Of a stretch of 64,000 bases of DNA, positions 1-64,000 are shown one piece after another (the first letter of the stretch is position 1; each line of letters opens with the position of its first letter). The stretch is from the NCBI GenBank assembly GCA_017303575.1, contig JAFLCL010000010.1, forward strand, positions 1-64,000, read 5' to 3'. The notes below the pieces were generated by a model that saw only the letters and a list, made by a program, of their open reading frames with translations, ran no database searches and was not told the origin of the DNA. The translations under genes were made by a program, and so were the position numbers. The DNA comes from Deltaproteobacteria bacterium (GTDB lineage: Bacteria; Myxococcota_A; Polyangia; Polyangiales; Sandaracinaceae).

Positions 1-102
1 ACCGCTGTCGCCGTCGAGCGCCCGGCGCGCACGGCGCGACCGCCGCTGCCGCCCACGTTCCGTCCCGCCTCCGAACGCACCGAACAGGTCACGAGGATCC
101 GC
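1..102 (+). other. Left-edge sequence, frame open into the first gene
   Basis: No separate gene is visible here. Read in the frame of the dehydrogenase that starts at 103, the stretch has no stop codon, so the reading frame is open to the window edge. A GAGGA purine run about seven bases before the ATG at 103 favours that ATG as the real start. A longer protein or an N-terminal fusion cannot be excluded without the upstream sequence. Confidence 0.5.
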
Positions 103-1272
103 ATGTCCGACGACGTCATCCGTCCGCTCCAGGCCGCGCGCGCAGGCGATGGCCCGAACCCCGACCGCACGTTCCGCGGCAAGGTCCTCGTCACCGGCGC
201 GAGCGGGCACCTGGGTGCCAATCTCGTGCGACGTCTCCTCGCCGACGGCCAGGACGTGCGCGTCATTCTCCGCCGTGAGAGCAACAACGCGGCTGTCGAC
301 GGCCTCGACGTCGAGCGCGTGTACGGCGATCTGCGCGACCTCGACTTCGTCGCCCGCGCGGTCAAGGGCTGCACGACTGCCTATCACGTCGCCGCCCACG
401 TCTCGACGCTGGAGCCGACGGCCGAGCTCGAGCGCACGATCTGGGAGTCCAACGTGCTCGGAACGCAGCACGTGCTCCGCGCCGCGCTCCACTACGGTCT
501 CGAGCGCGTCGTCGTCACCGGTAGCTTCAGCGCGGTCGGTTACGACCTCGATGATCCGCAGCGCCCCGGCAACGAGACGATGACGCATTATCCGTTCGGC
601 GGCGTGCTGCCTTATGGACAGACCAAGGCGCTCGTGGAGCTCGAGTCCTGGAAGGCGGCGCTCGAAGGCCTGGACGTCGTCGTCGCCACCTCGTGCGCCA
701 TCCTCGGGCCGCACGATCACAAGCCCTCTCGCATGGGCTTCACGCTGGTCGACTTCGCCCACGGCAAGGTGCCCGCGTACATCCCCGGTGGCTTCGACTT
801 CGTCGCCGCCAGAGACATCTGCGAGGGCCACGTGCTCGCGATGCGCCGCGGCCGCAGCGGTCAGAAGTACGTGATCTCGTCGCAGTTCCTCGCGATGGAC
901 GACATCATGGACATCTTCGAGGAGGTCACGGGCCGCCGCCGCCCGCGCATCAAGCTGAGCCCCTCGATGATGGCGCGCGTGGCCAAGGTCTCGAGCTTCG
1001 TGCTCGACAACTTCGCGCCCCACGTGCCGCAGCGCTTCACGCCCGGCGCCGTGCGCATCCTCCGCATGCAGCGCCACGCCGACATCAGCAAGGCGCGCGC
1101 GGAGCTCGGCTACGAGCCGACGTCGATCCGCCGCGCGGTGCACGAGGCCTATGCAGACTTCGCGCGTCGCGGCCTCGTGCCGGTGCGTGCGGGCATGGTC
1201 GATCCGGCCGAGCCTCGCAGCGAGTCCCGCGCCAAGACCCAGAGCGACGCACGCGCCGCCGAGACGGCCTGA
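103..1272 (+). CDS. NAD-dependent 3-beta-hydroxysteroid dehydrogenase/epimerase-family protein, probable sterol C-4 decarboxylating dehydrogenase (SdmB-like)
   Basis: This is an extended short-chain dehydrogenase of 389 aa. The N-terminal nucleotide-binding motif TGASGHLG lies at residues 31-38, and the catalytic Tyr/Lys pair is in YGQTK (Tyr171, Lys175). The family covers 3-beta-HSD, sterol-4-carboxylate 3-dehydrogenase (decarboxylating) and NAD-dependent epimerases. The next gene, 16 bp downstream, is a Rieske oxygenase, followed by squalene and sterol enzymes. In Methylococcus a Rieske oxygenase (SdmA) and an NAD-dependent 3-beta-HSD-type enzyme (SdmB) together remove a sterol C-4 methyl group, and this pair fits that pattern. 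The substrate is inferred from context; a sugar epimerase or hopanoid-linked HpnA-type role is the alternative. The C-terminal 25 residues are charged and probably disordered. Confidence 0.72.
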   Translation: MSDDVIRPLQAARAGDGPNPDRTFRGKVLVTGASGHLGANLVRRLLADGQDVRVILRRESNNAAVDGLDVERVYGDLRDLDFVARAVKGCTTAYHVAAHVSTLEPTAELERTIWESNVLGTQHVLRAALHYGLERVVVTGSFSAVGYDLDDPQRPGNETMTHYPFGGVLPYGQTKALVELESWKAALEGLDVVVATSCAILGPHDHKPSRMGFTLVDFAHGKVPAYIPGGFDFVAARDICEGHVLAMRRGRSGQKYVISSQFLAMDDIMDIFEEVTGRRRPRIKLSPSMMARVAKVSSFVLDNFAPHVPQRFTPGAVRILRMQRHADISKARAELGYEPTSIRRAVHEAYADFARRGLVPVRAGMVDPAEPRSESRAKTQSDARAAETA

Positions 1273-1288
1273 GCCGAGGGAGGCAGTC

Positions 1289-2524
1289 ATGGGAGACCAT
1301 CAGTCCCGAGAGAGCCAGTCCAGGACGCGCCGCGGGCCGAGCGACGGAACCGATCCGAAGCCCGTCGCCCCCGGATTTCTCGAGGCCACGAACCGCCGTC
1401 AGAAGGTCCGCGCAGCGGGCCTCGATCCCAACCACTGGTATCCGGTCGAGCACGACGGCGCGATCGCGAAGGGCCAAGTCGTGGAGGTCGTCTTCTGGCG
1501 TGAATCCGTCGCCGTGTTCCGCGACGACGAGGGGCGCCTCCACGCCGTCGAGAACCGTTGTGCACACCGTCAGCTCAAGCTGAGCAAGGGCATGGTCCAG
1601 AAGGACAAGCTCGTGTGCGCCTACCATGGTTGGCAGTTCAACGGCTGCGGCGAGCTGGCCGCGGTGCCGCACGAGACGTTCGGCAAGAAGGCACCTGCCT
1701 GCAAGCTCGAGACGTATCCGCTGCGCGTGCGTTACGGCCTCGTGTGGCTGTTCTTCGGTGACGCGTCGCGCGCGGACGCGACGCCGATGCCCGAGATCCC
1801 CGAGCTCGAGGGCCCGAAGGCCTGGGAGTGCGTGCCCGTCGACTTCGTGTGGAACGCGCACCACTCGATGATCATCGACAACGTCTCGGACTTCACCCAC
1901 GAGTTCCTGCACCGCAAGTACAAGCCGTTCACGGATGCGCGCCTGACGCGCCTCGAGACCGTCGGCGACGCCGTGCACGTGGAGTACGACACGAAGGTCG
2001 GCGGCGGGAAGATCTCCGGTCTCTTCGTGGACCGGGCGCGCATCGACACCAACTCGATGAAGCTCTGTTACGAGTATCCGTACCAGTGGTCGAACACCGA
2101 CGAGAAGATCAAGCACTGGTGCTTCGTGCTGCCGATCGACGAGCGCACGACCCGCACGTTCTTCCTGTTCTATTTCGACAGCTTCGTCGTCCCCTTCACG
2201 AGGGTGAAGATCCCGCGACGCATGATGAGGCCGTTCCTGCGTCTCTCGAATCGCCTCCTCGTGCAGCCGCTCCTCTCCGAGGACGGCGTCGCGGTGGAAG
2301 CGGAGCAAGAGGGCTACGAGGCGCACTGGGACGCTCCCGTCGCGGAGATGAACCCCGCGGTCAACGCGTTCCAGGCGCTCACCGTACGCAAGTGGGACGA
2401 GCACCTCGCGCGCGAGCGATCACGGCGTGAAGAGAAGGAGCGGGCTCGGCTCCTCCGCAAGCAGCGGTTGGAGCAGGCAGACGCGGACGCGCGCGCGGCG
2501 GACGCCGCCGTGGGAGGCGAGTGA
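1289..2524 (+). CDS. Rieske non-heme iron oxygenase, probable sterol C-4 methyl oxidase (SdmA-like)
   Basis: This is a 411-aa oxygenase alpha-subunit-like protein. The Rieske [2Fe-2S] ligands are visible as CAH (Cys91, His93) and CAYH (Cys110, His113). The mononuclear iron site follows in DFTHEFLH (Asp201, His204, His208). The start ATG at 1289 has a GGGAGG ribosome site just upstream; an earlier in-frame start at 1151 would overlap the previous gene by more than 120 bp and is rejected. The gene lies between the 3-beta-HSD-like gene and a flavin reductase and is nearly contiguous with both. Family knowledge: Rieske oxygenases need an electron-supplying reductase, and none is encoded nearby. 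Context suggests oxidation of a sterol C-4 methyl, as for SdmA. Cholesterol-7-desaturase-type or aromatic-ring oxygenation are alternatives. Confidence 0.75.
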   Translation: MGDHQSRESQSRTRRGPSDGTDPKPVAPGFLEATNRRQKVRAAGLDPNHWYPVEHDGAIAKGQVVEVVFWRESVAVFRDDEGRLHAVENRCAHRQLKLSKGMVQKDKLVCAYHGWQFNGCGELAAVPHETFGKKAPACKLETYPLRVRYGLVWLFFGDASRADATPMPEIPELEGPKAWECVPVDFVWNAHHSMIIDNVSDFTHEFLHRKYKPFTDARLTRLETVGDAVHVEYDTKVGGGKISGLFVDRARIDTNSMKLCYEYPYQWSNTDEKIKHWCFVLPIDERTTRTFFLFYFDSFVVPFTRVKIPRRMMRPFLRLSNRLLVQPLLSEDGVAVEAEQEGYEAHWDAPVAEMNPAVNAFQALTVRKWDEHLARERSRREEKERARLLRKQRLEQADADARAADAAVGGE

Positions 2525-2525
2525 C

Positions 2526-3653
2526 ATGACGAGCGAGAACATCGACCGAACGGCCAACGTGGTCATCCTGGGCGCCGGCCCGGCCGGCACGGCGGCCGCG
2601 GCGCAGCTGGGCCTCCTCGGCGTGCGAGACGTCGTGCTCGTCGATCGACACGACTTCCCGCGCGACAAGACCTGCGGCAGTGGTCTGTCCCCGCGTGGCA
2701 TCGAGACGCTGAAAGAGCTCGGCGTCTGGGAAGACGTGAAGGCTCACAGCTATCCGATCCACGGCATGCGTCTCGTGACGCGTGGCGATCGCGAGAGCTG
2801 GCAGTCGGCGGGCGAGCAAGCGGCGGCGGTGGTCTGTCAGCGCCGCATCCTCGATCACCTCCTCCTCAAGAAGGCCCTGTCGCGTGGCGTGAAGTTCATC
2901 CCGAACTTCAACGCGACCGAGGTGCTGAAAGAGGGTGAGCGCGTCGTCGGCATCAAGGCCGCGGATGGCACCACGGTCCGCGCGAAGTACGTGCTGATCG
3001 CCGGCGGCTCGCACTGCCGCGTGGGTCTGCCCGAGCAACGCCCGCGCCGCATCATCCAAGCGATCATGGGCTGGTGGGACAACGTCCCCTTCCGCGCTCA
3101 TCACCTCGAGATGATCTTCGACGCGTCGATCGAGCCCTACTACGGCTGGTTGTTCCCGGAGAGCGAGACGCGGGTCAACATCGGCATCACGTACGAAGAG
3201 CGCGACGGCAAGCAGAATGCGCGCGAGCTCTTCCAGCGCTTCCTCGACAAGCACTACGGAGAGCGCCTGAAGGGCGCGACCCAGGTCGGTGGCTGGAAGG
3301 GCCACCCGGTCGTGTGGTCCTACGCGATCGAGAAGCTCACCGCGCCGGGCCGGATCGTGATCGGCGAGTCCGGTCTCATGACCCATCCGGCGACGGCCGA
3401 GGGCATCTACCAGGCGATGAAGTCCGGCATGCTGGGGGCCGGGGCCATCGCCGACATCCTCAGCGGCCGTCGCAGCGAGACCTCCGCGTTCTCCGACTAC
3501 GAGCGTCGCTGTAAGTCCCAGTTCCTCCTCTCGTTCTGGGCGGGTGGCGTGTTCCGACGCGTCGCGCGCACGGACGCGCTCGACTGGGTCGTGCAGGCCA
3601 GTCAGGTCCCCGCGGTGAAGTCCACCGCGGCGCGCATCCTCGCGTCTCTCTGA
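2526..3653 (+). CDS. Geranylgeranyl-reductase-family FAD-dependent oxidoreductase, candidate sterol or isoprenoid double-bond reductase
   Basis: This 375-aa flavoprotein has the FAD dinucleotide motif GAGPAG near the N-terminus and the family signature KTCGSGLSPRG. Later come the substrate-domain motif YGWLFPE and a GD-type motif in altered form (IGESGLMTHPATAEGI). Members of this family saturate isoprenoid double bonds (ChlP, archaeal lipid GGR) or act as flavin monooxygenases. The start codon lies one base after the stop of the Rieske gene, so the two are probably translationally coupled. Inside a sterol operon a reductase of the sterol side chain (C-24) or nucleus (C-14) is the most attractive role, since no other sterol reductase is visible in the window. 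That assignment is inference only; quinone or polyprenol reduction remains possible. Confidence 0.7.
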   Translation: MTSENIDRTANVVILGAGPAGTAAAAQLGLLGVRDVVLVDRHDFPRDKTCGSGLSPRGIETLKELGVWEDVKAHSYPIHGMRLVTRGDRESWQSAGEQAAAVVCQRRILDHLLLKKALSRGVKFIPNFNATEVLKEGERVVGIKAADGTTVRAKYVLIAGGSHCRVGLPEQRPRRIIQAIMGWWDNVPFRAHHLEMIFDASIEPYYGWLFPESETRVNIGITYEERDGKQNARELFQRFLDKHYGERLKGATQVGGWKGHPVVWSYAIEKLTAPGRIVIGESGLMTHPATAEGIYQAMKSGMLGAGAIADILSGRRSETSAFSDYERRCKSQFLLSFWAGGVFRRVARTDALDWVVQASQVPAVKSTAARILASL

Positions 3654-3668
3654 GCTCGACCTGGTGCC

Positions 3669-6600
3669 ATGCCCCAGAATCGACACGATGTCGTCGTGCT
3701 CGGCGCAGGTCCCGCGGGCTGCGCCGCTGCACTGACGTTCTCGCGACAGGGGCGCAGCGTCCTCCTCCTCGAGGCGGATCCTCGGAGGCACGATCGGCTC
3801 GGCTGTGAGTGGCTCCATCCGAGCGCGCTCGAGGTGCTCGAGCGTCTGGGAGTCGATCTCTTGCCGCCGCGACCGTTCCCCACGGGCCGCGGCTGGGCGT
3901 TCCACCCCGACGACGGCAGTGACCCGATCGTCGTGCCTTATGCGTCGGGCTCTCAAGGCATGGCGTGTCAGCACGACGTGCTCGTCGAGACGCTGCGCGA
4001 GCAGGCCTCGCGCGCGTCGAACGTGACCTATGTGCCGTTCGCGCGGGCGACGCGCATCGAGGGTCCGAGCGTGTCGTACGCGCGTCGCCTCGGCTCCGGC
4101 CGCGTCGAGGTGGAGTCGGCGCGCGGCGAGCTCGTCATCGGTGCGACGGGCCGTAGCGGTGCGCCGTTCTCCGAGGACGAGCCGCTCTACGTGGGCAGTC
4201 CGCCGTGCTCGCGCCTGCTCGGTCTCGTACTGCGCGACGCAGGCGAGCTGCCGTTCGAGGGATTCCAGCACATCGCGACGGGTGGCCCGGGGCCGGTCGT
4301 CCTTCATCGCCTCTCGCCGAGCGAGATTCGAGTCCTCCTCGACGTGCCCCTCTCGCTCGCGCTGCCGCCCCAGAAGGGACAATCCGAGCAGAGCCCCGAG
4401 CGCGCGCTGATCCTCGAAGAGGCCTATCGCTCGATGTTGCCGCCCTCGCTGCGCGGCGCGTTCCGCGAGGCGCTGCGCGCGCCGGGTGTCGAGTGGGCCT
4501 ACAACGCGGTTCGACCCCGGCAGGGATTCGGCAGTGGCGGCGCGCTGACGGGCGGCAGGCTCGCGCTCGTCGGCGACGCGCTCGGCCTCCAGCACCCGAT
4601 CACGTCGCTCGGCCTGGTGCTCGCGCTGCGCGACGTCGAGGATCTCTCCGCGAGCAGCACGCTGTCCGAATACGCCGATCGCCGACGAAGCGAGTCGCGC
4701 GTGCCGGAGATGATCGCGATCGCGCTCTATGAAGTGCTCGCCGATCAGGCCCAGTCCACCACGGCCATCCGCAATGCCATCTTCCGCATGCTGCGCGACA
4801 ACCCCGACGAGCGACTCCGCATGATGGCGCTCGTGTCGGGGCAGAACCGCAGTCGACTGGCGTTCTCGCGATCGTTCGCGACGATGATCCTGCGCGGTGG
4901 CCGAGACCTCGGCGTGTGGGGCGCGCGCACGGGTCGTCTGAAGGAGACCTCTGCGCTGGTGACCGACATCGGCGGACGCCTCGGCTGGCTGCTCGGCGGG
5001 ACGATGCGGGCGACGTCGGTGGCCTCGACGCACAAGGGACCTCGCACGGCAGAGGAGCAATACGGCGCAGCGCTCCGTGCCTCGCGCGCAGGGGCCGAGG
5101 TCGTCGGGCTCGCGAGCGCGGGTGCACGGCCGCCCGTGTCGAAGATCTCGCCCGCCACGGCGCTCGAACGAGCTTTCGCCGCGCTCGCCGACGAGCAGGA
5201 CGCGGACGGCTCGTTCGAGGGCGAGGTCGTGTGGTGCGCCATGCTGCCCGCGCAGTACGTGCTCGCGATGCACGTGCTCGGTCAGCCGATCGACGAGACG
5301 CGTCGCCGTCGCTTGATCCTGCAGTTCGAGCGTACCCGCGACGCGCAGGGCACCTGGGGCCTCCACTCGCTGTCGGAGCCCTATCTCTTCGTCACGACGC
5401 TCGTGTACGTCGCTGCACGTCTGCTCGGTGTGGCCGCGAGCGACCCTCTGCTCTCGCCTGCACGTCGCCTGTTCGAGCGCGAGGGTGGCATTCTGGCGAT
5501 TCCGTCGTGGGGAAAGCTGTGGCTCGCGCTGCTCGGTCTCTGGCGCTGGGAGGGTGTCAATCCGGTCTTGCCGGAGGCATGGAGTCTCCCCACGTCCGCG
5601 CCGATTCATCCGTCTCGCTATTACTGCCACACGCGCAACATCTATTTGGCGATGGCCACGCTCTACGGCGAGCGCTTCGTCGGGCCTGTCACGCCGCGCA
5701 TCCACGACCTCAGGCAGGAGCTCTTCCCTGGTGGCTTCGAGAGCGTCGATTTCGCGGGAGCTCGCGAGCGCTTGCGCGCCGAGGATCTCTGGTCGCCTCC
5801 GAGCGGCGCCCTCAAGATGGTGTTCCGCGCGTCCAAGCTCTTCGAGCGCGCGTGGGTGCGCAAGGGCGCGCACGAGCCGGGTCCGCGTCAACGCCTCTTG
5901 TCGGAGCTGCGCGATCAGATCCGCTACGAGATGCGCAGTACGCACCACACGTGCATCTCGCCGGTGAGCGGTCTCCTCGGGATGGTCGCCCTCCACGCGG
6001 CCGATCCCAACGATCCGGACGTCGTGCGCGCGCTCGCCGCGTTCGAGGGCTGGATCTGGGAAGACGATGTCGATGGCCTGCGAGTCGCCGGCGCGCGCAG
6101 CGCCTCGTGGGATACCGCGTTCGCGCTCCAGGCGATGTCGGCCGCACGGCCCCACGTCGCCGCGAATCCCCAGCTCGCCGACGTGGTGGACGACGCGATC
6201 ACCCGAGCCGATGCGTTCCTCGCGAGCCAGCAAGTGACCGAGGCCACGGGCCGCGAGGCCGAGCACTTCCGCCTCGATCCGCGCGGTGGCTGGTGCTTCG
6301 CGGGCGTCTGGCACGGCTGGCCCGTGAGCGACTGCACCGCAGAGGCGGTGCTCGGTCGTCTCTCGCTCGTGACGCCCCACATGGGCCGTGACGAGATCAC
6401 GCGCGCGGTGCAATTCATACTCCGCACGCAGAGCTCGGACGGCGGCTTCGGCAGCTACGAAGCGCGCCGCGTCGATGTCCCGCTCGAGTGGATGAACCCC
6501 GCCGAGATGTTCGGCGACTCCATGACGGAGAAGTCGTACGTCGAGTGCACCGCGTCGTGCATCGCCGCGCTCGCGGAGGTGCGCAGACTGCACCCCTCGA

Positions 6601-7160
6601 TCCTCCCCGACGAGATCGAGGGTGCCATTCGGCGCGCGGCCCAGTGTCTCCGTGGACAGCAGAAGACCGACGGATCGTGGGTCGGTGTCTGGGGCATCCT
6701 GCACGTCTACGGCACGATGTTCGGCATTCGTGGTCTCTTGGCCGCGGGCGTGCCGCCGCACGATCCCGCGATCCGCCGCGCGACAGCCTTCCTGCGAGCA
6801 CGTCAGAAGCCGGATGGTGGTTGGGGCGAGCACTGGACGTCGATCTCGGAGAAGCGGTACGTCGAGCACCGCGCGAGCCAGTACGTCCAGACCGCGTGGG
6901 CGATGACGGCGCTGCTCGAGGCCGAGGATCCGGACTTCGGAGCAGTCGAACGCGCTGCTGCGTTCCTCGCGGGCGCGCAGTCCGCGGACGGGACGTTCCC
7001 CGTGCAGGATCCCGAGGGCCTCTTCTTCCACTCGGCCCTCCTCGATTACGTGCTCTACCGCCGCTATTTCCCCGTGTGGGCGCTCGGTCTGTTCGAGACG
7101 CGACGCAAGGAGCGCAGTCGCTCCGGCTCGCTGCGTGCACACGACAACGCCCACCCGTGA
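3669..7160 (+). CDS. Fusion of squalene-monooxygenase-like domain and oxidosqualene cyclase (lanosterol/cycloartenol synthase type)
   Basis: The 1163-aa protein joins two pathway enzymes. Residues 1 to about 470 are squalene-monooxygenase-like: FAD motif GAGPAGCAAA, the EWLHP segment, and the conserved GDALGLQHPITSLGL that binds FAD in this family. The usual DG motif is poor here (GATGRSG, residues 158-164). After a linker, residues about 495-1140 are an alpha-toroid cyclase. The catalytic motif is VSDCTAE (Asp888), which defines oxidosqualene cyclases; squalene-hopene cyclases have DxDDTA. QW repeats such as QSSDGGFGSYE and QKPDGGWGEHW follow. The order suggests epoxidation of squalene and cyclisation of the epoxide in one polypeptide. 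The frame has no break across the linker. Whether the monooxygenase half is active is uncertain. The product could be lanosterol, cycloartenol or parkeol. Confidence 0.88.
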   Translation: MPQNRHDVVVLGAGPAGCAAALTFSRQGRSVLLLEADPRRHDRLGCEWLHPSALEVLERLGVDLLPPRPFPTGRGWAFHPDDGSDPIVVPYASGSQGMACQHDVLVETLREQASRASNVTYVPFARATRIEGPSVSYARRLGSGRVEVESARGELVIGATGRSGAPFSEDEPLYVGSPPCSRLLGLVLRDAGELPFEGFQHIATGGPGPVVLHRLSPSEIRVLLDVPLSLALPPQKGQSEQSPERALILEEAYRSMLPPSLRGAFREALRAPGVEWAYNAVRPRQGFGSGGALTGGRLALVGDALGLQHPITSLGLVLALRDVEDLSASSTLSEYADRRRSESRVPEMIAIALYEVLADQAQSTTAIRNAIFRMLRDNPDERLRMMALVSGQNRSRLAFSRSFATMILRGGRDLGVWGARTGRLKETSALVTDIGGRLGWLLGGTMRATSVASTHKGPRTAEEQYGAALRASRAGAEVVGLASAGARPPVSKISPATALERAFAALADEQDADGSFEGEVVWCAMLPAQYVLAMHVLGQPIDETRRRRLILQFERTRDAQGTWGLHSLSEPYLFVTTLVYVAARLLGVAASDPLLSPARRLFEREGGILAIPSWGKLWLALLGLWRWEGVNPVLPEAWSLPTSAPIHPSRYYCHTRNIYLAMATLYGERFVGPVTPRIHDLRQELFPGGFESVDFAGARERLRAEDLWSPPSGALKMVFRASKLFERAWVRKGAHEPGPRQRLLSELRDQIRYEMRSTHHTCISPVSGLLGMVALHAADPNDPDVVRALAAFEGWIWEDDVDGLRVAGARSASWDTAFALQAMSAARPHVAANPQLADVVDDAITRADAFLASQQVTEATGREAEHFRLDPRGGWCFAGVWHGWPVSDCTAEAVLGRLSLVTPHMGRDEITRAVQFILRTQSSDGGFGSYEARRVDVPLEWMNPAEMFGDSMTEKSYVECTASCIAALAEVRRLHPSILPDEIEGAIRRAAQCLRGQQKTDGSWVGVWGILHVYGTMFGIRGLLAAGVPPHDPAIRRATAFLRARQKPDGGWGEHWTSISEKRYVEHRASQYVQTAWAMTALLEAEDPDFGAVERAAAFLAGAQSADGTFPVQDPEGLFFHSALLDYVLYRRYFPVWALGLFETRRKERSRSGSLRAHDNAHP

Positions 7161-7174
7161 GAGTCGGAGACATC

Positions 7175-10100
7175 ATGAGCTCACACGAAGAACAGTGGTC
7201 CGCGACCCCGATCGAAGAGACCTACGATGCCGTCGTCGTCGGTGGTGGGCCGGTGGGCTGCGTCACGGCGGCGGCCCTCGGCCGCGCCGGCGCGACGGTC
7301 CTCGTCGTCGAGGCCGACCCGAAGATGGCGCACCGACTCGCGGGCGAGTGGCTGCATCCACCCGCGCTCGAGGTGCTGGATCGGCTGCGCCTCGGGCGTC
7401 TCGACGGTGCTGCACCGCAGACCGGCTATGGATTCACCATCTTTCCCGACGATGGCTCGCCGGACATCGAGATGCCTTATCCCGAAGGCACCGGGATGGG
7501 CGCGGAGCACGCGCGCATCGTCGAGGCACTGCGTCTCTCGTTGGCGCGCGTGGCGGGCGTCTCGTTCCTCCTTCGTGCGCGGGTGACGTCACTCGATCTC
7601 TCGGGCCCCGAGGCGATCGTGCGCATCGAGCGCAAGGACGGTCGCGTTCACGCCGTGCGCGCGCGCGCCGTCGTGGGCGCCGAGGGCAAGGTCTCGCTCG
7701 TGCGCTCGGCGTTGGGGATTCCCGACGCGAGCACGCTCGTGTCGTCGATGGCGGGCGTCGAGCTCGAGGTCCCGCGGATGCCGCGCGAGGGGTTCGGCCA
7801 CGTCGTCCTCGGCGGCCCTGGCCCTGCGCTCTTCTATCGGATCGACGACACGCACGTGCGTGGCTGTCTGGAAGTACCGCTGTCCGATCGTGCGACGGCG
7901 CGCGGTCCGTACCTCTGGGAGCGCTATGGGGCGGTGGTGCCCGAGGCGCTGCGCGAGCCGCTGCGCGTGGCGACGCACGAGCGACCGATCCTCTGGACAG
8001 GCATCAAGTTCCGTCCGCGCGCGTACTTCGGTCGTGAAGGTCGCGAGGGTCAGGTGCCCGTCGCGCTCGTGGGTGACGCCTGCGGCCACACACATCCGAT
8101 GACGGCGATCGGCATGACCCAGGGCTTCCTCGACGCCGAGGCGCTCGCGCAGTCTGGCTTCGCGACCGCACAGCGTGGCTGGCTCGCGCGCTACTCCGAG
8201 GCACGCGGCGCAGCGATCCCCGAGATCCTCTCGAACGCCCTCTATCATTGCTTCCGGCGCAACGATCCGGCCGCGACGGAGGTGCGTCGCGCGATGTTCA
8301 AGACGCTTCGCGACAGCCCGCGCGAGCGCGGCCGCACGATGCAGATCCTCGGCGTGCAGGACTCGCACAAGCGCAGCTTCTCGAGCGCGTTCATGCGTAT
8401 CGCGCTCCGCGCGATGAAGAGCACCGTGACGACCACTGCCTCCGAAGGTGGCCTCCGCGCGCTGCCCTCGCGCCTCTGGGCGTTCGGCGAATGGATGCAA
8501 TGGCCCACGGCCGCCGTGGTGCCCGGGCGCGTCTCGGCCCTCTACCGCGCGGAGACCACTTCGGACCGGGCGCTCCCCCGCCTGCGTCCAGGACGCCAGG
8601 ACACGGCCCGCGAGCTGTCGCGTCAGCCGTCTCGCAGCGCGGTCACGCGCGAGCGCGTCGCGAACGAGGCCGACCGTCGCATCCTCGAGGTCGCGAGCGC
8701 ACATCTCCTCTCCGAGCTCGAGGCGATCGCACGTCGGCTCGGCACCGTGCCCGATGCCGAGCTCGCGGGTCCGTCGCTCACGCTCATGCGCGCGATCACG
8801 GCGTGTCCGATGCGGCCGGGCATGGCGGCGCGCATGACGCTCGGACGACGACGCCTCGCGACGGAAGGTGTCTCGCGTGCCGTGCGCGCCGACGCCGACA
8901 CGCGCCTCCTCGCGAGCCTCGTGCTCGTTCTCTTCGATGGTGCACCGTGGGGCGAGGAGCGCGTCGTCGACCTCGACGTGGCGGTGACCCACCTCCTCGC
9001 GAGCGAGGCGTCTGGCGGTGGTTTTGCGAACCGACGCGGTGAGCCCGCGGATCTGGAGACGTCGGCGCTCGTCCTCGAGGCGCTGAGCGCGCTCTCCACG
9101 CAGAGCGACGCTGCGCGTGAGGCCCTCGTCAGCGTGCGCGCCCGCAGCCGCGCGTGGCTGGAGACGGAGCTCGCGAACGTGGCCGGGACGCAGGATCTGT
9201 CCCTCGCCGCCCGTGTGCTCGCGATGTCGGAGCGCGATGCCGCGCTGATCGACGCGGTCTCGGCGCGCCTCGCGTCGGCTGACACCGACGACGACCGGTC
9301 GCTCGCGGCCGTGGTCCTGGCGCTCGCGGTGCTTCGCGTCGACGATCCTCGTATCGCCGCGCTCGGAGCCGCTCTGACCGAGCGCCTCGCGCATCCTCGC
9401 GAGATCGCATGGCCCACCTTGGCGGCGATGGTGATGGCCTTTGCCGCGCATGCATCGCGGCCCGTGGCCCGAGGATCCAGCAAGGCGTCCAAGGACGCTG
9501 CGGCGGCAGTCGGCGCGGGCGAAGCGCGCCAGGCGCGCGCCGAGCATGGCAGCTCCGAGGACGCCAGTCCCAAAGATGCCAGTCTCGAACATGGCAGTCT
9601 GGAGCATGGCAGTCTGGAGCATGCCAGTCCCGAGCATGCCAGTCCGAAGGCGGCCCCTCCGAACGCTGCCACGCCCACGGTGCCGGCTCGCGGGGAAGGT
9701 GAGCGCTCGGTTCCTCCCGAGGCCGCCGATTGGGCCTTCTGCAAAGAAGCGCTCGAGGCCGTGTCGCGCACGTTCTCGCAGCCGATCGCGTTCCTCCCCG
9801 AGGAGCTGCGCGTCGCCGTGACGCTCGGCTACCTGCTCTGTCGCATCGCCGACACGATCGAGGATCACCCTGCCGTCACGAGCGGCGAGAAGCCCGAGCT
9901 CTTCGCGCGCTTCCTCGAGGTCATGGAGTCGTCGGTCGATCGTCCGCTCGGTTCGACGATCGACACCGCGGCGCTGCGCGCGCTCTTCGGCGCCGTTCGC
10001 GCACCCGACGACGCCGAGCTCTCGCTCGCGCGTCGCACCGACGTCGTGGTCCGCGTGCTGATGACGCTCCGCAAGCCGGTGCGCGAGATCCTCTCGCGCT

Positions 10101-10786
10101 GGGTGTGCGAGATGGCGCGCGGCATGGACCTCTACACGCGTCGTCGTCCGGGGGAGGACGGTTGGTACGCGCTCCACACCGTCGAGGACCTCGATCGGTA
10201 CTGCTACTACGTGGCCGGCACGGTCGGGCACCTGCTGACCGATCTCTTCCTCGAGTCCACGGGGATCGATCCGCGCTCGGCGCACGCGCTCGCGCTCCGT
10301 GAGGACGCGGAGAGCTTCGCCGAGGGCCTCCAGATGGTGAACATCCTCAAGGACGTCACCGACGATCGTGAGCGGCTGGTGTCGTTCGTGCCGCGCACGT
10401 CCATGCAGCGCGAGGGCCTCGAGCCCACGACGCTCACCGATCGCGAGGTTCGCGATCGAGCACACGCTGCGGTCGCACCGCTCTTCGATCGTGCCGAGGC
10501 CCACCTCGATCGGGCGCTCCGCTACGCGCTCGCGATCCCGCCGAGCGAGACGGGCATTCGGATGTTCTGTCTCCTGCCGCTCTTCATGGCGGTGCGAACG
10601 CTCGTCGTCGCGCGCGGCAACGATGCGATGTTCGTGCCCGACGCGGCGGTGAAGATCTCACGCGAGGAGGTCACCTCGATCATCGCCGACTGTCTTCGTC
10701 ACTCCGGGGACGACGACGTGCTCCGCGCGCGCTATGCGGCGCTCCGCGAGCGTCCTGTCGAGCGCCCTCTCCGCGCGCAGGCCTGA
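7175..10786 (+). CDS. Fusion of squalene-monooxygenase-like domain, degenerate cyclase-like region and squalene synthase
   Basis: This is a 1203-aa multidomain protein starting 14 bp after the cyclase fusion. Residues 1 to about 480 resemble squalene monooxygenase: FAD motif GGGPVG, EWLHPPALEVL, an intact DG-type motif GAEGKVSLVR (residues 168-177) and GDACGHTHPMTAIGM. Residues about 496-762 are helical, with a QW-like fragment SGGGF followed by repeating Leu/Ala-rich helices, and look like an eroded cyclase toroid. A repetitive linker follows. Residues about 849-1195 are a trans-prenyl squalene synthase: Asp-rich motif DTIED (893-897), YCYYVAGTVG, and the second motif DVTDD (1060-1064). It would condense FPP to squalene and epoxidise it in one chain. 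A phytoene-synthase activity for the C-terminal domain is less likely in this operon. Confidence 0.85.
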   Translation: MSSHEEQWSATPIEETYDAVVVGGGPVGCVTAAALGRAGATVLVVEADPKMAHRLAGEWLHPPALEVLDRLRLGRLDGAAPQTGYGFTIFPDDGSPDIEMPYPEGTGMGAEHARIVEALRLSLARVAGVSFLLRARVTSLDLSGPEAIVRIERKDGRVHAVRARAVVGAEGKVSLVRSALGIPDASTLVSSMAGVELEVPRMPREGFGHVVLGGPGPALFYRIDDTHVRGCLEVPLSDRATARGPYLWERYGAVVPEALREPLRVATHERPILWTGIKFRPRAYFGREGREGQVPVALVGDACGHTHPMTAIGMTQGFLDAEALAQSGFATAQRGWLARYSEARGAAIPEILSNALYHCFRRNDPAATEVRRAMFKTLRDSPRERGRTMQILGVQDSHKRSFSSAFMRIALRAMKSTVTTTASEGGLRALPSRLWAFGEWMQWPTAAVVPGRVSALYRAETTSDRALPRLRPGRQDTARELSRQPSRSAVTRERVANEADRRILEVASAHLLSELEAIARRLGTVPDAELAGPSLTLMRAITACPMRPGMAARMTLGRRRLATEGVSRAVRADADTRLLASLVLVLFDGAPWGEERVVDLDVAVTHLLASEASGGGFANRRGEPADLETSALVLEALSALSTQSDAAREALVSVRARSRAWLETELANVAGTQDLSLAARVLAMSERDAALIDAVSARLASADTDDDRSLAAVVLALAVLRVDDPRIAALGAALTERLAHPREIAWPTLAAMVMAFAAHASRPVARGSSKASKDAAAAVGAGEARQARAEHGSSEDASPKDASLEHGSLEHGSLEHASPEHASPKAAPPNAATPTVPARGEGERSVPPEAADWAFCKEALEAVSRTFSQPIAFLPEELRVAVTLGYLLCRIADTIEDHPAVTSGEKPELFARFLEVMESSVDRPLGSTIDTAALRALFGAVRAPDDAELSLARRTDVVVRVLMTLRKPVREILSRWVCEMARGMDLYTRRRPGEDGWYALHTVEDLDRYCYYVAGTVGHLLTDLFLESTGIDPRSAHALALREDAESFAEGLQMVNILKDVTDDRERLVSFVPRTSMQREGLEPTTLTDREVRDRAHAAVAPLFDRAEAHLDRALRYALAIPPSETGIRMFCLLPLFMAVRTLVVARGNDAMFVPDAAVKISREEVTSIIADCLRHSGDDDVLRARYAALRERPVERPLRAQA
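9542..9646 (+). repeat. 15-bp minisatellite, seven units, in the fusion-protein linker
   Basis: Seven tandem 15-base units related to GAGCATGGCAGTCTG lie inside the coding sequence and keep frame. They encode a pentapeptide of the type (E/K)(H/D)(A/G)S(P/L). The repeat sits between the cyclase-like region and the squalene synthase domain, so it lengthens a flexible tether. Some neighbouring units are identical, which indicates recent slippage or unequal crossing over. Confidence 0.9.
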
Positions 10787-10826
10787 GCCAGCGCCCGATC
10801 CCATCGCGACACACACGAGACGAGTC

Positions 10827-11927
10827 ATGAGCACTTCCACGAGCGAGACGTCCAGCGAGGCCCACATGTCGAGCGAGATCAAGCCGGCGAGCTGGCTCGA
10901 CACCGTGCGGCGCGCCGTCGACGAGCGCCTGACACGCTTCTTCGACGAGGAGCGCTCGGCCGTCGGCACGCTCGCGCCGGATGCGGCGATCGTGCTCGCA
11001 GGCCTCGAGTCGCTGACGTTGCGTGGCGGAAAGCGGCTGCGACCGGCCATGCTCGTCGCGGCGCAGCGCGCGATCGATCCACGCGCGCCCCTCTCGGGTG
11101 TGCTCTCGGCGTGTGCGTCGCTGGAGGTGTTGCAGAGCTACCTCTTGATCCACGACGACTGGATGGATGGCGACGACGAGCGTCGCGGGGGACCGGCGGT
11201 CCACGTGCTCGTGCGACGCGAGCTCGGCAGTCGCGGCGAGGGCGTCGTCGGGGCGCACCTCGCGGACTCGCTCGCGGTGCTCGCCGGCGATCTCGGCTGC
11301 GCGTACGCGAACCGACTCTTCCTCGAGAGCGCGCTCGGCAGCCGCCGTGCGGGTGAGGCGATGGAGACGTTTCTCCGCGTGCAGCGGGACGTCGTGCTCG
11401 GTCAGACGCTCGATCTCCTCGGCAGCGCCGACGTCTCGCGCATGCACGATCTCAAGACAGGCAGCTACACGGTCGAAGGGCCGCTGCTCCTCGGGGCGAT
11501 CCTCGCGGATGCGAGCGCTGCGCAGATCGAGGCCCTCCGGCGCATCGCGCGGCCTCTGGGCGAGGCGTTCCAGGTGCGCGACGACCTGCTCGGATCCTTC
11601 GGCGATCCGAAGAAGACGGGCAAGCCTGTGGGCAACGACCTCCGCGTGGGCAAGCACAACGCGATCGTGCGCGAGTGCGAGGCGAGCGTGCCCGTGGCTG
11701 ACCGCGCGCCGCTCACGAAGATCCTCGGACGCGCCGACGCGACGGACGCGGACGTGCGCACGGCGATCGCGATGCTCGAGACCGCAGGCGTTCGCGCGCG
11801 CGTCGAGGCGAAGCTCGCTTCGCTCGTCGAGGCGGCCAAGGCGCCGCTCACGGCGGCGCCGTTCTCGCCCGAGGGCAGTCGCGCGATCGGCGAGCTCGCC
11901 GATCTGTTCGGTGCGCGCGAGTCCTGA
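10827..11927 (+). CDS. Polyprenyl diphosphate synthase (farnesyl/geranylgeranyl diphosphate synthase family)
   Basis: This is a 366-aa trans-isoprenyl diphosphate synthase. The first Asp-rich motif, in HDDWMDGD, starts at Asp110, and the second region, DDLLGSFGD, starts at Asp252, followed by GKPVGNDL. GGKRLRP near residue 70 is the usual diphosphate-binding site. It makes short-chain allylic diphosphates from IPP and DMAPP. Placed directly after the squalene synthase fusion, it most likely supplies FPP for squalene. Chain length cannot be fixed from the visible motifs, and GGPP is possible. ATG at 10827 is chosen; a second in-frame ATG at 10866 would remove only a Ser/Thr-rich tail that precedes the conserved fold. 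Confidence 0.85.
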   Translation: MSTSTSETSSEAHMSSEIKPASWLDTVRRAVDERLTRFFDEERSAVGTLAPDAAIVLAGLESLTLRGGKRLRPAMLVAAQRAIDPRAPLSGVLSACASLEVLQSYLLIHDDWMDGDDERRGGPAVHVLVRRELGSRGEGVVGAHLADSLAVLAGDLGCAYANRLFLESALGSRRAGEAMETFLRVQRDVVLGQTLDLLGSADVSRMHDLKTGSYTVEGPLLLGAILADASAAQIEALRRIARPLGEAFQVRDDLLGSFGDPKKTGKPVGNDLRVGKHNAIVRECEASVPVADRAPLTKILGRADATDADVRTAIAMLETAGVRARVEAKLASLVEAAKAPLTAAPFSPEGSRAIGELADLFGARES

Positions 11928-11988
11928 TCGCGTACGCACGGGCGCTCCTCGACTGGCACTCTTCCCGTCTCCCCATCCGGCGGTGCTC

Positions 11989-13812
11989 ATGGATCTGTTC
12001 GACGTAGTCAGTCGCCGAGGCGGCGAGAAGAAGAAGCCGGTTCCCGCGAACCTGAAGGAGCCGCCTCGCCTCTCGGGTGCGCTCCCTGTCGTCGGTCACA
12101 CCGTCGAGTTCGTGCGCGCGACGATCGAGCTGCTCTTCCGGGCGCAGCGCGAGCTCGGCGAGGTCGCGGCGTTCGACGTGGCGCACCGACGCATGGTCGC
12201 TGTGTTCGGTCCGCGCGCGCAGGAGGCGGTGTTCCGCGCGCCCGACACGGTGCTGAGCCCGTCCGAGGCCTACAAGATCATGACGCCCATCTTCGGCAAG
12301 GACGTCGTCTACGACGCTGCGCCCGCGAAGATGGCCGAGCAGCTCAAGATGCTCCTGCCCGCGCTCCAGGATCGTCGCATGCGCACGTACGGCGAGGCCG
12401 TCGTCGCCGAGACCGAGGCCACGATCGCGCCGTGGGGCCAGAGCGGTGTCGTGGACTTCGTCGAGTTCTGTCGCGTGCTGACGAACTACACCTCGGCGCG
12501 CTGTCTCCTCGGTCGCGAGTTCCGCGAGGGCATGAGCGAAGAATTCGCGCGCGTCTATCACGACCTGGAGGTCGGCGCGTCGCCGCTGGCGTACGTGAAC
12601 GCGCACCTCCCGATCCCGATCTTCCGACGCCGCGACGCTGCGCGCGTGCGCATGGTCGAGATGATCACCGAGAACGTCACGCGTCGACGCGCGTCGGGCA
12701 ACGTCGGCGACGACTTCCTCCAGACGCTGATGGACTCGGCGTACGCGGACGGCAAGAAGCTCAGCGAGCACGAGATCACCGGCCTCCTGCTCGCCGGAAT
12801 GTTCGCGGGACATCACACCAGCTCCGTCACCACCGCGTGGGCGCTCCTCGAGCTCCTTCGTCACCCGACGCACTACCAGCGCGCGGTGGAGGAAGTGGAC
12901 CGTGTGTTCGCGGACGGTCGCCCCGTCTCGCACGCGGTGCTCCGCGAGCTCACGTACCTCGAGAACGTGGTGAAGGAGGCGCTGCGCCTGCACCCGCCTC
13001 TCTTCATGCTCGTGCGCGTCGCGCAGGTGGACTGGGAGTACGGCGGCTACCACATCCCCAAGGGCACCTGGATCGTGATCAGCCCGACGGTCGCGCACCG
13101 CATGCCCGAGGTGTTCCGCGATCCCGACGCGTTCGATCCCGATCGGTTCGCCGAGGGCCGTGCCGAGGACAAGAAAGACTTCGCGTACATCGCGTTCGGC
13201 GGCGGGCGTCACAAGTGCCTCGGCAACGCGTTCGCGATCTTGCAGGTGAAGGCGATCCTCGCGCTCTTGCTCGGGCAGTTCGACCTCGGCCTCCACGGCG
13301 ACGCGATCGCGAGCGACTTCCAAGGGCTCGTGGTCGGACCGAAGGAGCCTTGTCGTGTTCGCTACCGTCGTCGCGCAAACCCCAGCGTGACGCTGGCGCA
13401 GATGTCGGCTGGGCAGCCGCTGGCCGAGACGCCGCCCCCGGGATGTCCCGCACATGCGGGCTCCAGCGAGAAGAAGGTCGCCGCCCCGCCACCGGCCTGC
13501 CCCGCGCACGCGAAGGACGCGAACGGGACGCACGTGGAGGCGGCGCCGATCGCTCGCTCCGACACGGGCACTCCGTCGAACGACGCGCCCGCGGCGAAGA
13601 GCACGGGATCGGCGCTTCGCATCCGCATCGATCGCGATCTCTGTCAGGGCCACGGCGTCTGCGCGGGCGAGTGCCCGGAGGTGTTCGCGGTCGGCCGCGA
13701 TCAGAAGGTCATGCTCAAGGTCGCGCGACCGGGCCCGGAGCTGCACGCGAAGGTGCGCGCGGCGGCGAAGCACTGCCCCACGAACACGATCCGGCTCGAA
13801 GAGAGCGAGTGA
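11989..13812 (+). CDS. cyp51: Sterol 14-alpha-demethylase CYP51 fused to a C-terminal ferredoxin
   Basis: This is a 607-aa fusion. The P450 part (to about residue 460) carries CYP51 hallmarks: YKIMTPIFGKDVVYD in the B-C region, FAGHHTSS in the I helix, EALRLHPP, and the heme loop FGGGRHKCLG with ligand Cys410. A linker with two CPAHA motifs leads to a ferredoxin whose cluster ligands appear as Cys552, Cys558, Cys562 and Cys596. His555 replaces a possible fourth Cys, consistent with a [3Fe-4S] or variant cluster. Family knowledge: Methylococcus capsulatus has a CYP51-ferredoxin fusion. It would remove the 14-alpha methyl of the cyclase product using electrons delivered in cis. It is the last gene of the plus-strand run and ends three bases from the convergent next gene. 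Confidence 0.92.
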   Translation: MDLFDVVSRRGGEKKKPVPANLKEPPRLSGALPVVGHTVEFVRATIELLFRAQRELGEVAAFDVAHRRMVAVFGPRAQEAVFRAPDTVLSPSEAYKIMTPIFGKDVVYDAAPAKMAEQLKMLLPALQDRRMRTYGEAVVAETEATIAPWGQSGVVDFVEFCRVLTNYTSARCLLGREFREGMSEEFARVYHDLEVGASPLAYVNAHLPIPIFRRRDAARVRMVEMITENVTRRRASGNVGDDFLQTLMDSAYADGKKLSEHEITGLLLAGMFAGHHTSSVTTAWALLELLRHPTHYQRAVEEVDRVFADGRPVSHAVLRELTYLENVVKEALRLHPPLFMLVRVAQVDWEYGGYHIPKGTWIVISPTVAHRMPEVFRDPDAFDPDRFAEGRAEDKKDFAYIAFGGGRHKCLGNAFAILQVKAILALLLGQFDLGLHGDAIASDFQGLVVGPKEPCRVRYRRRANPSVTLAQMSAGQPLAETPPPGCPAHAGSSEKKVAAPPPACPAHAKDANGTHVEAAPIARSDTGTPSNDAPAAKSTGSALRIRIDRDLCQGHGVCAGECPEVFAVGRDQKVMLKVARPGPELHAKVRAAAKHCPTNTIRLEESE

Positions 13813-13815
13813 CGC

Positions 13816-14637
13816 TCAGCGGATCGTGAGGAGCGCGATCGTGGTGATCAGCGCGATCGTGGTGAGGACGCCGTAGGTCACGAGCCAAGGTCGCGGAGGC
13901 GCCGCCCTCGAGGGCGCGGCGCCACCCATTGCGACTGCATCGCTCGAGGCGCCCACGGACGACAGAGGCGCAACGATCGGCAGCAGCACCGCGTTCCGCG
14001 CGTGGGTGCGGGCGGGCACGCTGCGTGGGTAGGGGTGCGCGTCGTCGAGGCGAGCCTCGCGCGAGGACGTTCCGACCGCGGTCCTCGACGAGGTCGTGTC
14101 GGAGCCGGAGCCGAACGGCTGCGTCTGATCGTCGCGACGCGCACCAGTCGCTGAGGGCGCTGCGACCGGCGGGAGCGCGTCCATCTCGTCGGACCCCACC
14201 GTCGGAAGGAGCTGCGTGGCGCTGCGGCGCTCCGCGCGCATCTCGACGTCGCCCACCACCTCGTAGACGCCGCTACCCGCTTCCGACATGCGCTGCGTGA
14301 TGATGTGGTCCCGGCTCGGCGGCACCGAGCGCATCGCCTTCGCGAGCAGGGACGTGACCTCCATGCGCGTCGTCGGGCGCTCGGGCGTGCGTCGAGAGAG
14401 CGCGCGGAGGTTCGACGGAGTCGAGGCGGGCATGCGAGCCGTCACGCGCTGGGAAACCAAGGCTTCTGGCTGGCCGCTCGGGTCGACCTGCATCGCCTCG
14501 ATGCAGTCGTCGATCTCCCGATCGCGCGGCCGGGTGACGATACGCTCGCGAGGCTCGGCGGCCGCGATCGTGGGCTCGGAAGCGAGCAGGTCAGACCAGT
14601 CCTGGTCCTTCAGCGCCGACGTCGTCGTTGGGTCCAC
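13816..14637 (-). CDS. Hypothetical protein with C-terminal membrane anchor
   Basis: I do not recognise this 273-aa protein. It is hydrophilic and rich in Arg, Ser and Thr. It ends with one strongly hydrophobic segment of about 20 residues rich in Leu, Ile and Thr (about 250-270), so it is probably tail-anchored with most of the chain in the cytoplasm. It converges on the CYP51 gene with a three-base gap. The start is a GTG without a clear ribosome site, so the N-terminus is uncertain; an internal ATG at residue 49 is an option. Low complexity over much of its length suggests disorder. A link to the sterol genes rests on position only. Confidence 0.55.
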   Translation of the reverse strand: MDPTTTSALKDQDWSDLLASEPTIAAAEPRERIVTRPRDREIDDCIEAMQVDPSGQPEALVSQRVTARMPASTPSNLRALSRRTPERPTTRMEVTSLLAKAMRSVPPSRDHIITQRMSEAGSGVYEVVGDVEMRAERRSATQLLPTVGSDEMDALPPVAAPSATGARRDDQTQPFGSGSDTTSSRTAVGTSSREARLDDAHPYPRSVPARTHARNAVLLPIVAPLSSVGASSDAVAMGGAAPSRAAPPRPWLVTYGVLTTIALITTIALLTIR

Positions 14638-14746
14638 CGCAGCGCTTCGTGCGAACGAAGCGGGACTTGAGGAGAAAACGGCATCGTCGCCACGATGCGG
14701 ACGATCTTCGCGCCTCGGCGGAACGACCGAGTGGTGCGAACGCGCG

Positions 14747-16015
14747 TCAGTCGCCGCGCATCGGCGGCACGGGAAGGAGCGACGCGCGCGACTTGCGACC
14801 CGCCTCCGTGTGCGGGTCGTTCTTCTCGGCCTCGTCCTTGATCTCGGTGCTCCCCACGAACGGGAATGCCTGCTGGCCCACGAACGAGGCCGGCACGTAG
14901 TCGCCCACCACGCCGTATGTGTCGGGCCACTTGCGATCGGCCTGCACCGCGGTGCCGAACAGGTGATCGATGAACGCGAAGTGCGCCGCGTAATTGCGGT
15001 CGATCGCCTCGGTGTCTTGCGAGTGATGCCAGTGGTGGAAGTTCGGCGTCACGATCACGTACGACAGCGGCCCGAGGCGCACGCTCACGTTCGCGTGATT
15101 GAACACGGCCTGGAATCCGACGATGACGACGTACGCATCGATCACGTCCTGCGGGAAGCCGAGGAGGAAGATCGGCGTGAGCACCGCGATGCGCGTGATG
15201 ATCAGCTCGACGATCGACTGACGCGATCCCGCGAGCCAGTCCATGTGCTTGGCGCTGTGGTGCACGGAGTGGAAGCGCCAGAGAAACGGCACCTCGTGGT
15301 ACGCGCGGTGCGCCCAGTACTGCACGAGATCGGCGGCCAGGATCACGAGGAAGAGCTGCACGATGAAGGGCAGCGCCTGCACCCAACCCTGCAACGTGTC
15401 GTTCACGGCCCAGCCGAAGAGGCCGTGGACCGCGCGGTTCGTCACGAGCAGGGTGAACCCCACACACAGGTGGTTCACGAAGAAGTGCTGGAGGTCCGTC
15501 TGCCACTCGGGTCGGAACACCGGCTGTGTCTTCTTGAGCGGGAAGAGCTTCTCGATGAACACGAAGAGCAGCGTCGAGCCGAGCAGATCGAGGACGAAGA
15601 AGTCCAAGCCCACGTAGGGCGTGTGATCGGGAAAGTCCTCGATCGGGGTGCCGGGTCCGCCGAGGAGCAGCGCTGTGACGAGGAACGCGAAGGCCCACGC
15701 GGAGATGTAGCGAGCCCGGCCGAGCACGATGTTCGTGAGCGCCAGCGCGCCCGCGAGCACCATGCCTCCGAAGAGCAGGTAGCGAAGGACCGTGACGTCG
15801 TAGACGTGCCGGAACTCGGGCGTCGTGAGGTACGCGGGGAAGCGCATCGCGAGCACGGAGAGCACCGCGAGCATGCCGAGCGACAGCGCGATGACGCCGC
15901 TCAAGAGCCCTTTCCCCGGCTCGAGGGCGCCGTGCGACTCCGCGAGCTTGTTGACCTTGCCGAGGCTCGACTCGGCGTCCGATGTCTTGTCCGATGTCTG
16001 GGGTTTTTCGCTCAT
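14747..16015 (-). CDS. Sterol desaturase / fatty acid hydroxylase superfamily protein (ERG3-like)
   Basis: This is a 422-aa integral membrane di-iron enzyme. The histidine clusters are HRAYH, HSVHH and HHWHH, in the order and spacing of the fatty-acid-hydroxylase/sterol-desaturase superfamily, with several hydrophobic segments before them. The first part (about 40-190) has extra membrane helices. Superfamily members include sterol C-5 desaturase and C-4 methyl oxidase. A plus-strand sterol operon ends less than 1 kb away, so a sterol substrate is likely, C-5 desaturation being the simplest guess. The ATG at 16015 is used because longer in-frame starts run into the upstream lipoprotein gene, whose stop lies four bases away. 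The two minus-strand genes are probably co-transcribed. Confidence 0.82.
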   Translation of the reverse strand: MSEKPQTSDKTSDAESSLGKVNKLAESHGALEPGKGLLSGVIALSLGMLAVLSVLAMRFPAYLTTPEFRHVYDVTVLRYLLFGGMVLAGALALTNIVLGRARYISAWAFAFLVTALLLGGPGTPIEDFPDHTPYVGLDFFVLDLLGSTLLFVFIEKLFPLKKTQPVFRPEWQTDLQHFFVNHLCVGFTLLVTNRAVHGLFGWAVNDTLQGWVQALPFIVQLFLVILAADLVQYWAHRAYHEVPFLWRFHSVHHSAKHMDWLAGSRQSIVELIITRIAVLTPIFLLGFPQDVIDAYVVIVGFQAVFNHANVSVRLGPLSYVIVTPNFHHWHHSQDTEAIDRNYAAHFAFIDHLFGTAVQADRKWPDTYGVVGDYVPASFVGQQAFPFVGSTEIKDEAEKNDPHTEAGRKSRASLLPVPPMRGD

Positions 16016-16019
16016 GGCG

Positions 16020-17081
16020 TCAGTGCCACGGTACTGCGCGGCCCGGCGTCGTGCCCATTTCGTAGCGTCGCATCGCGCGACCGCTCGCGACGTAGAGGTC
16101 CTCGCAGTCGAGCGCGCCTGCGCCGAAGTCGAGGCTCGCCGCGGAGCCGACGCCGGTGAGGAGCTCGGTGCTCGAGCCATCCTCGGCGAGCTGGAGCAGC
16201 CGACCGCCCGCGTTGTCCGTGACGTAGATCGTTCCCTCGCGATCGACAGCGACTCCGTCCGGGCTGCCGAGGCGCGACGCGACCGTCTCTCGACCAGACT
16301 CGACGCCGTCGGCCAGGGTCAGGCGGATGAGCTGCCCCGCGCCGTAGTTGCACACGAGCAGGCTTCCATCGTCCTCGAACGCCACGCCATTGGCGCTCGA
16401 GATGCGCGCGACCATCGTCGGCGCGGCGCCTCCGTCGAGCGTGACGCGGAGCACGCGACCGCCCGAGAAGTCACTGAAGTAGAGCGCGCCGTCGGGGCCG
16501 AGCGTCAGGCCGTTGGGCCCGCCCACCATGGTGACGAGCGGCTCGACGCTCGGAGGCGAGGCCGTGAGATCGACGTCGTAGATCGTGCCCGTCGAGGGCG
16601 AGCCGACGTAGAGATGCTCGTTCGCGGCGTCGGGGACCATGCCCCAGACCTGCGCCGCGGCGCGAGGCAGGGCGGCGAAGGACGTGTCGATCGTTCCGTC
16701 GGGGGCCACGCGTCCGACCGCGGCGCGCTGCGAGAAGTAGATCGATCCGTCGCGCGCGACGACGAGGCCTTCGGTCCCCGTGATGCTCGTGATCGCGGGG
16801 CGCATGCCGCCGCACGCGCTCGTCATGCCCGCGTCGGGATCGGGTGTCCCTGCGTCACCCTCGACGTGCGCGTCGGGTGCGGGCATGCCCGCGTCCTCGG
16901 CGCTGAATGCGTCGGGGCTCTCGCCGGGCGCGTCGTTCGTCGCCACGAAGGCGTCGGGCGTCGACGCCACGAACGCGTCCTCCGAGACGGTGTCCCCGCC
17001 ACAGGCGGCGAGCGAGAAGAGCGAAGCAGCGAGCGTCGTCGAGGCGGTGCGACGACGAGGTGCGAGAGAGGCGAAGGTCAT
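16020..17081 (-). CDS. Lipoprotein with SMP-30/NHL-like beta-propeller
   Basis: This is a 353-aa predicted lipoprotein. The signal peptide ends in a lipobox (SLAACGG) and an Asp/Ala/Pro-rich spacer follows. The rest is a six-bladed propeller of the gluconolactonase/SMP-30 or NHL type, with repeats such as GPNGLTLGPDGALYFSD and GSPDGVAVDREGTIYVTD. Such proteins are lactonases or surface binding proteins; no catalytic assignment can be made. ATG at 17081 is chosen because it places a normal signal peptide at the start; a longer frame would add 28 residues that do not fit one. It ends four bases before the sterol-desaturase gene starts, suggesting coupled translation. Confidence 0.7.
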   Translation of the reverse strand: MTFASLAPRRRTASTTLAASLFSLAACGGDTVSEDAFVASTPDAFVATNDAPGESPDAFSAEDAGMPAPDAHVEGDAGTPDPDAGMTSACGGMRPAITSITGTEGLVVARDGSIYFSQRAAVGRVAPDGTIDTSFAALPRAAAQVWGMVPDAANEHLYVGSPSTGTIYDVDLTASPPSVEPLVTMVGGPNGLTLGPDGALYFSDFSGGRVLRVTLDGGAAPTMVARISSANGVAFEDDGSLLVCNYGAGQLIRLTLADGVESGRETVASRLGSPDGVAVDREGTIYVTDNAGGRLLQLAEDGSSTELLTGVGSAASLDFGAGALDCEDLYVASGRAMRRYEMGTTPGRAVPWH

Positions 17082-17195
17082 GACCGCCTCGCTATCACGG
17101 TTCCCGCCGCGAGAGAAAGCGCACGCAAGAAGCAGCGGGGCCGGGTGCTTTCGGGCGACCATCACGCGTCGGTCGGCGCTTTTCCGAGGTGTGTC

Positions 17196-19085
17196 ATGGC
17201 CCGTCTCGTTCGCTTCGCGATCCTCGTCTCGTCACTGGCCCTCGCGTCCGTGCTCGGGTGCACCCGCAACCCCGATCCGATGGGCGACAACGACGCGTAC
17301 GTTCCACCCGGCGTCGACGCGGGTATCCCGACCAGCGGCAACCTCCGCATCGATCCGCTCGATCACGTGGTGATGCTCGCCGGCGGCGCGGGGCAGGTCG
17401 TCGAGTACCGCGCATACCTGCGCGACGGCTCGGGCAGCGAGACCGAGGTCACCAGCGCGGTCAGCTGGAGCACCACGGCGATCGACCTCGGGTCGTTCGC
17501 GGGCTCGACCTTCACCACGGCCTCCGATCGTGGTGGCCGCACGAACATCGTCGCGACGTACATGGGCATGACCACGTCGACGACGCTCACGGTTCAGTTC
17601 GAGCGCATCATCATCGCCGACGGCGCCACTGCCGAGACGCCGACACGCTTCGACGGCACTGCGACTGCGGGTGCCGGGCCCGAGGTCGTGTACCCGGACG
17701 ACGGCGCGATGGTGCCGCCGAACCTCGGGTCGCTCGAGCTCCACTACATGCCGAACGGCGGCGACGCGTTCGAGCTCGCCGTCACGACCCCCGACCTCGA
17801 TCTGCGCATCTATTTCGGCTGCCCCGAGAGCGTGGGCGGCGGCTGCATCTATTCGCCTTCGCGCGCCGTGTGGCAGACGATCGCGACGGCGGCCGCGGGA
17901 CGCGACCCCATCACCTACCAGCTGCGCAGCGTGAGCGCGGCCGGTGAGATCCGCGAGGGCGAGGTGCGCACGCTGGCCGTCGCCCAGGAGCCCATCACCG
18001 GCGGCCTCTACTACTGGAACGCAGGGGGCGGCTCGATCGATCGCTTCGAGTTCGGTGTGCCCGGCGCGCGCGCGGAGCGCTTCATCGGCACGGGGCAGAC
18101 GGGCGCGGGCATGTGCGTCGGCTGTCATGCGCTCTCGCGCGACGGCACGCGGATCTCGGTCGGCACCGACATCCCGACCACCACGTTCCAGGTCTTCGAT
18201 GTCGCGACGCGCACGCGCATCTTCTCGCTCGGATCGGGCGGTGGCTTCGGTGGCTTCCCGAGCCAACCGAACTTCGCCTCGTGGGCGCCGGACTCGAGCG
18301 AGCTCGTCACGAGCTTCAACACGGGTCTCTCGATCAGGAACCCCACGACCGGCGCGATCATCACCGATCGCCTCGGCGGCGGACCTTCGTCGCAGCCCGA
18401 CTGGTCGCCCGATGGGCAGCACATCGTCTTCGTTCGCCACGACGCGCCGAGCTTCGCGGGCCTCGTCGACGTGGGCGGCGTGAGCGGCGGCCGCATCACG
18501 ATCCTCGATCGCGCAGGATCGGAGTGGGGGTCGCCGCGCACGATCGTGTCGATCGACGGCGTGAACAACTACTACCCGTCGTACTCGCCCGACGGTCGCT
18601 TCATCTCGTTCTGTCGCTCGCCGTCCAACATCAACTCGATGGGCGCCGATCCGGACTCGGGCACGAGCGCGGTCCCCGACGCGGAGCTGTGGCTCATCCC
18701 CAGCGATCGCAGCGGCGCCGCGCGTCAGCTCACGACCATCGCGGGGCTCGCCGACAGCTGGCCGAAGTGGGATCCCACCGAGTACGAGAACCAGGGACGC
18801 CCGCTCTACTGGATGAGCTGGACGAGCCGTCGTTCCTACGGCCTGCGCCTCGCGCGCGATCAGCGTGCGCAGATCTGGATGGCGGCGTTCGACCCGACGG
18901 TCGCGGCCACCGGCGAGCAGGGATTCCGCGCCGCGTTCTGGCTCCCCGCGCAAGACATCGGCACCGCGAACCACATCCCCCAGTGGGTCACGAGCGTCGA
19001 GCGACAGACGTGCACCGACAGCGCCGACTGCGGTGGTGAGTTCTGCATCGACGGCCGCTGCTTCGAAGAGCCGCCGCTGCTCTGA
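17196..19085 (+). CDS. TolB-like propeller lipoprotein with a CxxCH heme-binding-type motif
   Basis: This 629-aa lipoprotein has a lipobox at ASVLGC and a PP/DA-rich spacer. An immunoglobulin-like or BIG-like region (about 40-140) precedes a propeller of PD40/TolB type repeats (SQPDWSPDGQHIVFVRHD, YYPSYSPDGRFISF). Between them lies CVGCH (Cys307, Cys310, His311), the covalent heme-c attachment motif. The Cys-rich tail reads DCGGEFCIDGRC. It is exported and probably attached to the outer membrane. If heme is attached the protein could carry electrons; no distal ligand can be assigned. It is divergent from the SMP-30-like lipoprotein, with about 114 bp between the two starts. Confidence 0.7.
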   Translation: MARLVRFAILVSSLALASVLGCTRNPDPMGDNDAYVPPGVDAGIPTSGNLRIDPLDHVVMLAGGAGQVVEYRAYLRDGSGSETEVTSAVSWSTTAIDLGSFAGSTFTTASDRGGRTNIVATYMGMTTSTTLTVQFERIIIADGATAETPTRFDGTATAGAGPEVVYPDDGAMVPPNLGSLELHYMPNGGDAFELAVTTPDLDLRIYFGCPESVGGGCIYSPSRAVWQTIATAAAGRDPITYQLRSVSAAGEIREGEVRTLAVAQEPITGGLYYWNAGGGSIDRFEFGVPGARAERFIGTGQTGAGMCVGCHALSRDGTRISVGTDIPTTTFQVFDVATRTRIFSLGSGGGFGGFPSQPNFASWAPDSSELVTSFNTGLSIRNPTTGAIITDRLGGGPSSQPDWSPDGQHIVFVRHDAPSFAGLVDVGGVSGGRITILDRAGSEWGSPRTIVSIDGVNNYYPSYSPDGRFISFCRSPSNINSMGADPDSGTSAVPDAELWLIPSDRSGAARQLTTIAGLADSWPKWDPTEYENQGRPLYWMSWTSRRSYGLRLARDQRAQIWMAAFDPTVAATGEQGFRAAFWLPAQDIGTANHIPQWVTSVERQTCTDSADCGGEFCIDGRCFEEPPLL

Positions 19086-19136
19086 CTCGACGCGCTGCGG
19101 TCTCGAGATCGCAGCCGTCCGGTTCCTGGACGAATC

Positions 19137-19187
19137 GAGGGCGCCACGGTCACGCCGTGCGCCCTCGTGTCCTTGAAAACGAGGGCG
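19137..19187. promoter_or_regulatory. Mutually exclusive hairpins, terminator/attenuator-like
   Basis: Three complementary blocks lie between the propeller lipoprotein and the next lipoprotein gene. GAGGGCGCCACGG (19137-19149) pairs with CCGTGCGCCCTC (19155-19166) around a five-base loop, with one bulged C. The same CGCCCTCG (19160-19167) can instead pair with CGAGGGCG (19180-19187). There is no T-run. It may be a terminator for the upstream gene or an alternating structure in the leader of the gene at 19244. Confidence 0.4.
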
Positions 19188-19243
19188 ATTGTGCGCGCGG
19201 GCCGCGGGATCGCCGTTTGGGTCGCGGCACGAGTCGTGAAACC

Positions 19244-19987
19244 ATGGACCCCGTGCGCTTGGTCCTGATCGTATGCGGCTCGCTCTCGGTGATCGCTTGC
19301 ACCTCCAGCGAGCCGTCGTCTTCGAGCGTGCGCGAGGACTTGATCGACGAGCCGACGATCGCCGTGAGCACCGAGGCCGTCGGCGCAGAGATCGAGCTCG
19401 ATGCGCGCAGCGATGGTGCGCGTCTCGTCGGCGTCCTGCGTCCCATGCCGCAGGGCACGGATGCCGATCGCGTGTTCGATGCAGAGCTGCGTAGCGATGC
19501 GGGCGTGGTCGTACTCGGTCCCGTGCTCGATGCGCGCTTCGTCGCGAGCGGGATCGTCCTGGTCGATCCGATGCACACCCTCGTGCTCGCTCGCGACGGC
19601 GTTCGGACCGAGATCGATCGCCTCGCCGAGGCTCCCCTGGCCGTGCGCGGCGACGACGTGGTCTATGCGCGGGGGGACATGCCCTTCTTCGAGCTCGCGT
19701 ACCTCGAGGCCTCGAGCGGCGTGACACGCGCGATCACCGAGGGCTTCGCGCCCGCGTACTCGCCCGCGATCGACTCGGACGGCTCGGTCGTCTTCGTGTC
19801 GAGCCGCGAAGGTCGACCGCGCCTGCATCGTGTGCGCGTCGACGGAACCATCGAGGCGCTCGCGCCGACGCAGCGCGCTCCCTCGAGCCCACGCGCGCCG
19901 CGCCTCGATCGCGGGCGGCTCACGTTCGAGGACGAGCGAGGCACGACGACGATCGACGTGTCGAGCGGCCGCGAGGTGTCACCGTGA
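19244..19987 (+). CDS. Small lipoprotein with TolB-like WD40/PD40 fragment
   Basis: This is a 247-aa predicted lipoprotein: hydrophobic signal and lipobox (LSVIACTS), then a Ser-rich spacer. The body is beta-rich, with propeller-like phrases such as YSPAIDSDGSVVFVSSREG and a final RLTFEDERG strand. I do not recognise a specific family. ATG at 19244 is chosen because it begins directly before the signal sequence. Its last codon overlaps the start (GTG) of the following M23 peptidase gene in a GTGA arrangement, so the two are probably translated together and exported to the same compartment. Confidence 0.6.
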   Translation: MDPVRLVLIVCGSLSVIACTSSEPSSSSVREDLIDEPTIAVSTEAVGAEIELDARSDGARLVGVLRPMPQGTDADRVFDAELRSDAGVVVLGPVLDARFVASGIVLVDPMHTLVLARDGVRTEIDRLAEAPLAVRGDDVVYARGDMPFFELAYLEASSGVTRAITEGFAPAYSPAIDSDGSVVFVSSREGRPRLHRVRVDGTIEALAPTQRAPSSPRAPRLDRGRLTFEDERGTTTIDVSSGREVSP

Positions 19988-22344
19988 CGCGCGCGCTCGT
20001 CGCCGCGATCGCGTTGGGCTTCTTGCTCTCGACGAGCGCGTCGGCGCAGAGCGTCCGCTACAGCCGGCCCTACGTCGGCGGTCATCGGCTCAACTACGGC
20101 TTCGATCACGACGGCGGCGGTGGCGGGTGCACGGACTACGCGTGCGGTGGCGCCTGCTACGACGGTCACACGGGCTCCGACTTCGGCACGCCCTTCGGCA
20201 CCACCGTGCTCGCGGCCGCCAACGGCACCGTGAGCGCGACCAACGATGGCTGCGCGAACTACGGCTCCTTCGGCAACACCTGCGGCGGGCGCTGCGGCAA
20301 TTACGTCCAGATTCGTCACGACGACGGCAGCTACTCGATCTACTGCCACATGCGCGCGGGCTCGCTCCGCGTCGGCGGTGGGCAGCGCGTGTCGTGCGGA
20401 CAAGCGCTCGGCGAGTCCGCCTCGAGCGGCTCGAGCACGGGGCCGCACCTCCACTTCGGCCATCGCTCGCCCGGCGCGGGCAGCTCGAGTGATCCGTTCG
20501 CGGGTGGGTGCAGCCGCGCGACGACGTTGTGGGTCGAGCAGCGCAGCTACCGCGAGGCGCCCAGCGAGTCCTGCAGCTGCGCGCCTTCGGCCGAGGGCTG
20601 CAACGGCGTCGACGACGATTGCGATGGGCGCGTCGACGAAGACCTCGCGCGCGGCTGCGGCTCGGACGTCGGCGAGTGTCGACGCGGGACGCAGCTCTGC
20701 CGCGGCGGCGGCTGGGGAGGCTGCGAGGGCGGCGTCGAGCCTCGGGGGGAAGAGTGCGATGGTCGCGATCAAGACTGCGACGGCGCCACGGACGAGGCGC
20801 TCGTGCGCTCGTGCGGCACCGACGTCGGCGAGTGCGTCGCGGGCACCGAGACGTGCCGTGACACGCGCTGGCAGGCGTGCGTCGGCGCGATCGATCCCGT
20901 GCCCGAGACCTGCGACCGGCTCGACAACGACTGCGACGGCGCGGACGACGACGACGAGATCTGCGAGCGCGAGGAGCTCGCGTACACGACACCGCTCGAG
21001 GAGCCTGCGGGTGACAGCGATCTCGACGGCGATGGCCGCGCCGACGCATGCGCGTGGCTGCCCCGTGAGGGCATGTCCGGGGCGGTGCTCGAGAACGTCT
21101 CGTGCGCGCTCTCGTCCGCGCACGGCCTCGGACGTGTGCTGCTCGGCCCCGACGCACGCGCGAGCTCCGTGCTCGAAGCGAGCACCCTGCGTACGGCCGA
21201 CGTCGACGGCGATGGACGGGCGGACGTCTGCCTTCGCATCGAAGGACGCCTCACGTGCGCGCTGAGCGCGGGTCGCTCGTTCACCGAGCGCGTGATCGGA
21301 CCCGCGTGGCCGACCGATGCGCCGCTGTGGCTGGCCGACGTCGACGGCGATGGTGCCGCCGACGCGTGCTTGCGCTCTGCCAGCGGTCTCACGTGTCACC
21401 TCGGCTTCGGGGCGGGCGTGGGCGAGGCGATCGTCCTCTCGGCCCTCTCGGATGCCGCGGGCTTCGCGTCGATCGTGCACTACGGCTCGATCCGCTTCGC
21501 GGACATCGACGCCGATGGCCGCGACGACGTGTGCGCACGCGGCGCCAGCGGAGTCGACTGCTGGCTCTCGCAGGGCAACCGCTTCGGCGCGATCGTGCGT
21601 GGCCCACGCTGGCGCGACGCCGATGGCTGGGCCGCGCTCTCGCGCTGGAGCACGATCCGCCTCGCGGACGTGGACGGCGATGGCCGACGCGACGTGTGCG
21701 GCCGATCGCGCGAGGGCTTCGCGTGCGCGCTCTTCGAGATCGCGGCGGGCGAAGCGTTCGCCGAGCCCCGCTTCGGCACGCTCGTGCGTGGCCCCGCGAT
21801 GCGCGACGGGGACGGATGGGATCGCGCGGAACAGTACGCGACGATCCGCCTCGGCGATCTCGATCGCGACGGTCGCGCGGATCTCTGTGCGCGTGACGAG
21901 GAAGGCATCGCCTGCTGGCGTGGCACCGAGCACGGCTTCGAGCGCGGTCTGCGCGGGCCTGCGCTCAGCGATGCTGCGGGCTTCGACCGACCCGAGCGCG
22001 CGCGGACGATCCGCATGGCGGACGTGGACGGTGACTCGCGTGCCGACCTGTGTTGGTCGGATCTGCGCGGCATCACGTGCGCGCGCTCGAACGGGCACGG
22101 CTTCGAGGACCTCGTCGTCGCGCCCTCGTGGGCGGGCGCGATGGACTCCCGACCTTCCGCGGGCGCGCTGCGCATCGCAGGCGGAGGCCGCGCGAGCTTC
22201 CGCGCGATGTCGGGTACGTGCAGTGCCTCGCGGTCCACGCGACCGAGCGCGACGATCACGCTCTTGATCGGCGTGGGGCTGGCGCTCGCCGCGCGCCGCG
22301 GTCGCTACGTGCGCTCGAGGAGCACGCGCTCGCGCACGAGGTGA
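19984..22344 (+). CDS. Secreted M23-family peptidase with MopE-type metal-binding motifs and FG-GAP repeats
   Basis: This is a 786-aa secreted protein with a cleavable signal (ending SASA-Q). The N-terminal domain is an M23/LytM peptidase fold: HTGSD (His62, Asp66) and HLHF (His155, His157) are the zinc ligands. Three MopE-like motifs follow (CNGVDDDCDG, CDGRDQDCDG, CDRLDNDCDG). About seven FG-GAP/VCBS-like calcium-loop repeats of the form DVDGDGRADVC come next. A C-terminal hydrophobic segment and Arg-rich tail resemble a surface-sorting signal (MYXO-CTERM-like). Likely roles are cell-wall hydrolysis of self or prey. The GTG start overlaps the upstream gene by four bases. The 3' end overlaps the convergent EthD-like gene by 40 bp. 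Confidence 0.8.
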   Translation: MTRALVAAIALGFLLSTSASAQSVRYSRPYVGGHRLNYGFDHDGGGGGCTDYACGGACYDGHTGSDFGTPFGTTVLAAANGTVSATNDGCANYGSFGNTCGGRCGNYVQIRHDDGSYSIYCHMRAGSLRVGGGQRVSCGQALGESASSGSSTGPHLHFGHRSPGAGSSSDPFAGGCSRATTLWVEQRSYREAPSESCSCAPSAEGCNGVDDDCDGRVDEDLARGCGSDVGECRRGTQLCRGGGWGGCEGGVEPRGEECDGRDQDCDGATDEALVRSCGTDVGECVAGTETCRDTRWQACVGAIDPVPETCDRLDNDCDGADDDDEICEREELAYTTPLEEPAGDSDLDGDGRADACAWLPREGMSGAVLENVSCALSSAHGLGRVLLGPDARASSVLEASTLRTADVDGDGRADVCLRIEGRLTCALSAGRSFTERVIGPAWPTDAPLWLADVDGDGAADACLRSASGLTCHLGFGAGVGEAIVLSALSDAAGFASIVHYGSIRFADIDADGRDDVCARGASGVDCWLSQGNRFGAIVRGPRWRDADGWAALSRWSTIRLADVDGDGRRDVCGRSREGFACALFEIAAGEAFAEPRFGTLVRGPAMRDGDGWDRAEQYATIRLGDLDRDGRADLCARDEEGIACWRGTEHGFERGLRGPALSDAAGFDRPERARTIRMADVDGDSRADLCWSDLRGITCARSNGHGFEDLVVAPSWAGAMDSRPSAGALRIAGGGRASFRAMSGTCSASRSTRPSATITLLIGVGLALAARRGRYVRSRSTRSRTR

Positions 22345-23003
22345 TTCTCGAGGGTGCGGAGATCGAGGAAGCGCGGGACGTGGCTCGCCACGCGCCACAT
22401 GCCGCGGAGCGCGCTCGCCCCACCGCCGAAGAAGCGCAGCGGATGGAGCAGATCCTCGTGGCTCGCGAAGCTCTCGAGCACGATGCCGTGCCACGCGGGC
22501 GCGGGCGCGCCGTGCGTCTCCTCGACAGCGTTGCGGACGTAGCCCGCGAGCGGGTGGGTCTCGAGCGCGAGCGGCGTGTGGTGCTCGTACCACTCGCGCA
22601 CGAACGCAGCGTGGTCGAGGTCGCGCTTCTTGCGGAACGACGTGATCAAGCAGACGCCCGGTGTCTGCTCGCCCAGGGCCCACGCACGCTCGCGAGCGCG
22701 CGGTGTGCTCTGGGTGACGAGGTGCCGCTCGATCGTCCCGAGCGGCCTCAGCGCCGAGTCGATCGTCGCGATCGACTCGGGTGATCCGCGAATGCCGAGC
22801 ATCGCGAGCGCCTCGCGACGGAACGGCACGATCGCCAGGCGTGGCGGCGGCGCGCACGTCGTGTGGAGCACGAGCTCCTCGAGCGCGTGCGCACCGGCGA
22901 GCACTTCGCGCAGCCGCTTCGTCACGTCCTCGTCGAATCGCGACGAGGGCACCGCGTTCCTCGCGCGCAGCACGAGAAGAGTCTTCGAAGGGCCATCGCG
23001 CAT
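22305..23003 (-). CDS. EthD-like dimeric alpha-beta barrel protein
   Basis: This 232-aa soluble protein has two ferredoxin-like halves. The clearest family signal is in the second half: FVREWYEHHTPLALETHP resembles the EthD consensus, in which a helix with a Trp/Tyr and a His precedes PLA. EthD-domain proteins form dimeric alpha-beta barrels, some acting in degradation or polyketide cyclisation. A specific reaction cannot be assigned. The C-terminus overlaps the convergent M23 peptidase gene by 40 bp, so the two 3' ends share sequence. It is divergent from the aldolase/dehydrogenase gene, with about 110 bp between starts. Confidence 0.6.
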   Translation of the reverse strand: MRDGPSKTLLVLRARNAVPSSRFDEDVTKRLREVLAGAHALEELVLHTTCAPPPRLAIVPFRREALAMLGIRGSPESIATIDSALRPLGTIERHLVTQSTPRARERAWALGEQTPGVCLITSFRKKRDLDHAAFVREWYEHHTPLALETHPLAGYVRNAVEETHGAPAPAWHGIVLESFASHEDLLHPLRFFGGGASALRGMWRVASHVPRFLDLRTLENHLVRERVLLERT

Positions 23004-23113
23004 CGCGCCGCGAGCCTACGTCACCGCGCGTGCGATCGCGCGCCCCGTCGCGCCCGCGCGCCCTCGCGCGACGCCATCGTCTTCATGGCGGAGTTGCGGT
23101 ACGACGCCCCGCC

Positions 23114-25105
23114 ATGAAGTCACGCTGGAACGACGCCGATGCCGCCGACAAGAGTCTCCTCGAGCTGCGCGTCTACACGTCGCGCTTGCTCGGCGCCGAG
23201 CCTTCGCTCGTGCTGCACGGTGGCGGCAACACGTCCGTGAAAGTGCGGGAGAAGAACCTCTTCGGGCGTGAAGAGCACCTGCTGTACGTGAAGGGCAGCG
23301 GCTGGGATCTCGCGAGCATCGAGGGCAAGGGCTTCGCGCCGGTGCGCATGGAGACGCTCCTCGATCTCGCCGCGCTCGAGACGCTGTCCGACTCCGACAT
23401 GGTGCGCGTCCAGCGCAGCGCGATGACTGACCCGAACGCGCCCACGCCCTCGGTGGAGGCGATCCTCCACGCGCTCCTGCCGCACCGCTTCGTCGATCAC
23501 ACACACGCCGATGCTGTCGTCACGATCACGAACACGCCGCGGGGTCACGAGCGGATCCGCGAGGTGCTCGGCGAGCGCGTGCTCTACGTCCCGTACGTCA
23601 TGCCGGGCTTCGTGCTCGCGCGTCACGTGTACGAGATGACGCGCGGCATCGACTGGTCGAAGTACGACGGAATGGTGCTCTTGCACCATGGCCTCTTCAC
23701 GTTCTCGGACGACGCGAAGGAGAGCTACGAGCGCACGATCGCGCTCGTGTCGAAGGCCGAGGCGGCGCTGCCGTCCAGCGTCGCCATCGTGCAGCCCGAG
23801 GGCTTCTCGGTGTGGCCGTCGTCCGACGACCTCGTGCGCGTGGCCACGCTTCGTCGCGCCGTCGGTCGCTCGCTCGGTGCCCCGGTCATCGCCAAGTGGG
23901 ATCGCAGCCCCGTGGCGCGCACGTTCACGGATCGCGCGAACACCGCGGAATTCGCGGGGCGCGGGCCGCTGACGCCCGATCACATCCTCCACACCAAGCG
24001 CGTGCCGTTGATCCTTCCGTCGACCTTCGACGATGCCTCCGTCGCGGCCTCGATCGACGCGTACGCGGCGGACTACCGTGCCTACTTCGACCGCCACACC
24101 ACCGGCCGCGCCCTGACGTGCCTGGATCCCGCTCCGCGCTGGGCGATCTGGCCGGGGCAGGGCGCGTTCGCGTTCGGGCCCACGGCGGCGCGCGCGAGCG
24201 TCGTCGCCGACATCACGCGTCACACGCGGCAGGCCATCCTGAACGCCGAGCGCATGGGCGGTTGGGTCGCGCTGCCGGAGCGCGATCTCTTCGACATGGA
24301 GTACTGGGAGCTCGAGCAAGCCAAGCTCGGCAAGGCAGGCGTCGCGCCGCCGCTTCAGGGCAAGGTGGCGCTCGTGACGGGCGCGGCGACGGGCATCGGC
24401 AGAGCCAGCGTCGAGGCGCTGCGTGCTGCGGGCGCAGCCGTCGTCGCGCTCGACATCCGTGCCGAGATCACCTCGACATTCCGCGGCGCGAACGTGCTCG
24501 GCGTGCGCTGCGACGTGACCGATCGCGCTGCGATCGACGAGGCCGTGTCGCTGGCGGTGCAGTCCTTCGGTGGCATCGACGTCGTCGTCGCGAACGCGGG
24601 CATCTTCCCCTCGAGCCAACCCATCGCGTCGCTCGACGACGAGACGTGGGACCGCACGATCGCGGTGAACCTGACGAGCCAGATGGCGCTCTTCCGTGCG
24701 TGCGCGCCGTTCCTCGTGCTCGGTCACGAGCCGGCGATCGTCGTCGTCGCGTCCAAGAACGTGCCCGCGCCGGGACCGGGTGCGGCGGCGTACTCCGCGT
24801 CGAAGGCCGGCCTCACGCAGCTCGCGCGCGTGGCGGCGCTCGAGCTCGGCCCCAAGGGTGTGCGCGTGAACGTGCTGCATCCGCATGCGGTCATGGACAC
24901 CGCGCTGTGGACGCCCGAGCTCCTCGAGAGCCGCGCGAAGCACTACGGGATGACGACCGAGCAGTACAAGCGCAACAACCTCTTGAAGGTCGAGGTGCGC
25001 AGCAAGGACGTCGCCGATGTCGTCGTCGCGATGGCGGGCCCGCTCTTCGGCAAGACGACCGGCGCCCAGGTCGCGGTCGACGGCGGCAGCGATCGGATCA
25101 TCTGA
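23114..25105 (+). CDS. Bifunctional class II aldolase / short-chain dehydrogenase
   Basis: This 663-aa fusion has an N-terminal class II aldolase/adducin domain (HGGGNTSVK, HTHADAVV zinc ligands and LLHHGLFTF) and, after about residue 415, a classical SDR domain (TGAATGIG, NAG, YSASK catalytic motif). This architecture matches the bifunctional rhamnulose-1-phosphate aldolase/lactaldehyde dehydrogenase-type proteins, in which the aldolase cleaves a deoxy sugar phosphate and the dehydrogenase oxidises the aldehyde. The substrate is not proven here and no sugar kinase or isomerase is adjacent. ATG at 23114 is preferred over a far upstream start that would overlap the divergent EthD-like gene. 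Confidence 0.85.
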   Translation: MKSRWNDADAADKSLLELRVYTSRLLGAEPSLVLHGGGNTSVKVREKNLFGREEHLLYVKGSGWDLASIEGKGFAPVRMETLLDLAALETLSDSDMVRVQRSAMTDPNAPTPSVEAILHALLPHRFVDHTHADAVVTITNTPRGHERIREVLGERVLYVPYVMPGFVLARHVYEMTRGIDWSKYDGMVLLHHGLFTFSDDAKESYERTIALVSKAEAALPSSVAIVQPEGFSVWPSSDDLVRVATLRRAVGRSLGAPVIAKWDRSPVARTFTDRANTAEFAGRGPLTPDHILHTKRVPLILPSTFDDASVAASIDAYAADYRAYFDRHTTGRALTCLDPAPRWAIWPGQGAFAFGPTAARASVVADITRHTRQAILNAERMGGWVALPERDLFDMEYWELEQAKLGKAGVAPPLQGKVALVTGAATGIGRASVEALRAAGAAVVALDIRAEITSTFRGANVLGVRCDVTDRAAIDEAVSLAVQSFGGIDVVVANAGIFPSSQPIASLDDETWDRTIAVNLTSQMALFRACAPFLVLGHEPAIVVVASKNVPAPGPGAAAYSASKAGLTQLARVAALELGPKGVRVNVLHPHAVMDTALWTPELLESRAKHYGMTTEQYKRNNLLKVEVRSKDVADVVVAMAGPLFGKTTGAQVAVDGGSDRII

Positions 25106-25197
25106 GGATCGGATCGCGTGAGATTCCGCGCGCTGTCCAGGTTTCTGGGCGGCCGCGCGCGTGCCCGTTCGCGCGGCTCCGGTAGGATGGGGGCCCT

Positions 25198-26883
25198 ATG
25201 ACGATGCCTCGTTCGGGAGAGAAGGTCGTGGACGTCGCCATCCTCGGCGGTGGCCTCGCGGGCTGCTTGCTCGCACGCCAGCTGAAGATGACGAAGCCCG
25301 AGCTCGAGATCGTGATGTTCGAGCGGAAGGAAGAGCCTGGCTACAAGGTCGGCGAGTCCACCGTCGAGATCGCGGCGAACTACCTGATCCGCAAGCAGAA
25401 GCTCAGCCGCTACCTCTACATGAACCAGCTGCCGAAGAACTCGCTGCGGTTCTTCTTCGACACCAAGGAGCGCGACGGCGAGCTGCACGAGCTCAGCGAG
25501 ATCGGCGTCTACCACATGCCGCCGATCCCCAGCTTCCAGCTGGATCGCAACCGGCTCGAGACCGACCTCCGCAAGATGTGCCTGGACCTCGGCGTCGATC
25601 TGCAGGTGCCTGCGACGGTGCGCGACTTCGAGCTCTCGAACGACGGAGGCCTGCACCGCGTCACCGTCCTTCGTGAGGGCGAGACGACGTCGTACCGCTG
25701 CAAGTGGCTCATCGACGCCGCCGGTCGCGCGAACCTGATGGCGAAGAAGCTCGACCTTCGTCGCCCCGCGCCCGAGCACAAGATCGTCTCGAGCTGGGCG
25801 CGCGGCGCGAACGTCACCGACATCGATGCGTGGCCCAACGAAGAGTTCCACGCGCGCGCGCGCCACACGTGCCGCACGCTGTCGACGAACCACTTCTGCT
25901 ATCCGGGCCTCTGGATCTGGTTCATCCCGCTCTCGAACGATCTGATCTCGCTCGGCATCGTGCAGGAGCGGCGCTTGTGGAAGCCCGCGCAGGCCACGCG
26001 CGAGGGCTTCTTGAGCTTCCTCCGCGAGCACAAGGCGCCGCGACAGATGCTCGAGAAGGCCGAGCTCGTCGACATCGGCGCGTTCCACCAGCTCGCGTTC
26101 CGCACCACGAAGTTCTGGGACGGCACCCAGCGCTGGGCGACGATCGGCGAGTCGGGCGCGTTCCACGATCCCTTCTATTCGCCGGGCTCGGACTACATCG
26201 CGATCGAGGCCGACTGCCTCACCGACATGATCACGCGCGACTTCGCGGGCGAGGACATCGCCGAGCGCAGCCAGCTGATGAACGACTTCGTGCTCTTCCG
26301 CTTCGAGGCGACGCTCCTCCTCTACGCCGGCCTCTACTCGACGTTCGGGAGCTACGAGCTCTACCGAGAGAAGTGCTTCTTCGACTGCGCGAACTACTAC
26401 AACCTCTGGGTCGAGTCGTTCGTGCGGGACGAGCACCTCGATCCCAAGCAGCTCCGCTACATGCTGCGCCGCAAGGACTACGTCCTCGAGGCGATGCGCA
26501 ACTTCAACCGCTTCTTCCGCGGCGCCGCCGAGGAGATGCAGCGGAAGGGCACGTACTGGCGCGGCAACCTGGGCAACTACGTGCTCAACGGCGCGCAGGC
26601 GTTCGGTGTGCCGCCGCAGCTCGGCCTGCCGCGCACCAACCGCGACGCGAACGACAAGACGGAGCTCATCTTCAACAAGGCGCGCGAGGGCGTGCTGAAG
26701 CTGCTCGCGAACGAAGATCCGACGCCGTTCCGTCGCGGCCCCGACGAGCTCGTGCCGCTCGGTCAGCTCGAGAACCGCGTGCCCCTCGAGCACTTCATGG
26801 GCAACACGAACCTCCGCGACTTCTCGCCGATGCCGCCGCCCGCGCCCGAGCCGATGGCCGCGGCAGCGTCACCTGCGGAGTGA
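25198..26883 (+). CDS. Flavin-dependent halogenase-like FAD oxidoreductase
   Basis: This is a 561-aa protein of the tryptophan-halogenase-like family. It has the FAD motif LGGGLAGC, then KVGESTVE, and a Lys at residue 80 (LPKNSLRFF) near the position of the essential halogenase Lys (about 79 in PrnA/RebH). The halogenase signature WxWxIP is intact (Trp239, Trp241, Ile243, Pro244). HDPFYSPGSDYIA resembles the FAD-loop segment near the active site. Many members act on phenols or acyl-carrier-bound substrates; others are not halogenases. No flavin reductase, PKS or NRPS lies nearby, so the substrate is unknown. The Pro/Ala-rich C-terminal tail is probably disordered. Confidence 0.72.
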   Translation: MTMPRSGEKVVDVAILGGGLAGCLLARQLKMTKPELEIVMFERKEEPGYKVGESTVEIAANYLIRKQKLSRYLYMNQLPKNSLRFFFDTKERDGELHELSEIGVYHMPPIPSFQLDRNRLETDLRKMCLDLGVDLQVPATVRDFELSNDGGLHRVTVLREGETTSYRCKWLIDAAGRANLMAKKLDLRRPAPEHKIVSSWARGANVTDIDAWPNEEFHARARHTCRTLSTNHFCYPGLWIWFIPLSNDLISLGIVQERRLWKPAQATREGFLSFLREHKAPRQMLEKAELVDIGAFHQLAFRTTKFWDGTQRWATIGESGAFHDPFYSPGSDYIAIEADCLTDMITRDFAGEDIAERSQLMNDFVLFRFEATLLLYAGLYSTFGSYELYREKCFFDCANYYNLWVESFVRDEHLDPKQLRYMLRRKDYVLEAMRNFNRFFRGAAEEMQRKGTYWRGNLGNYVLNGAQAFGVPPQLGLPRTNRDANDKTELIFNKAREGVLKLLANEDPTPFRRGPDELVPLGQLENRVPLEHFMGNTNLRDFSPMPPPAPEPMAAAASPAE

Positions 26884-26898
26884 TCGCTCCTCGGCGGA

Positions 26899-27585
26899 TC
26901 AATCGATCCCGCGGCGGCCCTCGATCCAGTAGGCCTTGCTCTTGATGTCCGTCACGCCGCGCTCGCGCAGGCCCGTGCGCACGCGCTGGATGAGCTCCCC
27001 GCCACCGGTGAGACCGACGGGGCCGCGCACGTCCCCGATCACGTCGAGCAGCGCACCTCCGCGCGGAGTGTTCTTGGAGCGCTTCACGATCGTCGCGTCG
27101 TTCAGGCCGATCTCGTTCGCGACGTCGGAGATGTCAGTGCTCTCCTCGATCTCGATCAGGGAACGCACGCGGCCCGGTCGTGATCGCGTGTAGGCAGCGG
27201 CGACCGCGAGCGAGGTCTCGTCGCCGATCAGCGTGATCGGGCCCTCGTCCATCGAGAGCGATCGCTGCGGCGGAAGAAAACGCAGGCGCTGACCTGCCTC
27301 GATCGCCTCAGCCCAACGAGACGCGGGCGTGTCGCCGTGCACGAACGCGAGCAACGCCATCGCTCCGTCGTTGCTCCATGCGATCGGCGTGTACGTGCGC
27401 ACCTCGTCCTGTCCGTCGAGCAGCACCTGCACCTTGTCGCCTGGCCTGCCCTCGCTCTTGCCGCTGCTCGAAGGCGCGAGCTCGATGAGTCGGAACGACG
27501 ACGTCAGTGATCGCACCGCGCGGACCTCGCGCTCACTGAGGAGCAGACCACCGAGGAGAGAGAGAAGACGCGACTTGCCCGACAT
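26899..27585 (-). CDS. Siderophore-interacting protein (ViuB/FAD-binding ferric-chelate reductase family)
   Basis: This 228-aa protein resembles the SIP family, flavoproteins that release iron from ferric siderophores in the cytoplasm by NAD(P)H-dependent reduction. The FAD-binding motif RTYTPIAW and the later GDETSLAVAAAY match the family; a C-terminal GGGEL...R segment closes the NAD(P)H lobe. The start at 27585 has a GGAGG seven bases before it. A longer in-frame start would read through the palindrome at 27605-27621, supporting this choice. That palindrome makes iron-responsive control likely. The gene stands alone and converges on the halogenase-like gene. Confidence 0.75.
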   Translation of the reverse strand: MSGKSRLLSLLGGLLLSEREVRAVRSLTSSFRLIELAPSSSGKSEGRPGDKVQVLLDGQDEVRTYTPIAWSNDGAMALLAFVHGDTPASRWAEAIEAGQRLRFLPPQRSLSMDEGPITLIGDETSLAVAAAYTRSRPGRVRSLIEIEESTDISDVANEIGLNDATIVKRSKNTPRGGALLDVIGDVRGPVGLTGGGELIQRVRTGLRERGVTDIKSKAYWIEGRRGID

Positions 27586-27604
27586 GGAGAGGCCTCCGAC
27601 GTTT

Positions 27605-27621
27605 GTGAGAACGGTTCTCAC
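27605..27621. promoter_or_regulatory. Fur-like operator palindrome
   Basis: GTGAGAACGGTTCTCAC is a perfect inverted repeat of eight bases on each side of one central base. The inner TGAGAAC-G-GTTCTCA fits the 7-1-7 form of Fur boxes. It sits 20-36 bases before the start of the siderophore-interacting protein gene, a location typical for repression by Fur. The divergent lipoprotein gene starts 115 bp away and might share control. Binding by a Fur-family protein is inferred. Confidence 0.6.
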
Positions 27622-27735
27622 GAAGTCATGGGCAATCGTCCACTCCTCCGCCACCCCGAATCGCGCGCGAGTCGGTGAAGAAAGACGAAGGCCGCTCCGG
27701 CGGTCGCGGGGAGGGCCTCTGTTATCGTCGGCGTC

Positions 27736-30156
27736 ATGACTTCTCGCTTCGTCGTCGCTGCGTCCCTGCTCACGCTCTTCGCCCTCGCCGGTTGTGACTG
27801 CGGCTCACCGCCGGGCCCCGAGTGCACGTCGTCGTCGCAGTGCGATGCGGACGAGACGTGCACGAACATGCGGTGTGTCCCGCGCAGCACCTTGGACGCG
27901 GGCGCGATCGATGCGCCGAGCGTGGGCGACGATGCGTTCTTCGCGTGCCCCGCCATTCGCGCGTGCGGCGAGACGTGCTGCGAGGCGGGCGAGAGCTGCG
28001 GCAGCGGGATGTGCTGCGCGACGAGCGAGCTCTGTGGTGGTGACTGCTGCAGCGACGCCGAGCGCTGCGATCGCGATCGCTGCGTGCTCGACTGCGGCGC
28101 CGACGGGGTGGTGTGCGGCGAAGGCGCGACTGCTGCGTGCTGTGGTGCCGGCGAGGTCTGCTACCTCGCCGCGTGCATCGTTCCGGGACCTGCATGCACC
28201 TCGAGCGCGTCGTGCCCCGAAGGTCAGTACTGCGAGAGCACCGCGGGGCGTTGTCTTCCGCGTGCGATGGGCACGGCCTGCGAGTACCGGCCGCCTGTCG
28301 GACCGTTCGAGCTCGCGCTCGAGTGGAGCTGGTCGAGCGATGCCGACGTGTCGCCCACGCACGATCAAGTGATGATGGCGCCGATGGTCGCGCCGCTCAC
28401 CGACGACGACGGCGACGGCGACTACGACCGCGACGATGTGCCGACGGTCGTGTTCAGCACGTTCCGTCGACCGGGCTCGGGCAGCCAGGACTACTGGGGC
28501 GATGGCATCTTGCGCGCGGTGCGCGGTGACACCGGCGCGCGCGTCTGGCCGACGAGCATTCCCGACTACCGCGTGACGCCGGGCGCCGAGGTCGCGATCG
28601 GTGAGGTCGACGCGAGCTCTCCCGGTCCCGAGATCGCGGTGTGCGCGGGCGGTACACGCACGCCGACGGCGGCGGGCTCGCACCTCATCCTCGTCGCCGC
28701 GAGCGGCGCGCTCCTTCGTCGCTTCGACACAGCGCCGAACCTCGTGCCGTGCAACTTCGATGCGCCGGCGATCGGTGACGTCGATGGTGACGGAGTCGCG
28801 GAGATCCTCGTGCGCTTCCAGCTCGCGCATGCCGATGGAACCGTGACCACGCTGCGCGCCGCGCCGGGCAACGGCGCCTACTACAACGCGCTCTCCGACG
28901 TGGACGAGGACGGTGATCTCGAGGTGCTCTCGAGCGGCATCGTCTACCACCACGACGGCACGATTCTCTGGGACCGCACCGCGGCGGGCGCGCTCGGGCC
29001 CGCGATCGCGCTCGGCGGCTACGTGGCCGTGGGCGACCTCGATCTCGACGGAGACGCAGAGATCGTGGTGATCACCGGAGGCAACCACTCGGTGCAGGCG
29101 CTCGATGCGGCGACGGGCGTGACTGTGTGGGGCCCCATCGACATCAACCCGCTCGACGACGCGACCGTGCGCGCCGATGTGATGGCCGACACCAGCATGG
29201 GCAACGGTGGTGGGCCGCCGACGATCGCGAATTTCGACGACGACCCCGAGCCCGAGATCGCGTTCGCGGGCGGCTTCGCCTACGTGATCTTCAACCACGA
29301 TGGCACGCGTCTCTGGTACGACGTGACCGTCGATCGCAGCTCGCGGGTGACGGGATCGAGCGTGTTCGACTTCGAGGGCGATGGCATCGCCGAGGTCGCC
29401 TACAACGACGAGCGCACGTTCCGCGTGTACCGCGGCACCGACGGCGAAGAGCTCCTCTCGCTCTGCAACACCAGCGGCACGCTGCGCGAGTACCCGATCA
29501 TCGCGGACGTCGACGGCGACGATCACGCCGAGATCGTGCTCATGCAGAACAACTACGCGTTCGGCTGTCTCGACGGCACGCCGAGCGGCACGGGCATCCG
29601 CGTGTTCGGCCACCCGCGCAACGAGTGGGTCCGCACGCGCCGCATCTGGAACGAGCACACCTACCACGTGACCAACGTCGAGGACGACGGCGCGATCCCC
29701 GCCGTCGAGGATCGCAACTGGGACACGGAGGGCCTCAACAACTTCCGACAGAACGTGCAGACCGAAGGCATCTTCGATGCGCCCGACCTCGTGCTGCGCG
29801 ATCTCGCGGGCGGCCTCGCGGACTGTCCGACGTCGATCGATCTCTCGGTGCGCGTGGTGAACCAGGGCGCGGCGGGCGCGCCGGCTGGCATCCCGGTCAC
29901 CTTCTACGACGTGACCAGCGGGACGCGGGTGCTGCTCGGGCGTGCGCTCACGACCCGCCGCTTGCTGCCCGGCGAGTCGGAGCTCGTGACGCTTCCGATG
30001 CCGTACTCGATCGCCGCAGGCATGGAGCTCTCGACCTTCCGCTTCGAGGCCGTGCTCAACGATCCCGACGACATGCCGCGCGACGACTTCCACCAGTGCC
30101 TCGAGGACAACGACGGGGCGGGACCCCTCGAGATCGCCTGCCCAGACCTGGGGTGA
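27736..30156 (+). CDS. Large Cys-rich lipoprotein with FG-GAP/VCBS propeller
   Basis: This is an 806-aa predicted outer-surface lipoprotein. A signal with lipobox (FALAGCDCG) precedes about 160 residues packed with Cys pairs (CGETCCEAGESC, CGGDCCSDAERC), probably small disulfide modules. The remaining part has FG-GAP-like calcium loops (DDDGDGDYDRDD, GDVDGDGVAEIL, DVDEDGDLEVL, DLDLDGDAEIV) forming a seven-bladed propeller, and a final beta-sandwich (about 690-800). The organisation resembles integrin-like adhesins common in myxobacteria. No enzymatic motif is seen. It is divergent from the siderophore-interacting protein gene. Confidence 0.75.
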   Translation: MTSRFVVAASLLTLFALAGCDCGSPPGPECTSSSQCDADETCTNMRCVPRSTLDAGAIDAPSVGDDAFFACPAIRACGETCCEAGESCGSGMCCATSELCGGDCCSDAERCDRDRCVLDCGADGVVCGEGATAACCGAGEVCYLAACIVPGPACTSSASCPEGQYCESTAGRCLPRAMGTACEYRPPVGPFELALEWSWSSDADVSPTHDQVMMAPMVAPLTDDDGDGDYDRDDVPTVVFSTFRRPGSGSQDYWGDGILRAVRGDTGARVWPTSIPDYRVTPGAEVAIGEVDASSPGPEIAVCAGGTRTPTAAGSHLILVAASGALLRRFDTAPNLVPCNFDAPAIGDVDGDGVAEILVRFQLAHADGTVTTLRAAPGNGAYYNALSDVDEDGDLEVLSSGIVYHHDGTILWDRTAAGALGPAIALGGYVAVGDLDLDGDAEIVVITGGNHSVQALDAATGVTVWGPIDINPLDDATVRADVMADTSMGNGGGPPTIANFDDDPEPEIAFAGGFAYVIFNHDGTRLWYDVTVDRSSRVTGSSVFDFEGDGIAEVAYNDERTFRVYRGTDGEELLSLCNTSGTLREYPIIADVDGDDHAEIVLMQNNYAFGCLDGTPSGTGIRVFGHPRNEWVRTRRIWNEHTYHVTNVEDDGAIPAVEDRNWDTEGLNNFRQNVQTEGIFDAPDLVLRDLAGGLADCPTSIDLSVRVVNQGAAGAPAGIPVTFYDVTSGTRVLLGRALTTRRLLPGESELVTLPMPYSIAAGMELSTFRFEAVLNDPDDMPRDDFHQCLEDNDGAGPLEIACPDLG

Positions 30157-30175
30157 TCGGCTATGAAGCGCGGCC

Positions 30176-30796
30176 ATGAGGCCGTACGTCGTCGGAGTCG
30201 CAGGCGGGACCGGGTCGGGCAAGACCACCGTCGCGCGCAAGGTGGTGGAGGGTGGTGGCGCCGACGTGTGCGTCCTCGAGCACGACACCTACTACCGCGA
30301 TCGTCAGGACCTCACCTACGACGAGCGCTGTCAGCTGAACTTCGATCACCCCGAGTCGCTCGAGACCTCGCTGATGCTCGAGCACATCCGTGCGCTCAAG
30401 CGTGGTGAGACGATTCAGGCGCCGACGTACGACTTCAAGACGCACCGACGTGGAGACACCACGCGCGAGGTGAAGCCCGCGCCCATCCTCGTGGTCGAGG
30501 GCATCCTCCTCTTCGTCGACGAGGCGATCCGCGCCGAGCTCGACCTCAAGCTCTTCGTCGACACCGACGCCGACATCCGCGTGCTGCGTCGCGTCCGGCG
30601 CGACATGGAGAAGCGCGGGCGCACGTTCGAGTCGGTGCGTCAGCAGTACTACGACACGGTGCGCCCCATGCACCTCCAGTTCGTCGAGCCGAGCAAGCGC
30701 TGGGCAGACGTGATCATCCCGGAGGGCGGCAAGAACATGGTCGCGCTCGATCTCATCCTCACCAAGATCAGGAGCGAGGTCGTTGCCCGTCGATGA
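30176..30796 (+). CDS. udk: Uridine kinase
   Basis: This 206-aa P-loop kinase phosphorylates uridine/cytidine to the monophosphate in pyrimidine salvage. Walker A is GGTGSGKTT at the N-terminus. HDTYYRD and NFDHPESLETSLM are hallmark uridine-kinase substrate segments, as is PTYDFKTHRR. The lid Arg residues occur in RRVRRDMEKRGR, and QYYDTVRPMH precedes the C-terminal strand. Its length is normal for the family. The 3' end overlaps the following ABC ATPase gene by up to 14 bp, implying co-transcription, though the two functions are not obviously linked. Confidence 0.93.
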   Translation: MRPYVVGVAGGTGSGKTTVARKVVEGGGADVCVLEHDTYYRDRQDLTYDERCQLNFDHPESLETSLMLEHIRALKRGETIQAPTYDFKTHRRGDTTREVKPAPILVVEGILLFVDEAIRAELDLKLFVDTDADIRVLRRVRRDMEKRGRTFESVRQQYYDTVRPMHLQFVEPSKRWADVIIPEGGKNMVALDLILTKIRSEVVARR

Positions 30797-31586
30797 ACGA
30801 GCGCCCGTCGTGACGCCGCCGCCGGGCGCACCTCTCTACCAGGTGCGTGGTGTCGGCAAGTCGTTCGGCGATCGCGCGATCCTCGAGAGCATCGACCTCG
30901 ACATCAAGCGTGCCGAGTTCCTCTGCTGGATCGGTGAGTCGGGCACGGGCAAGAGCCTCCTCGCGAAGATCCTCCTCGGCCTCGTGCCCCCCGATCGCGG
31001 GACGATCCACTTCGACGGCACGGACGTCACGCAGTTCCGCGAGCGCGAGTGGCTCGAGATCCGACGTCGCGTCGGCGTGCTGCTCCAGAGCTCGGGTCTC
31101 TTCGACTCGGTGAACGTCTTCGAGAACGTCGCGTATGGGCTCAAGGAACAGCGCGTGCTGACGCTCGACGAGATGAAGCAGCGCGTGGCCGAGAGCCTCG
31201 CGCAGGTGGGCCTCCCGGGCATCGAGGCGATGATGCCGGGAGAGCTCTCGGGCGGGATGCGCAAGCGCGTCGCCCTCGCGCGCGCGATCGCGATGCGACC
31301 CGAGGTGCTGTTCTACGACGGGCCGACCGAGGGCCTCGATCCGATCAACGTCGCGCGCGTGAACCGGCTCCTGCTCCGGCTCCGCGACCAGCTCGGCATC
31401 ACCACGATCGTCATCACGCACCAGATGGAGACCGCCTTCGGTGCGGCCGATCGCGTTCTCCTCGTCGCCGACGGGCGCATCGCCCTCGAGGGCACGCCGC
31501 GCGAGCTGTGGGGCTCGAAGGTCCCGGAGCTCCAGCCGTTCCTCCGCATCGCGCGCGACGTGATCGACGCGCCGCGGGCGGGGTGA
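30783..31586 (+). CDS. ABC transporter ATP-binding protein, MlaF/Mkl-like
   Basis: This 267-aa ATPase resembles the MlaF family that powers lipid transport between membranes. Walker A is GESGTGKS, the signature is LSGGM, and the switch His is in ITHQMET. The Walker B segment reads FYDGPTEGLDP: Gly180 stands where the catalytic Glu normally follows the Asp (Asp179). This is unusual and may lower hydrolysis, or Glu183 may compensate. No permease or MCE-domain partner is adjacent. The start is a TTG at 30783 overlapping uridine kinase by 14 bp; a GTG at 30810 is an alternative that loses nine residues without touching the fold. Confidence 0.8.
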   Translation: MPVDERAPVVTPPPGAPLYQVRGVGKSFGDRAILESIDLDIKRAEFLCWIGESGTGKSLLAKILLGLVPPDRGTIHFDGTDVTQFREREWLEIRRRVGVLLQSSGLFDSVNVFENVAYGLKEQRVLTLDEMKQRVAESLAQVGLPGIEAMMPGELSGGMRKRVALARAIAMRPEVLFYDGPTEGLDPINVARVNRLLLRLRDQLGITTIVITHQMETAFGAADRVLLVADGRIALEGTPRELWGSKVPELQPFLRIARDVIDAPRAG

Positions 31587-31664
31587 AATTCCACGGCGAA
31601 ACGTGGCGAGCGAGGGCGACGAAACCCACGCTTGCGGGCGGCGGGTTTTGGTAAGCTCGGCGCC

Positions 31665-32240
31665 GTGCCGGTTCGCGCGCCCCTCTCCCCTCGTCTGCTC
31701 GACGCCACGGTCTCGGGCTCGGACCGTCCGCCCGCCGGTCTCATGGCCGCACACGTCGGCCCGCGGGTGGAGCTCGACGCGAGCGAGCTCGACAGGATCG
31801 CGCCGGAGGACCGCTCCTCCCTCTCGCGCATCCGGGCCTTCGCCGTGCCCGCGCTCACCGATCTCGCCGTCGAGATCCCGCGCACCCTCGAGGCCAATCG
31901 CGAGGCGATCGCGCTGTTGACCCGCACGTTCCCCTTTCCGTTCGAGTGGAAGCTCGATCGCCCGATCTTCGGCGCGCTCCACAAGCAGACGCTGTTCACG
32001 TTCCTCTGCGAAGCGCCCGAGGACGACGCGACGGGCCAGCCCATGTGCCTCGTGGTGCGCGGTCCGGTGACGCACGTCGAGGGCGTGGCGCTCGACACGC
32101 TCGAGGGCAAGCAGCGCCTCGAGCGCGTGCAGCGCTCGTTCTCCGCGACCACGGACTTCCGCGCGACGCTGCGCTCGTTCTCCATGCGCGCGCGCATCGA
32201 CCGTGCGGTGTGGGCGAACGTTCAGTCGCCGTTCGTGTGA
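31665..32240 (+). CDS. Hypothetical protein
   Basis: This protein of about 191 aa is not recognised. It is soluble and mixed alpha/beta, without signal peptide or membrane segment. Conserved-looking parts are FPFPFEWKLDRPIFGALHK and CLVVRGPVTHVEGVAL. It ends with a long Arg-rich helix. GTG at 31665 is chosen; a TTG at 31632 would add 11 residues. It follows the ABC ATPase after about 78 bp that include a small CCACG/CGTGG hairpin, and converges on the lipoprotein gene with a four-base gap. No function is suggested by the neighbours. Confidence 0.5.
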   Translation: MPVRAPLSPRLLDATVSGSDRPPAGLMAAHVGPRVELDASELDRIAPEDRSSLSRIRAFAVPALTDLAVEIPRTLEANREAIALLTRTFPFPFEWKLDRPIFGALHKQTLFTFLCEAPEDDATGQPMCLVVRGPVTHVEGVALDTLEGKQRLERVQRSFSATTDFRATLRSFSMRARIDRAVWANVQSPFV

Positions 32241-32244
32241 GCCT

Positions 32245-32793
32245 TCACGGGCCCTCGAGCTCGACGCGGCCCTGCTGACACACGGGATCGCATCCAGGGC
32301 CGTTCGGGCGATGCTCCGCGTAGGTGAGCGACGCCGTGCGGTCTGCGTGGGGTGCGCCGTCGATCGTGTGGACGACGTGGATGGACGCGGGGGTCGTGTA
32401 CACGGTGATGGTCGCGTGGAAGCGTCCCTCGACGACCTCTGCCGTCGCGCCGACCACCCCGGGCATCCCAGGCAGCTGGACCTCGACCATACGGGTCTCG
32501 GCGCCGACGTGGACCTGCGCGCGGCCGTCGCAGGTGGCGAACACCGTCTCGGTGAGCGAGGTGAGCTGTGCGTCGCACCGCACGGTCTGCCCGTCGGCCG
32601 TGATCTCGAAGTGATGGGCGCCCGTGCGGAAGTGGGCTGCGTCGTAGCGGAGGACGACAGCGCCTTCGTCCAAGCACGCCATCGCGGTGCAGGGGCGCCC
32701 CGGATCGGGTGACGCGCCACTGCTCGGCGCGGGCTCGCGCGAGCCGCAGCCGACGAGCGAGACCAGCACGAGGACGACCGGTGCCAGACGCAT
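32245..32793 (-). CDS. Small lipoprotein of unknown function
   Basis: This 182-aa predicted lipoprotein has a short signal with lipobox (SLVGCGS) and a Ser/Pro-rich spacer. A beta-rich globular domain with paired Cys residues follows (PCTAMAC, TVRCDAQ, FATCDG). The tail contains CDPVCQQG. GGAGG is placed seven bases before the ATG, a strong ribosome site. No family is recognised. It follows the radical SAM gene on the same strand after about 48 bp, so co-transcription is possible. Confidence 0.6.
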   Translation of the reverse strand: MRLAPVVLVLVSLVGCGSREPAPSSGASPDPGRPCTAMACLDEGAVVLRYDAAHFRTGAHHFEITADGQTVRCDAQLTSLTETVFATCDGRAQVHVGAETRMVEVQLPGMPGVVGATAEVVEGRFHATITVYTTPASIHVVHTIDGAPHADRTASLTYAEHRPNGPGCDPVCQQGRVELEGP

Positions 32794-32842
32794 GAGACCT
32801 CCGCGCGAGAGACTCGCACGGCGTCGGACGTCTTGGCTCGCC

Positions 32843-34075
32843 TCACACGTCGTCGTGGAGCTCGAGCGTGTTGCCCTTCGTCGCGCCGCCCACGTTCTTC
32901 ATGCGATCGGGCACACGCAGCGCGACCACGCCGCGCTCGACGCCGCCTGCGACGCTCGGGCCCGCGAGCGCGCTCGCGACCATGCCCTTGTTCCACTCGT
33001 CGTCCCACGCGTAGTTGAACCCGTTGCACGCGACGCAGCGCTTCTCGAGGCCGGTGCAGACGATGTCTTTCGCGAGCTCGCTCTCGAGCGCCTCGACGAG
33101 CGAGTCACCCTTCACGTTCCGGCCCTGGTGCCAGCACAGGTAGAAGCCGTGGTCGCTGAAGCCGATGAACTTCTGGGGGATCTTGCAGCCGTCGATGGGG
33201 CGGTAGCGGAAGTCCTTGCGGCTGTACATCTCGAAGCGGTTCAAGAGCAGGTCACGCTCGTTGAACCACGTGTTCGTCTCCTTGCACTCGCGCTCGATGC
33301 GCACGAGCTGCGCGTGCGCGAGCTGCTCTTGCTCGGGCGACATCTGGTACTGCGCGGTCTCGGGCACCACCTCGACGTGGCTGAAGCCGCAGTACGCGTA
33401 CTTGCTCTTGCCGATCGACTGGATGTGCTTGAACGAGTCGTAGAGCGTGTGCGCGTTGTCGCGCTGCATGACGGTGTTGGTGCCCCACTGGATCTTCGAC
33501 TCGGCGAGCCAGCCGAGCGTCTTCATCGTGCGGGCCCACGTGCCCTTGCGCTGACGGATGAAGTCGTGCGCCTCCTCGGTGCCATCGACGGAGATCGTGA
33601 GGCAGTCCAGCTGCTCGAGGAACTCGAGCTTGTCTCGCTTGATGAGCGTGCCGTTCGACACCATCTGGATCTTCACGCCGAGCGTGAACGCGTGCTCGAG
33701 GAGGCGGAGGATCGCGGGGTGCACGAAGGGCTCGCCGCCCGAGAAGCTGATCGTGCCGATGCCGATCTCGGCGGCCTCGCTGATCGCCTTCTTGCAGACT
33801 GCCTCGTCCATGAAGAGCGCCTCGGACGGCCGACGGCACATCTGGCACGTGAGGTTGCAGTACTCGCTCAGCGCGATGTCCATGCGCTCGTAGCTCGTGA
33901 ACACGTTGCTCGTGCCGCACGCGGGGCAGGCCTCGCGCTCGAGCGGCAGCTTGCCGCTCATCGTGTGCTGCACCTTCTCCCCGCAGCCCGAGCACGCGCG
34001 CTCGCGTGTGGAGGTGACGGTCGTGGGACCGGGCGAGATCGTGACGACGCGCGGTCGGTAGGTGAGCGTACCCAT
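32843..34075 (-). CDS. Radical SAM protein with N-terminal zinc-ribbon-like Cys pairs
   Basis: This is a 410-aa radical S-adenosylmethionine enzyme. The iron-sulfur motif CNLTCQMC (CxxxCxxC) begins near residue 73. FSGGEPF is the SAM-binding GGE motif. Two Cys pairs precede it (CSGCG and CPACG), resembling a zinc ribbon. Further Cys residues near the C-terminus (CWHQG, CTGLEKRCVACNG) could hold a SPASM-type auxiliary cluster. Proteins of this kind modify peptides or act in cofactor assembly; no precursor peptide is seen next to it. A second radical SAM gene lies 2 kb away on the same strand. It is divergent from the methyltransferase gene. Confidence 0.8.
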   Translation of the reverse strand: MGTLTYRPRVVTISPGPTTVTSTRERACSGCGEKVQHTMSGKLPLEREACPACGTSNVFTSYERMDIALSEYCNLTCQMCRRPSEALFMDEAVCKKAISEAAEIGIGTISFSGGEPFVHPAILRLLEHAFTLGVKIQMVSNGTLIKRDKLEFLEQLDCLTISVDGTEEAHDFIRQRKGTWARTMKTLGWLAESKIQWGTNTVMQRDNAHTLYDSFKHIQSIGKSKYAYCGFSHVEVVPETAQYQMSPEQEQLAHAQLVRIERECKETNTWFNERDLLLNRFEMYSRKDFRYRPIDGCKIPQKFIGFSDHGFYLCWHQGRNVKGDSLVEALESELAKDIVCTGLEKRCVACNGFNYAWDDEWNKGMVASALAGPSVAGGVERGVVALRVPDRMKNVGGATKGNTLELHDDV

Positions 34076-34123
34076 GTGGCCGAGAGCTTCGCATGCCTCC
34101 GCGCTCGACGCTCACGTCCCTCG

Positions 34124-34807
34124 ATGCGAGGGTGTGGCGTGCGATTCGACAAGCACAGCAAGTCGATCGTGACGCGCCACGATCTGGGACGCTTCGAGGG
34201 CGAGACGCTCTTCGATCGCGTCGCGCGCGTCGTGGCGAGCGCGGAGTGCCTTCCGCGCAAGGAGCTCTACGAGAGCTGGGAGGTCGCGCGTCGGGTGCGT
34301 CGACGCATGCGTGGCCACCGCGTCGTCGAGCTCGCGGCAGGGCACGGCCTCGTCGCGTGGCTGCTCCTCTTGCTCGACGACACGAGCTCGGCTGCCATCG
34401 TCGTCGACACGAAGTCACCGCCGAGCGCGTCGACGCTCGCGGACGCGATCACCACCGAGTGGCCACGCCTCGCGGGTCGCGTGGAGCGACGCACAGAGCC
34501 GCTCGACGCGCCGTCGCTCGACGCGAACGACCTCGTGGTGTCGGTGCATGCGTGCGGCGCACTGACCGACGTCGTCCTGCGTCGCGCGATCGCGTCGCGT
34601 GCGCGCGTGGCCGTTCTTCCGTGCTGCCACGACGAGTCGACGTGCGACACCGGCGCGCTCACGGGCTTCCTGTCGATCCCGCTCGCGATCGACGCGACGC
34701 GCGTGCTCCACCTACGCAGCGCGGGCTACGACGTGCACACGCAGACGATCCCGGAACAGATCACGCCGCACAACCGGCTGATCCTCGGAACGCCTCGCCT
34801 GGTCTGA
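34124..34807 (+). CDS. Class I SAM-dependent methyltransferase-like protein
   Basis: This 227-aa protein has a Rossmann methyltransferase core: VVELAAGHGLVAWLL is motif I, IVVDTKSPP the acidic loop, and VVSVHACGALTD the motif IV region. VAVLPCCHDESTC follows. The HACG and PCCH segments resemble METTL25/RRNAD1-type or tRNA Trm13-like methyltransferases, where such Cys/His pairs recur. The substrate is unknown. ATG at 34124 is chosen; a GTG at 34139 is possible. It is divergent from a radical SAM gene, with about 48 bp between starts, and its stop touches the convergent lipoprotein gene. Confidence 0.62.
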   Translation: MRGCGVRFDKHSKSIVTRHDLGRFEGETLFDRVARVVASAECLPRKELYESWEVARRVRRRMRGHRVVELAAGHGLVAWLLLLLDDTSSAAIVVDTKSPPSASTLADAITTEWPRLAGRVERRTEPLDAPSLDANDLVVSVHACGALTDVVLRRAIASRARVAVLPCCHDESTCDTGALTGFLSIPLAIDATRVLHLRSAGYDVHTQTIPEQITPHNRLILGTPRLV

Positions 34808-35953
34808 TCACTCGCACGGAGGGGTCGGAGCTCCGCACAGGCCCGACTCCGGCTGGCACCAGTGCGATGCACACAGATCGGATGGCGTGCAGGGCGATCC
34901 ATCCGGCAACGGCTCCGGCCAGGTGCGCGGTGGCCCGCACGCGGTGCTGCACACGCCGTCCTCGCAGGTTCCGTTGCAGGCTAGACCGTCATCACACGTC
35001 TCGATGCAAGGATCACCCAGCGCGCGACCCACACGCGCACAGCGGTCTCTTGCGCAGACCAGCCCGTTCGGTCGATCGCACGGGTCCGTCTCGAAGTATC
35101 CCCGGTCGCAGCTCTCACCTTCGCGACGCGGCCCTGCGCGACAGAGACCCTCGACGCAGAAGGTGCCGGGGGCACACAGACCGTCTTCGGTGCATGGGTC
35201 GCCGGCGCGTGGGATCGTCGCGCAGTGGGTCGGAAAGCGATCTGCTCTGCAGTAGAGGCCCGGCTCGCAGACGATGCGCTCGAACGAGTCGCGCGTAAGG
35301 CCACACGCCTGACCCAGCCCGGCCACCCGCCTCGTGGGGGACTCGCAGAGTCCACGCGGAGAACACTCTAGGAATGCTGGGCAATCGACCCAGCGCTCAC
35401 ACGGCTGAGGCTCGAGGACGGGCTCGAGGCACACCGAGCCGCAGCTCGCCGTGCGCCGACATTCGAGTCCTCGGACACAGCTCGCCTCGTCGCCGCAGTG
35501 CTCGTTCCTCCCGACACGGCGCGCAGGCACGAACACGTCGTACCAATCGCAGTCTCGGAAATCCAAGAACGAAGAATAGAAGTCGTCGATGGCCATGGGG
35601 CAGTTGCCTGAGGCCAGGATCTCCGAGCATGGGGTCAGCACGTCCGTGTCGACCTCGAGGGTCCCGGATCGGAGCTCCTGGCGGAGGTAGTCGACGAGGT
35701 ATTGCCCCAGCTCGTTCATGCACTGCTCCTCGCCGTGGGCATACACGAAGTCGATGAGCTGCAAGCCGGTGGGACAAGAGGACAGCGCGCGGCACGTCGC
35801 TTGGACGAACTCGATGGCGATCTGCTCGTCAGGAGTCACCACGTCCGCATCCACGCGGGTGTCGGAGCCGGCGTCGGGCGCGAGGCCATGCGTCGGCGTG
35901 CAGGCGACGAGCGTTGTCGCGATCAGAACCGAGAGGCCGAGTCCGAGCCGCAC
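34808..35953 (-). CDS. Cys-rich lipoprotein with Dickkopf-like repeats
   Basis: This 381-aa predicted lipoprotein starts with GTG. The signal peptide ends in the lipobox TLVACTP, followed by an Asp/Ala-rich stretch. After an alpha-helical domain (about 45-140) there are many short Cys modules of the type GxxCxxGLxCxxxxC (for example GEHCGDEASCVRGLEC-like spacing). These modules are widespread in myxobacterial secreted proteins and resemble Dickkopf N-terminal repeats. No enzymatic residues are visible. Its stop codon directly abuts the convergent methyltransferase gene. Confidence 0.65.
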   Translation of the reverse strand: MRLGLGLSVLIATTLVACTPTHGLAPDAGSDTRVDADVVTPDEQIAIEFVQATCRALSSCPTGLQLIDFVYAHGEEQCMNELGQYLVDYLRQELRSGTLEVDTDVLTPCSEILASGNCPMAIDDFYSSFLDFRDCDWYDVFVPARRVGRNEHCGDEASCVRGLECRRTASCGSVCLEPVLEPQPCERWVDCPAFLECSPRGLCESPTRRVAGLGQACGLTRDSFERIVCEPGLYCRADRFPTHCATIPRAGDPCTEDGLCAPGTFCVEGLCRAGPRREGESCDRGYFETDPCDRPNGLVCARDRCARVGRALGDPCIETCDDGLACNGTCEDGVCSTACGPPRTWPEPLPDGSPCTPSDLCASHWCQPESGLCGAPTPPCE

Positions 35954-35972
35954 GCCGCGATCGTAGAGCCAA

Positions 35973-37049
35973 TCACTCGGCGGTAGGAGGAGAGTCGCTC
36001 TCTGCGTCTCGCCAGTGGCCCTTCGCTGGGGCGTAGACGACGGTCTCGTCTTCCTTGCCGGCGAACGAGTCGACGTCGCTGCACGCGGCGAGGCAGCCGG
36101 GGCAACGCTCGGACAGCGCGAGGACCTGCAGCTGCTTGTGGTGGATGCCGTGCCACAGGTCGGTGATCTCGTCCTCGTAGACGTTGCCCATGCGGTCGCC
36201 GTCGGTGCGCATGAAGAAGCACGGGTAGACGTGACCGCGGAAGTCGACGAGCAAGAACTTCGACGGGAGGTAACAGCCGCCCGGCGGGATCGGGCGCTTG
36301 CCCGTCGCGAGGTAGTCGGGGACCACGCCGAACATCGACTCCGTGAAGATGCCGACGCCGATCGTCTTCGCGTAGGCCGTGAGCTCCGCGAGCTGACGTG
36401 CGATGCGCTCCTTGGGCGTGCGGAGCAGCGTGAAGCGCGGGATGTCCTTGTCGCCGCCGGAGATCTCTTCCTGGAAGGGCTGGAACGAGACCTCGTCGAT
36501 GCCGAGCGACTTCGCGAGATCGAGCAGGTGGAAGCCGTGCTGGAGCGTCTCGCGCATCAAGACGCCCGAGAGACCGACGCGGATGCCGCGCTCGATGCAC
36601 TTGCGCGCGCACTCCACCGACTTGTCGTAGTTGCCCTCGCCGCGGAGATCGTCGTGCACTTCCTTGGGGCCATCGATCGAGATGTGCAGGTAGACCGAGG
36701 GGCACTTCGCGAGGCGATCGAGGTTCGCGTCCGTGATCATCGTGCCGTTGGTCACGATGTCCTGCGTGGTGAAGCCGATGGCGTGCGCGTGCTCGACGAG
36801 ATCGAGGAAGTCCTTGCGCATGAAGGACTCCGCGCCGCACGGCGTGAAGGTGTGTGCCCCGAGCGCGCGCGCCTGATCGAGCAGCTTCTTCGCGAGATCG
36901 AAGGGCACGCCGTGCTCCTTCAGCTCCCACACCGAGCACATCTTGCACTTGAGGTTGCAGTAGACCGTGAGCTCGACGGCGAGCTCGTCGAGCTTGTGCT
37001 CGAGCGCGGGATGCGGACGGAGCGGCGAGAGGACGTCGAGCTTCTTCAT
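35973..37049 (-). CDS. Radical SAM/SPASM-like protein
   Basis: This 358-aa radical SAM protein has CNLKCKMC (CxxxCxxC) near residue 31. The GGE motif is altered to PCGAESF. SVYLHISIDGP and GLSGVLMRE follow the usual barrel pattern. A C-terminal set of Cys (GGCYLP, YPCFFM, CPGCLAAC) matches a SPASM/twitch auxiliary-cluster region. Ten bases upstream lies the stop of a family 2 glycosyltransferase gene, so both are probably in one transcript. AAGGA provides a ribosome site. The reaction is unknown; peptide or sugar modification is possible given the glycosyltransferase neighbour. Confidence 0.78.
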   Translation of the reverse strand: MKKLDVLSPLRPHPALEHKLDELAVELTVYCNLKCKMCSVWELKEHGVPFDLAKKLLDQARALGAHTFTPCGAESFMRKDFLDLVEHAHAIGFTTQDIVTNGTMITDANLDRLAKCPSVYLHISIDGPKEVHDDLRGEGNYDKSVECARKCIERGIRVGLSGVLMRETLQHGFHLLDLAKSLGIDEVSFQPFQEEISGGDKDIPRFTLLRTPKERIARQLAELTAYAKTIGVGIFTESMFGVVPDYLATGKRPIPPGGCYLPSKFLLVDFRGHVYPCFFMRTDGDRMGNVYEDEITDLWHGIHHKQLQVLALSERCPGCLAACSDVDSFAGKEDETVVYAPAKGHWRDAESDSPPTAE

Positions 37050-37059
37050 GCAGGTTCCT

Positions 37060-38100
37060 TCAAGCGGGGCTCTCGTTGCGATCCTGGCGCGCGTCGTCGG
37101 TCGCGCGGGCTTGCACCGCCGCGTCGTGGTGACGCGTCTCGAACGGACGGATCGCGTGAGGTCGCGGGGTGCGGCCCGCGGCGGCGAGCTCCTCGCGGCA
37201 GTGATGGAGCACGCGGTCGACGTCGTTCGCGTAGCCGTTCTTCACCCACGCGCCGCGCGTCTCGTCGCGCACGTACCAGCGAAGGTCCGTCTTCACCCAG
37301 TCGCGGACCTCGGTGTCCTCGGGGTGCTTGTCCATGAAGTACACGGCGTTGCGCACGTAGGTGTCGTAGACGGGTGGCAGGCTGCGCTCTTCACAGCGGA
37401 ACGGATCGCGCGGCGCGGGGTCTTCGATGTGGAGCACACGCGCGCGCGGCGCTGCGTGGATCTCGAGGCCCGAGCGCCAGAGGCGGTAGCCGGCGTCGAT
37501 GTCCTCGAGGCCCCAGCCCACGAAGCCGTCGTCGAAGCCGAGCTCGCTCGAGGGCAGGGGCACCGAGAAGTTGCACGAGTAGACGAAGATCCACGGCCGT
37601 GTCTGCGCGCCGACGGTCTCGCCCTCCGCCCCGATCACGGCCACGCGATCATCGAGCTCTCCCGCGCGGATCTCGTCGAGGGTCGGCTGCGACGACGGAT
37701 CGCCGAAGCGTCGATGGCGAAAGCCGATCACGAGACGCGGCGTGCCGCGCGCCAGGCCTTCTTCGTGGGCCTCGAGGTGCGCGCTCACGAAGTGCGGCGA
37801 GACGACCACGTCGTCGTCGACGAACACGATCACGTCGCCGACCGCGCTCTCGATGCCCATGTTCCGCGCCTGTCCCGCGCGGAAGCCGAGGTCGGGCTGA
37901 TGGCGGTACACGAGCGGCAGGCGCGACTCGAAGCTCCGCGCCACCTCGGCGGTGTCGTCGGGCGAGCCGTCGTCGCACACGACGACCCGCGCGAGACCAT
38001 CACCGACGCGTCCGCGTCCGGTCTGCTCGGCCAAGCACGAGAGGAGCGCGCGCAGGCGGTGGCTGCGCTTGTAGGTGGGGATGACGACTGTGGCGCGCAC
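37060..38100 (-). CDS. Family 2 glycosyltransferase
   Basis: This is a 346-aa GT-A fold glycosyltransferase. VVIPTYKR opens the nucleotide-sugar site and VCDDGSPDDT supplies the first Asp. VDDDVVVS holds the metal-binding DxD-like motif, and GWGLEDIDAGYRL contains the ED catalytic motif typical of chondroitin-polymerase-like GT2 domains. The acceptor is unknown. No membrane segment is visible, so it is cytoplasmic. The start is GTG at 38100. The gene is followed after 10 bp by a radical SAM gene and preceded by a lipoprotein gene on the same strand. Confidence 0.8.
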   Translation of the reverse strand: MRATVVIPTYKRSHRLRALLSCLAEQTGRGRVGDGLARVVVCDDGSPDDTAEVARSFESRLPLVYRHQPDLGFRAGQARNMGIESAVGDVIVFVDDDVVVSPHFVSAHLEAHEEGLARGTPRLVIGFRHRRFGDPSSQPTLDEIRAGELDDRVAVIGAEGETVGAQTRPWIFVYSCNFSVPLPSSELGFDDGFVGWGLEDIDAGYRLWRSGLEIHAAPRARVLHIEDPAPRDPFRCEERSLPPVYDTYVRNAVYFMDKHPEDTEVRDWVKTDLRWYVRDETRGAWVKNGYANDVDRVLHHCREELAAAGRTPRPHAIRPFETRHHDAAVQARATDDARQDRNESPA

Positions 38101-38156
38101 GAAGGGCCGGAGCGTGCCACGAGGTCGCTCCCTCTGCGATGTCCCGCCGTGGAGGG

Positions 38157-39608
38157 TCAGAACATCGCGACGAAACCCTGCGCCGTGCGGGTGGCGTCGC
38201 CGCAGATCGCGAGCGGCTGGTCGGAGAACGCGTAGCCCGACACGAGGAGGTGCGCGCCGTCGCTCGAGGTCACGGCGTGCGACAGGAGGAAGTCGCCGCC
38301 GACCGGGATCGTGGAGCCTGCGAGGAGGGCGCCTTCGTTCGTGAGCACGAGCACGACGATCGAGCGACCCGGAGCGCCGAACGTCTGGCCGAGCGCGACC
38401 GTCGTTCCGGTGAGCGTGCCTACGACGGCGATCGACTCGTCGTCGAGCACCGTCACGGAGCGCGGATCGATCGTGCCGAGCGGGAGATCGAAGATCGTCG
38501 TTCCGTCCCCACGCTCCCCGCGGAGGAGGCCGTTCGCACGTCGATACACGCGGTCACCGTCGCGACTGACGGCGGCGACGACGGGCGCCGCCGCACGCGC
38601 GGACAGCACCGTCAGATCGGGCGCGAGCTCGAGCAGGACGACGCCAGACGGCAGCGACACGCCGTCGATCGACGTCGCCGTCTCCATCGTCGTCGAGGCG
38701 AGCACACGACCGTCGGCGAGCCGGAACACCGCGTGGCCGAACTCCGCGACCTGCGTGCCGGGCAGCACCAGGCGCCGCGCGGCGGCGATCGCGCCCGCGC
38801 CGTCCTCGCCGGTCGCCACGATCAAGTCGGTGTTCGTGCCATTCAAGGGTCGGCCTCCGAGCGACTCCGCGTCCGCGAACGCCGTCGTCGCATAGGACCA
38901 GGGCTGTCCGCTCCGACCGGACCAGTGCCCGCCTCCGTTGCCCGCGCCGGGCGTGTAGGAGACCGAGGGGCCGAACGTGCCGGTGCTCGTGTCGAGGAAG
39001 CTGACGCCCATGCCGTGCGGCATGAAGACGGTGTTGCTCTCGACCGTCGCGCTCGGCGCGAACCAGTCCGTCACCGTGGAGAACGTCGGGCGGCGCAGCT
39101 CGGTGCCGCTCGCCGTGTCGATGACGGAGATGACCCTGCCGCTGGCGACGCTGCCGCGCAGGGGTGCGCTCGACGCGAACGATGCGACGAACAGCGCATG
39201 ATCGCGATCGATCGCGAGGCCTTGCACGTCGGGTGAGCTCGCGAATCCGTCGTACCAGAGGGCGGGGCAGCCGGGCGCGGTGGCAGGTGTGATGGCGGCG
39301 TCGTCCTCGACGAAGGTGTCCGTCGCGGCGGCTGCATCGAGCGACGCATCCCTGCCGGCGTCGGACGCCGTGCCGCCGTCGAGAGACGTGTCGGCCGTCA
39401 GCCGGGCATCGCTCGCGATCCGAGCATCCGCCGAGGGTGCGTCGACCGCGGGTGCGTCGAGCCCGTACGCGTCGAGATCCGGCGCGACGCGCGCGTCGAT
39501 CGAAGGGCCAGAATCGATCGGGTCGCTTCGGTAGTTCGCGCGCCCGCATGCTCCGACAGCGCCCAGCAAGACGACGAGACGAGCCGCGTGTGCCTGGCAC
39601 GAGCGCAC
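38157..39608 (-). CDS. Beta-propeller lipoprotein
   Basis: This is a 483-aa predicted lipoprotein. GTG at 39608 is chosen because it gives a short n-region before a hydrophobic stretch and lipobox (GAVGACGR); an upstream ATG would give a very long n-region. A spacer of about 80 residues rich in Asp and Ala (repeated DA, SLDA) follows, then a beta-rich propeller with phrases such as DVQGLAIDRDHALFVASF and SVTVLDDESIAVVGTL. No catalytic residues are evident. It is divergent from the Ser/Thr kinase gene, with about 97 bp between the starts. Confidence 0.62.
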   Translation of the reverse strand: MRSCQAHAARLVVLLGAVGACGRANYRSDPIDSGPSIDARVAPDLDAYGLDAPAVDAPSADARIASDARLTADTSLDGGTASDAGRDASLDAAAATDTFVEDDAAITPATAPGCPALWYDGFASSPDVQGLAIDRDHALFVASFASSAPLRGSVASGRVISVIDTASGTELRRPTFSTVTDWFAPSATVESNTVFMPHGMGVSFLDTSTGTFGPSVSYTPGAGNGGGHWSGRSGQPWSYATTAFADAESLGGRPLNGTNTDLIVATGEDGAGAIAAARRLVLPGTQVAEFGHAVFRLADGRVLASTTMETATSIDGVSLPSGVVLLELAPDLTVLSARAAAPVVAAVSRDGDRVYRRANGLLRGERGDGTTIFDLPLGTIDPRSVTVLDDESIAVVGTLTGTTVALGQTFGAPGRSIVVLVLTNEGALLAGSTIPVGGDFLLSHAVTSSDGAHLLVSGYAFSDQPLAICGDATRTAQGFVAMF

Positions 39609-39705
39609 GCGCCGAGGGTAACAGTCGCCCCAGCGCGGCGGGCGCGTTCTGCACGGATCGCGCATTCGCGTGTGCCTTCGTGCTATCGAAGCGCCTCGTT
39701 CGCGA

Positions 39706-41073
39706 ATGAAAACGCCCGAGAAGATCGGCCGGTATCGGATCGAGCGCCTGCTCGGGCAGGGCGCGATGGGCTCGGTGTACCTCGGCGTCGATCCTTCGCT
39801 CGATCGCAAGGTCGCCATCAAGACGGTGAAGGACCTCGACCTCGAGGAGGCAGCGAAGAAGCGCTTCCTCGAGCGCTTCCGGAACGAGGCGCGCGCGGCC
39901 GCGCGGCTCTCGCATCCTTCGATCGTGCAGGTGTTCGACGTCGGTGACGATCCGGACGTCGGCCCCTTCCTCGTGCTCGAGTACATCCACGGTCCATCGC
40001 TCAAGCAGGTGCTGCGCGATCGAGGGCCGCTGCCCGCCGGCGAGCTGATGTCGATCGCCCACCAGCTCGGCGAGGCGCTCGACGTCGCGCACGCGGCGGG
40101 GATCATCCACCGCGACGTGAAGCCCGACAACGTGCTCGTCGGCGAGGACGGTCGCGCCAAGCTCGCCGACTTCGGCGTCGCGCGTGTGCCCGACGCGGCG
40201 CTCACGAAGGAAGGGCAGTTCCTCGGGACGCCTTGCTACGCCGCGCCCGAGACGCTCTCGGAGGGACGCTACGGTCCGCGCACCGATCTCTTCTCGTTCG
40301 CGGCGGTCCTCTACGAGCTCTCCACCGGCGCGCGCGCGTTCCCCGGCGACGATGCGATCGCCGTCGCGCACGCGGTGATCCACGACGACCCGATCCCGCC
40401 GACCGAGGCCGCGCGGGTCGAGCTGCCGGACACGATCGACGATGTGATCCTCCGCGGTCTCTCGAAGGACGATCGCGAGCGATTCGGCTCGGCGCGTGAT
40501 CTGGCGCTCGCGCTCGAGGGCGCGCTCGTGACCGCTGGCAAGGTGGCGCCGAGCGATCGGTCCTCGCGCCTGCGGCCCGTCGGCGATCTCGGCAAGCCGT
40601 CGACCGAGCGTCGGGGCTGGCTGTGGCTCATCGCGCTCGGCGTGATCGCGCTCGGCGCCGTGGCGGTGCAGGCGCTGGGTGGCCTCGACGTGGTCGGCTC
40701 GAGGCTCGGTCTCTTCGCGTCGATGGAGGACGCGGGTCCCGTCGACGCGAACGAGCAGCTCGACGCCGCGCAGCCTTCGCGAGGACGCCGCGATGCGGGC
40801 GTCTCGAGTGTCGTCGTGGACGAGCCGATCGACGCGGGCCACGACGCGCCGGCCGCCGAGCCGATCGATGCGTTCACCGAGCCCGACGCGTTCCGCGAGC
40901 TGTCGCAGCGCGAGATCGAGGATCTGGCGAAGGACGAGATCGACGCTGCGCGCGCCGCGATCTCCTCGGGCGATCGCGCCGCGGCGACGCGTCACCTCGC
41001 GCGTGCGCGTGAGCTCGACCCCGAGAGCAGCGATCTCGAAGAGGTCGACGCGCTGCTCTCTGCCATGCCCTGA
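39706..41073 (+). CDS. Membrane-anchored Ser/Thr protein kinase (Hanks type)
   Basis: This 455-aa kinase has all catalytic motifs: GQGAMGSVY glycine loop, VAIK lysine, HRDVKPDN catalytic loop, DFGVAR and the APE segment (YAAPE). A single membrane helix follows (about 303-325). The outer part is Asp/Ala-rich and ends in a short helical repeat pair that looks TPR-like (AAISSGDRAAATRHLARARE). Such kinases control development and secretion in myxobacteria. ATG at 39706 begins just before the first strand of the kinase; a longer frame adds 12 residues without support. The GH75-like lipoprotein gene follows after 35 bp. Confidence 0.9.
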   Translation: MKTPEKIGRYRIERLLGQGAMGSVYLGVDPSLDRKVAIKTVKDLDLEEAAKKRFLERFRNEARAAARLSHPSIVQVFDVGDDPDVGPFLVLEYIHGPSLKQVLRDRGPLPAGELMSIAHQLGEALDVAHAAGIIHRDVKPDNVLVGEDGRAKLADFGVARVPDAALTKEGQFLGTPCYAAPETLSEGRYGPRTDLFSFAAVLYELSTGARAFPGDDAIAVAHAVIHDDPIPPTEAARVELPDTIDDVILRGLSKDDRERFGSARDLALALEGALVTAGKVAPSDRSSRLRPVGDLGKPSTERRGWLWLIALGVIALGAVAVQALGGLDVVGSRLGLFASMEDAGPVDANEQLDAAQPSRGRRDAGVSSVVVDEPIDAGHDAPAAEPIDAFTEPDAFRELSQREIEDLAKDEIDAARAAISSGDRAAATRHLARARELDPESSDLEEVDALLSAMP

Positions 41074-41077
41074 GCGC

Positions 41078-41096
41078 CACCGGGGAACGGCCGGTG
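41078..41096. terminator. Short hairpin after the kinase gene
   Basis: CACCGG (41078-41083) and CCGGTG (41091-41096) form a six-base stem with a seven-base loop, five bases past the kinase stop and 12 bases before the next start. There is no T-tract, so it is at best a weak or Rho-assisted terminator; it could also lower translation of the next gene. Confidence 0.3.
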
Positions 41097-41108
41097 TATC
41101 GTCGCGCC

Positions 41109-42128
41109 ATGAGCTCGTCGCGCGTTCTCGCGTCCGCATCGATCGTGGCCTTCGCATGGATGGGCGCCACGTCGGGCTGCGGAGACGTCGAGCCACGAGA
41201 GCGCGTCGATGCGTTCGTCGATCCGATCGAGATCGACGCTGCCGTGGCGAGCCCCGATGCCTACTTCGGCTTCGACGCGCCGGACCTCGATGCGCCGTTC
41301 CCCGATGCGTTCGTCGTGCGGCCCGACGCGTGGTCCGGCATGGACGCGTTCTCGATGGATGCGTTCTCGATGATGGGCGGCACCGACGCGTTCTGGGGTA
41401 CGTGCACGTCGGGCGGTCGCATGGGCACGTGCATGCCGATGTCGATGTGCTCCGGCACGTCGGTGCGCGGGCTCTGCCCCGGTCCCGCGGAGATCCAGTG
41501 CTGTCTGCCGGGAGGCGATGCGGGCATGTTCGATGCGCCGCGGCCGATGGGTACGTACTCGGTGGACGAAGTGGTCGCGCGCCTCGGCGCCTGCGCTCGC
41601 ATCGGCGGCGACTACGCGCGCGACTCCGGCGGAACGTCGGACATCCCGGTCTGTCAGACCGACGACGTGATCTGGTGGGACGCGGACATGGACATCGACT
41701 GCGACGGCGGCCGCGGCGCCGAGTGCATGTCCGATCCGTACTACCTGCCCGACACGAGCGCGGTGGACTCGATGGGCAGGCCGCTCGACGCGAGCACGCT
41801 GCCGTTCGTCGTGATCCCGCTCCCCTCGACGCGCTTCCGCTCCGCCGATCACGGGATCCGACACGGTCAGGTCGCCCTCGCGATGTACCGGGATCGCATG
41901 GTGTTCGGCATCTTCGGAGATCTCGGGCCTGCTGCGATCATCGGCGAGGCGTCCTACGCGATGGCCGTCGAGCTCGGCATCCCGCCGAGCCCCATCTCGG
42001 GCGGTGTCGGCTCCGGCGTGCACTACCTGATCTTCACGGGCGCGGGTGCACGCGTGACGCGCAACGAGGATCACGACGAGGCCGTGACGATGGGCGAGTC
42101 GTTGCTCGCCGACTTCATGACGCCCTGA
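41109..42128 (+). CDS. GH75-like chitosanase lipoprotein
   Basis: This is a 339-aa predicted lipoprotein with lipobox ATSGCGD and an Asp/Ala/Phe-rich spacer. A Cys module follows (CTSGGRMGTCMPMSMC). The C-terminal domain (about 150-339) matches family 75 glycoside hydrolases (chitosanases). DADMDIDCDG carries the Asp expected at the active site, and FGDLGPAAIIGEASYA, GIPPSP and GGVGSGVHYLIF match conserved family segments. It would hydrolyse beta-1,4-glucosamine polymers, for example of fungal walls. Surface anchoring fits a predatory or scavenging life. Confidence 0.75.
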   Translation: MSSSRVLASASIVAFAWMGATSGCGDVEPRERVDAFVDPIEIDAAVASPDAYFGFDAPDLDAPFPDAFVVRPDAWSGMDAFSMDAFSMMGGTDAFWGTCTSGGRMGTCMPMSMCSGTSVRGLCPGPAEIQCCLPGGDAGMFDAPRPMGTYSVDEVVARLGACARIGGDYARDSGGTSDIPVCQTDDVIWWDADMDIDCDGGRGAECMSDPYYLPDTSAVDSMGRPLDASTLPFVVIPLPSTRFRSADHGIRHGQVALAMYRDRMVFGIFGDLGPAAIIGEASYAMAVELGIPPSPISGGVGSGVHYLIFTGAGARVTRNEDHDEAVTMGESLLADFMTP

Positions 42129-42174
42129 GCGCGCGGCGTTGATCCTGCGCGCGAGATCGTGGCCCACTGCCGCC

Positions 42175-44517
42175 ATGCGCGTGTGGACGGGTGTGTGGAT
42201 CGCGAGCTCGCTCGCGTGGGTGGGCTGTGACGATCCTCCGCAGCCGTCGCCCGAGCCGACGTCGGCGAGTGAGCAGACGGCGACGCACGAGGTGACGTTC
42301 GACGAGCGTGTGGTGCCGCAGGTGCGGCCGGCGCACGTCGGACGCCTCGCGTGGCTGGACGCGGACACTGTCGTGGCCGCGCATGGGCCCATCGTCTACC
42401 AGTGGCATCCCGAGAGCGGTCGCGTGCTCGCCGTCGATCATCTCGCCGCCGCGAGCTCGCCCATCGTCGTGAGCTCGGCGGGGATGCTCTACGGCGCGGG
42501 CTTCTGGCGACACGAGACCGCGAGCTGGACGTCGCTCGGGACCGTGGACCCCTGGGCCACCACGCTCTCGCCGACCTTCGATCGCGTGGCGCTGCTCGAC
42601 AGCACGCACGGAGATCGTGCGCTCGTCGTGCGCGACCTCGACGGTGGTCACGAGCAGCGCGTCCCGATCGGCGAGGTGTCGATCGCGTTCTCTCCCGATG
42701 GCGCCTCGATCGCCACGTGCGGTCCCCGAGGCGTGGAGCTACGCGATGCACGCACGCTCGCGTGGCGCGCGGGCTGGCAAGGGCCCTCGGGCGCCTGCGC
42801 ATGGGGCCCCGCCGCGAGCCCGATCGTCAGCGTGTCCGAGGGCTCCGTCGTGCTCCTCGATCCCGACGGCCTGACGCCGATCGGTGATCCGATCACGCTC
42901 GCCGTACGCTCGGTCGGGATCGCGCGTGATGGTCGGCACGTGGCGCTCGGTGTCGGAGAAGCGCTCGCAGTCGAAGGCGATCGAGCGGGCGTGTCGATCC
43001 GCGAGGTCGCGAGCGGACGCGAGCTCGCGTTCGTCGAGATGCGCACGCCCACGGCGTTGGTGATCGAGGGCGATCGTGTCGCGTGGTCGGACGAGTCGTG
43101 GGGCGGTGTCGGTCGTGGAGGGATCCTCGACTTGGAGGGGCACGACGTGCTCGTGGCGCGCGACGGCTTCGACGCAGGACAGCTGAGCCCACGCGGCGAC
43201 GTGGTCGAGATCGCGGACGGCGAGGTCGTGGTGACCACCGTCGAGGGCTCGGAACGTCGATGGCTCGGCCCGCGCGACGCGAGCCTCGAGGTCGTCGATG
43301 ACCGGCTGCGCGCGCGCATCGGCCCCCATCCGTGGTTCGCGAGCTACGCCGTGGGTGTGTCCGGCGTGCCCACGGTGTTCGCGTCGATCGCCCTGCCTTC
43401 GTTCGAGACACGCGTCTTCGGCGCCTGCCCCACGCTGGCGTCCGATGGTCAGCAGCGCGGCGCCGCGCGGTCCTTCCCGCTCACCGGCGCCGACGGCGAG
43501 GGATGGGTCGGGCAAGGGTGCCTCGCGCGCGCGGACGGTACGAGCCGCGAGCTCGACGTCCAGCCTGTCGCTGCACGAGGGGGCCTGGTGGTGTCGACCT
43601 CGCCCAACACGATCTCGGTGTTGGGCCTCGATGGCGAGGTGCGTGCGACGCTCGCGCTCGATCGACGCGAGGTCTCGCCCTGCGCCACCGCCTCGTGCCG
43701 CGTGCCCTTCGAGATCGCGCCCGACGCGAGCACGATCGTCATGGCGCGAGGCAGCCTGCTCCGTGCGTTCGATGCGGGGACCGGTGCGCGACTGGGCCGC
43801 GCCAACGTCGCGGAGCGCACGCGTCAGCTGCTCTATCTCGGTGCGGATCGACTGGTGCACGTGGGCGAGGACGGCGTGCGCACGCTGTTCGCGATGCCCA
43901 CGCTCTCGCCGCTCGCGCGGTGGGAGGGGCCGCTCGATCGGGGACGCGATCCGCTCTTCGCGCTCGACGGTGGCGTGCTCGACGCGAGCCTCCTTCGATG
44001 GTCGCTGCGCGACCGCGAGGGCCGTGAGCTCGCCTCGCAGCCGGCAGGCGTGAACACGACGTCGATCCGCGCCCGTGGCGCGAGCATCGCCGTGCAGATC
44101 GACGACGAGACGCGGGTCTACGACGCGACCACGCTCGCCGTGATCGCGACCTTGCCTGCGCGGCTTCGAGGCGTCGGGCCGCGTGAGGTCTACACGTGCG
44201 CCGACGGCGTGATGGTGCGCCACGTGATCGAGGGCGCATCGGTGCTGGCGCACCCGACGACCGCGCCCTGCGGAGACGGCCTGTACCTCGAAGGAGGCTG
44301 GCTGATGGTGCACGCAGCGGACGGCGATCACCTCGTCGCGCCCGGGGGTCGTCACGCCCGCGTCGTCGCTGGGCTCGAGGGCGACACGCTGCGCGTCGCT
44401 CTGCTCGACGACGAGGGCGCGCACGGAGATGCGCTGCTCGCGCTCGCGCCGTCGCGCGCGCCGGAGGCGCAGCGCGCGCCGGCGCAGGTCGGAGATCTCG
44501 CGTCCTGGTCGCGCTGA
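42175..44517 (+). CDS. WD40/PQQ-like propeller lipoprotein
   Basis: This is a 780-aa predicted lipoprotein with lipobox SLAWVGCDD and a Pro/Ser/Glu spacer. The whole remainder is beta-rich, with repeating blades such as VSIAFSPDGASIATCGPRG, VGIARDGRHVALGVG and EIAPDASTIVMARGS. This fits two propellers of WD40 or quinoprotein type. No cofactor-binding residues can be recognised. ATG at 42175 is chosen over a TTG at 42139 because it starts directly at the signal peptide. It converges on the next lipoprotein gene with a gap of about ten bases. Confidence 0.6.
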   Translation: MRVWTGVWIASSLAWVGCDDPPQPSPEPTSASEQTATHEVTFDERVVPQVRPAHVGRLAWLDADTVVAAHGPIVYQWHPESGRVLAVDHLAAASSPIVVSSAGMLYGAGFWRHETASWTSLGTVDPWATTLSPTFDRVALLDSTHGDRALVVRDLDGGHEQRVPIGEVSIAFSPDGASIATCGPRGVELRDARTLAWRAGWQGPSGACAWGPAASPIVSVSEGSVVLLDPDGLTPIGDPITLAVRSVGIARDGRHVALGVGEALAVEGDRAGVSIREVASGRELAFVEMRTPTALVIEGDRVAWSDESWGGVGRGGILDLEGHDVLVARDGFDAGQLSPRGDVVEIADGEVVVTTVEGSERRWLGPRDASLEVVDDRLRARIGPHPWFASYAVGVSGVPTVFASIALPSFETRVFGACPTLASDGQQRGAARSFPLTGADGEGWVGQGCLARADGTSRELDVQPVAARGGLVVSTSPNTISVLGLDGEVRATLALDRREVSPCATASCRVPFEIAPDASTIVMARGSLLRAFDAGTGARLGRANVAERTRQLLYLGADRLVHVGEDGVRTLFAMPTLSPLARWEGPLDRGRDPLFALDGGVLDASLLRWSLRDREGRELASQPAGVNTTSIRARGASIAVQIDDETRVYDATTLAVIATLPARLRGVGPREVYTCADGVMVRHVIEGASVLAHPTTAPCGDGLYLEGGWLMVHAADGDHLVAPGGRHARVVAGLEGDTLRVALLDDEGAHGDALLALAPSRAPEAQRAPAQVGDLASWSR

Positions 44518-44527
44518 GGGAGGACGA

Positions 44528-45220
44528 TCAACCGCCGCGGGGGCAGGGCATGTCGTTCGAAGCGACGAGCCGCACGGTCTGGGTTCCGAGGCCCTCGACG
44601 GTGACCTCGAGCGTGACGTCGCGCTCTCCCGGCAGAGGGCACAGCGGGAGGATCTCGTACACTCGCAGCGTGCTCCCGCAGCGCAGGCGTAGGCGCTTGT
44701 CGCCATCTGCGCTCATGCCCTCGGTCGTGACGCGCGCCGTCGCGTGGATGCACGTGGGGGTCGCGTCCACGCCTTCGAGGCGCACGCGGTAGGGCACCAT
44801 CGCGCCGCCCTGCGGGCCGATCACGAGATCCACGGCCTGCCCGTCCACGTAAGGGTCGGCGCCCGCAGCGTCCGGTGTGATGACGAAGCGTGCGCCCGCC
44901 TCGAAGCTGGTCGCGGGCGTGCGACAGAGCTCGGCGAGCACCGGTGGAGCGCCGAGACACATCGAGGCCACGAAGGTCCACTGCCCGTCCTGACACTCGT
45001 ACGTGTCCGCGAACGGCGGGCCGCCGCAGGTGAAGTAGTCGCAACGAAGCGTCCCAGCGCATGGGCCACCCGCGAGCGGTGGCTCCTCGGGACAGACCGA
45101 GTCGATGTCGCAGCGCTCGGGCGGTGCATCGGTCCCGGCGTCGGTCCCCGCGCCCACGTTGCCGCACGCGACGAGCGTCGTGGCGATCAGGAGGAACGGA
45201 GCGATGCGGGCGATGTGCAT
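44528..45220 (-). CDS. Cys-containing lipoprotein of unknown function
   Basis: This is a 230-aa predicted lipoprotein with lipobox TTLVACGN. AGGAGG lies just before the ATG at 45220. Its Cys pairs (RCDIDSVC, PCAGTLRCDYFTC) resemble small disulfide modules, followed by a beta-sandwich-like C-terminal region ending PCPRGG. The first half has the GGPCAGTLRC / YECQDGQW pattern seen in many myxobacterial secreted proteins. No family or enzymatic function is recognised. It is preceded by an unusually long intergenic region with hairpins and a dispersed repeat. Confidence 0.58.
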   Translation of the reverse strand: MHIARIAPFLLIATTLVACGNVGAGTDAGTDAPPERCDIDSVCPEEPPLAGGPCAGTLRCDYFTCGGPPFADTYECQDGQWTFVASMCLGAPPVLAELCRTPATSFEAGARFVITPDAAGADPYVDGQAVDLVIGPQGGAMVPYRVRLEGVDATPTCIHATARVTTEGMSADGDKRLRLRCGSTLRVYEILPLCPLPGERDVTLEVTVEGLGTQTVRLVASNDMPCPRGG

Positions 45221-45283
45221 GAAGCCTCCTAAGAACAGAGAGAGCGAGAAAGAATCCCCCGCTTCGAGTCGGGCCGCGGCGGA

Positions 45284-45427
45284 GGGGGGTCCGATGCTCA
45301 AACATCCTCGGCCTTCGGCCTGCGGAACTCGCCCTGGACCCCCCACCACCGCGTCCCTTCAGGTCGTGAATCGATTGTTTCTCGGTCTCAGAGGTCGCTC
45401 GACCCAGACAACTCAGAGACCGAGAAA
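45284..45427. repeat. Inverted repeats in the 3' flank of pyruvate kinase
   Basis: This is part of the 349-base gene-free stretch at 45221-45569. GGGGGGTCC (45284-45292) pairs with GGACCCCCC (45336-45344) around an inner GGCC/GGCC hairpin (45310-45320). Further on, TTTCTCGGTCTC (45378-45389) and GAGACCGAGAAA (45416-45427) form a perfect 12-base inverted repeat with a 26-base spacer. They probably act as a transcription stop for the minus-strand pyruvate kinase gene, together with the dispersed repeat at 45447-45569. No open frame of interest was seen here. Confidence 0.6.
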
Positions 45428-45446
45428 GTCTCGAGACGCCGCTCTC

Positions 45447-45569
45447 GGGGGGCCAGCCGGCGGGGGCGAAGCCCCCTTGAGGCGCGAGGGATGGAGGAGC
45501 GAAGCGACGAAGGACCGATGGGGGTGCGGGGGTCGGGCCCCCGCATCGAGCGCCGGAGGCGCGGGAAAC
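45447..45569 (-). repeat. Dispersed structured repeat, copy A, abutting the pyruvate kinase stop codon
   Basis: This element of about 122 bp is nearly identical to 63160-63280. It contains three small hairpins, including GGGGGCGAAGCCCCC, GCGGGGGTCGGGCCCCCGC and a CGCC/GGCG stem. Read on the minus strand it starts directly after the stop of pyruvate kinase. The first stem is one pair longer than in copy B, with G and C gained together, which suggests that base pairing is selected. Confidence 0.85.
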
Positions 45570-46976
45570 TCAGAGCCGGTGGAGCTTGATGGTGTTGGTG
45601 CCCGCGGAGAGCGGCCACCCGATCACGAGCGCGAACTCGTCGCCCTTCTGACAGATCTTCTCGCGCACGAGCAGCGAGGTCGCGAGACGCAGCGTCTCCT
45701 CGAGATCCTCGGGCGGCAGATCGACGCGCGGCACGACGCCCCACTCGAGCGCGAGGCGCGACGCGACCTCGGGGCGAGAGGTGATCGCGATGACGGGCGC
45801 GCGCGGGCGGTTCTCGCTGAGGATGCGCGCGGTGCGTCCGTCGCGCGTGAAGGTGACGATCGCCTTGAGCGAGACGAGGTAGCTCATGCGCGCTGCGGCC
45901 GTGGCAGCGGCGTTGGTGAAGCCCCAGCTCTCGGGCAGCGGCGGCAGGTCTGCTGCGCCCTTGGCGGTCTTGAAGTGCTCACGTTCCACCTCCTTCGAGA
46001 TGGCGTCCATCATCTGCACCGACTCGATCGGGTACTTGCCGCTCGCGGTCTCGCCCGAGAGCATGATCGCGTCGGTGCCGTCGAGGACGGCGTTCGCGAC
46101 GTCGGCCGCCTCGGCGCGCGTGGGCCGCGGGTTCCTGATCATCGAGTCGAGCATCTGCGTCGCGGTGATGACGAGCTTTCCGCGCGCGTTCACCTCGCGG
46201 ATGATCCGCTTCTGGATGAGCGGCACGAACTCTGCGCCCACCTCGACGCCGAGATCGCCGCGCGCGACCATCGCGCCGCCGTCGGCAGCGTCGAGGATCG
46301 ACGCGAGGTTGTCGATCGCCTCGGGCTTCTCGATCTTCGCGATGATGGGCGTGCCGCGCGCGATCGCCTTGGCCTCTTCGATGTCCTCGGCGCGCCGTAC
46401 GAACGAGAGCGCGAGGTAGTCGACCGCGAGCGTGTTCACCGCGAAGAGCAGGTCCTCGCGATCCTTGAGCGTGAGCGCGGGGGTCGAGAGCTTCGCGCCC
46501 GGGACGTTGAGGCCCTTCTTGTCGCTGAGCTCGCCGCCGATCTCGACCTCGGTGATCACGTCGGTCGCGTTCGTCTCCACGACGCGCAGCCGGAGGAGGC
46601 CATCGTCGAGGAGGATGATCGTGCCCGGTGTGACGTCCTCGGGCAGAGGCGCGTAGGTCTGGCTCACGATCGTGTGGTCGCCCGGGATGTCGCGATTGGT
46701 GAGCGTGAAGCGCTGCCCGACGACCAGCTCGATCGGTCCCTTGGGGAACTTGCCGACGCGCATCTTCGGGCCGCAGAGATCGGCGAGGATCGCGATCGGA
46801 CGGCCCGCCTTGGCGCCCGCCTCGCGCACCAGCTTGGCCGCGGCCGCGTGGCTCTCGTGGCTGCCGTGCGAGAAGTTCAGGCGCGCGCAGTCCATGCCTG
46901 CGGCGACGAGCTTGCTCATCATCTCGGGGTTGGTGACCGCAGGCCCGAGCGTACAGACGATCTTGACGCGTCTCAT
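45570..46976 (-). CDS. pyk: Pyruvate kinase
   Basis: This 468-aa glycolytic enzyme converts phosphoenolpyruvate and ADP to pyruvate and ATP. The N-terminal RRVKIVCTLGPA and the Arg/Asn/Ser segment ARLNFSHGSH match the family. AKIEKPEAI holds the catalytic Lys, and MVARGDLGVE and ITATQMLDSM form the metal/PEP site. SGETASGKYP precedes the C-terminal regulatory domain. Its length is normal. ATG at 46976 begins exactly at the first strand; longer frames are spurious. The gene ends directly at a dispersed repeat that probably helps transcription termination. Confidence 0.95.
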   Translation of the reverse strand: MRRVKIVCTLGPAVTNPEMMSKLVAAGMDCARLNFSHGSHESHAAAAKLVREAGAKAGRPIAILADLCGPKMRVGKFPKGPIELVVGQRFTLTNRDIPGDHTIVSQTYAPLPEDVTPGTIILLDDGLLRLRVVETNATDVITEVEIGGELSDKKGLNVPGAKLSTPALTLKDREDLLFAVNTLAVDYLALSFVRRAEDIEEAKAIARGTPIIAKIEKPEAIDNLASILDAADGGAMVARGDLGVEVGAEFVPLIQKRIIREVNARGKLVITATQMLDSMIRNPRPTRAEAADVANAVLDGTDAIMLSGETASGKYPIESVQMMDAISKEVEREHFKTAKGAADLPPLPESWGFTNAAATAAARMSYLVSLKAIVTFTRDGRTARILSENRPRAPVIAITSRPEVASRLALEWGVVPRVDLPPEDLEETLRLATSLLVREKICQKGDEFALVIGWPLSAGTNTIKLHRL

Positions 46977-47081
46977 GGCGAGGGTTCTACCGCGACTCGC
47001 CGACGAGGCGTGAGCCTCGCGCATGACGCGCTGCATCGAGCCCGGCCTGGCGCGAGCGCGTGAGGTAGACTCGCCGTCACG

Positions 47082-47312
47082 ATGTCCGTACGCACCACGA
47101 ACGCGACCCAGCGCCTCGACATGATGCTCACCCAGGCCGAGCGCTTCCTCTCGCAGGGCCTCAAGGGCGAGGCGATCGCGCGCGCCAAGCAGGTCCTCGT
47201 GCACGTCGATCGAGAGCTCGAGGCTCAAGGCATCGAGGCCAACCCCGCGATCGAGACGCGTCGCATGCTCGCGCGCCGCTTCCTCGAGGAGCACGGCGCT
47301 CGGTCGGTCTGA
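47082..47312 (+). CDS. Small helical protein of unknown function
   Basis: This is a 76-aa soluble protein made of amphipathic helices. The core AERFLSQGLKGEAIARAKQVL looks like a single TPR-like hairpin, followed by NPAIETRRMLARRFLEE. No family is recognised. It is divergent from pyruvate kinase, with about 105 bp between starts. A secreted-protein gene begins (GTG) two bases after its stop, so the two are likely one transcript. Confidence 0.55.
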   Translation: MSVRTTNATQRLDMMLTQAERFLSQGLKGEAIARAKQVLVHVDRELEAQGIEANPAIETRRMLARRFLEEHGARSV

Positions 47313-47314
47313 TC

Positions 47315-48337
47315 GTGTCCGATCGGGTCGAGCATTCGCCTCGAGCACGCGCGACGGTCGCATCGCTCGCGACGATGCTCGCGGTCGGCACCACGATCGG
47401 CGCGCTCGCGCAGGAGGCCGAGGGCACGCGCGTCGAGGTGTCGACGGATAGCCGGGCGCTGTCGGAGCGTCGCGTCGCCATGCCGCTGGGCGCACCGCTC
47501 GCACTGCGCACCGGCTTCGTGCCCGACCCGATCGTGTTCCGCGGCGACCTCGCGCCCTCGATGCAGCTCGCGCGGCTCGCGCCGGACTGCGTGGGGCTCT
47601 CGAGCGAGGAGCCCACGCAGCGGATCCGCATGGAGACGCGCTTCGGCTTCCTCCGCGTGTTCGCGACGGGGGTGGCCGATCTCACGCTCGCAGTGCGGAG
47701 CGGCCAGACCGTGCTCTGCAGCGACGATCGCTTCGGTCATCACCCCGCGATCGAGGGCCACTTCGATCCGGGCGAGCTCGCGATCTGGGTCGGCGTGGAT
47801 GGCGCGGTCGCCGACGATGCGGCGCGCCACTTCGAGCTCGAGATCACCGAGACGCGCAGCATTCGTCCGGGCGTGCGTCGAGGTGAAGAGGGCGAGCGCC
47901 TCTCGATGGCGATCGAGGCGGGCCTCGAGACGCAGCCCGAGACCGGCTCGCAGGGCGACCTCCGCCTGCGCCGCGGCTTCCTCCCCGATCCGCGCTTCCT
48001 CGAGGGCACGCTGACGCCCGACGAAGACCCGGTCGACGTCGCCGGCCTCGGCGCCACGTGTCGTGGCTACGTCACTGCGCGTCCCTCGCACGTGCTGACG
48101 CTGCAGGACGAGCTCGACTTCTTCCAGATCTACGTCGCGGAGGCGACCGAGAGCACCACGCTGGTGGTGGTCGCGCCCGACGAGACCGTGCAGTGCGACG
48201 CCTCCGAGGGCGATCACCCCAACATCACGCGCGTGCTCTGGCCTGCGGGCGCATACCGCATCTGGGTCGGCGCTCACCGCACCGACGCCTCGTTCCCCTA
48301 CCGCCTCGGGCTCAGTGAGATCCGCCGCGTCCGCTGA
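47315..48337 (+). CDS. Secreted protein with two duplicated beta-sandwich modules
   Basis: This is a 340-aa protein with a signal-like hydrophobic N-terminus (ending GALAQ). It contains two homologous halves: LRTGFVPDPIVFRGDL... and LRRGFLPDPRFLEGTL... each open a module of about 120 residues. Each ends with a Cys-containing strand and an IWVGV/IWVGA turn. The module resembles a domain of unknown role found in secreted bacterial proteins beside proteases. No catalytic residues are present. The start is GTG, two bases after the preceding small gene. A strong hairpin follows the stop codon. Confidence 0.6.
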   Translation: MSDRVEHSPRARATVASLATMLAVGTTIGALAQEAEGTRVEVSTDSRALSERRVAMPLGAPLALRTGFVPDPIVFRGDLAPSMQLARLAPDCVGLSSEEPTQRIRMETRFGFLRVFATGVADLTLAVRSGQTVLCSDDRFGHHPAIEGHFDPGELAIWVGVDGAVADDAARHFELEITETRSIRPGVRRGEEGERLSMAIEAGLETQPETGSQGDLRLRRGFLPDPRFLEGTLTPDEDPVDVAGLGATCRGYVTARPSHVLTLQDELDFFQIYVAEATESTTLVVVAPDETVQCDASEGDHPNITRVLWPAGAYRIWVGAHRTDASFPYRLGLSEIRRVR

Positions 48338-48359
48338 CGGCGCCGATCGCTCGGCGCCG
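48338..48359. terminator. GC-rich hairpin between convergent genes
   Basis: CGGCGCCGA (48338-48346) and TCGGCGCCG (48351-48359) form a perfect nine-pair stem with a TCGC loop. It begins at the base after the stop codon of the secreted-protein gene and lies 37 bases from the stop of the convergent infA. There is no T-run; it could serve transcription from both sides. Confidence 0.6.
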
Positions 48360-48396
48360 CATCGTCAGCCGCCCTTCGCGAGCGGTGCGGCGCAGA

Positions 48397-48660
48397 TCAC
48401 TTCGCGCGGTAGACGATCATGCCGTGCGTGAGGTCGTACGGCGAGAGCGCCACCGTCACGCGATCGCCGAGGATCACGCGGATGCGGTACTTGCGCATGC
48501 GGCCGCAGAGCTGCGCGCGCACGACCGCGCCCGCGTCCGTCTTCACCTCGAACTGTCCGCCTGCGAACACGTTCGTGATCACGCCGTCGAGCTTGACGTG
48601 ATCATCACGCTCGCTCGTCTCGTCGTAGTACTCGTCCTGATTTCTACGCCTTCTCGCCAC
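48397..48660 (-). CDS. infA: Translation initiation factor IF-1, N-terminally extended
   Basis: This is an 87-aa S1/OB-fold protein that binds the ribosomal A site during initiation. The body KLDGVITNVFAGGQFEVK, GRMRKYRIRVILGDRVTV and the closing LSPYDLTHGMIVYR match IF-1 closely. GTG at 48660 is chosen because GGAGG stands four to five bases upstream; an ATG 13 codons earlier lacks this. The protein has about 18 more residues at its N-terminus than the usual 71-72 aa IF-1, beginning with ARRRRNQDEYYDETSERD. This basic then acidic extension is likely disordered. Confidence 0.9.
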   Translation of the reverse strand: MARRRRNQDEYYDETSERDDHVKLDGVITNVFAGGQFEVKTDAGAVVRAQLCGRMRKYRIRVILGDRVTVALSPYDLTHGMIVYRAK

Positions 48661-48787
48661 ACGACCTCCGGTCTCGGACCCACGTAGCCCGGTCCGCACC
48701 GAGCAAGTCCAAACGAATGGCCGGCCCTTGTAGTGCGGGAGACGCGCCGTGGCAATGGAACGCCCTCGTCGTCGGGGCGGGACGCCG

Positions 48788-49552
48788 TCAACGCTCCGAC
48801 GGTAGGAGGGCCCGGCGCGCCCGCTGCGGGTCGTTGGTGATGATGCCGTCCACGCCGTGAGAGGCCAGGATCCGCAGGCGTTCTTCGTCGTCGACGGTCC
48901 ACACGTTCACGAACAATCCGCGCTGCTTCCATGATGCGACCGAGGCGCGGTCGGCCAGCCGGTACTGCGGGTGGACCCCATCGGGGCGGATCGCGCGGAC
49001 GAGCGCCGCGGCGCGGTAGCGGCCGGTGTTCTCGCCATCGAAGAGGAAGCCGGTGGGCACGTGCGCGGGCGCGGCCTGGATGGCGAGGAGGATCTCGGGG
49101 CGGAACGAGGAGACGATCACGAGCGCGCGCTCCGCCTCCGATCGACGCGCCAAGAGGGCCGAGACGCTGCGCGCGAGGCGCAGGCGATCGGGCACGTCAC
49201 CTTTGATCTCCACGTTGAGGCGGAGGCCGGCGCCCACGATGCGATCGATGGCCGTGTCGAGCGTGGGGATGCCTCGGCTCGTGCGGTCTGCACCGTCGAC
49301 GAGCTCCACCGCGGCGAGCTCCTCGGCGCTCATCTCCGCCACCACGCCGCTCCGGCGAGCGACGCGATCGAGCGTCGGATCGTGGGCCACCACGACCGTG
49401 CCGCACCGCGCCCCGCGCACGTCGAGCTCGACGCCGTCGGCGCGATCCTCGATCGCACGGACGAAGGCAGCGTCGCTGTTCTCGGGGGCGAGCGCGCTCG
49501 CGCCGCGGTGTGCCCAGAGCGCGGGGAGGGTGACACCGGAGGGCAGGCTCAT
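48788..49552 (-). CDS. Glycerophosphodiester phosphodiesterase
   Basis: This is a 254-aa TIM-barrel GDPD-family enzyme. WAHRGASALAPENS contains the catalytic His-Arg and the metal ligand Glu-Asn. VELDVRG and VVVAHDPTLDRV supply the Glu, Asp and second His, and LNVEIKGD the later metal-binding Glu. It hydrolyses glycerophosphodiesters to glycerol-3-phosphate and an alcohol. No signal peptide is present, so it is cytoplasmic. ATG at 49552 starts the barrel. It lies upstream of infA on the same strand with about 127 bp between, so a shared transcript is possible but not required. Confidence 0.88.
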   Translation of the reverse strand: MSLPSGVTLPALWAHRGASALAPENSDAAFVRAIEDRADGVELDVRGARCGTVVVAHDPTLDRVARRSGVVAEMSAEELAAVELVDGADRTSRGIPTLDTAIDRIVGAGLRLNVEIKGDVPDRLRLARSVSALLARRSEAERALVIVSSFRPEILLAIQAAPAHVPTGFLFDGENTGRYRAAALVRAIRPDGVHPQYRLADRASVASWKQRGLFVNVWTVDDEERLRILASHGVDGIITNDPQRARRALLPSER

Positions 49553-49655
49553 GGCGGTCCGAGACGGTGACACAAAACGTTGCGGAATCCCCCATGGACG
49601 CGGCGCGTCATCCACCCCATCCTCACCTTCCTGCCTCGCGCCAGGAGCGACGACC

Positions 49656-50156
49656 ATGCACGCTGCACCGCCTCGACTGCATCCGTGGGCCCCCGTGATC
49701 GTCGGGGCCGCGATCGCCTGCGCCGCCAGCATCACGCCGATCCGCGCGCAGGACGCCACACCTCCGCCGACGACCGCGACGCCCACGGGACCGCGGCTCG
49801 AGCTCGTGGTCGAGGGGCTACGCGGAGAGGGCCACGTGCGCGCGGGCGCCTACGCCGACGCTGGGAGCTGGCTGGGACAGCACGCCGCATCGAACTGCAT
49901 CTCGCCCGTGCGCGACGGCCGATCGCGCTGCGTCTTCACGCTCCCGCGCCCAGGCACCTACGCGATCGGCCTCTACCACGACGCCGACGACGACCGTCAG
50001 CTCGACACTGGCGTGTTCGGCATCCCGACCGAGGGCTACGGCTTCTCGCGAAACGTCGGCGGCGGGCTCTCCGCGCCGAGCTTCGCCTCGGCGGCGCTCG
50101 AGGTGACGGCCGACGTGCTCGTACGGACCGTCGTGCGCATTCGCTACGGCCTTTGA
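49656..50156 (+). CDS. Secreted DUF2141-like protein
   Basis: This 166-aa protein has a signal peptide (about 1-31, ending IRA-Q). The mature part fits the DUF2141 pattern: a beta-sandwich with CVFTLPRPGTYAIGLYHDADDD and then TGVFGIPTEGYGFSRN. In this family the same segment reads like YA...HDeNgNgkLDtn.fGiPkEgyGFSnn. The biochemical role of the family is unknown. It is divergent from the phosphodiesterase gene. A zinc-ribbon membrane protein gene follows after 58 bp. Confidence 0.75.
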   Translation: MHAAPPRLHPWAPVIVGAAIACAASITPIRAQDATPPPTTATPTGPRLELVVEGLRGEGHVRAGAYADAGSWLGQHAASNCISPVRDGRSRCVFTLPRPGTYAIGLYHDADDDRQLDTGVFGIPTEGYGFSRNVGGGLSAPSFASAALEVTADVLVRTVVRIRYGL

Positions 50157-50214
50157 TTCGCTTGCTGGCAGGGGATGGCCGTGCTCCCTTCGCCGTCCCG
50201 TAGCCGGAGACAGC

Positions 50215-51339
50215 GTGGAGCCCGAGCGAGAGCGAGAAGAAGAGCCTGCCATCGAGAGCCCGCCCGAGGGCTCGACGTGTGCGGAGCACTCCGATCGGCC
50301 GGCGCTCGTCATCTGCCCGCGCTGTGGCTCGTTCGCGTGCCTGTCGTGCTGGCACGGCGCGCTTCGACGTTGTCACGCGTGCGTCGTGCGACACCCCGCG
50401 CCTGCGGTGCCCTGGGAGGACCCGAGCCGCGGCCTGGTCTCGCGCTTCGTCGGCACGATCGGCGATGCGGGCTCGCCGGTGCTCACCGCGCCCTCGTTCC
50501 GCGCCGATGGGACGGGCCGCGCGCTGCTCTTCTTCCTCCTCACGTTCGTGCCGCTCGCGGCGATCTCGGGGATCGTTCCGTACACGGCGCACCTGCTCTT
50601 CGGCAGCTCCTTCGCCGTGCAGACGCAGGGCGATCCGACCGACGAGGCGATCGCGTACGACGTCGCGCGCGCCGCGGGCCTCGGCGTGATCGTCGGGCTC
50701 GGACAGTGGCTCGCGCTCGCGCTGCCGTTCGTGAGCCTCTCGAACGCCTTCGCGGAGAAGGGCCATCCCGACGCGCCGATGCGCGCGATGCTCTACCGAG
50801 GCTGGCTGCTCGCGCTGTTCTTCCTGGCGCAGTGGGCCGTTCCGCTCGCGATGCCGGGTGGTGCGGGCGGCGCGGGCGCGCTCTTCGCGATGCTCGTGTC
50901 GATGGTGCCGTTCGTGCTCTTGCTGAGCACGATGCGCGCGACGACTCGCATGGGCTCGGGCGTGGGCGCGCTGACCGCGCTGCTCACGATCGCGGTGCCG
51001 TTCGCGATGATGGTGGGAGCCAGCTACTTCCTCGAGCGTGGCGTGCGCGTGATCGTGCCCGAGCTCGGCCAGCTCGAGGAACAGCAGCGCGTCGAGGCGG
51101 AGCGCGAGGCCGCGCGCGAGGGGCAGCGCGATCCCTCGAGCACCACGCCGCCGACGGGAGAAGCAGCCGGTCCCCCGACGATCGAGGCGCCCTCGGCCCC
51201 TGAAGCTCCTGCGCCGACCGAAGGTGCGCCCAGCGAAGCGGCGCCCAGTGAAGGTGCACCGAGCGAAGCAGCGCCGAGCGAAGCACCGCCGCCCGAGGTG
51301 GCTCCCGCGGAGCCCGCGCCGACTACGGCGACGCCCTGA
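50215..51339 (+). CDS. Multi-span membrane protein with N-terminal zinc-binding Cys cluster
   Basis: This is a 374-aa protein. The N-terminal cytoplasmic part has a B-box-like Cys/His cluster (CAEHSD, CPRCGSFACLSCWH, CHAC). Five to six hydrophobic segments follow (about 103-280), resembling a YIP1-type membrane domain. The C-terminal tail is Pro/Ala/Glu/Ser-rich, with short repeats (EGAPSEAAPS twice). Similar architectures occur widely in myxobacteria and have no known function. The start is GTG at 50215. The 3' end overlaps the convergent lipoprotein gene by 17 bp, so tail repeat number may also change that gene's end. Confidence 0.62.
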   Translation: MEPEREREEEPAIESPPEGSTCAEHSDRPALVICPRCGSFACLSCWHGALRRCHACVVRHPAPAVPWEDPSRGLVSRFVGTIGDAGSPVLTAPSFRADGTGRALLFFLLTFVPLAAISGIVPYTAHLLFGSSFAVQTQGDPTDEAIAYDVARAAGLGVIVGLGQWLALALPFVSLSNAFAEKGHPDAPMRAMLYRGWLLALFFLAQWAVPLAMPGGAGGAGALFAMLVSMVPFVLLLSTMRATTRMGSGVGALTALLTIAVPFAMMVGASYFLERGVRVIVPELGQLEEQQRVEAEREAAREGQRDPSSTTPPTGEAAGPPTIEAPSAPEAPAPTEGAPSEAAPSEGAPSEAAPSEAPPPEVAPAEPAPTTATP

Positions 51340-51916
51340 AGGCGGCGCCTTCGGTGCGTCCGGTGCCTCGACAGCCCAGGACCACGAAGCGGTGCTCGCC
51401 CGCTGGCACCGACGACACCGAGGGGGCGGGATCGCCCGCGAGGGAAGGGAACGAGAGCTCGAGGCTCGCGCCGCGCACGAGCTCTGCGCACGCGGGAAGC
51501 GCGTGCTCCGCATCGAGCCGCGCGACGAACGCGCCGCGGCTCGTGTTCTCCGTCCACACCTCGCCCTGACGCGACTCGAGCACCAACCGAGAGGCGAAGG
51601 ACACGGTCTCCTCGGTCTCGTTGCTGATCGACACGTGCACCTCGCCGCGCTCGACGCGCGTCGTGATCGCGACCGCGGGCGCGGGCTCGGTCGGTCCGGG
51701 TGGCTCGGCGGCCGTGGGCGGCGGATCGACGGACACGGAGGTCGTCGGGGGCGTCGGCTCGTCCGCCGTCTCGCTCGTGGGCGCCGGCTCGCTGGCGCGC
51801 TCCTGCGTGCTCGTCGACCCACACGCGCCACAGCCGAGGACGCTCACGCACGTCGCGACCACGAGCAGCGAGGGCGTCGAACGCGACAGGGCGAGGGGCG
51901 GGATCGTCGTGGGCAT
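51323..51916 (-). CDS. Lipoprotein of unknown function
   Basis: This is a 197-aa predicted lipoprotein. A signal with lipobox (CVSVLGCGAC) precedes a long Pro/Thr/Glu-rich spacer. A single beta-sandwich domain (about 80-190) contains one Cys pair (PACAEL, VVLGCRG). The fold recalls small Ig-like modules with the phrase HVSISNETEETVSFASRLVLE. No catalytic signal is present. It overlaps the convergent membrane-protein gene by 17 bp at the 3' end and is followed upstream by an uncharacterised gene on the same strand. Confidence 0.55.
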   Translation of the reverse strand: MPTTIPPLALSRSTPSLLVVATCVSVLGCGACGSTSTQERASEPAPTSETADEPTPPTTSVSVDPPPTAAEPPGPTEPAPAVAITTRVERGEVHVSISNETEETVSFASRLVLESRQGEVWTENTSRGAFVARLDAEHALPACAELVRGASLELSFPSLAGDPAPSVSSVPAGEHRFVVLGCRGTGRTEGAAFRASP

Positions 51917-51970
51917 GGGACCCGGAGTGCGTAGCGGCGAAACGCGAAAAGCGCCACAAAACAGCCCGAA

Positions 51971-52903
51971 CTAGGAGCCCCCGGGCGCGTTCTCGCCGGT
52001 CAGCGTCGCGCACTCCGAGGCCCAGCGCGCGTCGAACGCCGCGCGGTCGAGCCAGAGGCGATGGGCCTTGCGCGCGCTCTCGGCCAGCTCGGCGTGCATC
52101 GGTGAGTCGAGGTAGGCGCGCAGCGAGTCGTCCTCCGTCGCGACCATCAGCTCGCCGCGCCACCTCAGCACCGCGTCGTCGGCGCGCGTGCGCACGAGGC
52201 CCCACTCCATCGCCCAGCTCGCCTGCGCCGTGTCGAGTTCGTGCTCCGCGCGGAGCAGATCGAGCAACGCGCGCAGGCGCCCGTGATGCACGGGGTCGAA
52301 GCACGGCATCTCGCGCGCGTAGTGCTCGGCGTTGTGCAGATACTCGGCGACAGTGACCATGCCGTCGAGCTCGAGCCGCGCGACGACCCGCGCGAGCATC
52401 GACATCACGCGCCAGCCGATCCCCAAGCCCGGTGCGTCCTGACCCGGAAGCCTCGGACGCTCGGCACTGAAGCGTCCCCGCGGATGACGAAGGAGCAGCC
52501 AGTCGATGGTGAGCACGCGGTAGTGATCACGCAGCGCCGGGAGTCCTTGCGCGGCGAGGTGCGGCACGAGGTGATCACGTCGCACCACGAGCTCGATGAG
52601 CCGCTCGCGCGTTCCGTCGACGTCGGCTTCGACGAAAAGCGCGTGACGATCGTCGCCCGTACGCGTGATCAGCGTGGTCTCGGGATAGCCGCGTCGCGCG
52701 AGCGCGCCTTGGATCCCGTAGCGCTCGAGCGCGAGGCGGAGACCCTGATCGCCGTAGAAGTCGAGGAAGCGACGCCCCACGTCCTTGTCGAGCACGAGCT
52801 CGGCAGACGACTCCGCGACGTCGTCACCGCTGGCGCGCATCAGCTCGAGGCTCGAGAGCGAGCGTGCGATGCGGCGGAACTGTTGGTCGTAGCGGGTCGG
52901 CAC
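51971..52903 (-). CDS. Uncharacterised soluble protein
   Basis: This 310-aa protein is not recognised. It has no signal or membrane segment. The first part contains a mixed domain with LVLDKDVGRRFLDFYGDQGLR and ALFVEADVDGTRERLIELVVRRD. The middle includes DWLLLRHPRGRFSAERPRLPGQ and GLGIGWRVM, which look like conserved patches. The C-terminal half is helical. The start is GTG at 52903. It is divergent from the PAP2-like protein gene, with about 65 bp between starts. No function is proposed. Confidence 0.5.
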   Translation of the reverse strand: MPTRYDQQFRRIARSLSSLELMRASGDDVAESSAELVLDKDVGRRFLDFYGDQGLRLALERYGIQGALARRGYPETTLITRTGDDRHALFVEADVDGTRERLIELVVRRDHLVPHLAAQGLPALRDHYRVLTIDWLLLRHPRGRFSAERPRLPGQDAPGLGIGWRVMSMLARVVARLELDGMVTVAEYLHNAEHYAREMPCFDPVHHGRLRALLDLLRAEHELDTAQASWAMEWGLVRTRADDAVLRWRGELMVATEDDSLRAYLDSPMHAELAESARKAHRLWLDRAAFDARWASECATLTGENAPGGS

Positions 52904-52967
52904 GTCCGGGTCCGATCGTGAGGTGAACGCCTTGTCTCGTCGAGGGCGCGAGGATTACAACCGCTCC

Positions 52968-54095
52968 GTGCCCGCCCGCGCGCGTCCTCTCGCCCCGATC
53001 GTGTGGATCGCGCTCTCGCTCGCGTGCCTGCAGGCGCTCGCGTGGCTGCCGGCGCGCGCGCACGCGCAGGCAACCGAAGGCGAAGCGGAGACGCGGGCGC
53101 CGCAGTCGGCGAGCGAGGCCGTGGAGGCAGCAGGTGCGGCGTCGACCGAGCCCGCCGCTGCGTACGAAGGCGAGACGGGCGAGTCCGAGCGCGAGCGACC
53201 CGAGGTCGCCGAGGATGCGCGTGGCGAGGACGTGATGGCCGCGCTGACCGACGCGCTCGACGAGCCGGGGCTCGAGGAAGACCGCGAGCAGCACCGAGTG
53301 CAGTGGCGCGACGAGTGGCCTCGCTATTCGTTCGACGAAGCGGTGCTCACGGTCGGTCTCGGCGCGCTCCTCGTCGCGTCGGAGCTCCTGCCGAACTCGT
53401 CGTTCACGCCCAACTGGCGAGGCGGTCTCTTGTTCGACGAGGGCGTGCGATCGGGCCTGCGCCTGAACACGTTCGCCGAGCGTGACAACGCGCGCATCGC
53501 GGCCGACGTGCTCATGTGGGTGAACATGGCGTTCCCCGTCGTGGTGGATGCGTTCCTCGCCGTCGGCATCGGCGACGGCAACTGGGACGCGGCGTTCCAG
53601 ATGGGGCTCATCAGCATCGAGGCCTACGTCGTCTCGCTCGTCGTCTGGCGCGTGACCTCGCTGCTCGCGCGCCGTCAGCGCCCGCTCGACACCGCCTGCG
53701 AGGCGGGCGACACGTCGCCACACTGCGACTCGCGCTTCGCCACGCAGTCGTTCTTCTCGAACCACGCAGCCAATGCCTTCACGGGCGCGGCGCTCACGTG
53801 CTTGCATCACTCGGCGATGCCGGTCCTCGGCGACGTAGGCTGGGACTCGACGGCCTGCGTCAGCGCGACGCTGCTGGCGACGGCCGTCGGCATGCTCCGC
53901 GTGATGAGCGATCACGAGTACCTCACCGACGTGCTCACGGGCGCGGCGGTCGGTTGGTTGAGCGGCTACATCATCCCGTGGCTGCTCCACTATCAGGGCG
54001 GCGCACGGCCCGAGCTCCGCGCCCCGATCGCTGTCATCCCCGCGCCGATGATCAGCGACGACACGCTCGGTCTCACGGCCGCCGGCTGGTTCTGA
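52968..54095 (+). CDS. PAP2-like membrane protein with altered catalytic motifs
   Basis: This is a 375-aa protein with a signal peptide and a Glu/Ala-rich region before a PAP2-type membrane domain (about 120-350). The three phosphatase motifs can be located but differ from consensus. The RQRP element lacks the Lys seven residues earlier. FFSNHAANAF replaces PSGH and keeps the His. LRVMSDHEYLTDV places Glu where the catalytic His of RxxxxxHxxxD should be, with a His one step earlier. It may be a lipid phosphatase variant or a non-catalytic binding protein. GTG at 52968 is used since it starts at the signal peptide; GTG at 52923 is possible. Confidence 0.65.
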   Translation: MPARARPLAPIVWIALSLACLQALAWLPARAHAQATEGEAETRAPQSASEAVEAAGAASTEPAAAYEGETGESERERPEVAEDARGEDVMAALTDALDEPGLEEDREQHRVQWRDEWPRYSFDEAVLTVGLGALLVASELLPNSSFTPNWRGGLLFDEGVRSGLRLNTFAERDNARIAADVLMWVNMAFPVVVDAFLAVGIGDGNWDAAFQMGLISIEAYVVSLVVWRVTSLLARRQRPLDTACEAGDTSPHCDSRFATQSFFSNHAANAFTGAALTCLHHSAMPVLGDVGWDSTACVSATLLATAVGMLRVMSDHEYLTDVLTGAAVGWLSGYIIPWLLHYQGGARPELRAPIAVIPAPMISDDTLGLTAAGWF

Positions 54096-54359
54096 TTTGA
54101 GTTGTCTGGGACCTCTGGCCCCTCGAGCTGTCCCGGGTTCTCCCGTGCTCGCTCACTCCGTGAGCTGCGCGCGTGTCCGATCGCCGGCTCGCCTCGTCGC
54201 TGCGCTCCTCGACTCGACTCCTGCTCCAGGGGGTGCTGCGCTCCCGCCGCAAGGCGCCCCCATTTCTTTCTCGGTCCCTTCGTTCTCTGGGCTCGCCGGC
54301 TCAAGAACCCCCGCCTCCAGACCGAAAGAAGGGCGGTGCCTACGCGCGACCCTTCGCCG

Positions 54360-56993
54360 ATGACCGGTCCTGACTCCGGATCTGCGGGGCCGTGGGGGAT
54401 CTACACGTTCTGCCTGCACGATGACGGACGCATGAGCCTACCCGAGGCCTCCGCCGGTCTCGTCGACCTCTTCGCGATCGATCTCGACGCCGCTCGGGAG
54501 GATGCCGCGACGATCTTCGACCGCGTGCTGCCCGCCGATCTGCCAGCGCTGATGAGCGCCATCGAGACATCCGCGCACGCGCTCTCCGCGTTCCACATGG
54601 AGTTCCGGATCGTGCGGCCGGACGGGCACACTCGTTGGGCCGAGGCGCGCTCGCTGGCGCCCGAGCGCCGCGACGGTGATCGCACGCTGTGGCAGGGCAT
54701 CTGCCACGACGTCACCGAGCGTCGCACCGCGAGGAGCCAGCTCGCCGCGGCGCACGATCTCACGCGCCTCGTCATCGCGCAGGCGCCCGTGTCCATCGCC
54801 ATCTTCGATCGGGAGATGCGCTACCTCGCCGTCAGCCAGCGCTGGGTGCAGGAGCACGGCGGCGGGCGCGAGGAGCTCGTGGGCCTCTACCACGACGACG
54901 TGCTGCCCGACGTTCCCGAGCACTGGCGCGCCGCGCGCCGGCTCGGTCTCGAGGGGAAGATCTCGTCGCACGACGACGACGAATGGCTCGATCCCTCGGG
55001 CCGCAAGCACTGGCTGCGTTGGGCCGTCCACCCTTGGCGTGACGCAGAGGGTGAGATCGCGGGCATCATCATCTTCGCCGAGGACGCGACGGCGCGTCGT
55101 GAGGCCGAGGCGGGGCGCCGCGAGAGCGAGCAGCGCTTGGCGTCCATCATCGACTCCGCGCTCGACGGAGTGCTGGCGCTCGACGACACGCTACACGTGG
55201 TGCTCGCGAACCCCGCGGCGCACGCGATCTTCGGCTACCCACCTGGGGATCTCGTCGGCCGCCACGTGGACGCGCTCGTGCCCGCGGAGCACCGTGCTCG
55301 ACACGCCGAGCACGTGCGCAGCGTGAGAGGGCGCGCGCCGGGCGCGAGGCGGGCGAACGTCGAGGGTCTTCGCGCCGATGGGACGCGCGTCCAGCTCGAG
55401 ACCTCGTTCGCGCACGTGATGGTCGGAGGCTCGAGCCTCTTCACGGTCGCGTGTCGCGACATCACCGAGCAGCTACGCACACGGCGCGAGCTCGAGGCGG
55501 GTGAGGTCCGCTTCCGCCAGATGGCCGAGTCCATCCGCGAGGTCTTCTGGTTGGCCGAGGTCGACACCGGAAAGCTGCTCTACGTGAGCCCTGCCTACGA
55601 GTCCGTGTGGAAGCGGAGCGTCACCACGCTCGCGAACGACATCTTCGACGGCCTCAACGCCGTGCACCCCGACGATCGCGTCCGAGTCAGCGAGGTCTGG
55701 CGGAGCGGTCCGTCGGGCGGGCACGACCTCGAGTACCGGATCCAGTGGCCCGACGGGACGACGCGCTGGCTGCACGATCGCGCGTTCGTGGTCCGTGACG
55801 CCGACGGCCGCATGACACGCATGGCCGGCATCACCGAGGACGTGACCGCGCGGCATGCCCTCGAGGAGCACCTGCGCCAGACGCAGAAGATGGAGTCCAT
55901 CGGACGTCTCGCGGGCGGCGTGGCGCACGACTTCAACAACCTCCTCACTGTCGTCGTGAGCTCTGCGGAGATGATGTGCGAAGCGGTGGCGGATCGGCCC
56001 GACGTCACCGACCTCGCGAGTGACGCGCTCGAAGCGGCGCTGCGCGGCGCGGCGCTCACGCGTCAGCTCCTGGCCTTCACGCGTCAGGAAGTGGTCGAGC
56101 CCCGGGTGATGGATCTCTCGACGGTCGTCGCCGACACCGAGAAGATGCTGCGGCGCCTGATCGGGGAGGACGTCACACTGGTCACGCGGCTCGATCGAAG
56201 CGCGCCCCCCGTGAAGATCGATCCCGGTCAGTGGGCGCAGGTCGTGCTCAACCTCGCGGTCAACGCGCGAGACGCCATGCCTCGCGGCGGACGGCTCGAG
56301 ATCGTCACGAGAGCCGCGAACGTGGGCCCCGGCGCTCATCCGGGCCTGCTGCCTGGTGAGCACACGGTGCTCGAAGTGCGCGACGACGGTGCGGGGATGA
56401 GCGCAGACGTGCGCTCGAGAATCTTCGAGCCCTTCTTCACCACCAAGCCACGAGGCAAGGGCTCGGGCCTGGGGCTCGCCGTCGTGTACGGAGTCGTGCA
56501 CCAAGCGGGCGGGGTGATCGACGTGGAGAGCGAGCCAGGTCGTGGCGCGGCGTTCACGATCCATCTGCCGGCGGCTGCGCCCTCGCCGTTGGTGGGCCCC
56601 GCGGATGGAGAGCGCGCCACACGCGGCGGCAGCGAGAGGGTCATGCTCGTCGAGGACGACGATTCGGTCCGACGCGTGACGGCGCGCGTGCTGGCGAGCA
56701 AGGGCTATCAGGTGCTGACGGCTCGGGACGGACTCGACGCCATGAACGCCATCCGTCAGCTACGCGAGGGCCCCGATCTTCTCGTCACCGACGTCGTGAT
56801 GCCGAACCTCGACGGTGCCGAGCTCGCGGCACGCGTGAGCGAGCTCCATCCCCGCACCAAGGTCCTCTTCACGAGCGGCTACATCGACGAGTCGATCACG
56901 CTGCGCGGCGTCTCGAGCGGCACCTCGTTCCTCCAGAAGCCCTACTCGCCCGCCGTGCTGGTCGCGCGCGTCCGAGAGATCCTCGACGGCTGA
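54360..56993 (+). CDS. PAS-domain hybrid sensor histidine kinase with receiver domain
   Basis: This is an 877-aa soluble hybrid kinase. Four PAS/PAC sensor modules occupy about residues 20-510 (for instance VDTGKLLYVSPAYESVW). A HisKA region with His523 (GGVAHDFNNLL) and a HATPase domain follow: NARDAMP, DDGAGM, FEPFFTTK, GKGSGLGL. A receiver domain closes the protein, with VMLVEDDDS, phospho-acceptor Asp811 (VTDVVMP) and the conserved Lys in LQKPYS. No membrane helix is seen, so it senses a cytoplasmic cue. Phosphate probably passes from His523 to Asp811 or to another regulator. Start at ATG 54360 is preferred although the frame remains open about 250 bp upstream. It converges on a Ser/Thr kinase gene. 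Confidence 0.9.
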   Translation: MTGPDSGSAGPWGIYTFCLHDDGRMSLPEASAGLVDLFAIDLDAAREDAATIFDRVLPADLPALMSAIETSAHALSAFHMEFRIVRPDGHTRWAEARSLAPERRDGDRTLWQGICHDVTERRTARSQLAAAHDLTRLVIAQAPVSIAIFDREMRYLAVSQRWVQEHGGGREELVGLYHDDVLPDVPEHWRAARRLGLEGKISSHDDDEWLDPSGRKHWLRWAVHPWRDAEGEIAGIIIFAEDATARREAEAGRRESEQRLASIIDSALDGVLALDDTLHVVLANPAAHAIFGYPPGDLVGRHVDALVPAEHRARHAEHVRSVRGRAPGARRANVEGLRADGTRVQLETSFAHVMVGGSSLFTVACRDITEQLRTRRELEAGEVRFRQMAESIREVFWLAEVDTGKLLYVSPAYESVWKRSVTTLANDIFDGLNAVHPDDRVRVSEVWRSGPSGGHDLEYRIQWPDGTTRWLHDRAFVVRDADGRMTRMAGITEDVTARHALEEHLRQTQKMESIGRLAGGVAHDFNNLLTVVVSSAEMMCEAVADRPDVTDLASDALEAALRGAALTRQLLAFTRQEVVEPRVMDLSTVVADTEKMLRRLIGEDVTLVTRLDRSAPPVKIDPGQWAQVVLNLAVNARDAMPRGGRLEIVTRAANVGPGAHPGLLPGEHTVLEVRDDGAGMSADVRSRIFEPFFTTKPRGKGSGLGLAVVYGVVHQAGGVIDVESEPGRGAAFTIHLPAAAPSPLVGPADGERATRGGSERVMLVEDDDSVRRVTARVLASKGYQVLTARDGLDAMNAIRQLREGPDLLVTDVVMPNLDGAELAARVSELHPRTKVLFTSGYIDESITLRGVSSGTSFLQKPYSPAVLVARVREILDG

Positions 56994-56994
56994 G

Positions 56995-58485
56995 TCAGTG
57001 CTCCCAGGGATCGAGCAAGTTCTGATCGGCGTAGTAGAGGCCCTGCATGTCGGTCGGTCTCTGGACCTCACCTGCTCCCATGCCGGGATCGCTGCTCGAC
57101 GTCGGGGTCACGACCGAGTGCACGCGCTCGCCGCTGCCTCCGTGCGAGTGCTCGTCGCGCGTCGGCGTGACGCTCGAGCTCGGCGTCGTCGCGATCACCG
57201 CCGGCCCCGCGAGCTCGGGGGCAGCGGGCGCAGTGAGAATGGCGGCGCCATCGAGCGGCGCGGTGTTCGATGCTGCGCTCGGCGCCGCGGGCTCCGATCG
57301 TGCGCCGAAGATCACGATGCCTGCGATCGTGACGCATGCGGCGACGACGAGGACCGCGACGGGGACGAGCCACCCGCTCGAGGAGGGAGCCTGCGTCGTG
57401 GGCGTGGTCGGTCGGGTGGATGGCACCGAGAAGGACGGGCGCGGCTTCTTCGGATCGAGCGCCTGAGGACCGGCGTCGACCAGACCGATCGCCACCACTG
57501 GCTGGGAGCGTCGCGCCTGCATCGTCGGCGTAGGCGCTTCGATCGAGGCGAGGAGCAGGATGAAGTCCTCCATCGTCTGCGGTCGATCGGACGCCCTCTT
57601 CTCGATCGCGCGCTCGATCGCGCGCACCACGTCGTCGGGGAGATCCGCGCGCAGGCTCTTCACCGAAGGCGGCGCCTCGAGCGCGTGCTTGCGAAGGAGG
57701 AGGAGCGGATCACGATCGAGGAACGGCACCGTCCCGGTCAGCAGCTCGTAGAGCACGATGCCCAGCGAGTACACGTCCGAGCGACGATCGACGCCGCGCG
57801 CGCGGCCTTGCTCGGGCGACATGTACTCGGGCGTACCGATCACGCGGAGATCGTCGTGACCGAGCTTCGCGAGGCCGAAGTCGAGGATCTTCACGTGATC
57901 GGCGCGGCCTGCACGCGTCGTGAGGATCACGTTCTCCGGCTTCACGTCACGGTGCACGATGCCGCGCTCGTGCGCCGCGTGGAGCGCGCTCGCCATCTGA
58001 CGAACGATCTCGACGGCGCGTCGCACCTCCATCGGTCCGTGGCTGATCAGGTCCGCGAGGCACACACCCTCGAGGCGCTCCATCACGAAGTAGCTCGCGC
58101 CAGGCGACCCATCGATGCTCGGCAGCGTCCCGAAATCGCTCACCTCGACGATGTTCGGGTGACCGATCGAGCTCGCGGCTCGCGCCTCTTCGCGGAAGAG
58201 CTCGGCCATCTCGGGGTCGCGCGTCATCTCGCGCTTCAGCACCTTCACCGCCAGGCGTTTGCCGAGCACCGTGTGCGTCGCCGCCAGCACGTAGCCCATG
58301 CCGCCTTGCCCGAGGAGCTCGCCTACCTCGTAGCGACCATCGAGCACGGTGCCGGCGGTGGGTCGGTCCTCGATGCGAGGTGCGTCCACGACGGTCGGCC
58401 GCGGCTCGAACACGGAGGACCGTCGCTGACGCACCTCGGTGAGGGTCCGCCCGGACTGCGACGGTCGGTCGGCGGTCGCCGGCAT
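56995..58485 (-). CDS. Ser/Thr protein kinase with single membrane segment
   Basis: This is a 496-aa Hanks-type kinase. GQGGMGYV, LAVKVLK, HRDVKPEN, DFGLAK and the GTPEYMSPEQ segment are all intact. One hydrophobic segment (about 374-400) precedes an extracytoplasmic Ser/Thr/Pro-rich tail that ends in LLDPWEH. The first 45 residues are basic and disordered. The protein resembles the large myxobacterial kinase family involved in development and stress. Its stop codon lies one base from that of the convergent hybrid histidine kinase gene. Upstream, on the same strand, are the TPR/HEAT and ViaA-like genes, about 89 bp away. Confidence 0.92.
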   Translation of the reverse strand: MPATADRPSQSGRTLTEVRQRRSSVFEPRPTVVDAPRIEDRPTAGTVLDGRYEVGELLGQGGMGYVLAATHTVLGKRLAVKVLKREMTRDPEMAELFREEARAASSIGHPNIVEVSDFGTLPSIDGSPGASYFVMERLEGVCLADLISHGPMEVRRAVEIVRQMASALHAAHERGIVHRDVKPENVILTTRAGRADHVKILDFGLAKLGHDDLRVIGTPEYMSPEQGRARGVDRRSDVYSLGIVLYELLTGTVPFLDRDPLLLLRKHALEAPPSVKSLRADLPDDVVRAIERAIEKRASDRPQTMEDFILLLASIEAPTPTMQARRSQPVVAIGLVDAGPQALDPKKPRPSFSVPSTRPTTPTTQAPSSSGWLVPVAVLVVAACVTIAGIVIFGARSEPAAPSAASNTAPLDGAAILTAPAAPELAGPAVIATTPSSSVTPTRDEHSHGGSGERVHSVVTPTSSSDPGMGAGEVQRPTDMQGLYYADQNLLDPWEH

Positions 58486-58574
58486 CCAGCCTCTACGACC
58501 GCGCTCGGGGATCGGTTCCGTCGCGCGAGGAAATTCTCACCTCTCGAGGATGCCCGAAACCGATCCGCGCGGGA

Positions 58575-60365
58575 TCAGCCTCCCAGGGCACGGAGGATGT
58601 GCTCGAGCTCCGCGCGCAGTGGTCCGCTCTCGGCCGCGGCCTCGCGACGAAGCATCTCCCGCGCGTCCGGCTGATCGCTGCGGAGGAGGTTCTCCCGAGC
58701 CACGTCCTTGTCCTGCCGATCGCCGTTCCTGAACGCCTCGATCAGGAGCTCGACCGCCTCCACGCGGTTCACCTTGCCGATCGACGCGAGCGCGGCGCGT
58801 CGCACCTCGGGCTCGGGCGACTCCCGGTAGATGCGCGAGAGTGGATCGAGCGCGTGCACGAAGTGGAGCGACTGCACGCACCCGAGCGCCTCGCGTCGGA
58901 CCTCGGGTGCGGTGTCGGCGAGGCCCTGCGCGATGGAGACGAAGGAGCGCTTGAAGAAGAGCTTGCGTGTGGCCTTCATGGCGGCGGCCCGCACGCGCAG
59001 GTCCTCGTGCGACATCATCTTCTCGAGCGGCGCGAGGCACACGTAGAGCTCGACGGACCCGAGCAGCTCGGCGAGCTCGGTGGTCGTCTGCACGCCTGGC
59101 GTTCCCTCCGACGTACCGAGCTGCTTGAGTCGCACGAGCATCGCGCGCCGGCGCTGGAAGTCCGCCCAGCGCCGATCGAGCGCGACGTCGATCATCGTCT
59201 CGGCGGGATCGCCGCCCTGCTCCCACTCGAGCACGTCCAGGATCCAGATCTCGGGATACGCCGTCGCCATGCGCAGGTAGTCGGGAAAGCCCTGCATCGG
59301 GGTGGGATCGTCGGGCATCGCCTCGAGGCGCTTGGCGAGGCGCTCGTAGCGAGCCTTGCGCTTGTCGCCGAGCTCGAGCGTCGAGAGCTTGCCGTAGAGC
59401 GCGCGCACCTTGCCGTAGAGGCCGAGCTCGTTGAAGCCGTCGATGGCCGCGGCGAACGCGTTCTCCGCCATCTCGGGGCTGCCGCCGTCGGCGAGCACAC
59501 GCTCGCCCTGCTGCATGCTCGCCTCCGCACCCTTGAACCGGTAGTGGCGCGCGTACGGCATGCCTTGTCGTCGCGAGTAGTCGGCGGCCTCGCGGAAGAG
59601 CGTCGCGGCGGCGTGCAGCTCGTTCCTCTGCATCGCGAGGGCTTGGAAGTCCTCGTAGTACTGGATGACGTAGTACTTGAGGCCGTCCTCTCGGAGGATG
59701 CGGATGCAGTTGAGGTAGCCCTCGGCGAGGTTCTCGAAGCTGCCTTCCTTGCCGATGGTGAGGAGCACGCCGTAGCAATCGAACGCGCGCTCGCGCTGGC
59801 CCTTGGCCTCGAAGCCATCCGCGGCCGCGGTGAGCAAGTGCATCGCGTGCACGATCGCCTTGCGTCCCGCGCCGCGATCGCCGAGGCGCAGGCACGCGCG
59901 CCCGAGGTTGAAGTGCACGAGGCCGGCCGTGTAGAGGTCGCTCGAGAGGCGCGGATCGGACGCGAGTCGATCCCAGAGCACGCGCGCGCCGCGATCGTTC
60001 TTCACGATCTCGCACTGGATGGCCGCATGCCCGAGCCAGCCCGCGTCCTCGAACGACTGCGCCGCGCCCGCGTGATCCTTGGCGTCGACCTGCACGCGCG
60101 CGCGATCGAGGGGCATCGAGGAGGCGTTGAACGCGCCGTTCTTGTCTCCGAGGTAGAGGCGGGCCGAGGCGGCGGCGCGCGTGCGGCCGAGCGCTGCGTA
60201 CGAGCTCGCCATGTCCTTGACGACGTTCTTGAACTCGTCCTCGGTGACGTTCGCGCGCGACGCGAGCTGCCAGAGGCTCACCAGCGCCTCGTCGTACTGG
60301 CGCGTCTCCATCGCGCGGCGTGCACGCTGCTCGGTCGCGCGCTTGTCGAAGGTTGCCGAGCTCAC
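58575..60365 (-). CDS. TPR/HEAT-repeat protein of the MoxR-VWA operon
   Basis: This 596-aa soluble protein is wholly helical. The N-terminal two thirds have TPR-like pairs (SLWQLASRAN, AAQSFEDAGWLGHAAIQCE, LVHFNLGRACLRLGDRGAG). The last 170 residues have HEAT-like repeats (DLRVRAAAMKATRKLF, APEVRREALGCVQSL, EPEVRRAALASIGKV). Such a protein would serve as a scaffold or as the client-binding arm. The start is GTG at 60365, overlapping the stop of the VWA gene by four bases (GTGA), so the two are translationally coupled. That position, after a RavA-like ATPase and its VWA partner, suggests it belongs to the same complex. Confidence 0.65.
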   Translation of the reverse strand: MSSATFDKRATEQRARRAMETRQYDEALVSLWQLASRANVTEDEFKNVVKDMASSYAALGRTRAAASARLYLGDKNGAFNASSMPLDRARVQVDAKDHAGAAQSFEDAGWLGHAAIQCEIVKNDRGARVLWDRLASDPRLSSDLYTAGLVHFNLGRACLRLGDRGAGRKAIVHAMHLLTAAADGFEAKGQRERAFDCYGVLLTIGKEGSFENLAEGYLNCIRILREDGLKYYVIQYYEDFQALAMQRNELHAAATLFREAADYSRRQGMPYARHYRFKGAEASMQQGERVLADGGSPEMAENAFAAAIDGFNELGLYGKVRALYGKLSTLELGDKRKARYERLAKRLEAMPDDPTPMQGFPDYLRMATAYPEIWILDVLEWEQGGDPAETMIDVALDRRWADFQRRRAMLVRLKQLGTSEGTPGVQTTTELAELLGSVELYVCLAPLEKMMSHEDLRVRAAAMKATRKLFFKRSFVSIAQGLADTAPEVRREALGCVQSLHFVHALDPLSRIYRESPEPEVRRAALASIGKVNRVEAVELLIEAFRNGDRQDKDVARENLLRSDQPDAREMLRREAAAESGPLRAELEHILRALGG

Positions 60366-61948
60366 GGGCGTCCTCCGGGCGGCGCGCCCAGCAGCTGACC
60401 GAGCTCCTTCTCCGCGGCCTCGAGATCCGCGAGGCGCTGCTCGTTCTCGCTCGACGGCGGAACCGATCGACGCCCGGGCGGGATCGACGTGCGACCTTCG
60501 CCCTTGCCCTTGGCGTGCGCGTCGCCGGCGGCGTCGTCGACGATATCCATGGCGCGCTTGGCGCGCTCCTCGCGCTGCTCGAGCGCGGCCTGAGTGACGA
60601 TCTGCACCTTGTGGAGGCGGGGCAGGTACTCGAGATCGAGCTCGCCCGAGCTCGGCAGCATGAAGATGCCGTAGAGCTGCGCGTGCGCGCGCAGGCGCTC
60701 GATCGCGTCCATCGGCACGTGACACTCCGCGTGCGTCACGAGGTAGAGCGTCACGCTCTTCTTCTCGCGCTTCGCGAGCCGAGCGACCTCGTTCGCCAGC
60801 AGGCCGAAGACCTTCGCGTAGTTGCGCCCGTGCTCGCCCTTGAACGAGAGCACGTACGGGATGTCGACGCCCTGTGCCTTCTTCTTCGCCCGCGCCTGGT
60901 GGAGCTCGTAGAGGCGCGAGTCGAAGAAGCGGAAGAACACGTCCTCGCCGCGGAGCTGGAGCTTCTTGATCAGCGTGAGCGCGAGGCCCCGCGCGAACAC
61001 GCTGCGCTGCCCGCGCATCGAGGCCGTCGTGTCGACGCAGAGGTAGTGACAGCGCCGCTCGTCCTCGCGCGTCTTGTCGCGCGAGTAGTAGAAGACCTCG
61101 TTCTCCGAGTAGCGCTGATCGAAGAGATCCTCGTCGTACGCGAGCTCCGAGAGCATGAGCGAGTCGAGCGAGCCGCGTCGCGCCAGGCCTGCGTAGCCGT
61201 CGGTGGAGAACGTCTGTGCGCCCGTCGCGCGTCGCGTCTCGAGCACGGACGGAAGCAGATCGAGCGAGAAGTTCACCACGTCGTTGGCGTCGGGGCTCTC
61301 GAGGACGTTGAGCAGATCGACGGCGCCGAACGCGCTCGCCGCCGTCGCGTCGGCCCCGAACATCCCGAGCAGGCGCAGCGTGTCGAGGTCGATCTGCTCG
61401 ATCGAGGTGAGCAGACGAACGCTCTCGTTCACGAGGTGGAAGAGGAACGACGCATCGGCCCGGCGGTCGCTGGCGGAGAAGAGCTGGAGCAGGCGCGCGT
61501 CGAGGCCCGAGTAGACCTCGGGATCGACGGGCACGGGCACCGCGACGGGTCGACGACCGGGCCCGAGGTGTCGCTCGTACACGGGCCCGAGCACACGCAG
61601 GAGCACGACGACCACGAGCGCGTCCGAGAGCTTCCAGCTGCGGGACTTCTCGACCATCTCGGTCTGCGCGATCTCGTGGAGCAGCTTCTTCCAGCTCTCG
61701 AGCCCGCGCTGCACCTCGGGGGGCAGGCTCGCCTTCTCCATCGAGCGACGCAGACGCAGGTCGGACGGCGCATGCACCAGCAGGAGACCGAGGTCGTGCA
61801 CGCACCAGAAGGGCACCGCGAGCCCCACGCGCGCGAGCGAGTTGCGCCACTGCGCCGCGCGCACCGCGAGCATCGGATTGTCCGCCTCGACGAGCGAGAA
61901 CCCGAGGCTCCCGACGTCGCGCGACTGCTCTGCCGTGAGCGAGATCAT
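60362..61948 (-). CDS. VWA-domain protein, ViaA/CoxE-like partner of the MoxR ATPase
   Basis: This is a 528-aa protein. A long helical N-terminal half precedes a von Willebrand A domain (about 320-450). The MIDAS motif is YLCVDTTASM, a variant of DxSxS with Thr at the middle position, so metal binding is plausible. The C-terminal tail is charged, with a coiled-coil-like end. MoxR/RavA ATPases typically pair with a VWA protein encoded next to them (RavA with ViaA in E. coli). The gene starts four bases after the ATPase stop, supporting this pairing. A role as a chaperone or in metal-cofactor insertion is inferred. Confidence 0.72.
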   Translation of the reverse strand: MISLTAEQSRDVGSLGFSLVEADNPMLAVRAAQWRNSLARVGLAVPFWCVHDLGLLLVHAPSDLRLRRSMEKASLPPEVQRGLESWKKLLHEIAQTEMVEKSRSWKLSDALVVVVLLRVLGPVYERHLGPGRRPVAVPVPVDPEVYSGLDARLLQLFSASDRRADASFLFHLVNESVRLLTSIEQIDLDTLRLLGMFGADATAASAFGAVDLLNVLESPDANDVVNFSLDLLPSVLETRRATGAQTFSTDGYAGLARRGSLDSLMLSELAYDEDLFDQRYSENEVFYYSRDKTREDERRCHYLCVDTTASMRGQRSVFARGLALTLIKKLQLRGEDVFFRFFDSRLYELHQARAKKKAQGVDIPYVLSFKGEHGRNYAKVFGLLANEVARLAKREKKSVTLYLVTHAECHVPMDAIERLRAHAQLYGIFMLPSSGELDLEYLPRLHKVQIVTQAALEQREERAKRAMDIVDDAAGDAHAKGKGEGRTSIPPGRRSVPPSSENEQRLADLEAAEKELGQLLGAPPGGRP

Positions 61949-61952
61949 CGGC

Positions 61953-63131
61953 TCACTGAGAGAACTTGCCGGACTGGAACACGTGGCCGAGGAGCTGATC
62001 GACGCGGCCGATCGCCTCTTGTGCGGGGCGCGTGTTGATCGCCGAGAGCGCGGCCTTGATCTCGTTCAGCGCCTTGAGCTGGCTGAAGAGCTGGATGTCC
62101 GAGAGCGGTCGGTCGCCCGTGAGCAGATCGCGGATGCGGTTGATCTCCTCGAGCAGCGCCCCGATGCCCACGTCCGTCGCGCCGACACGTCGGGCCTCGG
62201 GGTGCTCGCGGTACCAGGTCTCGAGCACGGGGCCGACGATTCCGTCGAGGATCTCGGCCTGATCGAGGTTGTTCCACGTGTGCTTGAGCAAGAAGAAGTC
62301 GCTCGGATCGGGCGCCGCACGGTTGTCGAGGAACGCGCTCGCCACGAAGAGCTTGAGCATCTTCACCGCGCGGCGATCCGAGATGGACACGCCCTCGGCG
62401 CGGATCTGGAAGACCAGGCCCTTGTACTGCGAGAGGAACGACTCGGGGACCTGGCGCATGCGCTCCGCGAGGAAGACGTGGAGGCCGCGGAGATCCTGCG
62501 CCGCGAGGAACGGCTGGAGGCGATCGTACTCGCCCGTGATCTTCGAGACCTCGTGCTCGAGGCCGCGCACGAGCAGCTCTTGGAAGTGGTAGCTGTCGAG
62601 GTTGTCGCTCTTGTAGCGGATGAGGAATCGATCGAAGACGGCCATGAGGTCGTCGTCGTTGGGCACCTCGTTCGACGCGCCGAAGCACGACACGAGCGGC
62701 ACCTTCACCACGCTCGAGCCCACGGTGTAGAGGCGCTCGTTCAGCACGCTCAAGAGCGAGTTCAGGATGGCGCTGTTGGCCTTGAAGACCTCGTCCAGGA
62801 AGACGATGTCCGACTGCGGCAGCATGCCGTCCATGCGCCTCTGGTACTGGCCCTGACGGAACGCCGTGATGTCGATCGGGCCGAAGATCTCGTTCGGCTC
62901 CGTGAAGCGCGTCAGCAGGTACTCGAAGTACTTCGCGTCGACGAGCTTCGCGAACATGCGGATCACCGCGCTCTTGGCGGTGCCCGGCGGGCCGATGAGC
63001 AGCATGTGCTCGCCCGCGACGGACGCGACGAGCATGAGCCGCACGGTCTCGGACTTGCCGAGGAAGCTCGACTCGAGCTTCTGCGAGACCATCTGGAGGC
63101 GCTGGAGGATCGGCGGGACGGGGAGGGCCAT
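61953..63131 (-). CDS. MoxR-type AAA+ ATPase, RavA-like
   Basis: This is a 392-aa AAA+ ATPase. Walker A is GPPGTAKS and Walker B FLDEVFKAN. LTRFTEPNEIFGPID and ILNSLLSVLNER match RavA of E. coli closely, and FGASNEVP is the sensor-1 strand. The second half is helical, as in RavA. These ATPases act with VWA partners on membrane complexes or metal enzymes. The following gene encodes such a VWA protein. ATG at 63131 precedes the first conserved helix; longer frames would read through the dispersed repeat at 63160-63280 and are rejected. That repeat separates it from the next gene upstream. Confidence 0.85.
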   Translation of the reverse strand: MALPVPPILQRLQMVSQKLESSFLGKSETVRLMLVASVAGEHMLLIGPPGTAKSAVIRMFAKLVDAKYFEYLLTRFTEPNEIFGPIDITAFRQGQYQRRMDGMLPQSDIVFLDEVFKANSAILNSLLSVLNERLYTVGSSVVKVPLVSCFGASNEVPNDDDLMAVFDRFLIRYKSDNLDSYHFQELLVRGLEHEVSKITGEYDRLQPFLAAQDLRGLHVFLAERMRQVPESFLSQYKGLVFQIRAEGVSISDRRAVKMLKLFVASAFLDNRAAPDPSDFFLLKHTWNNLDQAEILDGIVGPVLETWYREHPEARRVGATDVGIGALLEEINRIRDLLTGDRPLSDIQLFSQLKALNEIKAALSAINTRPAQEAIGRVDQLLGHVFQSGKFSQ

Positions 63132-63159
63132 GTCGTCTCTCGAATCGTGGTGGCGTGTT

Positions 63160-63280
63160 GGGGGAGCCAGCCGGCGGGGCGAAGCCCCATGAGGCGCGAG
63201 CGATGGAGGAGCGAAGCGACGAAGGAGCGATGGGGGTGCGGGGGTCGGGCCCCCGCATCGAGCGCCGGAGGGGCGCGAAA
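63160..63280 (-). repeat. Dispersed structured repeat, copy B, between the right-edge gene and the RavA-like gene
   Basis: This element of about 121 bp nearly matches 45447-45569. It holds GGGGCGAAGCCCC, GCGGGGGTCGGGCCCCCGC and a CGCC-type stem. Read on the minus strand it begins directly after the stop codon (TAG) of the right-edge gene, as copy A begins at the stop of pyruvate kinase. It ends about 29 bases before the RavA-like start. Confidence 0.85.
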
Positions 63281-64000
63281 CTACGAAGGGAGGAAGGCAG
63301 GCTCGTGCGGCAGGGCGTGGGCGAGGAGGCCCTGCATCTCGGCGAGCGCGGCCCGGGGCACGCGCGGACGAAACGCCTCCGCGCGTCGCTGGAGGATCGC
63401 GCGGTGGTCGTCGTCGAACGCGTGGAGCTCGCGGATGGCGCGCTCGTCGTCGAACGTCGCCACGAGCAGCGCCGCGTAGCGGATGGCGCCGGGATCGACG
63501 AGCTCGCGCACCGTCGGCGTCTGCGCGCGACCGTCGAGCGCACACACGAGGTGCATCTCGAGCACGAGCTGGAGCGCGATGGAGAGCAGCATCGGCTGCT
63601 CGACGAGACTGGGCTCGACGATCGCGACCCCGAGCACCGCCGCAGCCTGCCATTCGTCTCGGAGGAGATGACCGGCGACCGCGCCTCGGATCGCGCGATC
63701 CGAGAGCGCGGCGAGCGTCGACGTCGAGAAGCGGAAGCCCTGGTTCGAGGGCGCCCGCAAGAGCTGGGTGACGGGCGAGCGCAGCTTGAGATCGTGGAGC
63801 AGCCCCGGGAGATCGAGGCCGAGCATGCCGACGTCGCCTTCACGCTGGAGGATGTTCTCGAGCGGTCGGGTCGTCTCTTCCTGCCGCACGAAGCGGATCG
63901 TGGGCAGCGCGACGACGTTCGCGGGCGGGCGACGTCCGAAGAACCGGTAGGTGTAGGCCCAGTTCTTCACCACGACGTCTTTGCGTCGGATGTGCTCGAA
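63281..64000 (-). CDS. Uncharacterised protein upstream of the RavA-like gene (5' end beyond the window)
   Basis: At least 230 residues are visible. The frame stays open to position 64000, with residues FEHIRRKDV directly before the GTG at 63973, so the true start is probably outside the window. The protein is mixed alpha/beta, with LRSPVTQLLRAPSNQGFRFS, then a Leu-rich helical part (SIALQLVLEMHLVCAL). I do not recognise a family. It precedes the MoxR-like operon on the same strand and may be a fourth component. The stop codon touches a dispersed repeat. Confidence 0.5.
   Translation of the reverse strand, partial: FEHIRRKDVVVKNWAYTYRFFGRRPPANVVALPTIRFVRQEETTRPLENILQREGDVGMLGLDLPGLLHDLKLRSPVTQLLRAPSNQGFRFSTSTLAALSDRAIRGAVAGHLLRDEWQAAAVLGVAIVEPSLVEQPMLLSIALQLVLEMHLVCALDGRAQTPTVRELVDPGAIRYAALLVATFDDERAIRELHAFDDDHRAILQRRAEAFRPRVPRAALAEMQGLLAHALPHEPAFLPS

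What the first reader, a model, noticed from the sequence alone, without database searches (positions are those of the whole stretch)
103..16015. A bacterial sterol biosynthesis locus encoding a near-complete early and middle pathway
Seven contiguous plus-strand genes plus one opposite-strand gene encode a polyprenyl diphosphate synthase, squalene synthase, two squalene-monooxygenase-like domains, oxidosqualene cyclase (SDCTAE motif), CYP51, an SdmA/SdmB-like pair, a GGR-family reductase and a sterol desaturase. Gaps within the run are 1 to 61 bp. Sterol synthesis is rare in bacteria, and such a compact locus with three fusions is unusual. Missing or unassigned steps are a C-14 reductase, a C-8 isomerase and an electron-supplying reductase.
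Basis: partly seen in the sequence, partly recalled or inferred. Interest (0 to 1): 0.93.

Follow-up and report, generated by a model that had tools for sequence, protein, structure and literature searches.

The report
Sterol operon with reciprocally decayed fusions
This bacterial DNA carries a sterol-making gene cluster of the kind already published for Sandaracinus amylolyticus, and two neighbouring fused genes in it mirror each other: one has an intact cyclase half but an epoxidase half that has lost many conserved positions, the other has a well-kept epoxidase half but only a remnant of a cyclase, so the first sterol steps are likely shared out between the two proteins.

Summary
The locus is real: a sterol gene cluster orthologous in content and order to the published one of Sandaracinus amylolyticus, a cultured cholesterol maker, so the pathway is not new and is usual in the family. 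Corrections: (1) the window starts at a contig end; the first gene is the 3' part of an HMG-CoA reductase-SdmB fusion, its other part very likely on contig C537. (2) A C-14 reductase is in the genome (contig C273). (3) The opposite-strand desaturase is a weak assignment. New point: gene 5 is SQMO - remnant of the C-terminal half of an oxidosqualene cyclase - squalene synthase; the remnant lacks the catalytic motif (0 of 83 have it). In gene 4 the cyclase is intact, but its SQMO domain has eroded. Among 51 SQMO-bearing genomes of the order, the 8 with two SQMOs are all of this family; there the cyclase-fused SQMO diverges 1.5 times as fast as its cyclase, against 1.0 in one-SQMO genomes. Erosion is uneven: some relatives are nearly intact. 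Best reading: gene 5 makes oxidosqualene, gene 4 cyclises it. No activity was tested; the eroded domains form one clade, so this is one evolutionary event.

The parts
1..1272 (+). 3' part of an HMG-CoA reductase-SdmB fusion gene; SdmB (3beta-HSD/epimerase family) domain from about base 103; the HMGR part is predicted to be on contig C537
   Evidence: frame open from base 1; SdmB NCBIfam NF052578 302 bits, below its cut-off of 600; HMGR and SdmB in one open frame in 6 of the 6 loci with an SdmB match over 150 bits, out of 13 loci scanned; HMGR at C537:161-1288 runs open to that contig's edge
1289..2524 (+). SdmA-like Rieske oxygenase (C-4 demethylation)
   Evidence: NF052579 408 bits, cut-off 600; 69 and 72% identical to the proteins at the same place in two S. 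amylolyticus genomes
2526..3653 (+). GGR-family reductase, orthologue of the C-24 sterol reductase Bsr
   Evidence: 72% identical to the S. amylolyticus protein at the same place; YGWLFP and TCGSGL in the translation fit the YxWxFP motif and active-site Cys named for Bsr in PMC12004948
3669..7160 (+). gene 4: SQMO-OSC fusion
   Evidence: AlphaFold2 model pLDDT 86.7, pTM 0.89
3669..4958 (+). gene 4 N-terminal SQMO domain, predicted inactive (eroded)
   Evidence: 17 of 76 conserved SQMO columns lost; no D/E, S or R in the DG motif; still SQLE-like in predicted fold
5136..7118 (+). gene 4 oxidosqualene cyclase domain, predicted lanosterol synthase; SDCTAE at 6327-6344
   Evidence: 403 bits to human lanosterol synthase against 169 to squalene-hopene cyclase; V at the position aligned with human V453
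7175..10786 (+). gene 5: SQMO - OSC remnant - squalene synthase
7175..8464 (+). gene 5 SQMO domain, predicted the working epoxidase
   Evidence: keeps E, S and R in the DG motif; 0.91 of conserved columns; best PDB sequence match squalene monooxygenase
8660..9484 (+). gene 5 middle domain: remnant of the C-terminal half of an OSC, no DCTAE
9725..10786 (+). gene 5 squalene synthase domain
   Evidence: SQS_PSY 156 bits; D-rich motifs nearly invariant in alignment A1
10827..11927 (+). polyprenyl (predicted farnesyl) diphosphate synthase
   Evidence: polyprenyl_synt 145 bits
11989..13812 (+). CYP51-ferredoxin fusion (P450 about 12064-13341, ferredoxin about 13621-13794)
   Evidence: p450 243 bits and Fer4_15 42 bits; 525 bits to solved CYP51 6mcw
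14747..16015 (-). FA_hydroxylase/sterol desaturase family protein; part in the pathway unproven
   Evidence: PF04116 106 bits; one of 12 matches in the genome; 91% identical neighbour in same-genus G175

Best explanation
Bases 1-13812 hold most of a sterol gene cluster of a Sandaracinaceae bacterium, predicted to turn farnesyl diphosphate into a C-14- and C-4-demethylated sterol with a saturated side chain, in which gene 5 (SQMO - cyclase remnant - squalene synthase) likely makes 2,3-oxidosqualene and gene 4 (eroded SQMO - intact cyclase) likely cyclises it to lanosterol. Shown by sequence: the domains and their order, the absent cyclase motif in gene 5, the lost conserved residues in the gene 4 SQMO domain, and the orthology with the S. 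amylolyticus cluster. Inferred: HMGR-SdmB supplies mevalonate and, with SdmA, removes the C-4 methyls; the polyprenyl synthase makes farnesyl diphosphate; CYP51 with its fused ferredoxin removes the C-14 methyl; the delta-14 reductase encoded elsewhere reduces the new double bond; the GGR protein (Bsr) reduces C-24. Inferred history: gene 4 comes from the SQMO-OSC fusion that is the only SQMO detected in family f11 (taken to be Polyangiaceae); gene 5 comes from a second, old SQMO lineage that also once carried an OSC. Where both meet, the SQMO of gene 4 is no longer needed and erodes.
For: Cluster identity: OSC 403 bits to human lanosterol synthase with DCTAE and V453; CYP51 525 bits to 6mcw; Bsr 72%, SdmA 69-72%, SdmB 65%, CYP51 77-79% identical to the S. 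amylolyticus proteins in the same order; S. amylolyticus makes cholesterol and its Bsr reduces C-24 (PMC12004948). Delta-14 reductase elsewhere in the genome. Two SQMOs: 8 of 51 SQMO-bearing genomes (E <= 1e-30, at most 9 candidates scored per genome) out of 183 searched, all of the window's family. Erosion: conserved-column retention 0.70-0.83 in 8 gene-4 rows from family loci, 0.89-0.93 in 9 gene-5 rows, 0.97-1.00 in 13 one-SQMO fusions of f11; with the columns taken from SQMOs outside these lineages 0.66-0.77, 0.85-0.91 and 0.92-0.96. In 18 database pairs of a gene-4 and a gene-5 protein on contigs of identical length (taken as the same contig) the gene-4 SQMO keeps less in 17, mean 0.77 against 0.92. 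Divergence ratio SQMO/OSC 1.50 (1.33-1.62; 16 of 21 pairs) among 7 of the 8 two-SQMO genomes and 0.99 (0.71-1.17; 62 of 78 pairs) among 13 one-SQMO genomes. Tree: gene-4 SQMOs one clade (100/100) inside the f11 fusions (100/97); gene-5 SQMOs in another clade (95/95). Remnant: (DC[TS]A in 0 of 83).
Against: No activity was measured. The eroded domains form one clade, so it is one evolutionary event and its link with the second SQMO is not replicated; the 8 locus rows stand for about four lineages. Loss of the DG-motif Asp/Arg alone does not prove inactivity: the one-SQMO f11 fusions lack them too (GASGR..AH), as do five standalone SQMOs of another genus (L112, L113, L114, L116, L119). The eroded domain still keeps GAGPAG and the GD motif and an SQLE-like predicted fold, so it may still bind FAD. 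A stretch before the cyclase remnant is well conserved (W5 residues 551-565, mean column identity 0.79), so the middle domain is not free of constraint. No EBP isomerase passes the Pfam cut-off in any of 10 family genomes, S. amylolyticus included, so that step is unexplained.
Confidence: 0.7

Rival explanations
1. Both SQMO domains are active: the gene 4 domain still epoxidises squalene, or has taken a changed task such as a second epoxidation (dioxidosqualene), and its divergence is adaptation, not decay.
For: It keeps GxGxxG and the GD motif and an SQLE-like predicted fold; the seven family genes taken uncut have open frames of 1152 aa or more without stops; some relatives with both genes keep 0.89-0.91 of the conserved columns.
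Against: Different conserved residues are lost in different genera (S. amylolyticus H307P/T310P; window G57C/T315V; L003 and L004 G25S/R172A), and the domain diverges 1.5 times as fast as its cyclase: the pattern of relaxed constraint.
Confidence: 0.22
2. An ordinary sterol cluster of a known kind; the differing domain rates have no functional meaning and the fusions are chance joins of adjacent genes.
For: Cluster and product are published for S. amylolyticus (PMC12004948); fused SMO/OSC is mentioned in print; in other genomes SQMO and OSC are separate neighbours (L007, L017, L018).
Against: The rate contrast does not overlap between one-SQMO and two-SQMO genomes; the OSC-derived domain inside gene 5 lacks the catalytic motif in all 83 proteins checked, yet is kept.
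Confidence: 0.15
3. The first gene is a plain SdmB; the open frame upstream is an accident of high G+C.
For: High G+C gives long open frames, and the window's own HMGR part lies on another contig. In L160 (G174) the SdmB match is weak (62 bits) and its frame was not tested.
Against: HMGR and SdmB share one open frame, with no stop between them, in 6 of the 6 loci with an SdmB match over 150 bits.
Confidence: 0.05

Closest known systems
Sterol (cholesterol) gene cluster of Sandaracinus amylolyticus (PMC12004948; text parts 1-4 of 7 read, figures not seen; genome G180, loci L155-L156, read here)
   Same: HMGR-SdmB, SdmA, Bsr, SQMO-OSC, SQMO-middle-SQS, CYP51-ferredoxin in the same order
   Different: There an ERG24-family gene lies between the two big fusions and no polyprenyl synthase match lies before CYP51; that genome has two PF01222 proteins, the window's one
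SQMO-OSC fusion of Polyangium (P0040, P0061 by name) and of genomes G148-G153, G169-G171 and others of family f11
   Same: Same domain order; the window's SQMO domain nests in this clade
   Different: There it is the only SQMO detected and nearly all conserved columns are kept
SQMO-middle-SQS protein of other Myxococcota (e.g. Cystobacter fuscus P0196; L015, L016, L024, L025, L027, L028)
   Same: Same three parts
   Different: In those six loci the OSC is a separate gene without an SQMO part
CYP51-ferredoxin fusion with solved structure 6mcw (Methylococcus capsulatus; organism recalled)
   Same: P450 match of 525 bits in a 551-residue CYP51 chain; C-terminal ferredoxin in the window's protein
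   Different: The window's protein is longer (607 aa), with a Pro/Ala-rich linker

Membership tests
Oxidosqualene cyclase, lanosterol type (gene 4 C-terminal) | DCTAE motif and full-length match to OSC rather than to squalene-hopene cyclase | tested here: met
   403 bits to 1w6k over query residues 25-668 against 169 to SHC; VSDCTAEA aligned
Oxidosqualene cyclase, lanosterol type (gene 4 C-terminal) | Val at human position 453 (Ile for cycloartenol; rule as given in a passage of PMC10152446) | tested here: met
   GWPVSDCTAE against human GWIVSDCTAE (numbering of the human residue taken from that rule)
Oxidosqualene cyclase (gene 5 middle domain) | catalytic DCTAE motif | tested here: not met
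   DC[TS]A in 0 of 83 middle domains (window plus 82 relatives)
Squalene monooxygenase (gene 5 N-terminal) | FAD motifs and SQMO-conserved columns | tested here: met
   (0.91 of 76 columns)
Squalene monooxygenase (gene 4 N-terminal) | SQMO-conserved columns kept as in one-SQMO genomes | tested here: not met
   0.78 kept in the window's domain; 8 rows 0.70-0.83 against 0.97-1.00 in 13 one-SQMO fusions (0.92-0.96 when these are left out of the reference)
SdmA/SdmB C-4 demethylase | match to the curated models over their cut-offs | tested here: inconclusive
   best matches are SdmB (302 bits) and SdmA (408 bits), both below the cut-offs of 600; 65-72% identical to the S. amylolyticus proteins
Bsr, bacterial C-24 sterol reductase | YxWxFP motif, active-site Cys, orthologue in a sterol cluster | tested here: met
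   activity was shown in print for the S. amylolyticus protein only
CYP51 sterol 14-demethylase | best relatives are CYP51 proteins | tested here: met
Delta-14 sterol reductase | a PF01222 protein in the genome, close to a solved delta-14 reductase | tested here: met
   C273, 395 bits to 4quv
Delta8-delta7 isomerase EBP | PF05241 match over the cut-off | tested here: inconclusive
   0 of 10 family genomes over the cut-off, S. amylolyticus included although it makes lathosterol
Sterol C-5 desaturase (gene on minus strand) | closer to sterol desaturases than to other PF04116 proteins | tested here: inconclusive
   best model OlsE 126 bits, cut-off 475; 12 PF04116 matches in the genome
Sterol producer | sterols in the cells | not testable with these tools
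   draft genome only

The most novel reading that the evidence does not exclude
Genes 4 and 5 encode one split two-protein machine: each carries the dead half of an ancestral SQMO-OSC fusion, and the two proteins bind each other through these vestigial halves, so that farnesyl diphosphate goes in at gene 5 and lanosterol comes out at gene 4 without free squalene or oxidosqualene. It would be a reciprocal, domain-level division of labour between two fused enzymes.
Probability: 0.3. Interest if true: 0.78.

Novelty: new variant of a known kind. Interest (0 to 1): 0.55.

Why it matters
The sterol pathway of Sandaracinaceae is known, but the protein that joins epoxidase, a cyclase remnant and squalene synthase, the HMG-CoA reductase-SdmB fusion, and the erosion of one epoxidase beside a second one did not turn up in the papers searched here (search listings; passages). 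They give a natural series: SQMO-OSC alone; eroding SQMO-OSC plus SQMO-remnant-SQS; free OSC plus SQMO-remnant-SQS. It makes testable how fused pathway enzymes share and lose work, tells annotators which epoxidase to test, and offers a single protein that may carry farnesyl diphosphate to oxidosqualene in E. coli.

Tried and rejected
Loss of the DG motif as proof of a dead epoxidase. At first it looked clean: a D or E kept in 0 of 5 gene-4 loci (in one, L029, gene 5 lies beyond the contig end), 10 of 10 gene-5 loci, 12 of 12 other SQMO-OSC loci, 69 of 79 standalone SQMOs, 6 of 115 database SQMO-OSC proteins and 84 of 85 database gene-5 proteins (the miss is a fragment). But one-SQMO fusions of family f11 lack it too, so I turned to all conserved columns and to rates.

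Gene 4 and gene 5 as a recent tandem duplication inside the family: rejected by the tree. Of its 13 gene-4 rows, 6 come from loci seen with both genes and 7 from database proteins.

Grouping by retention in the first rate test was circular; repeated with groups set by SQMO count per genome, leaving out G177, whose gene 4 is split over contigs.

Middle domain of gene 5 as hopene cyclase: in the five of six relatives scanned that list a cyclase match, the 2,3-oxidosqualene cyclase model was the highest cyclase model listed; a hopene model was listed for one. Foldseek found no PDB match at E <= 0.001 for the middle-domain model and put complement thioester domains first; the second aligner put OSC and SHC first, tied, so fold alone does not separate OSC from SHC.

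EBP: only sub-threshold matches. Which PF01222 protein of S. amylolyticus is the delta-14 and which the delta-7 reductase was not settled, so a lack of delta-7 reduction in the window's organism is only a suggestion.

Caps: the protein search scored 7996 candidates and listed 120 of 1846 hits, 115 of them at least 1080 aa; searches also scored capped sets (85 of the 97 hits were at least 980 aa and used). Genome searches scored at most 6, 11 and 9 candidates per genome.

Papers: PMC12004948 parts 1-4 of 7 and passages; PMC10202945 part 1 of 6 and passages; PMC13277303 part 1 of 7; PMC4919349, PMC12146001, PMC10152446, PMC10070321 passages only; no figures. Other papers only as listings, and only 20 of 37 and 15 of 27. 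A phylogenomic paper on bacterial steroid biosynthesis (Hoshino and Gaucher 2021, recalled) was not read and may mention the fusions.

Full report
What is there. The window is bases 1-64000 of contig C2 of a 9.39 Mb draft genome in 540 contigs, 93.7% complete. S. amylolyticus belongs to the same family: G180 is marked "same family" and its 10,327,335-base contig is the longest contig given for S. amylolyticus protein P0036; G181's 10,754,065-base contig is that of S. amylolyticus protein P0137. The family name Sandaracinaceae follows from this. From base 1 to 13812 seven genes run on the plus strand with gaps of 16, 1, 15, 14, 40 and 61 bp.

Identity of the cyclase and the P450. The OSC domain of gene 4 matches human lanosterol synthase at 403 bits and squalene-hopene cyclase at 169 bits, with VSDCTAEA aligned to the human catalytic site; by the rule quoted in PMC10152446 (passage) Val at 453 points to lanosterol. 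The P450 matches the solved CYP51 6mcw at 525 bits and carries a C-terminal ferredoxin.

Comparison with the known cluster. PMC12004948 (text parts 1-4 of 7 read, figures not seen) reports that S. amylolyticus makes cholesterol, has its sterol genes largely in one cluster, and that its GGR-family protein Bsr reduces C-24. Reading that genome here (L155, L156) gives HMGR-SdmB, SdmA, Bsr, SQMO-OSC, ERG24, SQMO-middle-SQS, CYP51-ferredoxin. The window has the same order without ERG24 and with a polyprenyl synthase before CYP51. The window's genome has one PF01222 protein, on contig C273, which matches a solved delta-14 sterol reductase at 395 bits; G180 and G181 have two. Nine of the 10 family genomes give an OSC-query match, one of them weak (E 3.5e-18). 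The pathway is therefore known and usual in the family.

A fourth fusion, cut by the contig end. In 6 of the 6 loci with an SdmB match over 150 bits (L002, L003, L029, L156, L157, L159; 13 loci scanned), SdmB shares one open frame with HMG-CoA reductase; in L159 the HMGR part is cut by the stretch fetched, and the weak SdmB match of L160 was not tested. In the window the SdmB frame is open to base 1. In the same genome an HMGR on C537 runs open to that contig's edge and is 89% identical to the HMGR part of L002. The two halves are very likely one gene; they were not joined.

Gene 4. The SQMO domain keeps GAGPAG and the GD motif but has none of the D/E, S and R of the DG motif. Over 76 columns conserved among other SQMOs it keeps 0.78; eight gene-4 rows from family loci keep 0.70-0.83, nine gene-5 rows 0.89-0.93, 13 one-SQMO fusions of family f11 0.97-1.00. 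Family f11 is taken to be Polyangiaceae because proteins named Polyangium (P0040, P0061) share its sequence features. With the conserved columns taken only from SQMOs outside these lineages the values are 0.66-0.77, 0.85-0.91 and 0.92-0.96. Some of the eight rows are near copies; they stand for about four lineages. The lost columns differ between genera.

Controls. Of 183 genomes of the order, 51 have an SQMO match at E <= 1e-30; 8 have two, and all 8 are of the window's family; at most 9 candidates per genome were scored. With groups set by that count, the divergence of SQMO relative to its own fused OSC is 1.50 (1.33-1.62) among 7 two-SQMO genomes (16 of 21 pairs, those with OSC identity under 0.75) and 0.99 (0.71-1.17) among 13 one-SQMO genomes (62 of 78 pairs). 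The ranges do not overlap, but some genomes are close relatives, so pairs are not independent. In the database lists 18 gene-4 and gene-5 proteins share a longest contig of identical length and are taken to lie on the same contig; the gene-4 SQMO keeps fewer conserved columns in 17 of 18 (mean 0.77 against 0.92), but four of these keep 0.89-0.91, and the one exception, P0046/P0177, keeps 0.95 against 0.92. That pair comes from different sources and may be a coincidence of length. The 97 unpaired gene-4 proteins have a median of 0.96.

History. In the SQMO tree of 76 rows, gene-4 domains form one clade (100/100) within the f11 fusions (100/97 for the 23 rows); gene-5 domains lie in another clade of 27 rows (95/95) that also holds six standalone SQMOs. 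The exact sister of the gene-4 clade is not resolved (82/21). So the two are old, separate lineages that meet in Sandaracinaceae, not a recent duplication. In six loci (L015, L016, L024, L025, L027, L028) gene 5 occurs with a free OSC. The three states form a plausible series. Because the eroded domains are one clade, the erosion counts as one event.

Against this reading. The DG motif is also missing in one-SQMO f11 fusions and in five standalone SQMOs of another genus, so it does not by itself show inactivity. Some gene-4 domains beside a gene 5 are nearly intact. The window's eroded domain is still predicted to fold like human SQLE. A stretch before the cyclase remnant is well conserved (residues 551-565), so the middle domain probably still does something, perhaps structural. 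No activity is known for either fusion.

What is not settled. No EBP passes the cut-off in any of 10 family genomes, S. amylolyticus included; the delta8-delta7 step must use a divergent or unrelated enzyme, or is missed by the search. The electron supply of SdmA and CYP51 beyond the fused ferredoxin was not examined. The minus-strand desaturase is 91% identical to a neighbour of the cluster in same-genus G175, while in G180 and G181 only a partial 40% match some kilobases away was seen.

Literature. Fused SMO/OSC is mentioned in the methods of PMC10070321 (passage). The words fusion and fused do not occur in the main texts of PMC12004948, PMC4919349 and PMC10202945. The listings (titles and starts of abstracts; two searches listed only part of the papers found) show nothing on the SQMO-remnant-SQS protein, the HMGR-SdmB fusion or the erosion; subscription papers are not held, so prior mention cannot be excluded.

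Verdict. A real, functional-looking sterol gene cluster of a known kind, with one new and testable point: two neighbouring fusions that appear to have divided an ancestral epoxidase-cyclase pair between them by reciprocal decay.

Noticed in passing
L002 8582-8872; genomes G175, G178, G179: SdmA was not found between SdmB and Bsr in L002, L003 and L029, nor in genomes G175, G178 and G179 at E <= 1e-30 (G179 is given as 100% complete), although HMGR-SdmB is present in L002, L003, L029 and L159; in L002 the gap holds low-complexity repeats. C-4 demethylation may work differently there.
   Followed up: partly
G180, G181 against G000: S. amylolyticus-type genomes have two PF01222 sterol reductases, the window's genome one; the window's organism may stop short of cholesterol.
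   Followed up: partly
one-SQMO fusions of family f11 (L071-L075, L077-L082, L086, L088): The only SQMO detected has Ser, Ala or Gly in place of the DG-motif Asp and His in place of Arg (GASGR..AH), a conserved variant of a motif usual in this enzyme class.
   Followed up: partly
P0046 and P0177: A well-kept SQMO-OSC (0.95) and an SQMO-middle-SQS protein whose longest contigs have the same length, 8473 bases; if truly one contig, both epoxidases are intact there.
   Followed up: no
P0211, P0212, P0213, P0214: Database proteins with other joins by their Pfam lists: squalene synthase with polyprenyl synthase, with an SdmB-like dehydrogenase, and with squalene-hopene cyclase.
   Followed up: no
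G000:C100:15920-16984: A second HMG-CoA reductase in the genome, in a frame of 404 aa.
   Followed up: no
window 13816-14637 (-): Open frame of 273 aa with no Pfam match and a hydrophobic C-terminal stretch, between CYP51 and the desaturase.
   Followed up: no
window about 9500-9690: Low-complexity linker (HGSLEHASPEHASPK repeats) before the squalene synthase domain of gene 5; most of these columns are gaps in the relatives.
   Followed up: no
window 10827-11927: The polyprenyl synthase's best NCBIfam match is a family 2 encapsulin cargo prenyltransferase, 184 bits, far below the cut-off of 450.
   Followed up: no
window 25198-26880 and 35976-37049: A flavoprotein with a weak tryptophan-halogenase match, and a radical SAM protein with a SPASM domain.
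   Followed up: no
window 16023-17165 (-) and 19984-22341 (+): A beta-propeller SMP-30/Vgb-lyase-like protein and an M23 peptidase with FG-GAP repeats.
   Followed up: no
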